53,991 nucleotides of DNA from Bacteroidaceae bacterium (lineage in GTDB: Bacteria > Bacteroidota > Bacteroidia > Bacteroidales > Bacteroidaceae), in the NCBI GenBank assembly GCA_017617575.1, contig JAFZVY010000081.1:1-53991 (forward strand). The letters run 5' to 3'. Below the pieces are notes generated by a model. It saw nothing but the letters and a program-made list of their open reading frames with translations, ran no database searches and had not been told where the DNA came from. Within the stretch, counting starts at the first letter, position 1; each line of letters opens with the position of its first letter. The position numbers and the translations under genes are program-made. This document shows positions 1-53,991 of this stretch, piece by piece.

Positions 1-522
1 ATGTTTTCTTTTGTTTTCCTGTGTTTTCTTTTGTTTTTCTAACTGGCCGCTTGGCGGCAAAAAACAGCAATATTGTTCCAACCGTACAGTTCGATATTTT
101 TCGTAACAAACGAATTATCATGAAGTGAAACGGAATTTCTTCGGTCTGCCCCCCCCTAATACGTAGTCCCTTTAGGGACGTAGTATATAGGGGGGGATGA
201 AGGGGGGGCGGTTGGGCGGAAGTATGCGATGTAGCCATCGGCATTGGTAGGTTTGAAGTTGATGCCAACGAGATCTTTCGGATGAGTTTGGGGCACGACA
301 AAGTGGTGAGCCGACGTTACCATCGCTCAATGATGACCTCCTTAGAACAGAGAGGCAGAGAAACACAAATCTCCATGGCCCAACATTTATCGCCCCAAAC
401 CTTCAACGTCACAAAGTTACGAAATAGCTAATAAATCATCATTCCATCATGTGGGAACGAAACAAAGAAAAAAATGAGATTTTTTAGAAAAAAGTATGAT
501 TTGTTCTCAGATTTTATTCAAT
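1..522. other. Left-edge intergenic stretch with repeat, hairpin and a doubtful 55-codon frame
   Basis: No well supported gene lies here. Positions 18-101 are a dispersed repeat (listed separately). Positions 150-206 hold a GC-rich imperfect inverted repeat: runs of C and G at the ends and an inner arm AGTCCC/GGGACG around a TTTA loop, which could act as a terminator for something to the left. On the minus strand an ATG at 321-323 opens a 55-codon frame ending at 156-158; its middle part (around VGINFKPTNADGY) looks protein-like, but the end is coded by the hairpin, an in-frame stop lies two codons before the ATG, and I recognise no family. It may be the end of a decayed gene. Downstream of the phosphoesterase gene at 523 I see no clear terminator. 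Confidence 0.4.
18..101 (+). repeat. Dispersed repeat, copy 1 (hairpin plus AACCGTACAG end)
   Basis: This 84 bp stretch matches 24078-24161 in the same orientation with about 3 mismatches. It contains a short hairpin, GCCGC-TT-GGCGGC (48-58), and ends in AACCGTACAGTTCGA. The same AACCGTACAGTTCGA end closes a second repeat family at 20747-20832 and 23898-23982, which has its own hairpin, so the two families share one architecture: hairpin, AT-rich spacer, fixed 15 bp end. No coding potential. Likely a REP- or MITE-like intergenic element. Confidence 0.75.
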
Positions 523-1137
523 TCAAATATTAATTTCGAACAATCTCGGTTTGTTAATCAAGTTATATTTGCTATCCATTACCGATGCATTAGAGAATAC
601 CACATTACCTTGCTTATGTACTTCATAAGCGTCATGTTCATGTCCGAATAGATGATAACGAATGTGCAGTTGCTCTATTCGTTCCAACAGCAGAACGCTA
701 CCCTTATGTTCCAATCCATTGCCATAGTCTGCAAGGTCACACATTCCTTTTGGTGGCTGATGAGTTATGAGAATATCCGTGTCGTCAGGTATCTGTGAAT
801 AGTATTCAGACAACTTACCATTCACGAGGTCATTCATGAACATAGGAACTCCCCAGAACTTTACACCTTCGATTTCAATCCCAGTGTCACAAAGGTAGTG
901 AACGTCATTTGGCAAGCCCTCAATGCTTTCTGCCCCAAACATACAAGTGTCATGATTGCCTGCAATGAATATCTTATGCTTGTATGGCAAGTCGCAGAAC
1001 CAGTCCATAAAGTCGTATGCCTCTGTCTCTGTACCTTCACGAGTGAAGTCGCCTGAGTGAACGACTACATCCGCCTCAGGCAACGTCCCCAGTTCCTTGT
1101 GACTATTATGCGTGTCAGATATGTGAAGGATTGTCAT
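523..1137 (-). CDS. Calcineurin-like metallophosphoesterase, last gene of the WYL-McrB operon
   Basis: A 204-residue cytoplasmic protein of the calcineurin-like phosphoesterase superfamily, two-metal hydrolases of phosphomono- or diesters. The family's metal-ligand blocks are all visible: DTH at residues 8-10, GDFT with Asp30, GNHD at 60-63, the LITHQPP histidine block and GHEH near the C terminus. The length fits the short single-domain subgroup, with no partner domain. It is the fifth and last gene of a leftward run and starts 55 bp after the DUF6946-like gene. Its substrate cannot be read from sequence. Phosphoesterases of this type occur both as housekeeping enzymes and inside defence operons; the position argues for the latter, but independent transcription is possible. 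Confidence 0.85.
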   Translation of the reverse strand: MTILHISDTHNSHKELGTLPEADVVVHSGDFTREGTETEAYDFMDWFCDLPYKHKIFIAGNHDTCMFGAESIEGLPNDVHYLCDTGIEIEGVKFWGVPMFMNDLVNGKLSEYYSQIPDDTDILITHQPPKGMCDLADYGNGLEHKGSVLLLERIEQLHIRYHLFGHEHDAYEVHKQGNVVFSNASVMDSKYNLINKPRLFEINI

Positions 1138-1192
1138 AATTGTTTTTAGTTTTGCGTAAAATTATTGTGAAAAGAATTATTGTATTGAATAC

Positions 1193-1957
1193 TTAATATT
1201 CTTCTTTTCTTATTGTGATTCTTATTTTATTTATCCACATGCGTATTTTTCCTTTGTCAACATCAACGTCAATATATCGATTTATGTCATCTTTATCCTT
1301 TAATTTTAAGAATTCAAGAAAATCGTTGTAAGCATTTTGATTGTTTTCTACATTCTTTGAATAATTTTTTTCTTTTTTTACATCACCATCAAATTCTATT
1401 ATTAAAAAAACGGCATTGGATAGATTTCTATTTCGAGATTCTATTATTGTTCCTACAGAACCAGATACTAATTGATACATTAAGGAATTTACTGATTCCA
1501 AAGTGTCATCACCAAAATCTGGTTTTAAAAATTTGAGGAAATTAGAAATTCTTTTATGCATATTATCACCCTTATCAGAATTGTTTTTTGCATTTCCCAT
1601 TTTTTTTGATATCGGGCAATCAAACGGTTCAGAAACTTTTGCTTCAATGCCAACTAAATAATTTTTCGAAACAAGTAAACCATCATGATGCCTACCAGGC
1701 CCTTTACCAAATTCGGAATTTTCAAAGGAAGTAATCTCTTCTGGATAGCATATGTAGTCTTCATTTTTGAAACCAATGTTTTTTAGATACGTAGAGATCT
1801 CTTTTGGTAAATTGTTGTTTGAAGAAATCATATATCTTGCAAATTCCATTGCGCTCCTACCTTCTTTCCATTGTGATTCTCCACCTTCAGGTTCTGCATA
1901 TTTGAACCATGTACCTAAGTCTTTGATCGTGTTGATTTTTTTGATTTCTAATTTCAT
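1193..1957 (-). CDS. DUF6946-like protein with PD-(D/E)XK-like residues
   Basis: A 254-residue soluble protein. The order of blocks matches what I remember of the DUF6946 family: an N-terminal GRSAMEFA segment (residues 33-40), then a core strand pair HHDGLL (90-95) and GIEAKVSEPF (103-112), then a helical C-terminal half. Asp92 followed by Glu105-x-Lys107 has the spacing of a PD-(D/E)XK nuclease active site, so a nuclease fold is plausible but not shown. The gene is AT-rich compared with the genes after 7 kb. It follows a fossil WYL tail (1966-2069) and lies between mcrB and a metallophosphoesterase in one leftward operon. DUF6946 assignment is from memory of the family, function unknown. 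Confidence 0.6.
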   Translation of the reverse strand: MKLEIKKINTIKDLGTWFKYAEPEGGESQWKEGRSAMEFARYMISSNNNLPKEISTYLKNIGFKNEDYICYPEEITSFENSEFGKGPGRHHDGLLVSKNYLVGIEAKVSEPFDCPISKKMGNAKNNSDKGDNMHKRISNFLKFLKPDFGDDTLESVNSLMYQLVSGSVGTIIESRNRNLSNAVFLIIEFDGDVKKEKNYSKNVENNQNAYNDFLEFLKLKDKDDINRYIDVDVDKGKIRMWINKIRITIRKEEY

Positions 1958-1965
1958 AAGTATTT

Positions 1966-2069
1966 TTATTTATATAAAGTTAAACATTCTTTTAATATTT
2001 TCTTCATCTCCTCTCTCAACTCCTTTGGCTCTAACACCTCAACCTTATCTCCCATGGCGAGCAACTGAC
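1966..2069 (-). pseudogene. Fossil C-terminal end of a second WYL regulator gene
   Basis: Read leftward from 2069 this stretch codes for a coherent WYL-protein end: QLLAMGDKVEVLEPKELRE as in the intact regulator, then EEMKKILKECLTLYK and a TAA at 1966-1968. The DNA at 2010-2067 is identical over 58 bp to 4331-4388 in the intact WYL gene, while the last 15 codons differ. It therefore is the tail of a paralogue, not just a copy. mcrB runs into it in another frame and stops at 2045. The remainder of the second WYL gene is gone. Confidence 0.75.
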
Positions 2070-3319
2070 TTGTAATAAGTTATTGAGGGATTATAGCACT
2101 CGGCGTTCTGCCATCTTTTAAAGTATTTATCGTCATCTGACATGCTCCTGAGAATGCCGTCTTTGATGTATTTCTTGATGAGAGGAACTACCTCATAGCG
2201 CATCTTCAGTTTGAGACTAGCCATGTCTTTTGCCATAAAGTAACTGTGGCCGACCTTCAAATCTTCCAACTCGAAATCGGACGCTTTGTGCTTTGCAATG
2301 AAAGAACGGTTATCAGTCTTTCCTAAGCCATTGATCTGAGCGAACAAGGCAAGTGCAGCCTTCTTGACTTCGGATGGTACAAAATGAGCATTACACCAGT
2401 CCTCTATAACATCTGCTTTAGATTCCAATGTGACAAAAGCAAAACGACGACGTACCGCATAATCGATAGTTCCCGTAGAACGGTCGGTAGTATTCATCGT
2501 GCCAATGATGTAGAGGTTTGATGGAACAGAGAAGTCTTCCTTTGAGTATGGTAATTTCAAACTGATATGATGTGTGCCACCACCACTGCGTTTATCTGCT
2601 TCAAGCAACGTGATTACTTCTCCAAATATCTTGGAAACATTGCCACGGTTTATTTCATCAATGATAAGTACGTATGACTTATCAGAAACCTGATTCTCCA
2701 GATTATACTCCTTCTTCACCGCATTGATGAAAGCCTGGGCATAAAATCGCCAGTTATTCTCTACACCTTCGCCAAGTGCCTGCATCATAACCTTCACAAT
2801 GTTAAGGGGTGAAGGTGAATACTGATCTCCTTTTTCACTCTTTAACGATACGCTGCGTGTACTGATGGTGTCATTGCCCTCTGTCCACCACACATACAAC
2901 TCAGACTTGCCAGACAATGTAGGAATAGTCTTTTTATTCTCATACCCCTTTATGGTCTGGAGATATTTATCAATGCAAGTAGCAATGTCTGCATTTTCTT
3001 TTATATGAGCCAACTCACAGATAGTCTTGAATATGCCATTCTCGACAATATATTTTACGGCATCGCCCTTTACCTCTGGCTTCAAGCCCTCGATAAAGTC
3101 TTCATAGTCCATAGACTGATGGAATGTACAGAAGGCTATTTGTCCTTCATTCCGTAATCTTTCGTACTCTTCCATAACCTTCTGATGGTTCGTAAAATCA
3201 GAAAAGTTCGGATTACACATGCCTACCGCAATGGCGGCAGTTTTGTAGGTCTTACCTGTGCCAGGAGCACCTTGGAGGATAATCTGTTTCTTTTGTTTGA
3301 GTATTTCTAATTCTTCCAT
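2045..3319 (-). CDS. McrB-type AAA+ ATPase/GTPase lacking an N-terminal recognition domain, chimeric C terminus
   Basis: A 424-residue AAA+ protein of the McrB subfamily, the motor of modification-dependent (type IV) restriction. Visible motifs: Walker A GAPGTGKT at 17-24, Walker B LIIDEINRGN at 218-227, the McrB signature MNTTDRS at 275-281 and the arginine block YAVRRRF at 288-293. Walker A starts at residue 17, so the DNA-recognition domain that precedes it in E. coli McrB is absent. The end is unusual: the final residues (KSVARHGR) are read out of frame from the fossil WYL tail at 1966-2069, so the natural C terminus and anything after it, such as mcrC, were probably lost in a deletion. 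The nuclease-like gene immediately upstream (45 bp gap) may replace McrC. Whether the shortened end is functional cannot be seen. Confidence 0.85.
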   Translation of the reverse strand: MEELEILKQKKQIILQGAPGTGKTYKTAAIAVGMCNPNFSDFTNHQKVMEEYERLRNEGQIAFCTFHQSMDYEDFIEGLKPEVKGDAVKYIVENGIFKTICELAHIKENADIATCIDKYLQTIKGYENKKTIPTLSGKSELYVWWTEGNDTISTRSVSLKSEKGDQYSPSPLNIVKVMMQALGEGVENNWRFYAQAFINAVKKEYNLENQVSDKSYVLIIDEINRGNVSKIFGEVITLLEADKRSGGGTHHISLKLPYSKEDFSVPSNLYIIGTMNTTDRSTGTIDYAVRRRFAFVTLESKADVIEDWCNAHFVPSEVKKAALALFAQINGLGKTDNRSFIAKHKASDFELEDLKVGHSYFMAKDMASLKLKMRYEVVPLIKKYIKDGILRSMSDDDKYFKRWQNAECYNPSITYYKSVARHGR

Positions 3320-3364
3320 TATTACTGAATCATTATATAATATGAGACGTATAAGTTCTTAAAC

Positions 3365-4258
3365 TTATTTTAGATATTTTTTGTGGAATTGTTCACTATG
3401 GCATGATTTCAAATTCTCAACTATTTTTTGCCATGTGATAGCAATTACATTTTTCTTGTAGTCTTCAGAAATATAGTTCTTCTTAAAACTTTCAAACTGC
3501 TTAGAAATGTTATCGTTTCTTCCATCGAATACAAAAACGGAAAAAATATCTGGAGTAGTAACTCGAATCACATTTCGGAAGAGTTGATAATTCTTGCAAA
3601 AATCTCCATCGAACTCAATATTACGTTTTTCTTCTTTGATGGCAGGACATTTTTTTATCTTTTCTTTGTAGCCACCCTTAAAATCTTTGTATTTACCTTC
3701 AAACTTATCTTTATGATATTTATCATTTTCGCAATTGCCAAAACTTTTTTCTGTAAATTTAATTTCAAAGTATATCCTTTTTCCTCCAGATTCAATATAG
3801 AAGTCGAAATTTGTATCTTCATCTGTCCATTCACGTTCTTGGTTTACATATTCAAACTGACATTTCGCATTATCACTTAAACTAAATTTTATACCATGGT
3901 AACACAACAAGTTTACCAAATCTTGTGTAGGGGAATATATACCTCCTTTTTCCTTTATATATGGACGGAAGAAATTGTAGCACATCAATTGTGAAGAATT
4001 CAAATGATGAGCATAACGATGCAGGTTTCCCTCAATCAAAAAAGGTTGTTCTTTAATGCAATTTAACTGGTTGAATTCCTTGACGACTTGTTTCTTTGCT
4101 TCTATGGGTGACAAGCTACTATCCAATGGCAGAATATGACCTTTTGGGATATCCTCTCCTTTATATTTGTAAACACCCTTTTCTTCAATACCCAAAACCT
4201 CTATCTTATACTTCTCAAGATGATTTAAAACATCATTTATAAAATCGTCGTAACCCAT
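3365..4258 (-). CDS. PD-(D/E)XK nuclease-like protein (possible restriction endonuclease)
   Basis: A 297-residue soluble protein. Residues 148-173 hold a convincing PD-(D/E)XK core: FDFYI with Asp152, then IYFEIKFTEKSFG with Glu165-x-Lys167 on the next strand, and a further Glu170. This resembles the putative restriction endonucleases of the PGN_0703 type, an assignment made from memory. The N-terminal 100 residues are not recognised and include an aromatic and His-rich patch (LHRYAHHL, 79-86). The C-terminal third is Lys-rich and AT-rich at the DNA level. It is the first gene after the WYL regulator (31 bp gap) and precedes mcrB, the place where a cleavage subunit for the McrB motor would be expected, since no McrC is present. 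Confidence 0.6.
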   Translation of the reverse strand: MGYDDFINDVLNHLEKYKIEVLGIEEKGVYKYKGEDIPKGHILPLDSSLSPIEAKKQVVKEFNQLNCIKEQPFLIEGNLHRYAHHLNSSQLMCYNFFRPYIKEKGGIYSPTQDLVNLLCYHGIKFSLSDNAKCQFEYVNQEREWTDEDTNFDFYIESGGKRIYFEIKFTEKSFGNCENDKYHKDKFEGKYKDFKGGYKEKIKKCPAIKEEKRNIEFDGDFCKNYQLFRNVIRVTTPDIFSVFVFDGRNDNISKQFESFKKNYISEDYKKNVIAITWQKIVENLKSCHSEQFHKKYLK

Positions 4259-4289
4259 ATCTGTTCTTTTTTTGTTTTTGATTATTAAT

Positions 4290-5189
4290 TCAATATCTCT
4301 TAAATGCCTTATTTAGCACATCTTTAATACCCTCTCTCAACTCCTTTGGCTCTAACACCTCAACCTTATCTCCCATGGCGAGCAACTGGCTCGTGAGGTC
4401 TGGAGTGAGGCAAACATCAAGCTTGAAATCCGTATAATCCTTATTTTCGTCTTTGATTTCGACCTGGGAATGATGCAAAGGAAGTGACTTGATGTATGAA
4501 TCATAGGGCTTGAAAGCACGGATTCTTACTTTCTTTGGCTTGAGATTCTCGTTTACAAATATTCCGACAGAGTCATTGTAATAAGACTCGGCATTGAAGT
4601 CATGTGGAATCTTGAATGTCTGTTTGGTAATATTCAGTTCCTCAATTCTGTCAAGTGCCAGATGTCTGATGCCATTTTCTTCTTTCATGTATCCGAGAAT
4701 ATACCATCTTCTGTTATACATCTTTAGAGTATAAGGCTGGATATGTAGTACTCCACATTTACCCATGAAAGGATGGTAGTCAACTTCAAGCTCACGTTCT
4801 TCTTTCATCGCCTCAATAACAAGCTGAAGGAATTCTGTTCCTTGCGGAATGTCTTCAAGTATAATACGATTTTTGAGAGACTTTCCTTCACTCACCATAT
4901 TGCTTACATTGAACGAGTTTATCAGCCACTTACGTGCATAATCTTGTTCTAATGAATCATGTCCCGCTATGTAATACTTATATCCATTTGCTTTGTCACA
5001 CATGACTTCCACATCGAAAAGTTGCTGGACAGCCTTACGATGGTCATGGAATGTCCTAAGTGACAACTCTGTGCCGTCATTCAACGACGAAGATATCCAT
5101 TTGTCCTGTATCTCGGCAAAGGTTAGCTTCTTATACCGAAGTAATGTATTCAACAGCCATAGATATTTTTTATATGTATTGCTGATCAT
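4290..5189 (-). CDS. WYL-domain transcriptional regulator heading the defence-like operon
   Basis: A 299-residue regulator when started at the ATG ending at 5189. The frame is open to an ATG at 5249, but a -7 box at 5215-5222 would place the transcript start inside that extension, so the shorter start is preferred. The N terminus (TYKKYLWLLNTLLRYKKLTFAEIQDKW) has the form of a DeoR-like winged helix; the middle has the WYL block, with QPYTLKMYNRRWYILGYM; a C-terminal WCX-like extension ends in ELREGIKDVLNKAF. WYL proteins bind ligands, often nucleic-acid derived, and commonly repress phage-defence operons (BrxR and CapW are the described examples). Here it sits between the leftward nuclease-mcrB operon and a divergent polymerase-like gene, and a palindrome at 5310-5332 could be its operator. 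Confidence 0.9.
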   Translation of the reverse strand: MISNTYKKYLWLLNTLLRYKKLTFAEIQDKWISSSLNDGTELSLRTFHDHRKAVQQLFDVEVMCDKANGYKYYIAGHDSLEQDYARKWLINSFNVSNMVSEGKSLKNRIILEDIPQGTEFLQLVIEAMKEERELEVDYHPFMGKCGVLHIQPYTLKMYNRRWYILGYMKEENGIRHLALDRIEELNITKQTFKIPHDFNAESYYNDSVGIFVNENLKPKKVRIRAFKPYDSYIKSLPLHHSQVEIKDENKDYTDFKLDVCLTPDLTSQLLAMGDKVEVLEPKELREGIKDVLNKAFKRY

Positions 5190-5214
5190 AACGCTTTGTG
5201 TTTGTTTACATCGG

Positions 5215-5222
5215 CAAAGATA
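5215..5222 (-). promoter_or_regulatory. -7 box for the WYL-nuclease-McrB operon
   Basis: On the minus strand this reads TATCTTTG, a match to the Bacteroidetes TAnnTTTG -7 element. It lies 26 bp from the preferred WYL start at 5189. No convincing -33 element at standard spacing; a TTTG at 5236-5239 is only 13 bp away. Confidence 0.5.
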
Positions 5223-5309
5223 TTGTACTGGTATGCAAAAACACCGCATACCCCATGAAAAATATGAATTATTACAGAAAAAACTTGTGTTTGTTCGTTT
5301 TTATGATTT

Positions 5310-5332
5310 GGTGTGCAGAATTTTTGCACACC
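5310..5332. promoter_or_regulatory. Perfect palindrome, probable operator of the WYL regulator
   Basis: Arms GGTGTGCA (5310-5317) and TGCACACC (5325-5332) are perfectly complementary around a 7 bp AT-rich spacer. The site lies 7 bp before the -7 box of the polymerase-like gene, where bound protein would block RNA polymerase, and about 90 bp upstream of the -7 box of the WYL operon. A dimeric WYL regulator is the obvious candidate ligand; this is inference. Confidence 0.5.
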
Positions 5333-5339
5333 TTCAAGA

Positions 5340-5347
5340 TACCTTTG
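5340..5347 (+). promoter_or_regulatory. -7 box for the polymerase-III-like gene
   Basis: Reads TACCTTTG, a match to TAnnTTTG, 24 bp before the ATG at 5371. The palindrome at 5310-5332 occupies the spacer and -33 region, so the promoter is likely to be repressible. Confidence 0.5.
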
Positions 5348-5370
5348 CAGCAACTTAATTTTATTTTGAT

Positions 5371-6762
5371 ATGATAGAAAGAATAAATGTTGATGAACTG
5401 ATGTTTCAGGGATTTAATCCTTTTTATGGAGGAAGCACATGTGGTAGGCCTTATGAGTATTGTGAGACATTTCCATCTGTTCATATACCAGAGCAGTTTG
5501 GTAATGAGGACGAATACCTGTCATTCATGGTGTATGAGGCGGCAAAAAGAAAGTATGCCGAAAGTCAAAACGGAACTATAGGTAAAAGAATAGAAGAAGA
5601 ATTGCTCCGACTGAAGCAGAAGCATTTGGCGGGTTATATTCTTTTTATTTGGGATATCATAAGCTATGGAAAGGAAACATTAGACTCTCCATTGTTTGGA
5701 CCTGGAAATGGTAACGAATGTTGTTCTGTAGTCAATTACCTTTTAGGCATAACTGCTATTGACCCTATTGAATACAATCTTCCTTTTGAAAAGTTTGTCA
5801 ATGGGAAAACGAATCATGTGCCTACTATAGATATTCACATAGATTCTGACAGCCATGAAAAATTTAAGAGTCTGGTTATTCAGAGATATGGAAAAAGAAT
5901 AGCGCGTCAAATTTGGCCTAAAGAAACGACAAAGAATAATACAGAAATCCCAGAAAATATACTTATTCATAGGTTGATTATAGCGGATATGGATGTTGAC
6001 TTCTATATTCCTGTTGAAGAAAGACTAAACGAGAAAACCAACACTATTGAGAGGTATGTCGTTGAACATGATCGTGACCTTATTGGTAAGGGAGTCGTTG
6101 AACAAAGGATTGTGTTAGATAAGGACTTAAGTCTTCTAAAATGCTTGCTATGTAGTCCCTTTGGCATGATGGATAAAGACAGTATTCCTCTTGATGACGA
6201 GGATACATATAGGGCAATATGGAATGAAGAGGTAGATGGAGTATCATATATGTCTAACTCAAGATTCAAAGATGCTGCAAAGAAATGCTGTCCTAATAGT
6301 ATATCTGAATTGGCAATACTTATAGCCTTAAGTATGCCAATGAGACAGAAAGTATTGGAGGAATATGTCCGTAGGCATGTAGAGAAAAAGGCTGTCAATT
6401 ATTTTATACCTGAAATGTCATCTGTCCTTGACGAAACACACGGGCTTTTACTATATATGGAGCAATTGATGCTTCTGACACAAATAGTTTCCGGAATGGA
6501 TGGTGCGGATATTGAATCAATGCGCAAGGCACTAATGAGGCGCAGGCGTGAGGAATCCATGAATACCTATGAACCACTTTTCGTAGATGGTGGAAGAGGA
6601 AACGGATATCCAGAGCATTTACTTAAAGACTTATACCAATCTTTTTGGAAATATGCAGCGCACACATTCAGCAAATGTCACTACATATGCCTTGCAACCA
6701 CTGCCTACAAAATCATATATTTGTCAAGGAGAATGAGTAAATCTGCAATTATATCTTGGTAA
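5371..6762 (+). CDS. PHP-less, active-site-altered homologue of DNA polymerase III alpha (DnaE) core
   Basis: A 463-residue protein that aligns in order with the palm, thumb and fingers of bacterial DnaE. Recognisable blocks: RIEEEL (73-78); GPGNGNECCSVVNYLLGITAIDP (110-132) for GPGRGSAAGSLVAYxLGITxIDP; LPFEKFVN (137-144) for LxFERFLN; PTIDIHI (151-157) for PDxDxDF; HRLIIADMDVDFYIPV for the HAGGVVI..PL block; IPLDDEDTY (272-280); HGLLLYMEQLM (357-367) for YGIILYQEQVM; a final SFWKYAAHTFSKCHY for EKFAGYGFNKSH. The PHP domain and everything after the fingers (beta-binding, OB and tau-binding parts) are absent. In the catalytic pair, Asp154 is kept but the next Asp is His156, and the GPGRGS arginine is Asn113, so normal polymerase chemistry is doubtful. 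It is transcribed away from the WYL-McrB operon. Confidence 0.75.
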   Translation: MIERINVDELMFQGFNPFYGGSTCGRPYEYCETFPSVHIPEQFGNEDEYLSFMVYEAAKRKYAESQNGTIGKRIEEELLRLKQKHLAGYILFIWDIISYGKETLDSPLFGPGNGNECCSVVNYLLGITAIDPIEYNLPFEKFVNGKTNHVPTIDIHIDSDSHEKFKSLVIQRYGKRIARQIWPKETTKNNTEIPENILIHRLIIADMDVDFYIPVEERLNEKTNTIERYVVEHDRDLIGKGVVEQRIVLDKDLSLLKCLLCSPFGMMDKDSIPLDDEDTYRAIWNEEVDGVSYMSNSRFKDAAKKCCPNSISELAILIALSMPMRQKVLEEYVRRHVEKKAVNYFIPEMSSVLDETHGLLLYMEQLMLLTQIVSGMDGADIESMRKALMRRRREESMNTYEPLFVDGGRGNGYPEHLLKDLYQSFWKYAAHTFSKCHYICLATTAYKIIYLSRRMSKSAIISW

Positions 6763-6877
6763 ATACTGTATGGTAAGTTTGCTCGTCTCATACAATAGAC
6801 ACGGAAGTTAAACAAATGTATCTTTGCTCCAGAAATAAGTTTAAATCAGAAGAGTGGGATGTCAATAATATACAATA

Positions 6878-6918
6878 CAGCCCTGTGGTGAGATGTGTAT
6901 ATACTCGCCACAGGGCTG
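6878..6918. terminator. Strong 15 bp hairpin between convergent genes
   Basis: Arms CAGCCCTGTGGTGAG (6878-6892) and CTCGCCACAGGGCTG (6904-6918) pair with a single G-T, around an 11-base loop. It lies 9 bp past the end of the leftward esterase gene and 115 bp past the rightward polymerase-like gene, so it probably ends transcripts from both sides. Confidence 0.75.
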
Positions 6919-6927
6919 AAATATTAG

Positions 6928-8427
6928 TTATTTGTCTGTACGGAAAGGAACGACTGGCAGTCCTCGCATTCCATGTAGCTTGCCGATGGCGAAGTTCTTG
7001 AAGCAGTACCTCACGTTCTTCACCTCACTCACCTCTGGACACACGAGCTTGAGGAAACAACCTTGCGGTTGTGTTCTCCAGTCGGAAGCTGCCCACACGA
7101 TGGCTGGGTGGTATGTTCCGTCAGCACCTGCTGCCTCAAATCCTTCTATATTCTCAAGACGGTCAAAGCCGTCAGTCGCATTCTTGAAGTATAGGTATGT
7201 CACCTTGCCATTGTCATTAGGGTTGTTTGCAACAGGCGTGCCAGCAATGACAGCCTTATCCTCATCATTTGCCTCTACCGTTTTCATGAAGTCAAACTCA
7301 GGAGCATCAGCCACAATGCCCTTCACATCATAGTCCCTCACGGCAGCCATGTATGCAAGTCTCTGACCAATCTCCAGCTTCTTCGTTCCATGAATCTGCT
7401 TTGGCTCATAGTCATAGATAAGGTCTGAGGTGCAGACGCATCCGCTATATGGAAGGGTCTTTGCTATCTTATGTTGAGCCTCACGGAACTTTGCCGCCCA
7501 GTCACCATTTACGTTATCATAATGATAAGGTGGCAACTCCACCGTGTAGATAGGAAGCTTGTCATTAGGTTGGTTCCACATCTTCCTCCATAGGTTCACC
7601 ATGGTTGTGAAACGGTCAATATATTCCTGCTCCCTGCCAACGTCACTCTCACCTTGGTTCCATAGAAACCCTTTTATCGTGTAACCAGCAAGGGGGTGAA
7701 GCATACCGTTGTACATCACCATCTTCCTGTGGTAGTCGGCATCATCCATAGGCTTCAGCCCGTCAGGATAGGTCTCCAGTATCTCCTTTGGCAACCATCC
7801 TTCCACACAACTACCGCCCCAAGAGCAGTTGATGATACCCACAGGCACATCAATGATGTCCGTAAGTGTGCGAGCGAAGAAATAACCGCAAGCAGAGAAC
7901 TCAGGGGCATTCTCTGGCTCACACGTCTTCCACCTACCCTTTGTCTTATCCTGTGGCGTAAGAGCATCAGTATGCTCAATGGTTACGCACCTAATGCTTT
8001 TCTTATATTTGCCAGATTGTGCAATAGCCTCATTCGCTCCTTCCACCGGGCAGTTCCAGAAACCGCCAAGTGCCATCTCCATATTTGACTGACCAGAGCA
8101 AAACCAGACCTCACCAATGAGAACATTGTCAATCGTCATAGTCTCTCCATCTCCCTTGACGGTAATGGCATGTGTGTCATAACTTGCCTTAGGAGTGTTT
8201 AGCGCAACCTCCCACCTGCCGTTCTTGCCGTCAGCCGTAACTTGGTACTTAGCCTTGTCCCACGAAACACTCACCTCCACCTTGGAGTTAGGCTTTGCCC
8301 ATCCCCACATCTTTGCCGCAGTAGATTGCTGTAGCATCATGTTGCTACTGAATATCTCTGGCAACTCAAGGGCGTATGACGATACCATGCTCAAGCATAG
8401 TACAATTGAAAGCAATATCTTTTTCAT
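6928..8427 (-). CDS. Sialate O-acetylesterase family protein, secreted
   Basis: A 499-residue SGNH-type esterase with a signal peptide (residues 1 to about 20, ending SYALELP). It begins with an Ig-like N-terminal module (FSSNMMLQQ.. WGWAKPNSKV), then the catalytic block VWFCSGQSNMEMAL with Ser114, a NCSWGGSCVEGWLP segment, and the WNQGESD block. Such enzymes remove acetyl groups from sialic acid or from plant polysaccharides; in gut Bacteroidales they feed glycan use in the periplasm. No polysaccharide-utilisation genes (susC/susD) lie next to it, so the substrate is open. It has its own promoter (8487) and terminator (6878), so it is probably monocistronic. Confidence 0.9.
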   Translation of the reverse strand: MKKILLSIVLCLSMVSSYALELPEIFSSNMMLQQSTAAKMWGWAKPNSKVEVSVSWDKAKYQVTADGKNGRWEVALNTPKASYDTHAITVKGDGETMTIDNVLIGEVWFCSGQSNMEMALGGFWNCPVEGANEAIAQSGKYKKSIRCVTIEHTDALTPQDKTKGRWKTCEPENAPEFSACGYFFARTLTDIIDVPVGIINCSWGGSCVEGWLPKEILETYPDGLKPMDDADYHRKMVMYNGMLHPLAGYTIKGFLWNQGESDVGREQEYIDRFTTMVNLWRKMWNQPNDKLPIYTVELPPYHYDNVNGDWAAKFREAQHKIAKTLPYSGCVCTSDLIYDYEPKQIHGTKKLEIGQRLAYMAAVRDYDVKGIVADAPEFDFMKTVEANDEDKAVIAGTPVANNPNDNGKVTYLYFKNATDGFDRLENIEGFEAAGADGTYHPAIVWAASDWRTQPQGCFLKLVCPEVSEVKNVRYCFKNFAIGKLHGMRGLPVVPFRTDK

Positions 8428-9006
8428 TGGTTTTGTAAGATTAGTTTTTATTTTTCCTCAAAAGTTGTAGTAGGTTATACTCGTTGCAAATATATGATTA
8501 TTTTTAGAAAGCGAGCAAGTTATTTGCCCATAAATTCTGTACTTTTATTGCTGAAGAAAACGATTGGATAAAATAATACCATTCTCCAATCGGAAGAATG
8601 GTAAAAAATAGAAATAGTCCGTGTTTTTAAAAAACAAAAGGGTAATGGTTCACACCATCGCCCTTTTACAAATTCCATAACCCTAATTACATAAAATAAC
8701 CCAAATCTTGTTATTACACGCTCAATACGTGTGATATTCGTTAGTAACCAAATCTAATAAAACTTTTAGTCTTCTTTGTGAGGAGGATGTCAGGATGGGT
8801 AAGTGGGTATGGATGCCCCCAATAAAATATCCACCTGATTATTCATTTTTTTCGTTACAAAATTACAAGTTATTGTTACAATAGACTTGCACTATGAAGC
8901 TTTGTTTGTTTCACTTTTAGTGCAAAAATGTTTCAATATTTTGTAACTAACTGAATAATACCTCTTTCCGAGAATTGCATTTTCACAACATTTTCTTATT
9001 TTACAA
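8428..9006. other. Non-coding stretch with two hairpins
   Basis: No gene seen. It holds the esterase promoter (8487-8519), a small inverted repeat with arms ACCATTCT / AGAATGGT near 8579-8602, and a terminator-like hairpin at 8636-8667 (arms AAAAGGG and CCCTTTT, inner arms ATGGT and ACCAT). The last hairpin probably ends the leftward AraC-type gene, although 340 bp separate them. The rest is AT-rich without recognisable elements. Confidence 0.45.
8487..8519 (-). promoter_or_regulatory. Promoter of the sialate O-acetylesterase gene
   Basis: Minus strand -7 box TATATTTG at 8487-8494, with a TTG at 8517-8519 about 22 bp upstream as the -33 part. The -7 box is 60 bp before the ATG. Confidence 0.5.
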
Positions 9007-10692
9007 TTAACTTTCTGCTCCATGTTCATTTCTGTATGCACTTGGAGTGATACCGAAATAGGTCGTGAAGTTGCGATAGAATGTCGTTCTACTAAGAATA
9101 CCACTATCGCTTGCTATTGCTTCGAGTGTGTATTCTGGATTATTCTTGATAAGTTGGGCTGCATATTCCATTCTCTGCTTGAGAATATATTTCGAGATAC
9201 TTAAACCAGTCTGACGTTCAAAGTCCATGAAGAAGTTTGAACGGTGGATGTTTAGTTCTACCAGCAGAGCGTTTCTGTCGAAGTCAGGATTTGTGAACAA
9301 GTGGCGTGTAGTAAGCTCATATATGTACTTGGTAACATCGTCGAACTCGTTTTTTTCTTCTGACGTTTTCTTTTCTTTGTCATTATGCTCCTTGACAGGT
9401 GTATTTCCTGCCTCTGTATTCGTAGCGTATTCCTTCATCATGAGCATATTCTTGTACTCAAGCATCTTGTCAAGGTTGGCAGCAAGTGCCTTGTTGCTTC
9501 TTGAAATGATGATGTTTCGATGTATGAAGTATGTACACGTTCCGAGGATGATGAGGAAAAGGAGGAAACCGATGGATACATGATAACGTAGTGCTGTAAT
9601 CTTCTTTTCCTGTTGTGTCGTCTTGTACAGGTGGTCCATCTCCACGTTTATCTCTCTCATGTCGTTCTCGTTGCCTGCATAGTTGAGAGAGTCATAGTAT
9701 GTGTTCAGTTCCTTTAGGCAGTAGAACGCATCCTTCCAACGGTCTGAGTGTATGTAAATGTCAATCTTGTGGTTTTGGTAGTCAAGATATGGAAGTGTGG
9801 AAGCCAACTTGAGTGCTTCTTCCGTCTTGCCGTCCATTGCGAGGCGTTGTACATGTATGTTTGTCTTGACATGGGAGTACATCTGTGCAAGGTTGCCGAG
9901 TGATGCAGGATTGATTGTGTCAATCTTGTTGCAGCATTCGTAGAACTTGTCCTGTCTGTTTGTCTTGAAATATACGCTTGCCAGTACTCCGAGGCTACGT
10001 ACATCCTGCGGATTTCTTGATATGAGGTCGAGACAGCCGCGCTCTGCCTCTTCGTAATTACCGAGGTTGTAGTTCTCTATGGCTATGTCGTGCCTGCAAT
10101 AGTTACGGTAGTCGTTATATTCCACGCCCAGTCCGTTCAATGTTCTATCAGCTTCCTTGAACGCCAAGAGCGACTGATGGTATAGTCCCATCTTCTCGTA
10201 TATGTTGCCTATGCTATGGTAACCTGTGAACAATCCTGTTGGATGTTTATATTCCTTTGCTTTACTGACAAGGAAACGAGAATATTTCATAGCCGAGTAG
10301 TTTCTTCCAATGTTGAGGAAGAACGTTACACGGTTAAGTCCTTCAGAAAAGTAGGTGTCATAGTCCTTGTACTTGTCTGCCAGCTCGAGTGTTATGTCAT
10401 TGTTGGTGAAGAAACGTGTGGAGTCGTTATTGACAAACGCATTGTAACTACGAACCATGGATGCAAGCATAAGGAATCGGTCGTCATCCTTATCCTTTGA
10501 ATACTGTTCGAGCGTGTCAGCCACACCTAATACCCAGCTGCAAGCTATGTGCGTGCATGCTTCATTGTACCTGTCCTTGAGTGTAGACGGTAGTTCGTCG
10601 ATGACTGTTTGAAGTTCATCGGCAGATGAATTTACAGGTACGAATACTAATAATAGGGCGAAAATAACAGTTGTTTTTAATACAGTCTTCAT
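9007..10692 (-). CDS. TPR - transmembrane - AraC-type DNA-binding regulator
   Basis: A 561-residue one-component regulator. An N-terminal signal sequence (residues 1-24) is followed by about 340 residues of TPR-like helices (for example GNYEEAERGCLDL, LASVYFKTNRQDKFYECC), which should face the periplasm. One transmembrane helix (about 376-398, SIGFLLFLIILGTCTYFI) leads to a linker and a C-terminal AraC HTH pair (about 455-555; NIHRSNFFMDFERQTGLSIS and SRTTFYRNFTTYFGITPSAYR). This family of membrane-bound regulators is common in Prevotella and Bacteroides, and the ligands are mostly unknown. No promoter or operon partner is evident; the neighbours on both sides are separated by 130 bp or more. 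Confidence 0.85.
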   Translation of the reverse strand: MKTVLKTTVIFALLLVFVPVNSSADELQTVIDELPSTLKDRYNEACTHIACSWVLGVADTLEQYSKDKDDDRFLMLASMVRSYNAFVNNDSTRFFTNNDITLELADKYKDYDTYFSEGLNRVTFFLNIGRNYSAMKYSRFLVSKAKEYKHPTGLFTGYHSIGNIYEKMGLYHQSLLAFKEADRTLNGLGVEYNDYRNYCRHDIAIENYNLGNYEEAERGCLDLISRNPQDVRSLGVLASVYFKTNRQDKFYECCNKIDTINPASLGNLAQMYSHVKTNIHVQRLAMDGKTEEALKLASTLPYLDYQNHKIDIYIHSDRWKDAFYCLKELNTYYDSLNYAGNENDMREINVEMDHLYKTTQQEKKITALRYHVSIGFLLFLIILGTCTYFIHRNIIISRSNKALAANLDKMLEYKNMLMMKEYATNTEAGNTPVKEHNDKEKKTSEEKNEFDDVTKYIYELTTRHLFTNPDFDRNALLVELNIHRSNFFMDFERQTGLSISKYILKQRMEYAAQLIKNNPEYTLEAIASDSGILSRTTFYRNFTTYFGITPSAYRNEHGAES

Positions 10693-10820
10693 TCTCTTAA
10701 AGATTTTGTGTTTTGGAAGTTAGCAGAGTCTCTTACTCTTGCTTTATTATTATAGAATCGAATTTTTCCTTATTTATTCATAAAAAGTGATGTGTGCTTT
10801 TTGCACTATAGAGATTGCCT

Positions 10821-11732
10821 CTATTTCTTTTTGTTCACGAGGCGAACACCTGAGAACACGAGCACTACTGCAAGTGCCTGACTCCATCCGAACACTCCAA
10901 GTCCGAGGCATACGCTCACGATACATGCGATGATTGGTTGAACGTAGTTGTACATTGCCACTACTGTTGGGCGAAGTATCTTCTGAGCACGTATTGAACA
11001 GATGTAGGCAAGGAATGTTCCTCCTACCACTACAAATGCTGTTTCCATGTAGGTCACGCCACTTATCTCCGTCCATGGCAGCTGTATGACTCGATGGAAA
11101 GAGAAAGGTACGATTACCAAAGATGCAAACGTAATCATCCACTTCATGCAGGTGATGACGCTATATTTCTGTATCAATGACTTGAAGAACGTCAGGTAAA
11201 CAGCATAGCTACATTGGGCTGTTATGCAGAGGATGTCGCCAAGGAGCACTCCTCCTTTTGCCACGCCTTGCGTGCTTCCAAGTATCAGAAGGCAAGCACC
11301 TGATGCTCCAAGCATCACGCCTATAAGCTTCCTGCTCGTTATGGCATCATTTAGGAACAAGGCTGACAGCACCAAAGTGATTATCGGCATTGTCGTTGTC
11401 ATGATGCTTGCGTTTACGGGCGATGTTATGCTCAAACCTATCGTGTAACAGCATTGGTTACACACTATGGCAAACAAGCCTGCAAGGAAGAACCTCAAAA
11501 GGTCTTTGCGCTCTACCGTTTCGGACTTTACGAAGAGGGAAGCGAGCCAAAAACATATCGCTCCTCCCACCACGCGGAACGTGACCATCTCTATTCCCGA
11601 TATACCGTTGCTCATGGCATCCTTGCCAAGTGGCGCCATAAGTCCCCACATGGAACAAGCACCTATCATGCAGACGTGTCCGAGCAACTGTATCTTGTCG
11701 TTTCTTTTTAACAAATTCATCCTAATAAACAA
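10821..11732 (-). CDS. EamA/DMT-family transporter
   Basis: A 303-residue inner-membrane protein with about ten hydrophobic helices in two EamA repeats (roughly residues 14-145 and 155-300). Family features include the MWGLMAPLGKDAM start of repeat one, the FRVVGG block and the MYNYVQPIIACIVSV block of repeat two. DMT transporters export or import small metabolites such as amino acids; the substrate is not predictable. A start at residue 5 (MNLLKR) is equally possible. It lies 20 bp after the outer-membrane barrel gene and so is probably the last gene of a three-gene unit with it and the secreted protein gene. Confidence 0.85.
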   Translation of the reverse strand: MFIRMNLLKRNDKIQLLGHVCMIGACSMWGLMAPLGKDAMSNGISGIEMVTFRVVGGAICFWLASLFVKSETVERKDLLRFFLAGLFAIVCNQCCYTIGLSITSPVNASIMTTTMPIITLVLSALFLNDAITSRKLIGVMLGASGACLLILGSTQGVAKGGVLLGDILCITAQCSYAVYLTFFKSLIQKYSVITCMKWMITFASLVIVPFSFHRVIQLPWTEISGVTYMETAFVVVGGTFLAYICSIRAQKILRPTVVAMYNYVQPIIACIVSVCLGLGVFGWSQALAVVLVFSGVRLVNKKK

Positions 11733-11752
11733 ACTTACCTTCTCTTGTTATG

Positions 11753-12679
11753 TTAAAAACATACGGATAATCCCACGTTAAACATGAATCCGCTAAATTT
11801 GGACTTATTGTATGTACTCATTATGCTTCGTACGTTCTCCGTTGACTTCATACCGTCTATGGTGTTGAACACAATGGCGTTGTCTGGAGTAAGCGTACCA
11901 TTTCCATTGTCGTACTTAATCAGGTTGTTCAAGCCTTTCTGGTAGGTCGCTCCGAAAGAAAGGTTGCAACCCTTTGAAATCTCCAGTTCCGCACCTAATC
12001 GTACAAAAGCAATTGGTACAAAGCTATTAACACCCACCTTCTTTATTACGTTAGCCTTCGCCAAGTCTTCATAGCCGAAGCCATTATATCCCCATTCGTC
12101 ATCAAATGTGATGTCCTCGTACTGGGAGTAACGTCCAGAAACCTTAGTCAAACCGTCTGACTTCTCCAAGTTGAGTGAAGGGCTAATCATACTGTTCACT
12201 CCAAGGTCACCATACAGGTTAAATCCCTTGCGAACCTTCAACCTTTCCCTGAAGGCAAGCGATACCATGAAAGAACCTCCCTTTGCTTCCTGAGAGAGTG
12301 TCAGATTGTTGTATTGACGCACGTATGTGTCGCCATCCACATCCTGATTTGTTGTGATGCTATACATAGGAGAGGCGTAATCCGCCTTGAACGTCATGAA
12401 AGAGTAGCCAAAGCCCAAGAGTATGGATGATTCCATCTTTCTGCTCCTTGCAAATACTCCTTCTATCGTAAGCATCAGATTGTTGTTCTGCAAGGACTTC
12501 ATCTCTGCATTTTCATCATCTGATACGAAACCTGTCTTGTCTCCAAAGCCCATTTCACCAGAGACAGACAATCGTATGTCCGATGTCTTTTCTTGCTCCT
12601 GCGCCTTTGAAGTGATAGCAAGACAAACAAGTCCAATCAGGAGGAAAGACTTAATATGTATGTTACTATTAATCTTCAT
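11753..12679 (-). CDS. Outer-membrane beta-barrel protein, unknown function
   Basis: A 308-residue protein with a signal peptide (cleavage near SKAQEQ, residue 26). The mature part alternates hydrophobic and polar residues in strand-length stretches (LMLTIEGVFA, SSILLGFGYSFMTF, SFMVSLAFRERL, CNLSFGATYQKGL) and ends MFNVGLSVCF, with the aromatic last residue typical of barrel proteins. No known family is recognised. It lies 8 bp after the large secreted-protein gene; a secreted adhesin-like protein with a barrel partner is a repeated theme in Bacteroidetes, and the tight spacing supports a joint role. Confidence 0.7.
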   Translation of the reverse strand: MKINSNIHIKSFLLIGLVCLAITSKAQEQEKTSDIRLSVSGEMGFGDKTGFVSDDENAEMKSLQNNNLMLTIEGVFARSRKMESSILLGFGYSFMTFKADYASPMYSITTNQDVDGDTYVRQYNNLTLSQEAKGGSFMVSLAFRERLKVRKGFNLYGDLGVNSMISPSLNLEKSDGLTKVSGRYSQYEDITFDDEWGYNGFGYEDLAKANVIKKVGVNSFVPIAFVRLGAELEISKGCNLSFGATYQKGLNNLIKYDNGNGTLTPDNAIVFNTIDGMKSTENVRSIMSTYNKSKFSGFMFNVGLSVCF

Positions 12680-12687
12680 AATTTGCC

Positions 12688-14517
12688 TTACTTCTTTATT
12701 ACCTTCTTCGTTGAACCGTCAGACATCTGGATGATTACCATGCCTCGTGTAGAAGCACCTGCCGAACGTCCGTTGGCATCATATTTGCGCACCTCAGTCA
12801 CTTCCTCCTCTGGTTCATCCTCCACAAGGTAGCACTTCTCGCTAACAAGTTCCTTGGATGCAGAGTGGATTGTTGCATACACAAACTTCTTGTATCTCTT
12901 GTCGTTTAGTATGCTTGAAGGGAACACATCATAAAGGTGCGTTCTGTTTGCGCTGTAATCTTTCTTGTTTAATGTTGTGGCAACGCCATCCACAGTATCT
13001 TCATAACCATAGACAAGACCATAGCCATTCAGTCGAGTGCATGGGTCATTATTGTCGATGTATGCTATTACCGTGCCACTATTGCCATTGCCCTTCTTAA
13101 TCAGCTTCAAAGGCTTGCGAGGACAAAGGTTAACGGTTACGTCCACCAGTATACTGTCACTATACCATATAGAATCTGGAGAGTAGTATTCACCAGTATA
13201 TACGTTCTCAATCTTTGCGTACAGAGGATAAGTGCAAGTCGTACCTGTTGCTTTGCTCCTGATGGAGTCAGGCACATTTATCTTGTATGTACAAGTGACG
13301 ATATTCTCTTTCTTAGTGCTTTCTGCCGTTGAGTCAACGAATGCCAACCAGCTGCCGTCAGCCTCATATCCACCATCCACCTTGAAGCTCACGGTAATGT
13401 CGTCACCTTCGTTGCATTCTGCCTGATATGCCTCACCTGCTTTAAGCCTGCTCGTTATCCTTGTACCGTTTACGTCGTAGATACTTGCCCTAGGTTCTTT
13501 CCACACCTTGAGAATAGGGTAGGAAACACCATGGTAGTAACCTGTGTTTTCGTCACCATTTATTATGTACATTCTGTATTTGAACTCAGTCGGCTTGTCC
13601 ACGTACTTGCAGATGTTGTTCATCTCCTCCTCCGTGTATTCCTTGTCTGAGCCGTAATCTGTCCAGTCAACCGACCACTTGCCTTTGATACCACCTGTGT
13701 ACCAAAGGCCAAAGCCTACAGTCTTACCACTATACGTTTCGATGTGCTGGATAAGATTTGCATCAGGTACAGGATAAACCATACATTCGAGTTCGTACTC
13801 GTCCTCAAAGGCTTCCTTGCGATAAGGCAACTTATTGCGAACCTTTATTGTATATACGTGTGACGTACCATCTTCTGAAGCATCTTCGTCGGAGTACCTG
13901 AACTTGCAGGTATTACCCAAACCAGCATTGCGTATTGAGTCACCCACGCTCCATTGCCAGCAACTCTCGTCACCTGACACTGAAGGGATGCTTATGCGCA
14001 ATACGTGTGTGGCATAAGTGTTCAAACTAAGTCTCTCTGTCTGGGAACTCTTGTTCTTCACACCAATAGCCGTAAAGCCTGTGTTGTCTTCGTACCCCTT
14101 GCAGATACGGACAATGACCATAGCCGAAGGCTTAGGATAAACTCTTACGTGGAACACCCTCGTAGTGTCCAAGAAGCACTTCGTGTCGTCCGTAAGCATC
14201 TTTTTCACGTTTACCTTGAAGTCGTATGTCTTTATCTCGTCCGTACTCTCATTAGGTGGCGTGAAGGTGAAAGAGCCATCGTTGTAAGGACCAGTAGTGT
14301 AGTCAAAGGCATAGCCACTAAGCAGAATCTCCCACTTGATGCTATCCACTTCCTCACTCTCAATCCTGTTTGTTATTCTAACCGATTCATTGGCATATAT
14401 ATCAATAGTATCATCCTCCTGAAAGAATACTTCAGGAGTAGGAAATGTCGTCTGTGCCTTTGATGTGGCAGCAAACGACAGTATGAATGATAATATGTAT
14501 ATAAGCCTTAATCTCAT
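12688..14517 (-). CDS. Large secreted protein with a type-IX-like C-terminal tail
   Basis: A 609-residue exported protein: signal peptide ending near SKAQTTF (residue 22), then four or so Ig/PKD-like beta modules rich in Asp, Tyr and Thr (repeated TYDFKVNVKK, HVYTIKVRNK, YPVPDA segments). The last 35 residues (EVRKYDANGRSAG .. GMVIIQMSDGSTKKVIKK) have the shape of a type A sorting domain of the type IX secretion system: Ala-Asn-Gly-Arg turn, a hydrophobic strand and a basic end. It should be exported to the surface and perhaps held there. Function unknown. It is followed at once by the outer-membrane barrel gene and an EamA transporter gene. Confidence 0.7.
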   Translation of the reverse strand: MRLRLIYILSFILSFAATSKAQTTFPTPEVFFQEDDTIDIYANESVRITNRIESEEVDSIKWEILLSGYAFDYTTGPYNDGSFTFTPPNESTDEIKTYDFKVNVKKMLTDDTKCFLDTTRVFHVRVYPKPSAMVIVRICKGYEDNTGFTAIGVKNKSSQTERLSLNTYATHVLRISIPSVSGDESCWQWSVGDSIRNAGLGNTCKFRYSDEDASEDGTSHVYTIKVRNKLPYRKEAFEDEYELECMVYPVPDANLIQHIETYSGKTVGFGLWYTGGIKGKWSVDWTDYGSDKEYTEEEMNNICKYVDKPTEFKYRMYIINGDENTGYYHGVSYPILKVWKEPRASIYDVNGTRITSRLKAGEAYQAECNEGDDITVSFKVDGGYEADGSWLAFVDSTAESTKKENIVTCTYKINVPDSIRSKATGTTCTYPLYAKIENVYTGEYYSPDSIWYSDSILVDVTVNLCPRKPLKLIKKGNGNSGTVIAYIDNNDPCTRLNGYGLVYGYEDTVDGVATTLNKKDYSANRTHLYDVFPSSILNDKRYKKFVYATIHSASKELVSEKCYLVEDEPEEEVTEVRKYDANGRSAGASTRGMVIIQMSDGSTKKVIKK

Positions 14518-14564
14518 TCTCCTCTTGTTATTTTAATTAAGAATTAAGTTAATTAAGAGTTTAG

Positions 14565-14665
14565 ATTTAAGAATTAAGAATTAAAAATTAAGATTTAGAT
14601 AATAAAATGGACTTCATTAAGTCCCTTTGGATGATTAAATCTTAATTCTTAACTCTTAATTCATA
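14565..14665. repeat. AT-rich inverted repeat with inner hairpin
   Basis: Runs of TTAAGAATTAAG (14569-14597) are mirrored by CTTAATTCTTAACTCTTAATT (14640-14660). Between them lies a short hairpin, GGACTT-CATT-AAGTCC. The structure is placed just after the end of the carboxymuconolactone-decarboxylase-like gene, where it could form a long AT-rich terminator, and before the start of the secreted-protein gene. Confidence 0.5.
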
Positions 14666-14670
14666 ATTCC

Positions 14671-15453
14671 TTAAATCAGTTTCTCCTCGTAAGCGTTATT
14701 GATTGCGTTAAGCGCATTCTGTGAACGTGGGAATCCAATCCATGGAAGCATAGCCGTTACGGCAGCAACCATCTCTTCCTTGCTTGTACCTACATTCTTG
14801 TTAGCCACAGCGTGTGACTGCATCTGTAGGTCGCATCCACCCATTGAAGCGAGGAAACAGAAAGTGAAAAGTTCACGATGCTGAAGGTCTATGCCTGTAC
14901 GAGTGTAGAAGTCACCGAAGCAATAACCCTCAAGGAACTCTACCATGTGCTCCTGTCCCTTTGGCGAAGTGGCAAGCATGTTATCCACAGTTCCCTGACC
15001 AAAGATAGTGTCAATCACTTCCTTTCCCTTCTGCACACGGTCTTCGCGTGTTGTAGTGGAATGGTCGTTAAGTGGAAGACGAATATCGTTATCTGCAAAT
15101 ACCTCGTTCATGACAGGAATATAATCAACTACACGAGAGAATCCTACGTATGGAACAGCCTGATAAAGTATCTCGCGAATAACGCTTGGCTTTATGCCCA
15201 CGTTAAGGCAGGCATCTACGTGGAGACGGAACTCTGTCTTTGCGCCACAACCTATTGTTGATGCAAGGATGCACATGATACGTGTCTGCTCAAGCACAGG
15301 TCCATCAGTCAGTTTGAGTGACTCGTCAAAAGCAAAGTTATCGAACACCTGAGTCAATTCAGGATCGTTGTGAAGCGTATTAACTTGGTTGCGATAAGAG
15401 AAGAGTTTCTTTATTTCCTTGTGAGCTCTCTCAGTAATTTTGATTTCTTTCAT
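14671..15453 (-). CDS. Carboxymuconolactone decarboxylase family protein (two CMD units)
   Basis: A 260-residue cytoplasmic protein with two copies of the CMD/AhpD-like helical unit: the first around residues 40-120 (GPVLEQTRIMCILASTIGC, VREILYQAVPYVGF), the second around 150-255 (RELFTFCFLASMGGC, EEMVAAVTAMLPWIGFPRS). The AhpD thiol pair CxxC is not present; each unit has a single Cys in the position following the ILAS/FLAS helix, so a peroxidase role like AhpD is less likely than a lyase or unknown role. Its own -7 box at 15480 and the AT-rich hairpin after it suggest single-gene transcription. Confidence 0.8.
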   Translation of the reverse strand: MKEIKITERAHKEIKKLFSYRNQVNTLHNDPELTQVFDNFAFDESLKLTDGPVLEQTRIMCILASTIGCGAKTEFRLHVDACLNVGIKPSVIREILYQAVPYVGFSRVVDYIPVMNEVFADNDIRLPLNDHSTTTREDRVQKGKEVIDTIFGQGTVDNMLATSPKGQEHMVEFLEGYCFGDFYTRTGIDLQHRELFTFCFLASMGGCDLQMQSHAVANKNVGTSKEEMVAAVTAMLPWIGFPRSQNALNAINNAYEEKLI

Positions 15454-15479
15454 AGCGTCTGGTATTAATATTATATGCG

Positions 15480-15511
15480 CAAAGATAACGAAAAACTTTT
15501 CAAAACGCCAA
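15480..15511 (-). promoter_or_regulatory. Promoter of the CMD-family gene
   Basis: Minus strand -7 box TATCTTTG at 15480-15487, 27 bp before the ATG; a TTTTG at 15508-15512, 20 bp further up, fits the -33 element. Confidence 0.55.
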
Positions 15512-15574
15512 AAGTTGTATGTCTTTTTTGAGTTTTTATCTTTCTAAGTTTGTCAGTTTTTGCCTTTTTGGTTC

Positions 15575-16333
15575 TTACAAACTCATCTTCGCAAGGAATT
15601 CCTCTGCCCTCTGAAGGTCCTCAGGAGTGTCTATTCCTATTGTCTCTATCTCGCTGATACCGACCTTTATCTTGTAGCCGTTCTCAAGCCAGCGCAACTG
15701 CTCAAGGCTCTCTGTCTTCTCCAGTTCTCCCTGTGGAAGGGCAGTAATCTGACGGAGCACATCTGAGCGGTAGGCATAGAGACCTATGTGCTTGTAGTAT
15801 GTGTGACCTGCAAGCCACTCGCTCTTGTCTTTGCCACGAGTGTATGGAATGATGCTGCGACTGAAGTAGAGGGCCTCCATCTTGTTGTTCACGACAACCT
15901 TTGGAGAGTTTACGTTCTCGAGAGCGTCAAACCCATCCTTTGGCGTGAATGGCTTGACGAGTGTGGCAATATCTACCGTCTCGTCGTTAAAGCAGTCACG
16001 TACGGCATACAGCTGTTGTGCCTGTATGAATGGCTCGTCACCTTGTATGTTGACAACCACGTCATACTTGTCTGCACCCACCTTTGTGAGAGCCTCGTAG
16101 CAACGGTCAGTACCAGAGCGGTGCTCCGTGCTTGTCATTACCACCTTACCGCCGAATGCCTTTACGGCACTCTCGATGCGCTCGTCATCTGTTGCAACAA
16201 CTACGTCGTCAAGAACGCCCTCCACCTGACGGTAAACACGCTCTATAACTGTCTTGCCACCAAGCATAGCTAAAGGCTTGGCAGGAAAACGTGTTGATGC
16301 ATATCTTGCTGGAATAATTCCTATAAATTTCAT
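15575..16333 (-). CDS. kdsB: 3-deoxy-manno-octulosonate cytidylyltransferase (CMP-Kdo synthetase)
   Basis: A 252-residue cytoplasmic enzyme that activates Kdo with CTP for lipid A-core assembly. The family signature is at the N terminus, IGIIPARYASTRFPAKPLAML (broken here at residues 4-23), followed by ERVYRQV, VVVATDDERI, the SGTDRCYEAL block and VNIQGDEPFI (the nucleotide and Mg-binding Asp). The IGLYAYR and TESLEQLRWLENG blocks complete the fold. Full length for the family. It lies 123 bp after the PBP gene on the same strand, with hairpins between, so transcription may be only partly coupled. Confidence 0.95.
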   Translation of the reverse strand: MKFIGIIPARYASTRFPAKPLAMLGGKTVIERVYRQVEGVLDDVVVATDDERIESAVKAFGGKVVMTSTEHRSGTDRCYEALTKVGADKYDVVVNIQGDEPFIQAQQLYAVRDCFNDETVDIATLVKPFTPKDGFDALENVNSPKVVVNNKMEALYFSRSIIPYTRGKDKSEWLAGHTYYKHIGLYAYRSDVLRQITALPQGELEKTESLEQLRWLENGYKIKVGISEIETIGIDTPEDLQRAEEFLAKMSL

Positions 16334-16456
16334 AAAAGCCCCCTCCCGTCCTCCCCCAAAGGGGAGGTGAAAAGTATGATTGTTTAATTATTTACAATTT
16401 AATAGCCTTGCCCCGTTCCTGTCTCCCTCCCCTTGGGGAGGGTTGGGGTGGGGCTC
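16334..16456. terminator. Two GC-rich hairpins between PBP1A and kdsB
   Basis: CCTCCCC-CAAA-GGGGAGG (near 16350-16367) and CCCTCCCC-TT-GGGGAGGG (near 16424-16441) are two hairpins of the same composition. The AAGCCCCCTCCCGT at 16337-16350 recurs at 30366-30379, at the end of the ABC ATPase gene, so this is a small repeat found at gene ends. Confidence 0.5.
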
Positions 16457-18877
16457 CTACCTGAAGCTTGAATCCACTCCTTCTTCCGAGTCGTCCTCCT
16501 CAGGTGCTTCCTCAAGTCCTTCAAGCTCATCGTCACAGAAGTCGAAGCCTTCAGGGATGTCGAACTTGTCATCCTGAGTTATGCCGAGCGACTTGTCGTT
16601 GAACACCTTCAGCATGAAGTTACCATAGATAGGCAAGGCTGCTGCTGCACCCTGTCCGTATGACATATTGTTAAAGTGGATGTCTCGGTCGTCACCACCT
16701 ACCCAGCAACCAACCACGAGTTTAGGAACGACGCCCATAAACCATGCATCGGCATTTGAGTTTGTAGTACCTGTCTTACCGCAGATATCAGCCGTAAACT
16801 TATATGGACGGCTTGAATAGCGTAAGCGTCCTGCAGTACCGCTGTTTACAACTCCACGGAGCATGTGAATCATCTTGTAGCAAGCCTCCTCACTTATTGC
16901 AGACTTAACGCGAGGGTTGAATGTTGCAATCACGTTTCCGTCTGCATCCTCAATACGTGTAACGAGAAGTGGAAGTGCACGTGTTCCCTTGTTAGCAAAC
17001 ATTGTGTAACCACTTACCATCTCACCCACACTCACGTCACAAGGACCGAGACAGAGACTCATTGAAGGCTCTATTGCCTGATTAGTAATACCTACCTTAT
17101 CGTGCAAGAACTTTGTGAATGCACGTGGATTATTAAGGTCAATCATCAATCTTGCAGCAATCCAGTTGTTTGACTGTGCAAGACCCCATGCAAGCGTAAC
17201 CATCTCGCCCTCTTTTGTGTGGCTGTCGTTACGTGGTGTCCATGGAGCAGTCACTCCGTCATCGTATGTAGGTGCAGTATTCAAGAACTCATAGCAAGGA
17301 GTGTAGCCGTTCTCCATCGCAAAAGAATAGAGGAATGGCTTCATGGTAGAACCCACCTGACGGCGACCTTCACCCATGATATTGTCAAACTGGAAGTGCT
17401 TGAAGTTAAGACCTCCAACGTATGCCTTTACCGCACCTGTCCTTGGGTCCATAGCCATCATGGCAGTGCGGAGGAAACTCTTGTAGTAACGGATAGAGTC
17501 AATAGGAGTCATCTCTACTTCCTTCTCACCATCGTATGAGAATACGGTCATAGGAACCTTGATGTTATAGAATGCCTCCTCTATCTCCTCGTCTGAGCAA
17601 CCATCAGCCTTCATCACGCGATAGCGTTCTGACTGCTTTGCCTGCTTCCAGAGAAGTTCCTTTACCTTTGCCTTAGTCAATCCTGAATAAGGAGCGATAC
17701 CGCTACCTTTCTTCTCCTTGTCAAAGAGTGGTTGCAACTCTTTAGCCACATGGTCAAACACTGCCTTCTCTGCATAGCGTTGCATACGCGAGTCGAGCGT
17801 TGTGTAAATCTTCAAACCATCAGTATAGATATTGTAGTTGCTGCCGTCCTTCTTCTTGTTCTTGTTACACCAGCCATAGAGAGGGTTTGTTTCCCAGGCG
17901 AGTGAGTCGTCATAGAACTTCTGACGCTTCCAAGATGGGTAGTCGCTACGGTCTGGCTTCTTTGCCATCAACATCTGCTGAAGGAGTGCGCGGAAGTATG
18001 GAGCATATCCATCATTATGGTCAAGGATATGGAACTTATCCATAGACAGTTTCTCTTTCTGTGCCTCAAGCATCTCTTCCTCTGTGATATATCCTGCCTT
18101 TTGCATCTGGAGGAGCACCACGTTACGACGTTCACGGCTTCTCTCGTTGAAGCGGCGAGGATTGAAGTATGAAGGGTTCTTACACATACCCACGAGTGTG
18201 GCACACTCCGTAAGTGAAAGCTCATGAGGCTCCTTTGAGAAGTATGTACGTGCCGCATTCCTGATACCTACGGCATTATTGAGGAAGTCGAACTTATTGA
18301 GGTACATCGCAATAATCTCTTCCTTTGTGTAGTAACGCTCCAACTCGATGGCAATGAACCACTCGATAGGCTTCTGCATGGCACGCTGGCTTGCATCCTT
18401 TGCCACGTCTGAGTAGAGCTGCTTTGCCAACTGCTGAGTGATGGTAGAACCACCACCTGCCGACTTCTGACCGAGAACACCACGCTTGATGATGGCACGT
18501 CCGAGAGCCTTGAGGTCAATACCAGAGTGGTCATAGAAACGCACGTCCTCAGTAGCCACGAGAGCCTTGATAAGGTTGTCAGGAAGAGAATCGTATGGAA
18601 CCATCACACGATTGTCCTGGGCATATCCCCATGTGCCAAGCTCCATTCCGTCATTCGTATATACACGTGAAGCAGACTTGTTGATAGGGTCCATCATGTC
18701 CTGAGCTGAAGGAAGCTCACCGAGCCATCCTTGCGAGATGCCATAGAGAGCACCAGCAACAACGATGAGTAGCACACACACACAAGTCCACAAGCCGATG
18801 ATAATCTTCTTGTAGAGTGGAAGTCCTTCAGCATTATCAGATTTCTGATTTATCGTCTCTTTTGCCATAATATTCAT
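16457..18877 (-). CDS. Class A penicillin-binding protein (PBP1A), glycosyltransferase-transpeptidase
   Basis: An 806-residue bifunctional cell-wall synthase. A cytoplasmic start and one membrane helix (24-45) precede a GT51 domain with ATEDVRFYDH (catalytic Glu110), GGGSTITQQLAKQ (141-153) and ELERYYTKEEIIAMYLN (178-194). The transpeptidase domain has STMK with Ser510, SNN (569-571) and KTGTT (701-705). Between the domains is a Lys-rich linker segment. The C-terminal tail is strongly acidic (DDELEGLEEAPEEDD) and ends in the window's repeat-like GC-rich DNA. The start at 18877 is used; the ATG three codons later (MAKET) is as likely. A well-formed promoter lies at 18998. Confidence 0.95.
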   Translation of the reverse strand: MNIMAKETINQKSDNAEGLPLYKKIIIGLWTCVCVLLIVVAGALYGISQGWLGELPSAQDMMDPINKSASRVYTNDGMELGTWGYAQDNRVMVPYDSLPDNLIKALVATEDVRFYDHSGIDLKALGRAIIKRGVLGQKSAGGGSTITQQLAKQLYSDVAKDASQRAMQKPIEWFIAIELERYYTKEEIIAMYLNKFDFLNNAVGIRNAARTYFSKEPHELSLTECATLVGMCKNPSYFNPRRFNERSRERRNVVLLQMQKAGYITEEEMLEAQKEKLSMDKFHILDHNDGYAPYFRALLQQMLMAKKPDRSDYPSWKRQKFYDDSLAWETNPLYGWCNKNKKKDGSNYNIYTDGLKIYTTLDSRMQRYAEKAVFDHVAKELQPLFDKEKKGSGIAPYSGLTKAKVKELLWKQAKQSERYRVMKADGCSDEEIEEAFYNIKVPMTVFSYDGEKEVEMTPIDSIRYYKSFLRTAMMAMDPRTGAVKAYVGGLNFKHFQFDNIMGEGRRQVGSTMKPFLYSFAMENGYTPCYEFLNTAPTYDDGVTAPWTPRNDSHTKEGEMVTLAWGLAQSNNWIAARLMIDLNNPRAFTKFLHDKVGITNQAIEPSMSLCLGPCDVSVGEMVSGYTMFANKGTRALPLLVTRIEDADGNVIATFNPRVKSAISEEACYKMIHMLRGVVNSGTAGRLRYSSRPYKFTADICGKTGTTNSNADAWFMGVVPKLVVGCWVGGDDRDIHFNNMSYGQGAAAALPIYGNFMLKVFNDKSLGITQDDKFDIPEGFDFCDDELEGLEEAPEEDDSEEGVDSSFR

Positions 18878-19503
18878 TTTTATCGTTTCGCGAGCCTCTC
18901 CTCATATCATTTTTCTATTGCTATGATTCTGATATAGTCAGTTGCGGTTAACATCACGAAACATCATTCGTTAAATTGTAATTTGGTATAACGAATGCAA
19001 AGTTAGTAATTATTTAAGTTATGGCAAAAGTTTTTCATCAATTTTGCAGAATGAGGCACATAGGGTAGGGGAACGAATGCAATTATATCGGATGGCTCGT
19101 GCCCTCTTTGGTGCACTTGTGACCACCCTTTGCTTGTCAATAATATGTATCTTGGTGGCAACGTAGGAGATTAAAAAGCACTTATTCCGATATCCGAATT
19201 ACCTATTTTTAGGTTAAAACTACAAAGAAAGTACGTGGTGGCTCTGATATTTCTCTACTATTTCTCCGCTATTCTCCGCTCTAATAGCGGAGGCATAGCA
19301 AAGTCACTTCTGACTCACTACGTCAGCATAGCGAAGTCATAACGGAGTTGCTTAAGCTTTTGAGGGGATATTCCCCCGAAAGTTTTTTGTCTAACTTTCG
19401 GGGGAATCCACATTTTGTGTATCTCTTTTTAATTTGCAATAGCAATTCATTTTAGTGAATTTCTCTAAATGGCTATTACTCGTTGTTCCTTACCAATTAC
19501 AAG
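18878..19503. other. Non-coding stretch with promoter and hairpins
   Basis: Besides the PBP promoter it holds a hairpin CTCCGCT-CTAAT-AGCGGAG near 19275-19293, two near copies of GCATAGC(A/G)AAGTCA (19296 and 19326), and a perfect 14 bp hairpin at 19371-19406 with arms TTCCCCCGAAAGTT / AACTTTCGGGGGAA and an 8-base loop. The last may end the leftward BspA fragment, 98 bp away. A 24-codon hydrophobic frame at 19092-19166 is probably chance. Confidence 0.45.
18998..19028 (-). promoter_or_regulatory. Promoter of the PBP1A gene
   Basis: Minus strand -7 box TAACTTTG at 18998-19005 and -33 TTTG at 19025-19028 with a 19 bp spacer, the Bacteroidetes consensus. The 5' leader would be about 110 bases. 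Confidence 0.65.
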
Positions 19504-20284
19504 TTAAAATCTAACGATTCTCTTTTTGCCATCCTTAATGTATATTCCTGCTTTCGGAACGTCGTTTACGAGACGCCCGTCAAGAGTGTAAATGCTTGAG
19601 TCTTTGTCTTCAACATTAGTGATGGTATCTATTGCATTATAAGTTCTTATGTCATCAATAATGTTGAAGTTTTTCCAATATTCCGCTTTCATATAGGCTT
19701 CCTTCTGTCCGTTTGGTACGTGAAGTGTGCCATAGGTTGCAAATGTGTTGCTAAATATTCTCTGTGGTGTCTCTGAGTAATTATAAATGTTTGTGAGACT
19801 CTTGCATCCGAAGAATGCATTTGCATCAAGGTATGTTACATTGCTTGGAATTGTCAAAGAGGATAGTAACGTGCAATTACCAAATGTCTGTCCTTCTATT
19901 CTTGTAACGTTTTTAGGAATTGATATACCCCTTATTTTTGTGTAACTAAAAGCGTTGCAACCAATAATGCTTACGCTGTTTGGTATTGAGATGGTGGAAA
20001 GCACTTCACATCTTGAAAATGCGTAGTCGCCAATGCTAATAACTCCTTCAGGCATTCTGATGGATGTTAGTTTCTCGCAGTTATAGAAAGCAGCACGTCC
20101 GATATTGGTAATCCCATTTGGAATAGTTATTGATTCCAAGTCCTGACAATGGTAAAAAGCGTAATCACCAATGCTAACTACATCATCAGGTATGATACTG
20201 TTTTTACATCCATGTACAATCGTATTTGTGGCTGTCTCTATTATGCAGTTGCAGTTGTTTCTTGAATCATACGCTACGCAAACC
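19504..20284 (-). pseudogene. 3' fragment of a BspA-type leucine-rich-repeat surface protein gene
   Basis: The frame codes for BspA-type LRR_5 repeats of about 23 residues (ITIPNGITNIGRAAFYNCEKL, ISIPNSVSIIGCNAF and so on), at least seven units, then a C-terminal tail (IYTLDGRLVNDVPKAGIYIKDGKKRIVRF region) of the type IX sorting kind. Reading further upstream from 20139 the family sequence continues (IPDDVVSIGDYAFYHCQDL, then AYDSRNNCNCIIETATNT) to about 20284, where it breaks off without any ATG and without the signal peptide and earlier repeats; a stop follows at 20335. The break coincides with an IS remnant on the other strand (20290-20406). BspA proteins are surface adhesins; this copy is dead unless a TTG start at 20139 is used, which would leave it without an export signal. 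Confidence 0.75.
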
Positions 20285-20289
20285 TTACA

Positions 20290-20406
20290 CAGAGGATGAA
20301 GGGACAGGAAGCCATCATCCGCATAGCAAGGAAATTATCGAATATTGTATACTCGGTATTAAAGAATGACAGGAAATACGTTCCATACTCATGGGACAGT
20401 AAATAA
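20290..20406 (+). pseudogene. Remnant of a transposase C terminus (IS110-like)
   Basis: The plus strand reads TQRMKGQEAIIRIARKLSNIVYSVLKNDRKY.. and ends at TAA 20404-20406. The pattern, a small basic helix (KGQEAIIRIARKL) followed by IVYSVLKNDRKY and a short tail, is that of the C-terminal helix of IS110/IS116-family (Transposase_20) enzymes; the family call is moderate. Nothing of the catalytic part remains. The remnant begins exactly where the BspA frame breaks. Confidence 0.5.
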
Positions 20407-20746
20407 AGACATACAGACAGTTATTTGACAACCAAAACAAGACGGCTCCTACTACCAATATGATGCGCCACCAAGGTGTCATCTCTGTTAAGATTGTTGC
20501 GTCTTACCTATTTCTCTGAAGAAGTAAATTGAGGTGCAGGCATCACTGTGTCCTCTCATAGAAGTTTGTTGGATAGGTCTGTTGTCTTTATTACTGCCTC
20601 GAGGTATCCGGCAGAAATGTCGGAGGAATGCTTATTGGCATATACGTAAAATGCTTATTTTCTATCCACTTTTTATAACAGATTGAATAATATGTGTAAA
20701 TAACAAAAAAAAGTCATCCATTTATTTGGACAGCAACATAGAAGAT

Positions 20747-20832
20747 TGGTAATTTAGTCGCCCTTGGCGACGGGTTCTAAAAAAATCTGTTTTCTTCCGT
20801 GATGGTGTAAAATTCAACCGTACAGTTCGAAA
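20747..20832 (+). repeat. Inverted repeat flanking the GH2 gene, left copy
   Basis: This stretch is repeated in inverted orientation at 23898-23982 with roughly 85 percent identity. It carries a perfect hairpin GTCGCC-CTT-GGCGAC (20757-20771) and ends in AACCGTACAGTTCGA. Together the two copies bracket the promoter and gene of the beta-galactosidase. Confidence 0.8.
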
Positions 20833-20890
20833 TCTTTTGGATGTAAAATCTAAGTTGTGCAGTGTTGTGCAGTTGAAGTGTAGAAATCCC

Positions 20891-20921
20891 TTGGCGGTAT
20901 GCTCAAATCATTGTATCTTTG
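20891..20921 (+). promoter_or_regulatory. Promoter upstream of the beta-galactosidase
   Basis: -33 TTGG at 20891-20894, 19 bp spacer, -7 TATCTTTG at 20914-20921. It is a consensus-like promoter but 500 bp from the ATG at 21421. Confidence 0.6.
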
Positions 20922-21118
20922 CAATGTGATTCAGAGGTGATGACGACACGAAGCTCTCACGAAGGGTTTACGAAGGGTTGCCGAAGGATTTTACACATCC
21001 ATTGTGCCGTAACGACTCTTAAGCTCAAGAAAACAGAGTTCAATCTTATGTGAACGACTGGTTCCTTTAAAAAACGAAAACAGAATTATTCAAGCTTCGC
21101 AAGTTCAGCTGACGCTTT

Positions 21119-21395
21119 ACTTGCAAGGAGTTAAAAAGGAGTTAAAGAGTAGTTAAAGTGGAGTAAAAAAGACGAATGTCCGTTTTGGAAGAACGAAAAT
21201 TTAGAACTTTTCTCACCGAAGGTAAAATTTGTTTCATCTCATTTTCTCTTGTTTTCGTTCTCATTTTTACGAAGAATGTTATAAGAAATTTTCCTTAATT
21301 TTTTTAATTTTCGTTCTTCTAAAAAAAACAGCGAACAATCAAACGTCTTTTTAACTTCCTATATAACTACATTTTAACTACAAGCTAAACTTGAA
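21119..21395. repeat. Long-range stem in the GH2 leader built from GTAGTTA-like units
   Basis: The left arm (21119-21200) has several GGAGTTAAA/TAGTTAAAG units followed by AAAAAGACG and GAAGAACGAAAAT (21188-21200). The right arm (21307-21395) mirrors it: ATTTTCGTTCTTC (21307-21319), then CGTCTTTTTAACTTCC and further AACTAC units. RNA from the promoter could fold into a long imperfect hairpin just before the start codon. A related pair of arms occurs at 27103-27275. Confidence 0.65.
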
Positions 21396-21420
21396 CATAA
21401 TAATAAAACCAAAATAAAAT

Positions 21421-23802
21421 ATGAGAGAGTTAATCATTAGCATTTTATGCCTTTGCTCCATCTGTGCATGGGCGCAGAGCAAAGAAGAGAACTTCGACTT
21501 CGGTTGGAAGTTTATTGAGAAAGATGTGACTGATGCAGCACAAGTGTCTTTTGACGACAAGGACTGGCAAGTGGTGAACCTTCCACACGATTGGGATATA
21601 CATCATGCACCTTCAATTGATGCCAAATGCGGAAACGATGGTGGCTACTACCCTGGTGGGACAGGATGGTACAGGAAGGTGTTCAAGACACCGAAGGCAG
21701 GACGAAGTGTGCTCCACTTTGAGGGAGTATATCAGAAATGCAAGGTATATGTTAATGGACAGTTTGTCGGCACACATGACTACGGATATACCCCATTCCG
21801 CATGGACATTACGAATCATCTTGTGACAAAGGGCAACAACGTGGTTGCCGTAAGAGTGGATAATAGCGAGCAGCCTAACTGTCGTTGGTATAGCGGTAGC
21901 GGAATATACCGTCATGTGTGGCTGGAGACTTCCGACCTCCTCAGGATTGACGATGATGGCGTGTTCATCACTACACATTTCGACAAGGAACGTTCTGGTG
22001 AGGTGTCCCTCAAAAAAGCATATGTGGATATGGATGTCACACTTGTAAACTCTTCAAAGGAAGCAAGAACCGTAAGCGTGTCAGCTTGGCAGGCATCCAA
22101 GCATGTGACGCTCAAGGCTGGCGAGAAGCAGACGGTAAGCCTCAGCACAACGATTGACAATCCAGATTTATGGTCTCCATCTTCCCCTACATTATATAAT
22201 GTGCAAGTCAATGTCGTGGAAAAAGGCAGGGTGATAGACGAGAAAGCGTGCAGATATGGTGTGCGCCATATTTCCTATGATGCCAAGCGTGGGCTTCGCC
22301 TCAACGGTCAGCCATTCGTGGTGAATGGTGCATGCGTGCATCACGACACTGGGGTGCTCGGAGCGGCAGCCTTAGATGCGGCTGAGATTCGTAAGGTACG
22401 ACTGATGAAAGAAGCAGGATTCAACCTCATCCGTACTTCGCACAATCCTTCGACACGTGCCTTCCTTGACGCCTGCGACAGCATCGGAATGCTCGTTATC
22501 GACGAGATTTACGATGGCTGGTATGCCGAAAAGACTAAGTACGACTATCACACGACACTCGACTCTACCTATAGGGATGACATCAAATCGATGGTCATGC
22601 GTGATCGCAACCATCCGAGCATCATCTGCTGGAGCATAGGCAACGAGGTGATTGAGCGCAAAGATATTCGTGTGGTACATACAGCCAAGACGTTCAAGAA
22701 CACGATACTGGCATACGACCGTACACGTCCTGTTACGGAGGCTCTCTGTTCGTGGGATAGCGACTGGGAGATATTCGACCCTCATGCCGACGTTCTCGAC
22801 ATCGTAGGTTACAACTACATGATGCACAAACATGAGAGCGACCACGAGCGTGCACCAGAACGCGTGATGTGGCAGACGGAGAGTTATCCACGTGACGCAT
22901 TTCTCAACTGGCAACGCACGAACGCCTACCCTTACATCATCGGCGACATCGTGTGGACGGGTCTCGACTACCTTGGCGAATCAGGCATAGGACAGTATTA
23001 CTACGAAGGCGAGCCTAACGGAGAGCATTACGTCCGCAAGCATTTCCCTTTCCACGGAGCATACTGTGGCGACGTGGATATCACAGGATGGCGCAAGCCT
23101 GTTTCCCACTATCGTGATATGTTGTGGAATACGCCTGAGGGAGACAACTCCATATACCTTGCAGTACGTGAGCCAGACAACTATAGTCAAGGCAAAATCT
23201 CCACAACACTTTGGGCTGTTCCGCCTACATGGGAGTCATGGAACTGGAGCGGATGGGAAGGCAAACAGATAGAAGCCGTTGTTTATACAAAATCACCAGC
23301 GGTCAACCTCTATCTTAACGGAAAACTCATCGCCAGCAAAAAGGTAAGCAAAGCAACAGAGTACAAGACTATCATTCCTATTCCATACACCCCGGGTGAA
23401 CTCAAAGCCGTGGTTGTTGATGCCCAAGGTAAGGAAGGAGCGGTGGCTGTCCTACGAACTTCAGGCAAGGCACACACAGTTCGTCTCACTCCCGACCGCA
23501 AGACCATACATGCCGATGGACAAGATCTTTGTTTCATCACGGCAGAAGTCATAGATGCCAATGGCAGCCTTGTGACTAATGCCAACGAACTCCTAAACGT
23601 CAAGGTAACGGGCGCAGGCACGCTGCAAGCCTCAGCCTCTGCCAGCATGAAAGACCTCGAGCCGATGACCTCACCGCGTGTCACCACATTCAATGGCCGT
23701 GCCTTGATAGTGCTCCGTAGCATGCAGAAGCGTGGCAACATAACTCTCACCGTGTCGGGTAAACACATAAAAAACGCCAGCATATCTGTCAAGGGAGAGT
23801 AA
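21421..23802 (+). CDS. Glycoside hydrolase family 2 beta-galactosidase-like enzyme, exported
   Basis: A 793-residue enzyme with a signal peptide (1-19, CAWAQSK). Domains: sugar-binding jelly roll (about 25-170), Ig-like domain (190-285), TIM-barrel catalytic domain (about 290-585), and two C-terminal beta modules (Big-type). The acid/base Glu409 lies in WSIGNEV and the nucleophile is most likely Glu487 in WQTESYPRD. NPSTRAFLD and RTSHNP of the GH2 signature are present. The likely activity is removal of beta-galactosyl or related residues from glycans in the periplasm. No SusC/D pair is nearby, and the gene is bracketed by inverted repeats, which suggests it moved as a unit. Confidence 0.9.
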   Translation: MRELIISILCLCSICAWAQSKEENFDFGWKFIEKDVTDAAQVSFDDKDWQVVNLPHDWDIHHAPSIDAKCGNDGGYYPGGTGWYRKVFKTPKAGRSVLHFEGVYQKCKVYVNGQFVGTHDYGYTPFRMDITNHLVTKGNNVVAVRVDNSEQPNCRWYSGSGIYRHVWLETSDLLRIDDDGVFITTHFDKERSGEVSLKKAYVDMDVTLVNSSKEARTVSVSAWQASKHVTLKAGEKQTVSLSTTIDNPDLWSPSSPTLYNVQVNVVEKGRVIDEKACRYGVRHISYDAKRGLRLNGQPFVVNGACVHHDTGVLGAAALDAAEIRKVRLMKEAGFNLIRTSHNPSTRAFLDACDSIGMLVIDEIYDGWYAEKTKYDYHTTLDSTYRDDIKSMVMRDRNHPSIICWSIGNEVIERKDIRVVHTAKTFKNTILAYDRTRPVTEALCSWDSDWEIFDPHADVLDIVGYNYMMHKHESDHERAPERVMWQTESYPRDAFLNWQRTNAYPYIIGDIVWTGLDYLGESGIGQYYYEGEPNGEHYVRKHFPFHGAYCGDVDITGWRKPVSHYRDMLWNTPEGDNSIYLAVREPDNYSQGKISTTLWAVPPTWESWNWSGWEGKQIEAVVYTKSPAVNLYLNGKLIASKKVSKATEYKTIIPIPYTPGELKAVVVDAQGKEGAVAVLRTSGKAHTVRLTPDRKTIHADGQDLCFITAEVIDANGSLVTNANELLNVKVTGAGTLQASASASMKDLEPMTSPRVTTFNGRALIVLRSMQKRGNITLTVSGKHIKNASISVKGE

Positions 23803-23897
23803 GCCATTTGGTTTGTAGGTTAGTAAAACTGGCAATTTAGCCTTCGCATAAAGGTTGGTTCAAAAAAATGCGTTTCATTTTAGGACATTGCGAACTT

Positions 23898-23982
23898 TTT
23901 CGAACTGTACGGTTGAATTTTATACCACAACGGAGAAAGCAGAGTTTTTTTGAACCCGTCGCCAAGGGCGACTAAATTACCA
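23898..23982 (-). repeat. Inverted repeat flanking the GH2 gene, right copy
   Basis: Reverse complement of 20747-20832 with scattered mismatches; hairpin GTCGCC-AAG-GGCGAC (23958-23972 as written on this strand) and the CGAACTGTACGGTT end are conserved. Confidence 0.8.
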
Positions 23983-24077
23983 ACTATTCTCACCGAAGGT
24001 AATCTTACCATTTTTTTAGCATAAATTATCATAAATTGACCACGAACCTTTAGCTCAGCGTAGCTAATTTTCGTGAA

Positions 24078-24161
24078 CCTGTGTTTTCTTTTGTTTTTCT
24101 AACTGGCCGCTTGGCGGCAAAAAACAGCAATGTTGTTCCAACCGTACAGGTGGATATTTTT
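24078..24161 (+). repeat. Dispersed repeat, copy 2
   Basis: Same orientation and nearly the same sequence as 18-101, including the GCCGC-TT-GGCGGC hairpin. It lies about 40 bp from the left end of the insertion sequence. Confidence 0.75.
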
Positions 24162-24199
24162 TTGTCGTGTGCAATTTTTGAAAACCTCGCCAAACAGGA

Positions 24200-24274
24200 A
24201 AATTTTGGCGTATAGGTCATTTTGCAGGATAAATTTGAGTAGGTGTTCGTCAATAGGTCAAATTGCAGGATGAG
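24200..24274 (+). repeat. Left end of the IS with two nested copies of the terminal core
   Basis: Outer copy 24212-24234 and inner copy 24253-24274 are in direct orientation to each other, 41 bp apart. Both contain AGGTCA(T/A)(T/A)TTGCAGGAT. The left flank just outside (CGCCAAA .. TTTTGGCG) is itself a small inverted repeat. Confidence 0.75.
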
Positions 24275-24414
24275 CATTCTTTTAGATTGTTTGGCAATCC
24301 ACTTTTTGTTATATATCTCTGTGTCGCAGTTCGAAGCATAGTGGAGCTCTGCTGGGGAGCAACTCCATGAGGAATAGGACTGCGCAAATCGAAAGGAATG
24401 GGCAGGAGTCTCTA

Positions 24415-25368
24415 TCAACGAGGCTTCTGCTTTTTCATTCCATGAGATTCTGCCAATGCCAAGAAAAACCCAGAAATGAACCGCTTGCGGTTCTCCATCG
24501 TCAGTCCGCTGTGGTTGTTCAAGTTCTTCTTCAAGTCTGTGAAAGAGCCCTCAATCTTATTGTTTGTATTAGGCATTCCCTTGCAGTCCTCACGTTGGTA
24601 AGTGAAGAGGTATGGAAGATAGAAATTCAGGCTGTTCATTGCTGCCCTAAGACGCTGATGCGTGTAATGCATCTTTCCGTCTATGTGTAGGCTCTTGTGA
24701 TCTATCGTATCCTTCCACTTTGTCTTCCATCCCTGGTAGTCTTTTTTGAAGTCGGCCTCATCACTCTCGTGGAGTCTGCCAACCAAATCTTTCAGTTCTC
24801 TGGCGGATAGCATCTTGGGATTTAGAGTGATATAACGTCTGACTATCTGCTTCATATGGAACTGGCACATCTGTATCCGATACTCAGAAAAGGTCTTGAA
24901 GAGACTCTGCTTGCCGTCTATGACCAGACCTCGTATGACATACCCTCGCACCTTGATACTGCTGACGGCATCCTCATAATCCTTTACAGTTTCGTTCTTC
25001 ACAAATGCCATGTAAAGTGGCATGCCAGTCTGATTGTCCAATGCCAGCAGGACTCCAAAGTTGCGTCCCCAGTAAGTCACGTCCAGATGCACGAAGCCTC
25101 CACCAGACAAAGGAGGCTGCACCCATTTACGACTGATGCCATGCAGTCGTCGCTTGACGGTAGATTCACTCATACAGAAACGGACGGATAGTTCTTTTAT
25201 GGTCAGTTTCTCCTGTTGATAGGCATCCCACAAATCGTCTTCGCAAACCTCCTTGCCTGCACGGAACTGATAACCGCAATCCTGACATTTATACAGTTGT
25301 ACCCCCTTGCGCACACTATTTTTAACCGTATGTAAAGAACCACACACTTTGCATTTCTTCTTATTCAT
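24415..25368 (-). CDS. IS256-family transposase, variant with N-terminal zinc ribbon
   Basis: A 317-residue DDE transposase. The N terminus is a zinc ribbon with C7VC and CQDC pairs (about residues 6-31), typical of the Zn-binding variant (IS1249-like) of the family, followed by an HTH (LTIKELSVRFCMSESTVKRRL). The catalytic acids are in FVHLDVTYWG (first Asp), LVIDGKQSLF (second Asp) and the NNKIEGSFTDLK region (Glu). The FHMKQIVRRY helix after the second Asp is typical for the family. The frame is intact and full length, so the element could still move. Confidence 0.85.
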   Translation of the reverse strand: MNKKKCKVCGSLHTVKNSVRKGVQLYKCQDCGYQFRAGKEVCEDDLWDAYQQEKLTIKELSVRFCMSESTVKRRLHGISRKWVQPPLSGGGFVHLDVTYWGRNFGVLLALDNQTGMPLYMAFVKNETVKDYEDAVSSIKVRGYVIRGLVIDGKQSLFKTFSEYRIQMCQFHMKQIVRRYITLNPKMLSARELKDLVGRLHESDEADFKKDYQGWKTKWKDTIDHKSLHIDGKMHYTHQRLRAAMNSLNFYLPYLFTYQREDCKGMPNTNNKIEGSFTDLKKNLNNHSGLTMENRKRFISGFFLALAESHGMKKQKPR

Positions 25369-25763
25369 TCTAACTTTGAAATTGGCATTAAAATACCTAC
25401 AAAGTTAGTGATTGTCAGCAGGAAACACTGTCATCCTGCAAAATGACCTATTGTGCGTTTTCAACCGTCGATTTATGCTCTGAAATTTTTGAACCGCCAT
25501 AAGTACATGTTTTACTATGTGTTACATAGTGTTTTATCCTGCAAAATGACCTATAGGTCAAAATTTTGTGGGCGAGATTTAAAGATAAGTACCCATGAAA
25601 GGGAACGAATGGTTTTTGTACAAATGGGACAAAAGGAAATAAAAGGAGCAGGCTCCGTCTAATACCCGACGTTGCCTGCCCGCGAAAAAAATTAAAAAAA
25701 GCTATGATAAAAATAGGTTGATGGAATAGATTTGTATTATTTACTTTGCATGTGTTGTGACTA
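25369..25763. other. IS right end and downstream spacer
   Basis: No gene. 25431-25452 and 25533-25567 are the right inverted ends of the IS. Past them, GCAGGC and GCCTGC (near 25651-25680) form a weak hairpin that might terminate the leftward propeller operon, followed by an A-rich stretch. Confidence 0.45.
25431..25567 (-). repeat. Right end of the IS with two nested copies of the terminal core
   Basis: Inner copy 25431-25452 and outer copy 25533-25567 are 81 bp apart, against only 18 bp between the two copies at the left end, so the doubled ends are not symmetrical. The outermost part contains the palindrome TGACCTATAGGTCA (25547-25560). Confidence 0.7.
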
Positions 25764-27032
25764 TTACTTAATCTTGTAAGCCGCAAAGTATTCTCCATGG
25801 CGAAGATAGAGGATGCCATTGTCGATGTGCATGTGTGCCCAGTAAGGACCGCTGCCCTTGGCTACACGGAACTTGCTCACCACATCAAACTTCTCTGGAG
25901 TAGGATTGACAAGACCAACAAAGCCACGACGCTCGTCATAGATGAAGAGCTTATTGTCGGCAGCTATGATGGAGCCTTTGCCTGCGCCACCTGTCCACTT
26001 CTCCTCGTAGTCAGTCTTACCTGTTTCCCAGTCAAGACAGCACCAGTTACCGTCGTTGTTGTTAATCCAGTTTGAACCGTATATCTTGCCGTTTACAAGT
26101 ACATAGCCACCATGATGAGTGTCGAGTGTTTCGGTACGCCAAGTGACTTCAACGCTCTTGAGGTCGTCAGCGAGCTTCAACTGGAAACCGTTGAGGTCGT
26201 AACCGTGGCAGAAGAATATCTTACCGTCCTTATAGAGTGCTGAGTTAGGGGCGATGTTGTCCCAACGTCCTTGCTTACCTGTGAACTTAGGTCCCCAGTT
26301 GTCGAACGTCCATTCTATCTCACCTGTCTCAGGGTTTACTCCAAAGGCAGAGAGTGATGTTGAGCCTACAATCTGACGCTTACCCTTGTACTCAATCATG
26401 ATTGGTGACACGTAGCCAGACTTCTCGCCAAGTGGACGTGACTTCCATATCTCCTCACCTGTGTCCTTGTTGAGGGCCACGATGGTTGTCTGGTCGCCAC
26501 AAGGAGTATAGATGACCTTGTTGTCATAAACGAGTGGACACTCAGACGTTCCCCACATTCCCGGCTTGCGCTCATACTTAGTACCAGCATCAACCTTCCA
26601 CACAATCTTACCGTTGCTTGTGTCTATACAGACTACCTCACCCATACCGCTGATGACGTATGCCTTGCCATCTGCCACGGCTGGAGTGGTACGAGTCTCA
26701 GGATAAGACTGCTTCCAAGGGTGACCGTAAGATACCGTATATTGCTTCTCACCCTTGAGGTTGTAGCAGTTGAGTACCTCCTCGCTTTCATCCTCGTTCA
26801 TACCAGTAAGGAACACTTTGTCGCCCACCACGAGTGGTGAAGAATAACCCTTACCAGCATCACTTGTCTCGAAAATCATCTGAGGACCTTCGGCAGGCCA
26901 TTCCTTCAAGAGACCTTTGTCAGGATAGTAACCATCGTGCTGCGGACCGCGCCATCCGTATGGCGTTACCTGTGCCATAGCTCCTGTACAGAAGCTTACA
27001 CCCACGAGCATAGTTATAAACATTTTGTTCAT
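25764..27032 (-). CDS. Exported PQQ-type beta-propeller protein
   Basis: A 422-residue protein with a signal peptide (1-20, GAMAQ) and a beta-propeller built from PQQ-type repeats: the tryptophan docking pattern DTSNGKIVWKVD, NKDTGEEIWKSR, NPETGEIEWTF, DWETGKTDYEEKWTG marks successive blades. The N-terminal WRGPQHDG segment is usual in the BamB-like/alcohol-dehydrogenase-like group. Residues that hold PQQ in quinoproteins are not obvious, so it is more likely a structural or sensing propeller. It is separated by 223 bp from the ABC permease gene upstream, so it is a possible but not certain last member of the long operon. Confidence 0.8.
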   Translation of the reverse strand: MNKMFITMLVGVSFCTGAMAQVTPYGWRGPQHDGYYPDKGLLKEWPAEGPQMIFETSDAGKGYSSPLVVGDKVFLTGMNEDESEEVLNCYNLKGEKQYTVSYGHPWKQSYPETRTTPAVADGKAYVISGMGEVVCIDTSNGKIVWKVDAGTKYERKPGMWGTSECPLVYDNKVIYTPCGDQTTIVALNKDTGEEIWKSRPLGEKSGYVSPIMIEYKGKRQIVGSTSLSAFGVNPETGEIEWTFDNWGPKFTGKQGRWDNIAPNSALYKDGKIFFCHGYDLNGFQLKLADDLKSVEVTWRTETLDTHHGGYVLVNGKIYGSNWINNNDGNWCCLDWETGKTDYEEKWTGGAGKGSIIAADNKLFIYDERRGFVGLVNPTPEKFDVVSKFRVAKGSGPYWAHMHIDNGILYLRHGEYFAAYKIK

Positions 27033-27102
27033 ACGCTTTGTGTTGTTAATTGGTTAATATTTATCATTTCTTTTATTTCTAACTCAAGTTCTAAAGTTCG
27101 TA

Positions 27103-27275
27103 GGAGTTAACTTCGTGGAGTTAAAAAGGAGTTATATAGGAAGTTAAAAAGACGGATGTTCGTTCGCCAATATTACTCAATATTTCAAAGTTTAACAGAA
27201 CCAATGTGTATCGTCTCTTTAACTCCATTTTAACTTCCCTATAACTACTCTATAACTACTTACAAGTGAAACTTG
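27103..27275. repeat. Second long-range inverted repeat of the AGTTA type
   Basis: Left arm 27103-27165 (GGAGTTAA, GGAGTTAAAAAGG, AGTTAAAAAGACG) pairs with right arm 27211-27275 (CGTCTCTTTAACTCC, TTAACTTCCC, TATAACTAC). The arrangement is like 21119-21395. It fills the gap between the ABC permease and the last propeller gene, where it could attenuate read-through. Confidence 0.6.
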
Positions 27276-30200
27276 AACTACTAATTATTTTTTTTATCCC
27301 ATAATACAGCAATATGCAGATGCCCAAGAAGCCTGCAAATGCCATAAGAAGAGTTGTGATTCCTGCTCCTGCCACGTTGGCACTAATGCTTATGACAGAG
27401 CCTGTTGCGCCAATACATACTGCATAAAGTGGAACAAGAAGATTCTCATGCAATAGCATCTTTGCTACAAGTGAGTCGTCGAAGCCCATGGCACGATATT
27501 GCAGAATGGTATGTGCCTGAGCCGCAAGGTTCTTGCGCACGATAATCATAAGGCTGAATATGCCTAAGAGCAAGCCCAGTCCGCCAAGAGTCATGAAGAT
27601 GATGAGATACGTCTCCGTAACCTCAAAGAACATCCTTATGCGTTCCTCCACGCTTTGTATGTTAAGACCGTACTCGCTCATGGCTGTTGACAGGATTTCG
27701 GCTGTCTCGTCCGCACGTGGAGACTTGACGAGTAACACCTCCACACCTACCTCCTTAGGCCATAGGCGACGGAAATCATCTGATGACATGATGGCATTAC
27801 CATGGAAGATGCCCGTAGGATAAGAGCCTGCAATAAGTACAGGCACTCGCTCGCCCTTGTCGTTCTGGTAGTAAAGCGTGTCGCCCACGGACTTCATAAG
27901 ACTCCATAGGAGCGATTCCTCGTCTATGTAAAGCTGGGCTATGGTATGGTCATGCTTGCCTTCCTCCACAATGAGTCCGAAAGACTCCATATCCTCAAGG
28001 TTGACTCCAAGTACAGTTGGAGTAGTCACCTGATTGAGGTTAATACAACTTGCCTCGTCTTGTGTGTGGCGCATGAAACCGAGGAACTGTGTGCTGTCAG
28101 GCAAAGCGTCAAGTGACAACTTATTGCGAACGGCACTATTGTTCAAGTCATATTGTATCGGTACACGACTATCCACATATAGATTGTAGCCTCCCGTTGC
28201 CTGTATTGCCCTTCCGAAGTCAGGACGGTTAAGTCCAACGGCAAAGACCGTAAAGACTCCCAAGGAGAGTGCCCAGTATGCCTGTAGGTGTTGCTTGATG
28301 GATGCACGTATGGACAACCATGTCAATCGTCTTCGGCTCATCTTTCCGTCACTTTCTGCCTCCCTGACCTGACGACTCACATAGACACGCAGGAAAAAGC
28401 CCCACGTAAGAATCCACAAGAGTCCACAGATGATGAACAGAGCCAACTCGTGGAGGAATAGGAAGTTTACGGTTATCAAGGCAGATGTAAACACAAATAG
28501 ACCGATGAACAGATACTTGTCACGTTTGCCCTCTGCACTTTTTTCTTTCGTCTCTCCTTGTCCTTGCCTAAGCATATTGCGAACCACCATAAACAAGGCG
28601 AAGGCACATATAATCATACCCGTTACCCAACCGATGAGAAGGGTCATAGGTTGAACGTGCAAGGCAAATCCTTCTGTATGCGTAGCTCCGCTCCACACGT
28701 TGCCCAATAGCCATAGCGTGATACTTGAGTAGGCAAGACCTGCCGCCACACCCAAAGGTGAGGCAAGGAGCATGATGCAGAATGATTCCTCAAACAGCCT
28801 TCGTCCTATGTTCCATTCCGTAAAGCCCAACTGACGGTAAAGTTGTATCTCGCCAAGGCGCAAGGTAAACATTTCGGTAAGCGGACTCTTCATGAGCATG
28901 ATGGATGCAAGGATGATGAAGAAGCCCAAGGAGAGGAACAGGCTTGAGAAGTCAACGCCACCCTTTGCTCCAGCCAGTCCCTGTTCGCGTGGATGGAACA
29001 AGAGCACACCAGCATCACTTGGAGAGAGGCTGACCTCTGGTCGTTCAACAAATCGCAAGGCAGTTGCATTTCCAAAGGCATTACTCCAGTCGGAGCCTAC
29101 CGCATCGTATGCAACAACTGCCTTTGGAGTCTGGCGATAAGCGTACCAGTAATCCTCATCCACCTTGTGTACATGTTCCATCTTGATAGGCACGTCGCTA
29201 TCCCAGTCCGTACACTTCTCCACGTGAGTCAGCCCAGGGAAATCAGCCAAGAGCAGACTGTCGTGCATAAAGTCGGAGAGAGGGACGACACGCTTCACCA
29301 TGAATGTCTGTTCACGTGTCTCAAGACTCTTCAGTTGCTTTGTGATGAAATAGCTCATACGGACGGAATCGCCTTCATGTACTCCAAGTCGTTCCGAAGC
29401 ATAGTCGGAAAGTATAATGTTACTTCCTTCAAGCGGTTCTCCTTGCCACTCGTTTACGGCTGTCACGAATGAATAAGGAACGCTATCCGTACCATGTATC
29501 AGGTCGTTGACGAAGTAGGAGAAATAAACCGTAGAGTTTGCAGTCCTGCATTTATCTACCAATGGACTTGAGATGAACACGCCATCATAAGTGAGTGACG
29601 AGTCCGTAAGGTGAATACCAGACATCTCTGGTGTCCAGCATTTTGCGAGTTGTTCCTCGTCCACCAAGTCGTCGGAAAGCACGAGGTTTATTTTGCCCTC
29701 CAGTCCCATTGTCTCTGCTAAGTACTGACGACCAACGAACACGTTGAGAGGTAGTGTCTGCTCATTCTTTAGGAGTATATTGCCTCCTTCCTCCACGCTC
29801 TTCACTCCAGAGACATGGACACGCATCTTGGTGGCGTAGTTCTTCGTGACAAAGAGGCTTCCAGAAGGAACGAGGTTGCCAGAAGGAAGATGCAGTACAA
29901 AGTCTTCAACATCACCCAATTTGGCTTGTAAAGGCTCGTTTATCATTACCTCACCCGAAATAAGGGAATCGTTATCTACTCCCCACACATATACTGGGAG
30001 CAACTTATCCCCTATAGACACGAAGCCGTCCATCATTAGATAGCCTTGCGAATGTGCCATCAAAGGATGTTGCATGAGTCTGTCGCTCAAGAATCCTGTT
30101 CCACTTGTTATTATCGTCTCCGTCTTACCCAAGCGTTCACTCACTCGTCTTACCAACGTGTCACGTACGGAATCGCCCAGCAATAGGCTGCCCGTCAACA

Positions 30201-30291
30201 CGGCAGTCATAAGGATGACAGCAAAGGCTACCAGACGATAGAAACGTTGGTAGTACCTCCTGCTTTGTGATATGAGTGATGGTTGAGTCAT
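27256..30291 (-). CDS. ABC transporter permease with two FtsX-type domains
   Basis: A 1011-residue inner-membrane protein. One helix near the N terminus (about 19-38), a large periplasmic part, two FtsX blocks of three to four helices each (about 450-615 and 880-1000), and further helices between (about 625-700). The architecture is that of the large MacB/LolC/E-like permeases that move lipids, lipoproteins or peptides from the outer face of the inner membrane rather than through it. Its ATPase is the next gene upstream (87 bp gap). In this operon the natural guess is a lipid-like or lipoprotein substrate, which is inference. Confidence 0.85.
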   Translation of the reverse strand: MTQPSLISQSRRYYQRFYRLVAFAVILMTAVLTGSLLLGDSVRDTLVRRVSERLGKTETIITSGTGFLSDRLMQHPLMAHSQGYLMMDGFVSIGDKLLPVYVWGVDNDSLISGEVMINEPLQAKLGDVEDFVLHLPSGNLVPSGSLFVTKNYATKMRVHVSGVKSVEEGGNILLKNEQTLPLNVFVGRQYLAETMGLEGKINLVLSDDLVDEEQLAKCWTPEMSGIHLTDSSLTYDGVFISSPLVDKCRTANSTVYFSYFVNDLIHGTDSVPYSFVTAVNEWQGEPLEGSNIILSDYASERLGVHEGDSVRMSYFITKQLKSLETREQTFMVKRVVPLSDFMHDSLLLADFPGLTHVEKCTDWDSDVPIKMEHVHKVDEDYWYAYRQTPKAVVAYDAVGSDWSNAFGNATALRFVERPEVSLSPSDAGVLLFHPREQGLAGAKGGVDFSSLFLSLGFFIILASIMLMKSPLTEMFTLRLGEIQLYRQLGFTEWNIGRRLFEESFCIMLLASPLGVAAGLAYSSITLWLLGNVWSGATHTEGFALHVQPMTLLIGWVTGMIICAFALFMVVRNMLRQGQGETKEKSAEGKRDKYLFIGLFVFTSALITVNFLFLHELALFIICGLLWILTWGFFLRVYVSRQVREAESDGKMSRRRLTWLSIRASIKQHLQAYWALSLGVFTVFAVGLNRPDFGRAIQATGGYNLYVDSRVPIQYDLNNSAVRNKLSLDALPDSTQFLGFMRHTQDEASCINLNQVTTPTVLGVNLEDMESFGLIVEEGKHDHTIAQLYIDEESLLWSLMKSVGDTLYYQNDKGERVPVLIAGSYPTGIFHGNAIMSSDDFRRLWPKEVGVEVLLVKSPRADETAEILSTAMSEYGLNIQSVEERIRMFFEVTETYLIIFMTLGGLGLLLGIFSLMIIVRKNLAAQAHTILQYRAMGFDDSLVAKMLLHENLLVPLYAVCIGATGSVISISANVAGAGITTLLMAFAGFLGICILLYYGIKKIISSSSFTCK

Positions 30292-30378
30292 ATTCGATTA
30301 TGCTGTTTTACGGTTGGGCGGTTGCCCGTCCATACTGTTTCGAGGTCGTGCCGTTCTGCGGCATTAAGCCCCCTCCCG

Positions 30379-31062
30379 TTATTCCTCCAATAACTTTCCG
30401 TTTACGAGTTTGTATGTCTTATGAGCGACCTTTGCCATTTCGGCTGAATGGGTTACCATTATGATGGTGGTATGCATCTGGTCATTCACTTGTCGGAAGA
30501 GGGATGCTATGGTATGGGCGTTTGTCGCATCAAGTTGTCCCGTAGGTTCGTCTGCCAACAATATGGATGGCTGGTTGATTAGGGCACGACAGATTGCCAC
30601 ACGAGTCTGTTCGCCACCCGACAACTGGGTTACGGGACTGTCCTTCAAGGATAGGATGCCCATGAAGTCCAACAAGTCCAAGGCTCGCTTTTGTTCCTCT
30701 GCCGTAGAGGACGATTTGACGGCAAGTGTTGGTAACAAGATATTCTGAAGAACGGAGAACTGAGGCAAAAGGCGATGGTCTTGATACACGAAGCCTATCT
30801 CCTTATTACGGAGGTGGCAAATCCTTGCTGCAAGGTTCTTGTCGCCGTTTACCTTCACCTCCTCGCCCTTTATCAGGTATCGTCCCTCATCGGCAGGCAA
30901 CAAAGTGCCAAGTACAGAAAGGAGTGTCGTCTTTCCTGCACCCGACTCACCTGTTATGGCTATGAATTCGTCTTCTTCCACACGCAGGGACAGACCATCA
31001 AGTACCGTCTGCGCACGATGACCGTCGGCAAATCGTTTCGTGATATTCTCGAGTTCTATCAT
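30379..31062 (-). CDS. ABC transporter ATP-binding protein (LolD/MacB-like)
   Basis: A 227-residue ATPase when started at the ATG ending at 31062 (MIELENITKRF), the family's normal beginning; an ATG at 31092 adds ten unlikely residues. Walker A GESGAGKTT, Q-loop VYQDHRLL, signature QLSGGEQTR, Walker B SILLADEPTG and the switch His in VTHSAEMA are all intact. It partners the FtsX-type permease downstream. The preceding propeller gene ends 30 bp before the preferred start. Confidence 0.9.
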   Translation of the reverse strand: MIELENITKRFADGHRAQTVLDGLSLRVEEDEFIAITGESGAGKTTLLSVLGTLLPADEGRYLIKGEEVKVNGDKNLAARICHLRNKEIGFVYQDHRLLPQFSVLQNILLPTLAVKSSSTAEEQKRALDLLDFMGILSLKDSPVTQLSGGEQTRVAICRALINQPSILLADEPTGQLDATNAHTIASLFRQVNDQMHTTIIMVTHSAEMAKVAHKTYKLVNGKLLEE

Positions 31063-31092
31063 ATCTTGTATTTTCTTCTTTATAATCGTCAC

Positions 31093-32235
31093 TTAACCAA
31101 AACATAATAATGTGCCTCTACTTGTCAGGATATAGAAGCGGTCACTAATAATGGCAGGTGAGGCTATGATTGGTTCGCCAGCCTCATAATGCCATAGTTC
31201 CGTTCCATCCTCGCTATCAAGAATGGAGACATACCCATCCTTGGTGCAGACAAGCACCTTGTCCTGTGCCACGAGTGGAGAACATTCACCCGTGGTTCCT
31301 CGCAACATCTTTTTCCAGCGTACCTTACCCGATGCACGTTCGATACAACTAATATATCGGTCGCCAGAAAGGATATACACGTCTGTACGAGTGAGCGTTG
31401 GCATGGACACCACGCCTCCATCCACGCCCTCGTTATTGGTTGATGTGGCAAGCAACTTGCGATGCTTCGTAATCTTACCCTTGTCAAGGGTCATTTCATA
31501 CACGTTACCATTGTAGTCGCATGCACATGCCACTCCATCAAGGATGGCAGGAGAGGCAGGCACGTAGGTGTCAAGTTCGAGTGAGTCGGTTAATTGTCCT
31601 GTAGAGACATCAACCACACGTACCCAAGAGTCGCAACCGCCGAACATCATGTAATGTTTCCATACGGCTGCCGTTCCATTTATATAGTAACCAGTTGCAA
31701 ACTGGCTCATCTTCTTTCCTGTCTTTGAGTTGAAGGCGTACATGCTACCATCGTAGCTACCCACAAGCAACTTGTCGTCAAGCAGATTAGGTGAGCCTGA
31801 TATCTGTCCTAACGTCTCATAGTCCCACACAACTCGTCTTTTCTCTATTGAAAAAGCATTTACATGACCGTCTATCCTACCCACATACAACATAGAGTCA
31901 TTTGCAACAAACGAAGCCTCAACAGGAGTACCGAAATCGTAAACCAGCAAGGAATCACCCTCGGAAGAGAAACGACGCAAGCGTCCCTTACGGTCAAGAG
32001 TATAGACCCATCCGTCATAGACAATAGGGGCAGATACCGTTCGTGTCTTTGTCGTCGTGCTCCATAATAATTGAGGCGCATCAGGCAAGGCACAATCAGT
32101 AGAGCCACACAGCGATGGCGAGCCACGGAATATTACCCAGTCCTTTGTATGTTCGTCCGTGGCATATTCATTTACCACGGCACAACTAACGCACAAAAAG
32201 AGCACCAGTTGGACACAAATCAGCCACTTTTTCAT
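31093..32235 (-). CDS. PQQ-type beta-propeller lipoprotein
   Basis: A 380-residue lipoprotein: a lipobox VLFLCVSC puts Cys18 as the lipidated residue. The mature part is a beta-propeller with PQQ-like blades (KGRLRRFSSEGDSLL, KTGKKMSQF, VSTGQLTDS, ASGKVRWKK, EDGTELWHYE). It overlaps the end of the NuoG-like gene by 50 bp in another frame, a very tight link to that gene. A similar BamB-like propeller is a scaffold for the Bam complex; the role here is unknown. Confidence 0.85.
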   Translation of the reverse strand: MKKWLICVQLVLFLCVSCAVVNEYATDEHTKDWVIFRGSPSLCGSTDCALPDAPQLLWSTTTKTRTVSAPIVYDGWVYTLDRKGRLRRFSSEGDSLLVYDFGTPVEASFVANDSMLYVGRIDGHVNAFSIEKRRVVWDYETLGQISGSPNLLDDKLLVGSYDGSMYAFNSKTGKKMSQFATGYYINGTAAVWKHYMMFGGCDSWVRVVDVSTGQLTDSLELDTYVPASPAILDGVACACDYNGNVYEMTLDKGKITKHRKLLATSTNNEGVDGGVVSMPTLTRTDVYILSGDRYISCIERASGKVRWKKMLRGTTGECSPLVAQDKVLVCTKDGYVSILDSEDGTELWHYEAGEPIIASPAIISDRFYILTSRGTLLCFG

Positions 32236-33148
32236 CTATATCTTTCTTATTTTCCTCAATAACCACAACCTGCATATCAAATCCACGATGCATGAAGGTG
32301 AAGCTGTCCTTGGTATTGTAAACACACAATCCGCAACGAATACATTTGGCAGGTTCGAAATACAAGCGTCCATTGACATGAACCTGTTGCTTGACAGGCA
32401 GGTGAGAAGACACACCATGGCGAGGCGACTTAATCTGAGCGGAAGTGGCACATTCACGCAACTTACACTTAGCCTTTCCCTCACAAGCACAATGGAGGCA
32501 ATGTGAAGGCTGGGAATATTCCTCACGTAGCCACTCCTTCTCCTTATCATTATAGCGACCAAGCTTTGAGGAGAATGAGGACTTATCAAGGACTGCTTTA
32601 GATGTGACATCAACTTTTTTAAGTCCTTTTTGTTCGCTCAAGTCAATAAGCAACTGACGAATGTCCACGCACTTGTCAACCGTACCGCGCCTACATGCCT
32701 TCTCGCACATTGCCTTACAATCCGTACAAGGCAGATGCTCCACGTCCACAGCAGACGAAAGAAGAGAGAAAGCCTCATCCATCTGTTTCCTGTCAATATA
32801 GAGTAACACCTGAGCCACGTCTATGCCCGAAGGACATACGACGGTACAAGGAGCCTCACAATCGGCACGATGGTCGCTAAGGAGAAGCTCAAGCCCCATA
32901 CGACGCAAAGCCTTCACATCATCCGACTCCACGTCTATACGCATCCCCTCCGTAGGATAAGTGGAACAGCTCGGTATCATCTGGTTGTTTGCCTCATTAC
33001 GTACCATGCACACCATGCACGAAGGCTCATGCTTGGCATCATGAGCATAGCAAAGCGACGGTATGACATAACCAGCATCCCGAAGTTCCTCTATGAGGAC
33101 ACGTTCTCCGCTTACCTCCAGTTCTTTATCGTTTACTAAAATCTTCAT
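32186..33148 (-). CDS. NuoG/HydA N-terminal-like iron-sulfur protein
   Basis: A 320-residue cytoplasmic protein. Domain order: [2Fe-2S] ferredoxin (Cys33, 44, 47, 61), then a NuoG-type linker (HRADCEAPCTVVCPSGID, 93-110) and a GltD-like helical Fe-S domain (to about 170, CTDC..CEKACRRG), then a C-terminal [4Fe-4S] site (Cys269, 272, 275 and 312). The catalytic part of NuoG (molybdopterin-like) or of an Fe-Fe hydrogenase (H cluster) is absent. It therefore works as an electron relay, taking electrons from the NuoE-NuoF fusion encoded next to it with a 1 bp overlap. In the described NADH-dependent hydrogenases the equivalent subunit passes electrons to HydA; here the next acceptor would be another ferredoxin. 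Confidence 0.85.
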   Translation of the reverse strand: MKILVNDKELEVSGERVLIEELRDAGYVIPSLCYAHDAKHEPSCMVCMVRNEANNQMIPSCSTYPTEGMRIDVESDDVKALRRMGLELLLSDHRADCEAPCTVVCPSGIDVAQVLLYIDRKQMDEAFSLLSSAVDVEHLPCTDCKAMCEKACRRGTVDKCVDIRQLLIDLSEQKGLKKVDVTSKAVLDKSSFSSKLGRYNDKEKEWLREEYSQPSHCLHCACEGKAKCKLRECATSAQIKSPRHGVSSHLPVKQQVHVNGRLYFEPAKCIRCGLCVYNTKDSFTFMHRGFDMQVVVIEENKKDIDEKVADLCPTGALFVR

Positions 33149-35580
33149 TACTTCTTCACTTTCTTTATTGCGTTATAATCGCATTCACCGATACAAAGTC
33201 CGCATTGGGTACATTTATCCGTATCGATGACATGCTTCTCGTATGGAGTATAGGCTATTGCCTCACTCGGACATGAGCGTGAACATTTTGTACAGCCAAC
33301 ACAGTCGTCGGTAATCTCAAGCTTGACCATCTGCTTGCATGAACCTGTACGACAGATACCATGCATATGTTCCTCATATTCGTCACGGAAATAGCGAAGA
33401 GTAGAGAGCACAGGATTTGGAGCAGTCTTGCCAAGTCCGCACAAGGCAGAACGCTTGATACTGAGGGCAAGTTCCTCCAGACGATTGATGTCATCCGCCT
33501 TTGCCTGTCCCGTAGTTAGACGGTCAAGTATGTCAAGCATACGACGAATGCCCACACGACAGAAAGTACATTTTCCACATGACTCGGCACAAGTGAAGTT
33601 GGTAAAGTAGCGTGCCACATCGACCATGCAACTACTCTCGCTCAACACAACCAATCCTCCCGAACCCATGATGGAGCCCATCTTGTTCAAGGCATCAAAA
33701 TCCACCTCGGCATCACACAGCTCGGCAGGAATACATCCTCCGGAAGGTCCACCTATCTGTACTGCCTTCAAGGCTTCACCACCTTCCACTCCGCCACCGA
33801 TATTCTCAACAATCTGACGAAGTGTTGTTCCCATAGGAACCTCAATAAGACCTCCGTGGTTCACCTTGCCAGCCAAGGCAAACACCTTAGTACCACGACT
33901 ACCCTCAGTTCCAACCTTGGCATATTCATCTGCACCATGACGGATGATATATGCAATCTGGCTCAATGTCTCCACGTTATTTATCAACGTAGGTCTGCCG
34001 TTAAAGCCCTTTTGGGCAGGATAAGGAGGACGGAGATGTGGGAATCCACGCTTGCCTTCCATGGAAGCAATAAGTGCGGTTTCCTCTCCACAGACGAAAG
34101 CACCAGCACCTTCAAACACACGAATGTCGAAGCTAAAGTCCGTTCCGAATATATTTGTTCCTAATAATCCTTTCTGACGGCACATATCAAGTGCCTTACG
34201 AATACGTATAACAGCTTGAGGATACTCTGCACGGATATAGAATACTCCCTCGCTTGCCCCAACGGCATATCCGGCAATAATCATGCCTTCAATCACACGC
34301 AAAGGATAAGACTCCAACAAGATGCGATCCATAAATGCACCCGGGTCACCCTCGTCACCATTACAGATAACGATAGGGTTGCCTTTGCTATCGGAAACAA
34401 GTTGCCATTTCCTTCCAGTAGGGAATCCTCCACCGCCTCGTCCACGGATGCCACTTTTGAGCACTTCGTCAATAACCTGCCGTGGTGACATTTCCTTGAC
34501 GGTCTTTTCAAGTGCCTCAAAGCCTCCTTGCGAGATATACTCGTCAAGGTCAAGCGGATTGAGGTGTCCATATCCTTCGGTTGAGATGCGGAACTGTCCA
34601 CCCAAGAACGTGTTGATGCTCTGCGTACGTTCTTTCTCTGGCGTGAAGAGTATATTGTCCCACGTCTGGTCGGTATGGAACGTATCAATATGATTAAGCA
34701 TGGCATTACGCAAACGTCTCAAACGACTTGCAGGACGGAAATGATGGAGCAAGACCTCCTTCACTTCGTCTGGCCTAATGTTTGGATAGCGCACGATTTT
34801 GCCATCAAGAGTCGCAACATCAATCAGAGGAACTTGGTTACAAGTACCCACACAAGACACAGGCTTGATTCGGATATGGATTCCCAGTTCCTTGCAAGCT
34901 TCCACAACGGCAGAATATACCTCTGCCGTTCCACTTGCCTGACAACAATTCTCCATACCTAACCTAACCTCGCCTTGTATCTTGCTATCATCATAGGCAG
35001 AGTCTTCCTGTTCCTGACTGGCTACCATGGATTCAAATTCATCCAAGACCTCACGCACGCGACCCGGCATGACGTGTCCGAATATCTTCTGGTCAATCTG
35101 TACGACAGGAGCCAAGGCACAACAACCAAGACAAGCCACCTTCTCGATGGAGTATTTACCATCAGCAGAGGTTATGTCGTCACCTTCCAGCTGTAGCTCA
35201 CGCCTTAACGCGTCATATACGTTATTGGCACCCTTAACATGGCATGCCGTTCCGATACATACCTTGATGATATGCTTGCCATAAGGAACCATCCTCAACT
35301 GCGAATAGAAGGTAGCAACGCTTATGAGTTGGGCACGGTCAATATCCGTACGTTCATAGATACGATTAAGCGCATCAGAAGGCAAATAATTAAATTCCTT
35401 CTGTATGGCTTGCAGAAGCGAAATAATCAATTCTCGCCCCGTACCAATCCTATCTATGATAGCATCCGTCTTTCGCCAGACAACCTGAACGGCATCATCG
35501 GGCGATACACACCCACAACCGCTACAGCCATTGGCTTCCTTTATATTTACGTCGTCCTTTCTCATTTCTTCTTTACGCAA
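33148..35580 (-). CDS. NuoE-NuoF-ferredoxin fusion (NADH-oxidising flavo-iron-sulfur protein)
   Basis: An 810-residue cytoplasmic protein. NuoE-like [2Fe-2S] domain: Cys108, 113, 150, 154. A second thioredoxin-like [2Fe-2S] domain: CC at 212-213, and CVGTC at 243-247. NuoF: RGRGGGGFPTGRKW (379-392) for FMN/NADH, NGDEGDPGAFMDR, GEETALIASMEGKRG, and N3 cluster ligands Cys668, 671, 674 and 714. Two C-terminal [4Fe-4S] sites: Cys760, 763, 766, 770 and Cys790, 793, 796, 800. An extra CSGCGC lies at 19-24. The layout equals HndA plus HndC (hydrogenase diaphorase) in one chain, but no hydrogenase gene is present in the window. It most likely oxidises NADH and feeds ferredoxin-type partners. Confidence 0.9.
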   Translation of the reverse strand: MRKEEMRKDDVNIKEANGCSGCGCVSPDDAVQVVWRKTDAIIDRIGTGRELIISLLQAIQKEFNYLPSDALNRIYERTDIDRAQLISVATFYSQLRMVPYGKHIIKVCIGTACHVKGANNVYDALRRELQLEGDDITSADGKYSIEKVACLGCCALAPVVQIDQKIFGHVMPGRVREVLDEFESMVASQEQEDSAYDDSKIQGEVRLGMENCCQASGTAEVYSAVVEACKELGIHIRIKPVSCVGTCNQVPLIDVATLDGKIVRYPNIRPDEVKEVLLHHFRPASRLRRLRNAMLNHIDTFHTDQTWDNILFTPEKERTQSINTFLGGQFRISTEGYGHLNPLDLDEYISQGGFEALEKTVKEMSPRQVIDEVLKSGIRGRGGGGFPTGRKWQLVSDSKGNPIVICNGDEGDPGAFMDRILLESYPLRVIEGMIIAGYAVGASEGVFYIRAEYPQAVIRIRKALDMCRQKGLLGTNIFGTDFSFDIRVFEGAGAFVCGEETALIASMEGKRGFPHLRPPYPAQKGFNGRPTLINNVETLSQIAYIIRHGADEYAKVGTEGSRGTKVFALAGKVNHGGLIEVPMGTTLRQIVENIGGGVEGGEALKAVQIGGPSGGCIPAELCDAEVDFDALNKMGSIMGSGGLVVLSESSCMVDVARYFTNFTCAESCGKCTFCRVGIRRMLDILDRLTTGQAKADDINRLEELALSIKRSALCGLGKTAPNPVLSTLRYFRDEYEEHMHGICRTGSCKQMVKLEITDDCVGCTKCSRSCPSEAIAYTPYEKHVIDTDKCTQCGLCIGECDYNAIKKVKK

Positions 35581-37331
35581 TAAAGTGACTTATCCGTTCT
35601 CACAATCATTATGCCATCCGTAAAGGCTGGTGTGGCGAATGTCTTTTCTCCTGTTTCGAACGATGTGATAAGGTCGAATGTACTTGCTGAAAAGATGTAC
35701 ACCTTTCCGCTATTGCTGAACAGATACACCTTGCCATCAACAACAACTGGAGAAGAATAGAACGGAGTCGTCAGGTCATGTTCCTTCTTGACTTCGCCAG
35801 TCTTTGCATCATAGGCACATACCATTCCATAGCTTGTGGCACAAAAGACAAGGTCCTTGGTTGCTGCCAAGCTTGAGCACTCAGGCAGATAGTCGCTTGC
35901 TTCCCAGAGAGTCTCTCCCGTTGCGCCATCTATAGCGATACACTTGGCATATTCACTTGCGCCAAATACCACGCCACCTGCACAAGCAGGACTGGAACCA
36001 ACCTCTCCACTCATACATTCCACACGCCATAGTTCATTACCGTTTGACAGATTGTATGCGGCAATAGCAGGATTACCCATAACCACAAGTGCGGACTTGC
36101 CACCCAGAGTGGCAATAATTGGGGAACTCCATGCTATCTTGTCCTTTGCTCCCTTACTCCATATTGTATTACCATTCTTAGCATTAAGAGCCAAGATTTT
36201 TGCATTTGAATTGTTCTGGTACTGGATAATAAGCGTACTACCGTACATCAACAAAGAGGAAGCATAGCCATAATGGTTGTCTGGAAGACCGATATTCTTT
36301 GCCCACAGACGCTTACCTTCCATATCGGCACAAATGACGTCACCCGTGGCAAAGATGGCACATACCTGTTCACCATTGGTTGCTACCGTACTTGCAGCCA
36401 ATCCCGTATCAGCATTTACCTTCGGCATGGTACTTGGCGAACCAGCGATACCGTCAGCCTTTAACGTCCATTTAAGTTCACCCGTCCACACATCATAGCA
36501 ATAGAGTTCACGTGCCTTTGCATCAGCACCTGTTATAAACACATTCCTTCCCGTAATGACTGGTGAGTTATATCCATGCTTTGGTATGGACGATTGCCAG
36601 AGTATGTTCTTTTTGCCATTAAGATTCCAAGAAGTAGCTATACCTCGTGCAGATGACACGCCACTTGAATTGTTGCCTCTAAAGGCCTTTGATGACACTT
36701 TAAGTTCTGGCATGTCATCCTCAACCTTTGCAGAATCACTTTCCTCGGCCTTAGCTTCTTCTGTAGCTAATGTGTCGGCAGCTTCCTGTGTCTGTGAATC
36801 TTGCGACTCGCCAGCTTCTGCTTCATCTACCTGCGCTTCTTCCAAGACCTCCCCATCAGACTTCGCCAATAAGCCTTTGAAGTCAATATGTTGCAAGCCA
36901 ACGAGACATACGCATACCACGGCAACCACAACTGCAACCCACGAAATGTACTTACGCGCATTCGTCTTTATTGCCCATTCATCTATTGGGTCAAACTCCT
37001 TATCTGGAAGATTCTTCGTCTCCTTGTAATAAAGGTTAAGGCAAGTAACCAAAACGAGAGCCATTCCGAGTAACAGGTACAGACCCATCTTCAACTGTCC
37101 TTCCTTCACGAAATAAGCCTTGCGTGAAAGGAGGTCCAGCTCACGAATCTGTTGTTGGAGCAATTCGTTATCACCATTAGTCTCATTCAACTCCTTCAAG
37201 GTCTCCATCACGCCTGTCTCAAGAGGCGATACCTGTTGCATCTGATAATAACTCACAGCCAACATAGCAGTCAATATCAATATAAAGACAGCCGTGACAA
37301 TAGCGATATTTCGATATAGTTTTCTCATCAT
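35562..37331 (-). CDS. Membrane-anchored PQQ-type beta-propeller protein
   Basis: A 589-residue protein with three hydrophobic helices (about 9-27, 82-99 and 128-146), an acidic linker rich in Glu, Asp, Ala and Thr (about 158-206) and a C-terminal beta-propeller of PQQ-type blades (WTGELKWTLKAD, EGKRLWAKNIG, KNGNTIWSKGA, SNGNELWRVEC, ATGETLWEASDY). With the third helix as the last anchor, the propeller should be in the periplasm, held by a flexible acidic stalk. A start overlap of 4 bp and an end overlap of 19 bp tie it to the neighbouring electron-transfer genes. Confidence 0.8.
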   Translation of the reverse strand: MMRKLYRNIAIVTAVFILILTAMLAVSYYQMQQVSPLETGVMETLKELNETNGDNELLQQQIRELDLLSRKAYFVKEGQLKMGLYLLLGMALVLVTCLNLYYKETKNLPDKEFDPIDEWAIKTNARKYISWVAVVVAVVCVCLVGLQHIDFKGLLAKSDGEVLEEAQVDEAEAGESQDSQTQEAADTLATEEAKAEESDSAKVEDDMPELKVSSKAFRGNNSSGVSSARGIATSWNLNGKKNILWQSSIPKHGYNSPVITGRNVFITGADAKARELYCYDVWTGELKWTLKADGIAGSPSTMPKVNADTGLAASTVATNGEQVCAIFATGDVICADMEGKRLWAKNIGLPDNHYGYASSLLMYGSTLIIQYQNNSNAKILALNAKNGNTIWSKGAKDKIAWSSPIIATLGGKSALVVMGNPAIAAYNLSNGNELWRVECMSGEVGSSPACAGGVVFGASEYAKCIAIDGATGETLWEASDYLPECSSLAATKDLVFCATSYGMVCAYDAKTGEVKKEHDLTTPFYSSPVVVDGKVYLFSNSGKVYIFSASTFDLITSFETGEKTFATPAFTDGIMIVRTDKSLYCVKKK

Positions 37332-38590
37332 TTTGATGTTTTAAGGTTTTGAGGACAATAATTGAAGCACTTTCCACACATGGTACAACGTGCCATATCA
37401 ATCTCATAAGTCTTACGTCCACGCTTCAAGGACAGCTTTAGCAACTTAAAGCCAATGACGAATCCTATAAAAGCTCCTGCAAAATATGAGTAGAACTCAT
37501 AGTCGCTTCTGATTCCGTCAACCTTTGCCTTCAGTTCTTCCATATTGCCACCCAAGGCATTAAACGTCTCTACTTCCAACGGTTCATCTAATTCTGGATT
37601 TGCCTCTTGTCGGAGCAACATCTCATATAGATACACATCCTTATGGGCAAGACTCAAGGCATCGCTTTGACTTCCCACAAGAACCGCGCCTGTAAATGTC
37701 AGCACAGGCAATAATATTGCAAAAAGAATGATACGTTTAACGCCCCTCTTACGTTCTTCCTTCATCTTGCTACTTTGTGGAGGACGAATAGCATCCACAG
37801 GACAAGCCACACCACAAAGCGAACAATTGATACATCCCTTGTTGGTTATCTCCAGTTTCTTCCATGACAAGGAACTAAACACACTTAACAATGCTCCGTA
37901 TGGGCATAAGAACTGACAGAATGGGCGACCAATAAAGATGGACATGATAAGTAGCAAGATACCAAAACTCATCACGCCAATATCTCCTCCCAAGCGAAAG
38001 ATTCCTATGAATGGGTCTAAACGACAGATGAGGAACTGGCTTCGTGTTGCCGCATATAGTATGGTAAAAGCCAGATAGCCCCACGGTATCATAGACAATG
38101 TAGCCGATACGGCACGTGAAAGTCGGAAGTTCCTCACATTTACCAGTTCCTGCAAAGCTCCCAAAGGACACACTCCAGAACAGAAGACCCTACCAAAGAG
38201 CAAAGCAAATATAATTGGAAGGAGAAACAGCAAGAGCACATATAATGGCAGGTTGTAGTCCGAGTCCACAGTTGCCATAACAACATTCTGTATTGAGCCT
38301 ACGCTACATACGCATCCACTTCGGAAGAATCCGAAGTAAAGAACAGACACGACAGACATAGAGAGGATAATGGAACGTCCACGCTTCTTGTATGCTGCCC
38401 ATACCACAAGTCCCATCATAGCGATAAGCAACACGATATCCATGACATTCCAAAACAACTCATTTGGAACGCCGTGAATGATTTCCGGATACTCATATCC
38501 AGATGTGAAGTCAGGCTTAGGGAATCGAGCAACAGCCATAGTGTTGAGACTGTAGATGATTCCCATCATTATTGTAAACGTCTTACGCAT
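37328..38590 (-). CDS. NapH/NosR-like polyferredoxin membrane protein
   Basis: A 420-residue inner-membrane protein with about six or seven helices. It carries two CxxxCP motifs on membrane edges (FCSGVCPLGAL, Cys137 and 141; FCQFLCPYGAL, Cys225 and 229), two tandem 4Fe-4S blocks (CINCSLCGVACP, 253-264; and CTMCGKCFNYCP near 402-413), plus a CVC pair at 93-95. NapH, NosR and related proteins use this layout to move electrons across the membrane between quinol, ferredoxin or NADH sides and periplasmic acceptors. Here it overlaps the gene of a Tat-exported ferredoxin by 8 bp and so likely passes electrons to it. Confidence 0.85.
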   Translation of the reverse strand: MRKTFTIMMGIIYSLNTMAVARFPKPDFTSGYEYPEIIHGVPNELFWNVMDIVLLIAMMGLVVWAAYKKRGRSIILSMSVVSVLYFGFFRSGCVCSVGSIQNVVMATVDSDYNLPLYVLLLFLLPIIFALLFGRVFCSGVCPLGALQELVNVRNFRLSRAVSATLSMIPWGYLAFTILYAATRSQFLICRLDPFIGIFRLGGDIGVMSFGILLLIMSIFIGRPFCQFLCPYGALLSVFSSLSWKKLEITNKGCINCSLCGVACPVDAIRPPQSSKMKEERKRGVKRIILFAILLPVLTFTGAVLVGSQSDALSLAHKDVYLYEMLLRQEANPELDEPLEVETFNALGGNMEELKAKVDGIRSDYEFYSYFAGAFIGFVIGFKLLKLSLKRGRKTYEIDMARCTMCGKCFNYCPQNLKTSK

Positions 38591-39167
38591 GATCTTTCAG
38601 TTTGTATGCATTATCATTTGACACACGTTGAATGGCATCCGAAGGACATACCTTTGCAATGGCACATTCATTACATTGCTGGCATATGTCTTGGTCTATC
38701 TGCAAAAACAGAGAGCCATTACCAAATGAAGTACATCCTTTCACACATTTGCCACAACCAGTACATAGTTCCTCGTTGATGGTATATTCAAAGTATGGTT
38801 CCTCGACAAACTCTCGGGTGATGGCACCTGTCGGGCACATCATATTCTCTGCTGCGGTATTCAGTTCCTTTACATTAGGACGATAATAGCCACCGCAAAG
38901 GTCGCAATATCCACACACCCTATTGGCGTGGAAACACTTGACTGCAGAAACAGTCAGGACACAATCGGTTTCACATCTTCCACATTGTGTGCATTTATAT
39001 GGGTCTATCTGCCAAAAGACATCACCTTCCTTGCCTTTAGCCTTAGTCGCAAGCAATCCACCTGTTGCCAAAGCCACTCCTCCAGCCAAGAATGAGCTGC
39101 AGGTACGTAGGAAGTTCCTACGATCCATTGGACTTTTCAATTTATCTTTATCCATCGTTTTCCTCAA
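38583..39167 (-). CDS. Tat-exported ferredoxin-like polyferredoxin
   Basis: A 194-residue protein. A twin-arginine signal, DRRNFLRTCSSFLAGGVALA (residues 15-34), is followed by at least four cysteine motifs: CTQCGRCETDC (59-69), CGYCDLC (85-91), CTGCGKCVKGC (135-145) and CQQCNECAIAKVC (162-174). It resembles the NapG/NrfC-like periplasmic ferredoxins that take electrons from a NapH-type membrane protein; export folded with its clusters explains the Tat signal. It follows the NHL gene by 3 bp and precedes the NapH-like gene with an 8 bp overlap. The first ATG is used; ATGs at residues 5 and 14 lie before the Arg pair too. Confidence 0.85.
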   Translation of the reverse strand: MRKTMDKDKLKSPMDRRNFLRTCSSFLAGGVALATGGLLATKAKGKEGDVFWQIDPYKCTQCGRCETDCVLTVSAVKCFHANRVCGYCDLCGGYYRPNVKELNTAAENMMCPTGAITREFVEEPYFEYTINEELCTGCGKCVKGCTSFGNGSLFLQIDQDICQQCNECAIAKVCPSDAIQRVSNDNAYKLKDHA

Positions 39168-39170
39168 TTA

Positions 39171-40175
39171 TTAGTTCATCTTCAACGGACAATCAACTTC
39201 ACATCGACCACACTCTGTTTGTTGACTAAGTCGCTTGTCATATTGAAAAACCGAAACCTTGGCACCACCTGTCACGATGAGCTTGTCCTTCATCACACGA
39301 ACGTCATACGCGCTATTGCCACCTCCCAAAGCCTTCTTATCCAACAGGACGCTACGGAACTTTCCATCGGCACGATAGCAACTAATGCGTGGAATACCTT
39401 TCTCGGAAGTCAACAACTCACCATTATTCGATGGCGTGATGACAGCAGGGTTGCAGCAACCACTAAAAGCACCAGGTTCAGCTCCAGCCTTACCGAAGGA
39501 TGCTACAAACTCTCCATCCGTAGTATAGCTTTCCACAAGATGACGTCCAGGGTTAGAGCAATATATCTTACCATCCATATATGTGATGCCAAAGCAATAG
39601 CTTGGTACAATAAAGCCCTTTGGACTCTGGATGAAGCGAGCAAGCGAGCCGTCAAGATTATACTTGCAAATGTGCTTGTTACTTGCATCTGTCACAAACA
39701 CGCCTTCTTTGCAGACTGCCAATGAACAATAGTCTGCATTATCGCTACAAGCTTCCCATTGGCGCACTATCTCACCTTGACGGTCATACACCTCTATACG
39801 TGCTGGGAAGAGTGCATATACAAGTCCGTCATATATCGTAATATCACGTAAATCGCTTGGTGTTGAGAAATTAGTTTGCAACTCACCACTCAAGCCATAA
39901 ACATATATGTTGTTAGGAGTCGCCACATATACGCTACCGCCTTCGATATCCATAGCCAAGATGTCATCTGGAGCCACGAAACCATACACACGACGATAGG
40001 GAGAGACGAAACTTTCGTCTTCATTCAAAAGAACAGGTCCTTTTGTTCGCTTTGAATCATAGAAGATTTTCTCAGGACGCTTGAGCATATTCCACATCCC
40101 ACGTCCCACGACAGATAGGATAATGCCTCCTACCGCCAACGAACCTGATATTTTCAAAAATTTGCGCCTATCCAT
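39171..40175 (-). CDS. Tat-exported NHL-repeat propeller with a terminal CxxCxxxC
   Basis: A 334-residue protein with a twin-arginine signal (DRRKFLKISGSLAVGGIIL, 2-20) and an NHL-type six-bladed beta-propeller (repeats such as DDILAMDIEGGSVYVAT, GLVYALFPARIEVYDRQG, GVFVTDASNKHICKYNLDG). The last 13 residues are CGRCEVDCPLKMN, with Cys322, 325 and 329, the first three ligands of a ferredoxin motif and very like CGRCETDC in the neighbouring polyferredoxin. There is no fourth Cys nearby. Use of Tat suggests a metal or cluster is loaded before export. The propeller may dock the ferredoxin. Confidence 0.75.
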   Translation of the reverse strand: MDRRKFLKISGSLAVGGIILSVVGRGMWNMLKRPEKIFYDSKRTKGPVLLNEDESFVSPYRRVYGFVAPDDILAMDIEGGSVYVATPNNIYVYGLSGELQTNFSTPSDLRDITIYDGLVYALFPARIEVYDRQGEIVRQWEACSDNADYCSLAVCKEGVFVTDASNKHICKYNLDGSLARFIQSPKGFIVPSYCFGITYMDGKIYCSNPGRHLVESYTTDGEFVASFGKAGAEPGAFSGCCNPAVITPSNNGELLTSEKGIPRISCYRADGKFRSVLLDKKALGGGNSAYDVRVMKDKLIVTGGAKVSVFQYDKRLSQQTECGRCEVDCPLKMN

Positions 40176-40188
40176 ATATGTTAGTATT

Positions 40189-41622
40189 CTATTCTTCCGT
40201 TAATATCTTTAGACATTTTATAGTCTTGGCATCTCTTACAATCAGCATACCATCCGCATACGCCATTGGTCCCCATGCATCCACGCCTTCCTCCATTACA
40301 CGTTGCTTGCGAATAAGCTTCATGGAGTTGGCGAACAACTGGTATACATATAACTCGCCGTCTTCCTTGAAAGCAACAAGCCTATCACCAATAACGATGT
40401 ATGGACCTAAACCAAAGCGTTCATCAGCAGCCGAAGTCCATATAGGATGATGCAAGTCATTAGGACTGTACATGGCCAAACGCTCGCGCATTCCTCCACC
40501 ATCCTTCGGAAGTACGGTTATGAGCGTTCCCTTATAGTTGATTGGAGTCTGCTGTTCGCATGACATACCTTCGTTTGCCTTATAACTATCCTTGACTGTT
40601 GCCTTCCATGATGTTCCTGTTTTGTCAACTTGCAACAAAGCACCACCAGCTCCATAGCCAGCCACAAGGAATATCTGATTCTGGGATATCTGCAAAGGTG
40701 AAGGAGCAACAACTGATGGTTGCCATTCGTTGGCACTCCACAACAAATTACCGCAATTTCCTGTTTCAGCAGAAACGCCACACACTCCTCCAACGCCTAT
40801 ATACACGTAAGTCTGCACTCCTCCAAGAGTCATAGGCATGACAGAAGAATGCGACATCTTGAAATGAACGGAGTTTGGCGTGCCCCATAGTGTTTTGCCT
40901 GTTTTTATATCAACTCCAAGCATAAGAGTATCCGTTCCAGCAGGAGCAAGTACCAAGATATCATTATGTATTAGCGGACATTGACCTGTGTACCAAAATG
41001 GTATCTCAGAGCCAAAGCGTTTCTTCATGTCAATACTCCATTTCATCTGTCCTGTAACCTTATCGCAACACATCACATGACCTTCCGGTCCTATGGTTAC
41101 GACCAAGCCATTACTGATAACAGGAATGGTGCGTGAGAATCCATGGTTTCGTTTCATGGCAACACGATACCAACGTTTCCACAACTGCTTACCTGTCTTG
41201 AGGTCTAAACAACGCAAGGCATCCGAGCTTAATTGCTCGTCATAGTCAAGAACATAAACTCTACCTTCAGATATGACTGGAGCTGCATGTCCCTCACCTG
41301 TCTCTATTGACCACATCTCCTTGAAGTCGCCATCTATCCATTTCATATTAGGTGAGGTAGATGCTTGATTGTTATGACCAGCACCACGAAAACAAGGCCA
41401 TTCACCCATCAAAGAAGATGCCGAAACGGTAGAGTCCTGCATGAAGAACTCGCCAATAAGAACCTCGTCAGCCTTACGGGCATGACCAGCAGGACGATGG
41501 TCAGCACCAGGCTTGAGCACATCGAACGAGCTGCTTGGGTCGTAAAGATGCCAACCTATCAGCAAGCATGTGTAAAAGGCTATAACGCCTATCGTAATCC
41601 ATTTTATCCTTTTGTCGTTCAT
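40189..41622 (-). CDS. Membrane-anchored PQQ-type beta-propeller protein (BamB-like)
   Basis: A 477-residue protein with one N-terminal helix (8-28) and a periplasmic beta-propeller of PQQ-type blades (LKTGKQLWKRW, VTGQMKWSIDM, IKTGKTLWGTP, and others). The WPCFRGAGHNNQA segment matches the start of other propellers of this operon. It overlaps the cyclase gene upstream by 4 bp and precedes the NHL gene by 13 bp. Function unknown; one of four related propellers here. Confidence 0.8.
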   Translation of the reverse strand: MNDKRIKWITIGVIAFYTCLLIGWHLYDPSSSFDVLKPGADHRPAGHARKADEVLIGEFFMQDSTVSASSLMGEWPCFRGAGHNNQASTSPNMKWIDGDFKEMWSIETGEGHAAPVISEGRVYVLDYDEQLSSDALRCLDLKTGKQLWKRWYRVAMKRNHGFSRTIPVISNGLVVTIGPEGHVMCCDKVTGQMKWSIDMKKRFGSEIPFWYTGQCPLIHNDILVLAPAGTDTLMLGVDIKTGKTLWGTPNSVHFKMSHSSVMPMTLGGVQTYVYIGVGGVCGVSAETGNCGNLLWSANEWQPSVVAPSPLQISQNQIFLVAGYGAGGALLQVDKTGTSWKATVKDSYKANEGMSCEQQTPINYKGTLITVLPKDGGGMRERLAMYSPNDLHHPIWTSAADERFGLGPYIVIGDRLVAFKEDGELYVYQLFANSMKLIRKQRVMEEGVDAWGPMAYADGMLIVRDAKTIKCLKILTEE

Positions 41623-43343
41623 ACGTTCATGCCTTTTAACGCGTTCAACAAGAATAAGACGTTATATAGTTCTTCTGAATACCAAAGACGAGAGAAATAC
41701 AAGCCTATTGGCTCACGCTCATAAAGAGTGCCTTCCTTGTGTCGCCTATAGAGATATTCCCATCCACGATTCTTTGCGTCTTCATATTTATCTGGGAAAT
41801 GAGCCAAGGCTGCAAGTGCACGACTCGTGAAGGTAACCTTCGACTTAACGTCCTTGTTGCCTCCCCATCCTCCGTCATCATTCTGGGTACGGATTATGAA
41901 GTCTATCTGAGATTGTGCCAACTTTGTTGCCGCAGGATGATGGGCAGACATCAAGTAATCAATAGCCGTGGCTGTACCATATACAGGTGCCTTTTCATCT
42001 GTTGCATCTTGGTCGCCAAACCACAAAGGAACCCATCCGCTTGCTTCGTTGCCATTGTCATTTTCTATGGTATCTTCCATCCACGCAAGCATCCTGTCCA
42101 AGTTCTTCTGAACGTCAGTTTTCAACTTACCTTCCAAACAAGGCAACCAAAGTCCCATGGCAAGTATGGCGTGAGCCGTTATGTCTGGTGTGCTTCGGTC
42201 AAAAGGTAATTTACCCCATCCCTTGCAGAATGTAGGCATTCCTCCGTCGTTATTCTGTAATTGCATCAACCATTTCAAGCCGTTTTCAACTTCGTGACTA
42301 CTCTTGCCTTGTGTAAGATGATAGAGGGCTACTAACGCACCACTCGTATCGTCACCATCAGGAACAGAGCCGCTCAAATCGCTCCATCCCCATCCTCCGG
42401 GTACGGCAGACGTGAATGGATGAACAAATGTTGTTGCGTTTCCCTTTACAATATTAGCGAGACCTTCCACATCAACAATGCCATTATGAGGCAAGACCTT
42501 AGATGCAAGGCTCGTCAACCATCCAGAAAGGTTTGTGTCAATAGGCCAAGAACCATCCTCTCGAACCGTATCAACAAGGAACTGGGCACAACGTTGTGTC
42601 ACCTCATGTTCACGGAAAGAACCTTCTGCCAAACACATGCTAACGAAAGCAGTAAGAGGAGCAGCCTCAAGGAATCCGCCATCCACAGGTTGCATACGAC
42701 GTAACACACGCATGGCCTTTGGAACAAAGAGTTTGCGTATAGGTGTCAAAAGTCCTCCCTTCTTGTGCATCTGGCATATACCAATGGCAATAAGTGCAGG
42801 AATGGCATAGCTCACCACTGGAAGGTTGAGATAGCGGAATAGACGCTGAGGCAAAGTGGCAAGCTCAAACGGAAATGGAGGAATCTTCTTCCAATCCTTT
42901 ACGACACCTGCCAAGGCACACATCATAAGGATAGGAACAGAGAAAGTGAGGTCGCGACCATAATAGCGAAGCACACCTTTAGTGAGTGCCTCCTCACTGT
43001 CACCTCCAAACTGTCTATTGAGGTATTGCCTCGATTCCTGTGGTGCTTGTCCCACGGCATATAGTGAGACATAGGTAAGCAAGGTAGCTGTCATGTTTGA
43101 CGGACTCTCCACGCTATCGCCCCAAGAGCCATCAGGCTTCATGGCTCCTTGCAACCAACGCACTCCTGCTTGGATATGTGTTGCATATTTATCTGCATCT
43201 ATTCGTTGAAGGGCAAACACACTAACAGCCGTAGAGATGGCACTACTCGAAAGTGAGCCTCTCCACAGGCCATCCTCGGAGCGCCTCTTCATGAGGTACT
43301 CCATGGCGTCTGTCTGTATTTCCTTCAACTGTTCTGTTTTCAT
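41619..43343 (-). CDS. Squalene-hopene-cyclase-like class II terpene cyclase
   Basis: A 574-residue protein of the squalene-hopene cyclase superfamily. The class II acid motif DXDD is present as DGDD at 329-332 (VPDGDDTSG). QW-type repeats include GSWGD (72-76), DGSWPID (263-269), GGWGWS (316-321), DGGMP and GGWGG (491-495). The FPFELATLPQRLFRYLNLPVVSYAIPALIAIGI stretch (158-188) matches the membrane-channel region of bacterial cyclases. It is slightly shorter than the 620-700 residues of characterised hopene cyclases and has no signal peptide. The product cannot be told from the sequence; the polyprenyl synthase gene nearby suggests the substrate is made within the operon. Confidence 0.8.
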   Translation of the reverse strand: MKTEQLKEIQTDAMEYLMKRRSEDGLWRGSLSSSAISTAVSVFALQRIDADKYATHIQAGVRWLQGAMKPDGSWGDSVESPSNMTATLLTYVSLYAVGQAPQESRQYLNRQFGGDSEEALTKGVLRYYGRDLTFSVPILMMCALAGVVKDWKKIPPFPFELATLPQRLFRYLNLPVVSYAIPALIAIGICQMHKKGGLLTPIRKLFVPKAMRVLRRMQPVDGGFLEAAPLTAFVSMCLAEGSFREHEVTQRCAQFLVDTVREDGSWPIDTNLSGWLTSLASKVLPHNGIVDVEGLANIVKGNATTFVHPFTSAVPGGWGWSDLSGSVPDGDDTSGALVALYHLTQGKSSHEVENGLKWLMQLQNNDGGMPTFCKGWGKLPFDRSTPDITAHAILAMGLWLPCLEGKLKTDVQKNLDRMLAWMEDTIENDNGNEASGWVPLWFGDQDATDEKAPVYGTATAIDYLMSAHHPAATKLAQSQIDFIIRTQNDDGGWGGNKDVKSKVTFTSRALAALAHFPDKYEDAKNRGWEYLYRRHKEGTLYEREPIGLYFSRLWYSEELYNVLFLLNALKGMNV

Positions 43344-43406
43344 TAGTGTTCCTCCTTCTTACACAGCATGGGCAAGACTTGCTCCATGCCTGTTTAGTTA
43401 GTTGGT

Positions 43407-44069
43407 CTATATTGTTCCTAATGCCAATAATCCATAAAAGACGTATTCCACATCGCTATATTCATCATACAAGGTAGGAGCAAATCCTCCGTTGTCCAAC
43501 CAATGGGCTTGAATGAAAGATGAGGCATCTTTTACTTCCGCTCCTATGAGACGGAGGGTGAATAAAGCCACAGACGTACTCAACAAGTCAGGAACGGTAG
43601 CCAAGTCGCTTGCATAGAATCCTCCTGTCTCATCTTGACGCTGGCGAATCCACTCCACACACATGGCATCAGGTTGTTTGCCCATCTGGTGCATCATAGC
43701 CACGATACAACACACAGCATTTGTGGTTACTGCCTTGGGCATATCTATGTTTATCTCCTTTGGACGTGACATCCTCATTTCTTGTTCAAGGAATTCAAAG
43801 AAACGCCCATAGATTGTATCTCTATTCCTACTCTCCTGTACCGTGAGATGGATAGGCATACGTATTAGTTTGCTGGGACTGAATACGGCTTCAAGCACAT
43901 CGCCAAACTGCTTATAGTAAGCATCCTCTGCACCTCCAGCATTCATATAGCCATGTGCCGTCTTTTGCGAGGCAACAAATGACCGTAATGCCTGTTGCGC
44001 ATCAGGAGACATTCGTTTCCATCCCTTACGCAAGGTACGATATACTATATATAGTAATGGCGTCTTCAT
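43407..44069 (-). CDS. Small prenyltransferase/squalene-oxidase-repeat protein
   Basis: A 220-residue protein with two recognisable units of the alpha/alpha-barrel repeat: IRQRQDETGGFYAS .. STSVALFTLRLIG and HWLDNGGFAP .. SDVEYVFYGLLALG. The DVEYVFYGLLAL end is like the beta subunits of protein prenyltransferases. It is much too short to be a full cyclase and has no DXDD, so it may be a partner subunit of the cyclase encoded next to it. It overlaps the polyprenyl synthetase gene by 4 bp. Confidence 0.6.
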   Translation of the reverse strand: MKTPLLYIVYRTLRKGWKRMSPDAQQALRSFVASQKTAHGYMNAGGAEDAYYKQFGDVLEAVFSPSKLIRMPIHLTVQESRNRDTIYGRFFEFLEQEMRMSRPKEINIDMPKAVTTNAVCCIVAMMHQMGKQPDAMCVEWIRQRQDETGGFYASDLATVPDLLSTSVALFTLRLIGAEVKDASSFIQAHWLDNGGFAPTLYDEYSDVEYVFYGLLALGTI

Positions 44070-45541
44070 CCCAATATCTTTTCTGTCACCTGATAAAGCA
44101 GGCGTTTAAGTTCCATTTCGTCCAAACCATTAAGCGCATCAAGGGCTTGCTGATGATATTGGTCTGTCAATCTCTGAAGCTCTGTCTTTACATCTTCCTG
44201 ACTCCATGAAGGATGCTCCGTCCTCAAAGCCAGCACAGCAGAAGGACGACATGCAAGTTCGTTGTCCTGAACAAAATCGTCCAAGTCATCCTTCAACTGA
44301 TATGCAATACCCAAGGCTTCAGAATAATCTTTGAGCATAGGGCGAAGGTGTGCAAAATTGCCTGTACAACTCAAGCCAAGCATCAACGATACCTCAAATG
44401 CTGGTACGGTCTTATTGCGGAAGATATTCATCACAAAGTCTAACGTGACTGGTGACTTATCCCACATAAGTTCCTCACCTTGCCCACGGCACAACCTAAT
44501 ATGTGCATCTGCTATAAGGCGAAGTAACTCAGGATTGTTACTCTGAGCCAAGATACGATAGCCTTGTCCTAACAATGCATCACCTACATTTATGGCAAAA
44601 GCATCACCATATAACGCGTTGACGGTAGGCTTACCATAGCGAGTACCATCCTTGTCCTCCACATCATCATGAATAAGTGAAGCCTTGTGGAAACATTCCA
44701 CGGCTACGGCAGCACGATGTACGTCAATAGGCATCTCAGTCTTGCCTGTCAAGGCTTGCCATACGGCAGACAATAGGAAAGGGCGCCAACGCTTGCCCTC
44801 ACCACTCATCCAGTCAAGGCATATCTTCTGAGTAGAGTCCGTGGCTGGAAGCATGAGTTGTTCCAATTCCTGACGAGAGAACCAACGGTTCACCTGTTCC
44901 TGTATTGCCTCATGGTCAAGTAAGTGGGAAGTGGCTTCTTCATTCAAAAGAGACAGCATCTCCTCCACGTAATCCACATCCACATGAGTGTCACGACACC
45001 CAGAGTCATTCAAGGCTATTGCCAACCCCGGAACGGCATGACGCACAAGAAGGGGAAAGGCTTTCTCCAGAGAATCAAGACAGCTAACACCTATAACGGC
45101 ATCAACCACATTATTCTCTATGAGTTCAATAACCTGTGTGAATCCTTCTGCCACAATGCTTAAACCTCCAAGTTGCTCTGCCTTGTCTTGCAGATTAGGG
45201 ATGTGACAACGACCGCAACGATGGCAAAGTAGGCCATACTCATCAAATTCTGCTTGACACTCGCCATATCGACTGAGACATTTTGGTAACATCAGCAATC
45301 GACGTTCATAAGGAATACCAGCAACAACAGGCAACCATACTTGATTGTGAATCTCTACCATCAACCAAGGACGCATGTCCACACAGTCCTCATGGTCGCT
45401 AATAAACGTATCTGCCAGTTGCTCCAACTGTTTGAGCGAAACAGGCGGACACAACTGTTGCATCTGCACAAAAGCCCTTAGTGCCTTGCGCAAATGCATA
45501 CGTTGCTCCAACGTCGATGGTATGACATACTGTTTGCTCAT
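44066..45541 (-). CDS. DUF116 - polyprenyl synthetase fusion
   Basis: A 491-residue fusion. The N-terminal part is a DUF116-type domain: cysteines at 88, 95, 106, 109, 112 and 154 (CHRCGRCHIPN; VIGVSCLDS), likely holding an iron-sulfur cluster. The C-terminal part (about 235-491) is an isoprenyl diphosphate synthase: GKRWRP (249-254), first Asp motif DDVED (292-296) in FHKASLIHDDVEDKDG, GDALLGQ, and second Asp motif DDLDD (418-422). All catalytic residues are present, so it should extend allylic diphosphates; the chain length is not clear. Fusing a probable Fe-S domain to a prenyl synthase is unusual and suggests redox control or a coupled step. Confidence 0.85.
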   Translation of the reverse strand: MSKQYVIPSTLEQRMHLRKALRAFVQMQQLCPPVSLKQLEQLADTFISDHEDCVDMRPWLMVEIHNQVWLPVVAGIPYERRLLMLPKCLSRYGECQAEFDEYGLLCHRCGRCHIPNLQDKAEQLGGLSIVAEGFTQVIELIENNVVDAVIGVSCLDSLEKAFPLLVRHAVPGLAIALNDSGCRDTHVDVDYVEEMLSLLNEEATSHLLDHEAIQEQVNRWFSRQELEQLMLPATDSTQKICLDWMSGEGKRWRPFLLSAVWQALTGKTEMPIDVHRAAVAVECFHKASLIHDDVEDKDGTRYGKPTVNALYGDAFAINVGDALLGQGYRILAQSNNPELLRLIADAHIRLCRGQGEELMWDKSPVTLDFVMNIFRNKTVPAFEVSLMLGLSCTGNFAHLRPMLKDYSEALGIAYQLKDDLDDFVQDNELACRPSAVLALRTEHPSWSQEDVKTELQRLTDQYHQQALDALNGLDEMELKRLLYQVTEKILG

Positions 45542-45627
45542 TATTACTTAATTTAACTTTGTCTCAAATTCATGCTTCCGTGAAGTGCATAAATCTGAAA
45601 CTATACATTTGACATTCCAAAATGTCT

Positions 45628-46839
45628 CTACCCATAAGCACCAAAACCGAAGAAGTAATTTCGTTTGAGCCACCTATAAGGACGGCTCTGTTCTGGAATA
45701 AGATTTGTGTTCATGTTGTGGCTTGGGATGCTTGTCATCCTTGCATATTCTTCCATTGCCGTGCCACGGGTAGTAGTTTCCTTGGCGTCATATTCTTTTA
45801 TTATCTCAGCCATCTGTTGCGGATTATCCATTATGATGCACCCTCGTGTGCTCTGGGCTATCCTGTGTCTCATATCTGTCAGGAACTTAGACTTTGCATA
45901 TAGTTCCGTCATATTGCTTGCATCCGAATTGATGAAGTCCGTTGCCATCTGAATGACTGGACAGAACTCAATGGCGCCTGAAGGGGAGATGTGATGACTC
46001 ATTCCTGTTGCTCCCGGACATATTGCCCTTCCTTCTTCGTCCCAATAGACATCTATAAGTGCCACTGGGGCATTCATGCGCTCATGTACGAGGAACTGTC
46101 TAAGACCTTGTATCTGTTCCTGACTCAACGCTTGCTCTGGATGTGCATTTGCTCCAACAGGACGATAGATGTAGTACCATAGGTATGCTGCACCTTCACG
46201 AGCTACTCGTTCTATGTGTTGACGACTTACCAATTCGTCGTAATTGTTCTTGCAAATACTTGCTGCCACGCCAAAGATAAGTCCTGCCTTCCTACAGGCT
46301 CGTACACCACGAAGTGTACGTTGGAACACCTCATTAGCCTGCCGTCTTCGGTCACTCTCCTGTTCCAAGCCCTCAATGCTGATGAGTGGAGTCACATTAC
46401 CAGCCTTGCGAAGTTGGAAGGCAATGTCCTCGGTAAGTAGAGTGCCATTGGTAAACAACTGGAAGTAGCAATCGCTATGCTTCTGGAATATACTCAGAAG
46501 TCCCTTGTACATCAAGGGCTCGCCACCCAGTATTCCGAAAAACTTGGAACCATGCCGTTTACTCTCCCGAATGATACCGTCAATCTGCTCTATCGTGAGA
46601 CTTTTCCGTCCTCCTTGGCTCACCCAGCATCCGCTACAGGCAAGATTGCATGTCTCCGTTACGGAAATCATATTGAAGGCTGGAAAGAAAGGTTCACCTC
46701 GCTTCTGGCGTTTCTCGAAGTGGTGCATATTCCACAAATTAGGCAGGCAGAAGTTCCAACAAAACTTCCACAACAGCCTGATTGGTGTCTGTCTGAACAC
46801 CCTCCAGCATAGTTTTACCAATGAGGTATATTCCTTCAT
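45628..46839 (-). CDS. Radical SAM enzyme of the terpenoid/redox operon
   Basis: A 403-residue radical SAM protein. The cluster motif CNLACSGC (Cys64, 68, 71) follows FNMISVTETCN, and the GGEPLM block contacts SAM. The C-terminal part has CPGATG and FCPVI, and a lone Cys near 350, a limited auxiliary-cluster pattern. The gene lies between a polyferredoxin gene (9 bp) and the DUF116-prenyl synthetase gene (86 bp). In hopanoid pathways a radical SAM enzyme (HpnH) attaches an adenosyl group to the terpene; a similar modification is possible here but family membership is not shown. Confidence 0.8.
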   Translation of the reverse strand: MKEYTSLVKLCWRVFRQTPIRLLWKFCWNFCLPNLWNMHHFEKRQKRGEPFFPAFNMISVTETCNLACSGCWVSQGGRKSLTIEQIDGIIRESKRHGSKFFGILGGEPLMYKGLLSIFQKHSDCYFQLFTNGTLLTEDIAFQLRKAGNVTPLISIEGLEQESDRRRQANEVFQRTLRGVRACRKAGLIFGVAASICKNNYDELVSRQHIERVAREGAAYLWYYIYRPVGANAHPEQALSQEQIQGLRQFLVHERMNAPVALIDVYWDEEGRAICPGATGMSHHISPSGAIEFCPVIQMATDFINSDASNMTELYAKSKFLTDMRHRIAQSTRGCIIMDNPQQMAEIIKEYDAKETTTRGTAMEEYARMTSIPSHNMNTNLIPEQSRPYRWLKRNYFFGFGAYG

Positions 46840-46848
46840 ATTCTATTT

Positions 46849-47535
46849 CTACTCTCTGATTAGTCTAATCTTTCTTGATGCAAGTTTCTCGCGAAGCGTC
46901 TTGGCATATAGCTCCTTTGAGTCCAGCTTGATGGCACTCTCCTGCACGCTTTCCCCACCGTTGATGGGACTACGGTCATACTTAGGGAATATGATAGCAC
47001 TTGCAGGACATGTGCGGGCACAGGCAGGACAGTTGTTCTTGCAATTATGAGGGTGAACGACACGAATGCGCTCGTCCACCATCTCATACACACCAAATGG
47101 GCAGAACTCCAGGCACTTCCCACATTCGGCACATACATCCTTGTCAAGCGTTGGGAACCAAGCATCATCACCCAGTCGCTTAGGCATGGTTTCCATCTGT
47201 GCCATCCATGCCTCAGAATCTTCCGCGCTTACATCAACTGGCTGTACGCCCAATTCTTTCAGCACATCTTCTGCCGAACGCCCACGGATGCTCAAGGACT
47301 TCACGTCATCCTCACCTGCAAAAGCCATAAGGCTCTTCACAGCCCTTGGGTGGCACGCCACAATGGTAGTGGCAGCTATATTATGTATTTCCTCTGACTT
47401 GTTCTCACACAACTCACAAAGGTCGCTTACGAGCGTTACCTCCATTCCTGCCTTTTGTGCCGCAACAGCCACCTTGGCAACCTCGGCACGGTCAATGAAT
47501 GTTCGTGATGAACAAGCACATATTGTTATCTTCAT
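46849..47535 (-). CDS. Cysteine-rich protein with two 4Fe-4S sites
   Basis: A 228-residue cytoplasmic protein. The N-terminal half has a CACSSRTF start, LCELCENK and VACHPRAVKSL, a Rossmann-like pattern recalling HdrA-type proteins. The C-terminal half carries CAECGKCLEFCP and CKNNCPACARTCP, two [4Fe-4S] sites. It is the first gene after the two-component system (10 bp gap) and may deliver electrons to the radical SAM enzyme 9 bp after it. Confidence 0.75.
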   Translation of the reverse strand: MKITICACSSRTFIDRAEVAKVAVAAQKAGMEVTLVSDLCELCENKSEEIHNIAATTIVACHPRAVKSLMAFAGEDDVKSLSIRGRSAEDVLKELGVQPVDVSAEDSEAWMAQMETMPKRLGDDAWFPTLDKDVCAECGKCLEFCPFGVYEMVDERIRVVHPHNCKNNCPACARTCPASAIIFPKYDRSPINGGESVQESAIKLDSKELYAKTLREKLASRKIRLIRE

Positions 47536-47545
47536 TTCAATTACA

Positions 47546-48304
47546 TTAGTTAGTTGTCATCCAGTTCTTAAATTCTGCCGCCTTGTTCTTGCTTACAAAT
47601 AATGGCTCTGGCAATTCAATTGGCATGTTTACAAGGAGACGGCTGTCAAACCATACGACAATATCCTTGACACAATCGCGAGCCACTATATATTGCTTGT
47701 TGGCACGGAAGAATCGAGATGGATTCAATCCCACTATGATAGAGTCAAGTGAGCGGTTGTAGAGCATCATCTGTCCCGACTTGGTGTAAATCTGTGTCTT
47801 GCGGTCGGTACTGTAGATGCAAGCCACATCGTCCATGCTTACAGGTACGAGCCTGTCTTTTACAGGCACGAGCAACGATGACGTATATTCAGAGGTGTTG
47901 GTTGGTTTCATCTTCATCATTCTCTGAAGATAATCCATCACGTCGTTACTTGTCCACCTCTTGAACTTGTCAAGCGCACGCTCCAACTCAGACGTCTTTA
48001 TCGGCTTGAGCAAATAGTCGATACTATTGACCGTAAAGGCTTCAAGTGCATACTGGTCGTATGCCGTTGTGAACACAATCGGAACGGTAACGTCTATCTC
48101 TTGGAAGAGAGTGAAGGCAGAGCCATCGCTCAGATGGATGTCCATAAAGATAAGGTCTGGTGCAGGATTACTGCTCAGCCACCTCACGGTTTGCTGGACA
48201 CTCTCCAACACCTTCAGCACCTCTATCTCGCCATCTATCTCCTGCAACATGGCTATGAGATTCTCGCTTGCCGCCGTCTCGTCTTCTATAATCAATACTT
48301 TCAT
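47546..48304 (-). CDS. LytTR-family response regulator
   Basis: A 252-residue regulator: receiver domain with Asp55 (FMDIHLSD), Thr79 and Lys100 (LLKPIK), then a LytTR DNA-binding domain (about 145-250; VPVSMDDVACIYSTDRKTQIYTKSG, FFRANKQYIVA). It starts 5 bp after the sensor kinase gene and ends 10 bp before the first gene of the long operon. A pair at the head of the operon it controls is a common arrangement for autoregulation. Confidence 0.9.
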   Translation of the reverse strand: MKVLIIEDETAASENLIAMLQEIDGEIEVLKVLESVQQTVRWLSSNPAPDLIFMDIHLSDGSAFTLFQEIDVTVPIVFTTAYDQYALEAFTVNSIDYLLKPIKTSELERALDKFKRWTSNDVMDYLQRMMKMKPTNTSEYTSSLLVPVKDRLVPVSMDDVACIYSTDRKTQIYTKSGQMMLYNRSLDSIIVGLNPSRFFRANKQYIVARDCVKDIVVWFDSRLLVNMPIELPEPLFVSKNKAAEFKNWMTTN

Positions 48305-48309
48305 TCTAT

Positions 48310-49314
48310 CTATCCTAATGGCAAAATAACTTTGAATTCCTTTTCCGTACGCTCAACCCTTATCTTCTTGTCCATAAGCAGGGTAAAACGCTTCTCGAGA
48401 TTATCCAGTCCTGTACCATGTGTCTCTGGCTTGTACTGCTTTGGGTACAAAGGATTGACGACCATAAGTTCCTTGTCGTCGTTCATCAAGATATTGACCG
48501 TCATCCTATGCTCGCTGTCTATCATATTGTGTACAGTCACATTCTCAATAAGCGGAAGAAGTGCCAAGACAGGAATGGACAGGTTCATGCAGTCGTCCGG
48601 AACATCAATATGTACATCCAGCTTACCTGCATACCTTACCTCCATGACCTCGCAGAAGGAACGTGCAAAGTCCAGTTCCTCCTCCAAGGGAACAAGTCCC
48701 TTGCGCTCGCTCTGAAGGATATAACGGAATATGTCGCTCAGATGGTCTATATAACAGATGGTCAACTTATCATCCTTCTTTCGCACCAAGCTACTTATTC
48801 CTCCTAACGAGTTAAAGAAGAAATGTGGATTTATCTGATTGGTCAAAGCCGTACAACGACTTTGCAAACTCTCTATCTTCAACGTCTGAAGCTCCTTCTC
48901 CTTCTTCTGATGGATGATGCTAAGATAATTGGTAAAGCCAAGCAACATTCCCATCATACCCATGACGAAGAACTGGAACGTAAGGATGATAGGCCTAAAG
49001 TCGAACTCCGAGCAGATAAGAGCCGTGATGCCCTTGTACATGCCGTATGCCACGATAGTCAGTCCCACATTAGGAAGAATACGCCCCATCAACTGAGTAC
49101 TCTTCATCCATTTCTGGTTGACAAACAACAAACTTGCAGAGAATAGCCAGAACAACAAGAAGCGTATAAGCATATTGTCAATGTAGCATCCGCGTGACTC
49201 TACAGGCACGCAGTCCCAGTCCCAACTTATGAAGAGCAAGTTAGGATAACTGACAAATACGGTACACACCAAGCTTGCCAGCAACATCTTACTTATAGAC
49301 TTGTTATATTTCAT
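48310..49314 (-). CDS. LytS-type sensor histidine kinase
   Basis: A 334-residue inner-membrane kinase when started at MKYNKS (an ATG at 49332 adds six residues). Four hydrophobic helices in the first 140 residues are followed by a His_kinase block NPHFFFNSLGG with the phosphoacceptor His, an N-box LIENVTVHN and a G-box GTGLDNLEKRF. It is the LytS-type cytoplasmic module with little periplasmic sensing. A membrane-embedded signal, such as quinone or lipid state, would fit, but that is inference. Confidence 0.9.
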   Translation of the reverse strand: MKYNKSISKMLLASLVCTVFVSYPNLLFISWDWDCVPVESRGCYIDNMLIRFLLFWLFSASLLFVNQKWMKSTQLMGRILPNVGLTIVAYGMYKGITALICSEFDFRPIILTFQFFVMGMMGMLLGFTNYLSIIHQKKEKELQTLKIESLQSRCTALTNQINPHFFFNSLGGISSLVRKKDDKLTICYIDHLSDIFRYILQSERKGLVPLEEELDFARSFCEVMEVRYAGKLDVHIDVPDDCMNLSIPVLALLPLIENVTVHNMIDSEHRMTVNILMNDDKELMVVNPLYPKQYKPETHGTGLDNLEKRFTLLMDKKIRVERTEKEFKVILPLG

Positions 49315-49370
49315 CCTATTATCTTTTATCATAGCAAGGCGGATTCGTCTCCACCCACTTATTTACGCTA

Positions 49371-49398
49371 CAAAATTAAGAAGAAATTTCCAAGCAAA
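49371..49398 (-). promoter_or_regulatory. Promoter of the two-component and terpenoid/redox operon
   Basis: Minus strand -7 box TAATTTTG at 49371-49378, -33 TTTG at 49395-49398, 16 bp spacer. The distance to the kinase start is about 55 bases. It is the only consensus-like promoter seen ahead of the 22 kb run, apart from possible internal ones. Confidence 0.55.
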
Positions 49399-49513
49399 CC
49401 AACATCAACGCATAAAAACGTAAAATACGCACCTAATGCCGATTTGATAGAAAGCAGGGAAATCTACGAATCATTCTTTAGTAGTATAATTTGAAAACTT
49501 AGATAATACGAGA

Positions 49514-49556
49514 ATAGGGTATGCCGAATGTCTATATGACAATTAGCATACCCTAT
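49514..49556. terminator. Hairpin after the COG0523 GTPase gene
   Basis: Perfect 11 bp arms ATAGGGTATGC (49514-49524) and GCATACCCTAT (49546-49556) with a 21-base loop. It lies 27 bp past the end of the leftward GTPase gene, before the promoter of the kinase gene. Confidence 0.65.
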
Positions 49557-49582
49557 AGTTACTGTATTAATTGGTTACTCAA

Positions 49583-50665
49583 TCACACCAATCTGTGAGT
49601 TGGGTTAGGTCGTCCAGGCTGGAGGTAGCGCCAAGCAAGTACCTCATCTGTGAACTTGCCATCAATGGCATCAACCAGCACCTTACGGATTATTTCGTCA
49701 AGATGCTCTGGAGTAGTCTCCACACGGGCATTGATGATGAGCTTCACGTTGTCGCTTGTTCCTGCCGTTCCTCTGAACTGCAATGATGACACATCGTTAG
49801 TGATGTTTGCCACGGCATATTGCTTGCCATTCTCGGCAATAACCTTGATATGGCCAACACGAAGTTTCTCGGTCTTTATTGCCTTGCAAATACCTGTCAT
49901 GATATCCTTTAGCAAGGCATCCCAATAGGCATTTTTACCTGTCAAGGCAACCGTACCGTTCAACCAACCAAGTACTGCCTCGCCATGTGCGTACTTGTCA
50001 TAGTCAATATCAAGTATCTTCGTACCTTCACCTTGACGGTTGGCAACCTCGTCAAACCATTCTTTGATGCCATTGCCGTTCAGGGTACTTACGGTCATCA
50101 CCTTTGTGTGGTGGAAGCATGCCTGAGTGTCCTTGACCAACTTAGCCGTCTCTTCCTCACTCAGCAGGTCAGTCTTGGTAATCAAGATTACCTCGCTTTC
50201 CTCCAACTGCTTGCGATATATGTAGGCTGCGTCTTCGTGAAGTCCACCGTCGCCACCATAGAGGATGGATTTAAGTCGTGCAGGGTCACTCAACACGGTA
50301 AGCGGAGATACGATGACCTCGGTATTATGGTATTTCTTTAGCGGACGTACTATAGTAGCCGTAAGGTCAGCACAACTACCGACAGGCTCTGCAAGTATAA
50401 TGTCTGCCTCCACGTTGCTACGCAATGAGTGGATGGCATCAACGAAGCCGTTGAAGTTACAACAGAAGCAACTGCCTGCCACTTCCGACACTTGAAGGTT
50501 GCTTTGCTTCAAGAGGCGGCTGTCAACAAGCTCTGGAGCCTGGTCGTTGGTGATAAGTCCGACGCGCTTGCCCTGAGCCATCAGTCTCTGAGCCACGTCC
50601 CATATAAGGGTGGTCTTTCCTGCACCAAGGAAACCGCCACAAAGGATTAGTCTTGTCTGATTCAT
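49583..50665 (-). CDS. COG0523-family (CobW/P47K) GTPase
   Basis: A 360-residue metal-chaperone-type G3E GTPase. Walker A GGFLGAGKTT (10-19), the cysteine-metal motif CFCC (66-69) in place of the usual CxCC, a Walker B-like IILAEPVGSC, and the TKTDLL base specificity motif. Family members insert or deliver metals (Zn, Co, Ni) or serve in corrinoid enzymes. The client cannot be told here. It is the upstream neighbour of an aquaglyceroporin gene (97 bp) on the same strand, so co-transcription is possible. Confidence 0.9.
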   Translation of the reverse strand: MNQTRLILCGGFLGAGKTTLIWDVAQRLMAQGKRVGLITNDQAPELVDSRLLKQSNLQVSEVAGSCFCCNFNGFVDAIHSLRSNVEADIILAEPVGSCADLTATIVRPLKKYHNTEVIVSPLTVLSDPARLKSILYGGDGGLHEDAAYIYRKQLEESEVILITKTDLLSEEETAKLVKDTQACFHHTKVMTVSTLNGNGIKEWFDEVANRQGEGTKILDIDYDKYAHGEAVLGWLNGTVALTGKNAYWDALLKDIMTGICKAIKTEKLRVGHIKVIAENGKQYAVANITNDVSSLQFRGTAGTSDNVKLIINARVETTPEHLDEIIRKVLVDAIDGKFTDEVLAWRYLQPGRPNPTHRLV

Positions 50666-50762
50666 ATTTCTTTCGATGTTCGTTGTCTAATGTAATTGTA
50701 TATTGTAAGTCCATGTGCACGCTCCTACGTTCTTGGAACACAGGGGAACGGCTTTGCCATCC

Positions 50763-51572
50763 CTACTTGCATCCACATGCACGGTTCTTCTTTTCGTTTA
50801 TTGGTTCAAGCACGTACTTGAAGAATAGGGCAGCAAGGCTTGAACCTACTATAGGCGCAAGTACATACACCCAGAACCATCCGCCCACGGCATCTGGCAA
50901 TGCTGCGTCGCCCCATCCAGCTACATACGCCACGATACGTGGTCCAAGATCGCGTGCTGGGTTAAGACCTGCCTGAGTCAAAGGAGCGATGAAGAATATG
51001 ATGCTGCTCACCGTCAGTCCTATGAACAAAGGCTGAAGGTCAGACGATGGACGGCCAACGTTGCAGTCCTCCGTAAGTGCAAAGATGAAGAGGGCAAGAA
51101 GGAATGTACCGAAACCTTCGGCACACATCGCCAATGGGAGTGACACAACAGACACGGAAGCGTCACCCGGATTAGGATAGAACTCTCCGAACATACGTGC
51201 AGTATCGACCGATGCAGCCGTTCCACGTACTATCTCGTGTACTGCCTCGTAATGCTCGATGGAAGCAGAGAAGAGTCCGTAAAGAACAGCTCCTGCCAGT
51301 ACGGCACCCACAAACTGGGCAAGAATGTACACAGGCAGTTTCTTTACACACATTCGTCCCGCACACACCATGGCAACCGATACGGCTGGATTCAAGTGTG
51401 CACAACAGATGTTACGAACCATGAATATGGCAAGCGTAACACCAAGTCCCCATACTATTCCAATCTGGAAGATACTGTTATACTCGCCAAAGAGAACGGC
51501 TACCGCAACACTACAGCAGCCCAGAAGAGTGAGAACGAATGTTCCCATCATCTCGCCGATAAAGTCTTTCAT
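50763..51572 (-). CDS. Aquaglyceroporin (MIP family)
   Basis: A 269-residue membrane channel with six helices and both NPA boxes, HLNPAVSV (about 69-76) and GLNPARDLG (about 214-222). The Asp after the second NPAR box is typical of glycerol facilitators, which also pass arsenite. The last residues (NRACGCK) contain two Cys, rare in this family and potentially metalloid-binding. The gene faces a divergent ArsC-like gene across 251 bp. In Sinorhizobium an aquaporin (AqpS) serves arsenite efflux in an ars operon; a similar role is possible but unproved. Confidence 0.85.
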   Translation of the reverse strand: MKDFIGEMMGTFVLTLLGCCSVAVAVLFGEYNSIFQIGIVWGLGVTLAIFMVRNICCAHLNPAVSVAMVCAGRMCVKKLPVYILAQFVGAVLAGAVLYGLFSASIEHYEAVHEIVRGTAASVDTARMFGEFYPNPGDASVSVVSLPLAMCAEGFGTFLLALFIFALTEDCNVGRPSSDLQPLFIGLTVSSIIFFIAPLTQAGLNPARDLGPRIVAYVAGWGDAALPDAVGGWFWVYVLAPIVGSSLAALFFKYVLEPINEKKNRACGCK

Positions 51573-51606
51573 TACTGTCTTTTATAGTTGATTATCTTAA
51601 TTGCTG

Positions 51607-51614
51607 CAAAAATA
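51607..51614 (-). promoter_or_regulatory. -7 box of the aquaglyceroporin gene
   Basis: Minus strand reads TATTTTTG, matching TAnnTTTG, 35 bp before the ATG. No clear -33 partner. Confidence 0.4.
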
Positions 51615-51789
51615 AGCAAATGTTCACAATCTTGTGCTTCCACCTTTCGCCATAACGAAAAGCCGTCGTCTTATCACGAAAGCCGCACCGTGTGCCAATG
51701 CAGGGGTAGGGGTGAGGACAATCTTTCGTGTTGGTGTGCGTCCTTTTCGTTATAGGGAGCATCACAGAATAGTCTATTCTAAAAAGAGC

Positions 51790-51797
51790 TATTTTTG
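51790..51797 (+). promoter_or_regulatory. -7 box of the ArsC-like gene
   Basis: Reads TATTTTTG, 27 bp before the ATG at 51824. It mirrors the box of the divergent channel gene 180 bp away; a common regulator could act on the interval between. Confidence 0.4.
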
Positions 51798-51823
51798 CAA
51801 CAGTAACAACCAAACAATTTAAT

Positions 51824-52330
51824 ATGAGAACAATCAGTAAAACTCTTCTGTTGTGTCTTGTCCTCCTTATGGGCGTGACAACTGTGAATGCAAAGAAGCA
51901 CGGCATCAAGGTGCTTGTGCTATGTACTGGTAACACCTGTAGAAGCCAGATGGCACACGGGTTGCTTGAGTCATACGGAAAGGACCTTGCCGTCTATTCT
52001 GGTGGTGTCAAGGCTGAGCCACGCGTCAACCCAAAAGCCGTGCTCGTGATGCGCGAGATGGGCATAGACATAAGTGACCATAAGCCATGTCAGGTGGATG
52101 AATATATGGACGAGGACTGGGACTATGTCATTACCGTGTGTGACAATGCAGACAAGACTTGCCCAGTGTTCCGTGGCAAGGTGAAGCATCGCCTCCACAT
52201 CCCGTTTGAAGACCCAAGCAAGGTCAAGGAAGGTACATACGAGTTCAAGATGAACGAGTACCGCCGCATCCGAGACGAGATTAACGATAAGTTCTTCAAG
52301 CTCTATTGCGAAATGGAAGAGAGAAAGTAA
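51824..52330 (+). CDS. ArsC-like low-molecular-weight phosphatase-fold protein with a signal peptide
   Basis: A 168-residue protein. Residues 1-23 form a clear signal peptide (TLLLCLVLLMGVTTVNA then KKHG). The mature domain is an LMW-phosphatase/thioredoxin-coupled arsenate reductase: P-loop CTGNTCRS with Cys34, Cys39 and Arg40, and the redox pair VCDNADKTC (Cys106, Cys113), matching the arsenate reductase triad. There is no internal ATG that would give a cytoplasmic form. Cytoplasmic arsenate reductases need cytoplasmic reductants, so a periplasmic copy would need another electron source. It could instead act on other substrates, such as arsenate or phosphoprotein, at the envelope. Confidence 0.85.
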   Translation: MRTISKTLLLCLVLLMGVTTVNAKKHGIKVLVLCTGNTCRSQMAHGLLESYGKDLAVYSGGVKAEPRVNPKAVLVMREMGIDISDHKPCQVDEYMDEDWDYVITVCDNADKTCPVFRGKVKHRLHIPFEDPSKVKEGTYEFKMNEYRRIRDEINDKFFKLYCEMEERK

Positions 52331-52334
52331 AAGC

Positions 52335-52367
52335 AAAGAGGGTACTTCATTTTGAAGTGCCCTCTTT
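52335..52367. terminator. Hairpin after the ArsC-like gene
   Basis: Arms AAAGAGGGTACTTC (52335-52348) and GAAGTGCCCTCTTT (52354-52367), one mismatch, loop ATTTT, followed by GTTCTTTTCT. It lies 4 bp past the stop codon and also terminates nothing on the other strand except the LuxR remnant. Confidence 0.75.
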
Positions 52368-52375
52368 GTTCTTTT

Positions 52376-52498
52376 CTATAAATCCACGAGTCCGTTGCGG
52401 AATGCGTAGATAACGACTTCGGTGGTGCTATTGACTGATAGCTTGTGGAAGATATTCGTCTTGATGTTATCTACTGTTTTGTTAAACCTCTTAGAAGC
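52376..52498 (-). pseudogene. C-terminal remnant of a LuxR-type HTH regulator
   Basis: On the minus strand this codes for the end of a LuxR/NarL HTH: NKTVDNIKTNIFHKLSVNSTTEVVIYAFRNGLVDL with a TAG at 52376. The pattern (recognition helix VDNIKTNIFHKL) is a textbook end for the family. Upstream a stop lies in frame right away, and the rest of the gene is missing. It abuts the stop of the small peptide gene at 52491. Confidence 0.75.
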
Positions 52499-52703
52499 TT
52501 AGAGCAGAAACATCGTTGTTATCTTCTGTTGCTTTGGTTGTAATACCGCCTATGTCAACTTTGAAGTTAAATGCGCCAATGTGGTCAACGTCAGCACGTG
52601 TTCTTGCACCATTTGTGAGACTACCGCTTCCAGCAAGGAGGTTTGTTCTGAGAGTTGATGAAGAATTCATCATTTCAGGTTTTGTGTAATGATTCTTTTC
52701 CAT
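52491..52703 (-). CDS. Small peptide gene with KPEM and LLAGSG motifs
   Basis: A 70-residue product: MEKNHYTKPEMMN .. LRTNLLAGSGSLTNGARTRADV, ending in DVSALSF. Tyr-x-Lys-Pro-Glu-Met near the N terminus plus a Leu-Leu-Ala-Gly-Ser-Gly element around residues 22-27 recurs in many short Prevotella and Bacteroides proteins of unknown role (from memory). A consensus promoter (52734-52764) sits 30 bases upstream, which supports expression. The Gly after LLA could be a leader cleavage point, so a precursor peptide is one possibility, but no maturase gene is beside it. The reading frame's end overlaps the start of the LuxR remnant. Confidence 0.6.
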   Translation of the reverse strand: MEKNHYTKPEMMNSSSTLRTNLLAGSGSLTNGARTRADVDHIGAFNFKVDIGGITTKATEDNNDVSALSF

Positions 52704-52733
52704 ATTTGTTTAGTGCTAGTTAATAAAACCTTA

Positions 52734-52764
52734 CAAAGGTATGTCAAAGAATTTGATTGACAAA
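52734..52764 (-). promoter_or_regulatory. Promoter of the small peptide gene
   Basis: Minus strand -7 TACCTTTG at 52734-52741 and -33 TTTG at 52761-52764, spacer 19 bp, as consensus for Bacteroidetes. Confidence 0.6.
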
Positions 52765-52898
52765 ATATACAAAATTGTATTTTGCGATAAAAAGACAGTC
52801 GGAGACTAATAAAATAGTTTTAATGCCTTATTGAAAGATACAGATGACATTTTCGTTTACTTTTTAATGAAGGATGTGAATCAGTTCCCTTTCCGACC

Positions 52899-52942
52899 TT
52901 CCTCCGTCGTTTCTCCGTCGATTGTCCGTCGTTTCTCCGTCC
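52899..52942 (+). repeat. 11 bp tandem repeat, four copies
   Basis: Units TTCCTCCGTCG, TTTCTCCGTCG, ATTGTCCGTCG and TTTCTCCGTCC follow without gaps. A mirrored ACGAACGGAGAA follows, so the end can fold back. Confidence 0.7.
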
Positions 52943-53010
52943 ACGAACGGAGAATGAAGGGAGAAACATTGGGTAAACAACGACGAAGGTCGCGATTTTT
53001 AGGGCTAAGT

Positions 53011-53042
53011 TTTGGTCGTTTTGGTGATAATATGTAATTTTG
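53011..53042 (+). promoter_or_regulatory. Possible promoter of the right-edge lipoprotein gene
   Basis: -33 TTTG at 53011-53014, 20 bp spacer, -7 TAATTTTG at 53035-53042. The leader to the ATG at 53232 would be about 180 bases. Confidence 0.4.
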
Positions 53043-53231
53043 CTTTGTCTTTTGACGAAAAACAAAGAACTAACTAATCTTGCCGAAAAACCTACCTTAC
53101 TATACACGGTGAAGGACATCAAGGTGTATGACAAGACAAAGGACAAGACAGCCGTACTGCATGACGACGCTGCTTTGCCAATTGTTGGAGAAAATAATAG
53201 TTTGAAAAGCTCTGAAATAAAAGTAAAAGAA

Positions 53232-53991
53232 ATGAAAGAATATTTTAGTATATTGTTGTTGTTTGTTTTTTCATCGTGTGGAGTTCGTGATTCAATATCT
53301 AACAATTCACTCACGGCAGATGATTTTAACACAATAGAGTCGTTTTATTCGATGGAAAATCCAAATAGGACGAAGAATGTTTACATCGTAGATTCTGTTA
53401 TATTTGACCCGGATTTTTTTCATGTAATATGGTCTGATGATCCAAAACAAAGTTTTGTTATCCCAAAGTATCTCTATAACAAGAGAGGCAATTTGAAAGA
53501 CAAGACTCTTCTACAAGACCCTAATACCATGATTTTTTGTTGGACTTTTTCTGTGGGTCACAATTCCGATTATCTGGGTTATATGGCGACCGATGAAAAT
53601 CGAAGTGGTCATAGCTTAATAAAGAATAATCAATTCCCGATTAGAAACGGATTTGGCGTTTATGATTTTAACTCAAAGCCTTTGTTCCTTCGTGTTTATA
53701 TGGTTCGAGGTGATGTTTATAATTATTTGAGAAGCAATCAAACAAATTCTGATGATTCTCCGTATAGGATTAGTTTTCCTTCTTTAAGATCTTTCTATAA
53801 AGTAGCAGTTCCTATTTGGGAGGACAAAACAGATGCTATTCGTCCCATAACGCGAAGAAAGCGAGAACTAAATTGGGATGAGTATGAACGTTGGTCTCCG
53901 AAATATGACAATGTTAGATTCAAGGACACTAAGCGTAAACGTAAAGAATATAAGATAATCACAAACGATATCAAGTCTGGTAAGAAAATTA
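53232..53991 (+). CDS. Lipoprotein, unknown function, partial at the right edge
   Basis: The frame starts at ATG 53232 and stays open for at least 253 codons to the window end. The N terminus MKEYFSILLLFVFSSCGVRD has a lipobox (FSSC, Cys16), so the product is a lipoprotein, probably in the outer membrane. The mature part is rich in Asn, Asp, Tyr and aromatic residues and contains WDEYERWSPKYD near the present end; no family is recognised. The frame is also open upstream to 53030 without an ATG. The gene is AT-rich (and its codon use unlike that of the operons between 25 and 50 kb), which may point to an acquired gene. Confidence 0.65.
   Translation, partial: MKEYFSILLLFVFSSCGVRDSISNNSLTADDFNTIESFYSMENPNRTKNVYIVDSVIFDPDFFHVIWSDDPKQSFVIPKYLYNKRGNLKDKTLLQDPNTMIFCWTFSVGHNSDYLGYMATDENRSGHSLIKNNQFPIRNGFGVYDFNSKPLFLRVYMVRGDVYNYLRSNQTNSDDSPYRISFPSLRSFYKVAVPIWEDKTDAIRPITRRKRELNWDEYERWSPKYDNVRFKDTKRKRKEYKIITNDIKSGKKI

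Follow-up and report, generated by a model that had tools for sequence, protein, structure and literature searches.

Gene content and organization of the locus

The window, a stretch of 53,991 nucleotides from a Bacteroidaceae bacterium, contains 17 co-directional open reading frames (ORFs) on the minus strand between positions 27256 and 49332. All gene families named for this interval in a preliminary description were recovered on that strand, but the genes number 17 and not 16. They follow the order HK, RR, Fdx1, rSAM, DUF116-PPS, toroid2, SHC, PropA, NHL, TatFdx, NapH, PropB, NuoEF, NuoG-like, PropC, ABC and FtsX. The gaps between them range from -50 to +87 bp, and this spacing suggests that the cluster is likely transcribed as a single unit. 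The genes of the cluster and its surroundings are as follows:

50763..51572, minus: MIP, aquaporin/glycerol facilitator (PF00230), a recurrent neighbor and only a candidate member of the transcript
49583..50665, minus: CobW-family GTPase (PF02492), a recurrent neighbor
49371..49378, minus: TAATTTTG, candidate Bacteroidales -7 element upstream of HK (consensus match)
48310..49332, minus: HK, His_kinase-family sensor kinase (PF06580) with three hydrophobic segments
47546..48304, minus: RR, LytTR response regulator (PF00072 and PF04397)
46849..47535, minus: Fdx1, N-terminal four-Cys domain and 2×[4Fe-4S] ferredoxin (Cys columns)
45628..46839, minus: rSAM, radical SAM protein (PF04055) with three invariant auxiliary Cys
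44066..45541, minus: DUF116-PPS, DUF116 (PF01976) fused to trans-prenyl diphosphate synthase (PF00348)
43407..44069, minus: toroid2, short α-α toroid protein (PF00432, 25.5 bits against a cut-off of 26.5)
41619..43343, minus: SHC, SHC-like class II (DXDD) terpene cyclase (fold and motif)
40189..41622, minus: PropA, PQQ-type propeller (PF13360) with an N-terminal hydrophobic segment
39171..40175, minus: NHL-like propeller with a twin-arginine-like N-terminus and C-terminal CxxCxxxC (weak profile matches)
38583..39167, minus: TatFdx, polyferredoxin of twin-arginine type in which many Cys are invariant (profile matches and alignment)
37328..38590, minus: NapH-like membrane Fe-S protein with five hydrophobic segments (PF12801; TIGR02163 below cut-off)
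35562..37331, minus: PropB, PQQ/BamB-type propeller (PF13360) with three hydrophobic segments
33148..35580, minus: NuoEF, BfuC-BfuB (HydC-HydB) fusion (NuoE, [2Fe-2S] Trx-like; NuoF/FMN; 2×[4Fe-4S]; His738)
32186..33148, minus: NuoG-like, BfuA/NuoG-like Fe-S relay of 320 aa, similar to NuoG/HydA-type chains in their N-terminal part only
31093..32235, minus: PropC, propeller (PF13570 and PF13360) with an N-terminus that by eye is lipoprotein-like
30379..31092, minus: ABC ATPase, LolD/FtsE/YbbA-like (PF00005; TIGR02211 best, below cut-off)
27256..30291, minus: large FtsX-type permease (PF02687), 1011 aa, nine hydrophobic segments
25764..27032, minus: PropD, fourth propeller (PF13360), 223 bp downstream of the cluster

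The Bacteroidales -7 consensus, which TAATTTTG matches, occurs four times in the window where 3.3 occurrences would be expected; this is not above chance and is no evidence by itself. Promoter and terminator scans of positions 25000-44900 were likewise at background level (39 against 32.1, with an sd of 5.8, and 14 against 14.6, respectively). The limits 27256..49332 given in the preliminary description are perhaps slightly narrow, as MIP, CobW, and PropD recur nearby in some relatives. CobW lies on the strand of the modules in 12 of the 80 loci that were fetched (the best 80 of at least 569 relatives), MIP adjoins CobW in relatives and stands after FtsX in one genome (G956), and PropD occurs near both modules. 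An IS256-type transposase gene is located beyond PropD.

Module 1: putative terpenoid genes

Module 1 comprises Fdx1, the radical SAM protein, the DUF116-prenyl synthetase fusion, the small toroid protein, and the DXDD cyclase. In Fdx1, residues C6, C8, C40, and C61 are invariant in 21 aligned rows, the eight ferredoxin cysteines are present in 60 of 60, and the N-terminal domain resembles HdrA-N when compared by eye only. The radical SAM protein carries the CxxxCxxC motif in 54/54 rows and C274, C293, and C334 in 56/56. In the fusion protein, the DUF116 domain contains seven invariant cysteines, including CxxCxxC, and the second domain contains both DDxxD motifs of trans-prenyl diphosphate synthases (D292, D293, and D296; D418, D419, and D422), all of them in 81 of 81 rows. 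When modeled alone (pLDDT 85.6), DUF116 gave no clear structural relative over an aligned span of 75–200, in which its helical N-terminus is barely covered. The same domain pair is already in print as Psta_0175 of Pirellula staleyi, for which section 3.6 of PMC5898192 describes CxxCxxC and further cysteines, a predicted role in electron transfer, and a flavodoxin-like fold; the cyclase, radical SAM, and Bfu neighbors seen here are absent from that section.

The toroid2 gene overlaps that of DUF116-PPS by 4 bp. The larger toroid, SHC, has the α-α barrel fold and the DXDD acid motif of class II terpene cyclases, and in both respects it is similar to squalene-hopene cyclase (1sqc and 2sqc), with which it shares 22% identity. 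It differs from that enzyme in being paired with a small toroid protein and in belonging to a genome without a squalene synthase match. By fold score, its relation to this enzyme cannot be told apart from that to drimenyl diphosphate synthase and further class II prenyl diphosphate cyclases (8zg1, 7xru, and 5bp8).

Squalene supply

The squalene-hopene cyclase pathway takes its squalene from a squalene/phytoene-type synthase (SQS/PSY). No such synthase was found at E 0.001 in the window's own genome, which is 86% complete, or in any of the 11 genus-mates that carry the cluster (11/11 without a match), and because of this an ordinary hopanoid is unlikely to be the product in the window's genus. 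The preliminary description had considered that the cyclase products might be ordinary hopanoids unrelated to electron transfer; this is now unlikely for the genus, but the picture outside it is different. In a batch of 42 genomes that included 12 genomes of the order outside the genus, eight of these 12 had a match over the cut-off (8/11 of the better-complete ones, E 0.001), although the profile used, PF00494, covers phytoene synthases too and not squalene synthase alone. Among genomes with the DUF116-PPS fusion, matches over the cut-off were present in 14 of 56 and absent from 42, the window's own genome and the 11 genus-mates included, so an SQS/PSY-type synthase is sometimes present in other fusion genomes.

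Ordinary hopanoid-type synthesis from squalene, simply placed beside a respiratory module, would agree with the SHC-like fold and motif of the cyclase and with these scattered SQS/PSY matches. If the genes concerned belong to this cluster, it would also agree with observations on Akkermansia muciniphila, in which a squalene synthase gene is annotated, terpene cyclase genes were slightly induced by ox-bile, and a squalene synthase inhibitor lowered bile tolerance (PMC7671984). The 42 fusion genomes without a match and the strong co-occurrence of the two modules described below speak against it, and we regard this explanation as very improbable.

Module 2: Bfu core, membrane and predicted periplasmic parts

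Module 2 is formed by PropA, the NHL protein, the Tat ferredoxin, the NapH-like protein, PropB, NuoEF, the NuoG-like protein, and PropC. The domains of the NuoEF fusion reported earlier are present, and together with His738 they mark it as a BfuC-BfuB fusion and not simply a part of an NADH dehydrogenase. We compared the chain with the InterPro criteria for Bfu proteins (PMC9304861, section 4) in the form of the Pfam families which we presume to be their equivalents. PF01512, PF10531 (marginal, with 26.3 bits against a cut-off of 27), PF10589, and PF00037 occur together in one protein, as in BfuB, and the NuoE-like thioredoxin [2Fe-2S] domain of BfuC (PF01257) occupies residues 39–182 of the same chain. 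In the BfuA-like partner, PF13510 is over the cut-off, and the 4Fe-4S part consists of below-cut-off matches and invariant cysteines. H738 of the fusion aligns with the corresponding histidine of NfnB and HydB and is kept in all 31 rows that have a residue there; according to section 6 of PMC9304861, the histidine of the B2 cluster is found in nearly all BfuB proteins and is absent from non-bifurcating homologues. Bfu enzymes exchange electrons reversibly among NAD(H), ferredoxin, and a third substrate. With such a core, electron bifurcation or confurcation is probable for the chain, a property that sequence alone does not establish.

The cluster thus shares the BfuB domains, the BfuC domain, a short BfuA-like partner, and the bifurcation-linked histidine with the Bfu (HydABC-type) family. 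It departs from that family in the fusion of BfuC to BfuB and in its NapH-like, Tat ferredoxin, and propeller partners; the words 'NapH' and 'propeller' have no occurrence in the main text of PMC9304861. The scan of the 20 genes between 25764 and 51572 showed no proton-pumping membrane subunits of respiratory complex I, and no catalytic or terminal-acceptor domain was found.

The cysteine columns of the NapH-like protein are invariant in 56–58 rows, and C322, C325, and C329 of the NHL-like protein are present in 34/34. The score of the NapH-like protein with TIGR02163 (53.7 bits) is far below the curated cut-off of the NapH/MauN family (213.05). NapGH and NosR-type proteins are membrane Fe-S relays. 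They likewise combine a NapH-like membrane protein with a Tat-type ferredoxin (TIGR02163 and NF046105 are both below cut-off here), but no nitrate or N2O reductase is encoded among the 20 genes scanned, and the relay of the cluster is coupled to a Bfu core and propellers. The LolD/YbbA-like ATPase and FtsX-domain permease that follow are shared with the LolCDE and YbbAP transporters; the 1011 aa permease had no match at E 0.01 in a sequence search of the PDB.

Conservation and co-occurrence of the modules

In a set of 61 genomes (the window's own and 60 relatives), a long DUF116-PPS match was found in the window's own genome, in 11 of 36 genomes of the same genus, and in two of 24 of the same order. 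In 12 of these 13 relatives, gene order is kept over the length of what was fetched, with SHC and PropA separated by two additional PropD-like genes in G059; the 13th (G052) is represented by a 3.3 kb contig with the DUF116-PPS gene only. In the phylum sample, which consisted mainly of the same class among the rows listed, only the window's own genome was positive (1/392). The cluster is also present in three Parabacteroides records that are not labeled as metagenome-assembled (L061, L064, and L070). A second sample was drawn from the phylum of Chthoniobacter flavus, Verrucomicrobiota, with that species as the center (164 genomes), and both modules were joined in the window's order in six of the 11 genomes fetched from that phylum (G930, G1005, G956, G877, G964, and G923). 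In the four of these where NuoEF and PropC were both visible (G930, G956, G964, and G923), the NuoG-like gene was not detected. Since bacteria that are only distantly related share nearly this gene order, the cluster looks like a real but uncharacterized system. The statement that no pathway of this composition had been described requires a correction for the DUF116-polyprenyl synthetase fusion, which is in print (PMC5898192, section 3.6); of the cluster as a whole, no description was found in the open-licence literature searched.

With DUF116-PPS as the marker of module 1 and TatFdx as that of module 2, one-sided Fisher tests gave p 1.1e-10 for the window's order (14 of 15 fusion genomes with TatFdx; 392 genomes) and p 5.6e-22 for the Verrucomicrobiota sample (22 of 25; 164 genomes), the genomes in both samples being related and not independent. 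The co-occurrence of the two halves that the preliminary description had proposed to check is therefore borne out. The exceptions, with DUF116-PPS and without TatFdx, were G575 in the order and G833 (C. flavus), G913, and G991 in the other sample. The dependence is one-sided: 55 of 69 order genomes with TatFdx lack the fusion, and no cyclase was found in these 55 at E 1e-20 (76 genomes searched). The modules stand apart in G807 and G657, and stand-alone redox loci are alike in nine of ten cases, L138 containing only PropD to NapH and then other genes. The genes therefore do co-occur as first described, but as two separable modules and not as a single unit, and occurrence in separate clusters, which would count against that description, is seen in part. 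Among the genomes behind loci L085-L131, of which 31 were in the batch searched for TatFdx, ten of 25 had DUF116-PPS without it, G833 among them. Counts for L052-L131 refer to the same best 80 among 569 or more relatives, with many loci incomplete; L055, L058, and L069 equal the contigs of G033, G030, and G059 in length and look like the same contigs. The set for the distance correlation had 40 rows, at least three of them repeating a contig, and no species-tree control.

Two explanations of the joint occurrence differ from the one that we prefer. In the first, the redox module mainly feeds module 1 within one pathway: NADH would supply low-potential electrons to Fdx1, to the cluster of DUF116, and to the radical SAM enzyme, while the lipid would be finished or reduced outside by the periplasmic arm. 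Module 1 is indeed rich in Fe-S sites and is mostly accompanied by module 2, and the gene order is fixed in two phyla, but the 55 cyclase-free TatFdx genomes and the ten of 25 fusion genomes without TatFdx make this arrangement possible rather than likely. In the second, the modules would be co-located by shared transfer and shared niche alone, with no functional link. Their separability, their patchy distribution in the genus (11/36 relatives), and the nearby IS256-type transposase gene would fit, but the order shared between the window's order and six Verrucomicrobiota-phylum genomes, the one-sided dependence, and the transporter genes argue the other way, and we consider mere co-location unlikely. 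ABC-FtsX adjoins module 2 in joined clusters only: PropC is followed by an ABC gene in all 13 joined clusters in which this position is visible and in none of seven cases where the modules are apart (in L148, a weak ABC match of 58 bits lies one gene beyond PropC).

Proposed roles of the two modules

Our preferred reading, which we put forward tentatively, is that two linked modules beside one two-component regulator combine internal synthesis of a cyclic terpenoid, a Bfu-driven periplasmic redox chain, and movement of the lipid by ABC-FtsX, with the lipid as a client or accessory. From the parts, their motifs, order, and co-occurrence, as read from the genomes, we infer the reactions catalyzed, the direction in which electrons flow, the product and the acceptor, the transport of the lipid, and the link between modules as follows. 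Inside the cell, a polyprenyl diphosphate would be built by the prenyl synthase domain of the DUF116 fusion, and the DXDD cyclase, with the small toroid as its partner, would close the rings by protonation. DUF116, Fdx1, and the radical SAM enzyme may carry out a step that is reductive or radical in nature. The terpenoid of the window's genus would be made without squalene, provided that our reading of the genomes is right. The Bfu core, composed of the fused BfuC-BfuB and the short BfuA, would take electrons from NADH and, by family analogy, from ferredoxin too, and pass them on, by way of the membrane-bound NapH-like protein, to the NHL protein and the ferredoxin exported by Tat, with membrane- or lipid-anchored propellers as the scaffold of the chain. 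ABC-FtsX would extract or move the lipid. In two samples module 1 rarely occurs without module 2 and module 2 often occurs without module 1, and for this reason we think that the periplasmic redox module has the lipid as its client or accessory. The lipid might also be a redox or structural partner in the envelope, as the preliminary description suggested. The main job of module 2 may be unrelated to the lipid, since 55 order genomes have TatFdx but no fusion.

In this arrangement, a kind of Bfu enzyme without an assigned function would gain a concrete set of partners, and in bacteria of the gut and the environment terpenoid cyclization would be tied to electron transfer in the envelope; Schut et al. 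2022 (PMC9304861) assign no function to 17 BfuB clades. A more specific and quite doubtful version is an envelope redox system in which the bifurcating core sends electrons outward and a dedicated cyclic polyprenyl lipid, made without squalene, serves it as a cofactor in the membrane or for docking. Such a lipid might even contain sulfur and be itself redox-active, because some loci of other phyla encode, beside module 1, a GcvH-like carrier that has a lipoyl-lysine-type motif, at times together with a cysteine desulfurase.

Organization of the gene cluster

The cluster comprises 17 minus-strand genes, running from 49332 down to 27256 with an intergenic spacing of -50 to +87 bp, whose families were assigned from Pfam and NCBIfam. 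The window corresponds to contig 150 in a genome of 3.38 Mb that is 86% complete, and the close named loci among the matches listed are Prevotella, Bacteroidaceae, and Parabacteroides records. An IS256-type transposase gene (24415-25368; NF048019) lies directly past the propeller gene PropD. At 5371-6762, an ORF with DNA polymerase III alpha domains encodes just 463 aa; a full-size alpha subunit is longer.

Architecture of the redox module

The redox module (module 2) has the order PropA, NHL, TatFdx, NapH-like, PropB, NuoEF, NuoG-like, and PropC, and PropD usually accompanies it. Ten loci (L133-L142) were fetched from genomes of the window's order that have the polyferredoxin TatFdx, the marker of this module, and lack the DUF116-prenyl synthetase fusion, the marker of module 1. 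In nine of the ten, the gene order of the stand-alone module is the same as far as each locus extends. One additional gene separates PropB and NuoEF in L139 and L142, and L138 contains only PropD, PropA, NHL, TatFdx, and NapH, followed by other genes.

The NuoEF protein is composed of NuoE, a [2Fe-2S] thioredoxin-like domain, NuoF, and two [4Fe-4S] domains, an arrangement that, judged from sequence, corresponds to HydC fused to HydB. Its best solved-structure matches are NfnB (2.8e-200) and HydB-type chains, and that of the NuoG-like protein is NfnA (1.2e-30). The paper on the electron-bifurcating Bfu family reports a histidine that is kept in bifurcating BfuB and missing from non-bifurcating homologues (PMC9304861). 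This histidine is found in NuoEF in 31/31 alignment rows, duplicates included, as are C743 and C748. The NapH-like protein has five hydrophobic segments and invariant cysteines, and the N-termini of NHL and TatFdx carry twin-arginine-like motifs, which we take to be Tat signals.

In genome G002, the NuoEF match is split over two overlapping frames (about 19986-22362 of the fetched stretch); there, BfuC and BfuB may each be encoded by a gene of its own, or the frame may be broken. The NuoG-like protein is ~200-220 aa long in G016, G009, G017, G026, G006, G012, and G002, compared with 320 aa in the window, and the middle part (about residues 98-220) is without a match in these seven genomes.

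Linkage of the two modules

Among 392 genomes of the order, own included, the fusion occurs in 15, TatFdx in 69, and both in 14; in the Verrucomicrobiota sample (n = 164, from the phylum that includes Chthoniobacter flavus), the corresponding counts are 25, 24, and 22. One-sided Fisher tests gave p values of 1.1e-10 and 5.6e-22, respectively, for related genomes that are not independent draws. At E 1e-20, the cyclase was found in 3/3 fusion genomes checked, in 0/55 TatFdx genomes lacking the fusion, and in 0/18 with neither marker. Marker co-occurrence and cyclase distribution thus indicate that module 1 depends on module 2 to a greater extent than module 2 does on module 1. Outside the two samples this dependence is not strict: TatFdx is present in 6/6 genomes behind loci L058-L071 and in 15/25 behind L085-L131, with L104 among them titled Bacteroidales.

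Within the Verrucomicrobiota sample, 14 stretches from 11 genomes were fetched. As far as each stretch extends, the modules are joined in the order of the window in G930, G1005, G956, G877, G964, and G923; they face each other on opposite strands in G912 and G860, and lie on two contigs in G945; module 2 was not in view in the stretches of G970 and G959. A NuoG-like gene was detected in G877 and not in G930, G956, G964, and G923, where PropC closely follows NuoEF.

An ABC gene directly follows PropC in all 13 joined clusters in which the next gene is visible (G016, G009, G017, G026, G006, G030, G029, G002, G059, G573, G930, G956, and G964) and in none of seven loci where module 2 is apart from module 1 (L134, L136, L137, L140, L141, L144, and L148). 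In five of these seven (L136, L137, L141, L144, and L148), the gene after PropC belongs to one common family, a glycosyltransferase according to its single profiled member (L137). The source genomes of L144 and L148 carry module 1 elsewhere, and in L148 a weak match to an ABC gene lies one gene further from PropC.

Proposed mechanism and substrate

From what was observed, which comprises only the parts, their motifs, order, and co-occurrence, we infer the direction of electron flow, product, acceptor, and propeller role. In the proposed mechanism, cytoplasmic synthesis would yield a cyclic polyprenyl lipid, the ABC-FtsX transporter pair would move it, and a Bfu core would drive electrons outward, to Fe-S proteins in the periplasm. 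The steps assigned to the radical SAM protein and to DUF116 are guessed from cysteine residues and context. The known parents are the Bfu family for the redox half and class II cyclases for the other, and the DUF116 fusion has already been published; no description of the joined system was found in the open-licence papers searched.

Profile searches for squalene/phytoene synthase-type proteins (SQS/PSY, PF00494) found none in the window's genome or in 11/11 fusion-bearing genus-mates; of two fusion-bearing order genomes outside the genus searched alongside, G059 has one and G052 does not. In a second search, 13/42 genomes were over the cut-off: 8/12 from the order, 5/25 from the Verrucomicrobiota sample, and 0/5 behind L061, L064, L068, L070, and L071; the match in G716 was below it. 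Pooled, 14/56 fusion genomes have SQS/PSY over the cut-off and 42/56, own included, do not, so squalene cannot serve generally as the substrate unless it is made by a different route; within the order, the picture is mixed. In PMC7671984, terpene cyclase genes of Akkermansia muciniphila with neighbouring locus tags are read by the authors as hopanoid genes; these may belong to the system of the window.

Variants of module 1

In 11/80 loci (the best 80 of at least 569 relatives), one of the proteins is GcvH-like and has a lipoyl-lysine-type motif, recognized by eye; CobW is also present in 8/11 and a cysteine desulfurase at times:

L110:4565-7350, GcvH-like locus; similar places in L088, L089, L100, L101, L103, L105, L109, L117, L119, and L129

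Five loci with Planctomycetota-group titles (L121, L114, L090, L128, and L131) have no match to the usual radical SAM gene and carry a different protein family immediately before the fusion:

L121:7936-9954, different family before the fusion
L114:4551-6602, different family before the fusion

These two members, the only ones profiled, are radical SAM proteins weakly like TIGR04013 B12-binding types. Fdx1 is encoded as two genes, an N-terminal four-Cys domain and a ferredoxin domain, in L101, L103, L109, L110, L119, L129, and others. The small toroid protein toroid2 (window 43407-44069, minus strand) is ~220 aa long, compared with ~285 aa in many relatives.
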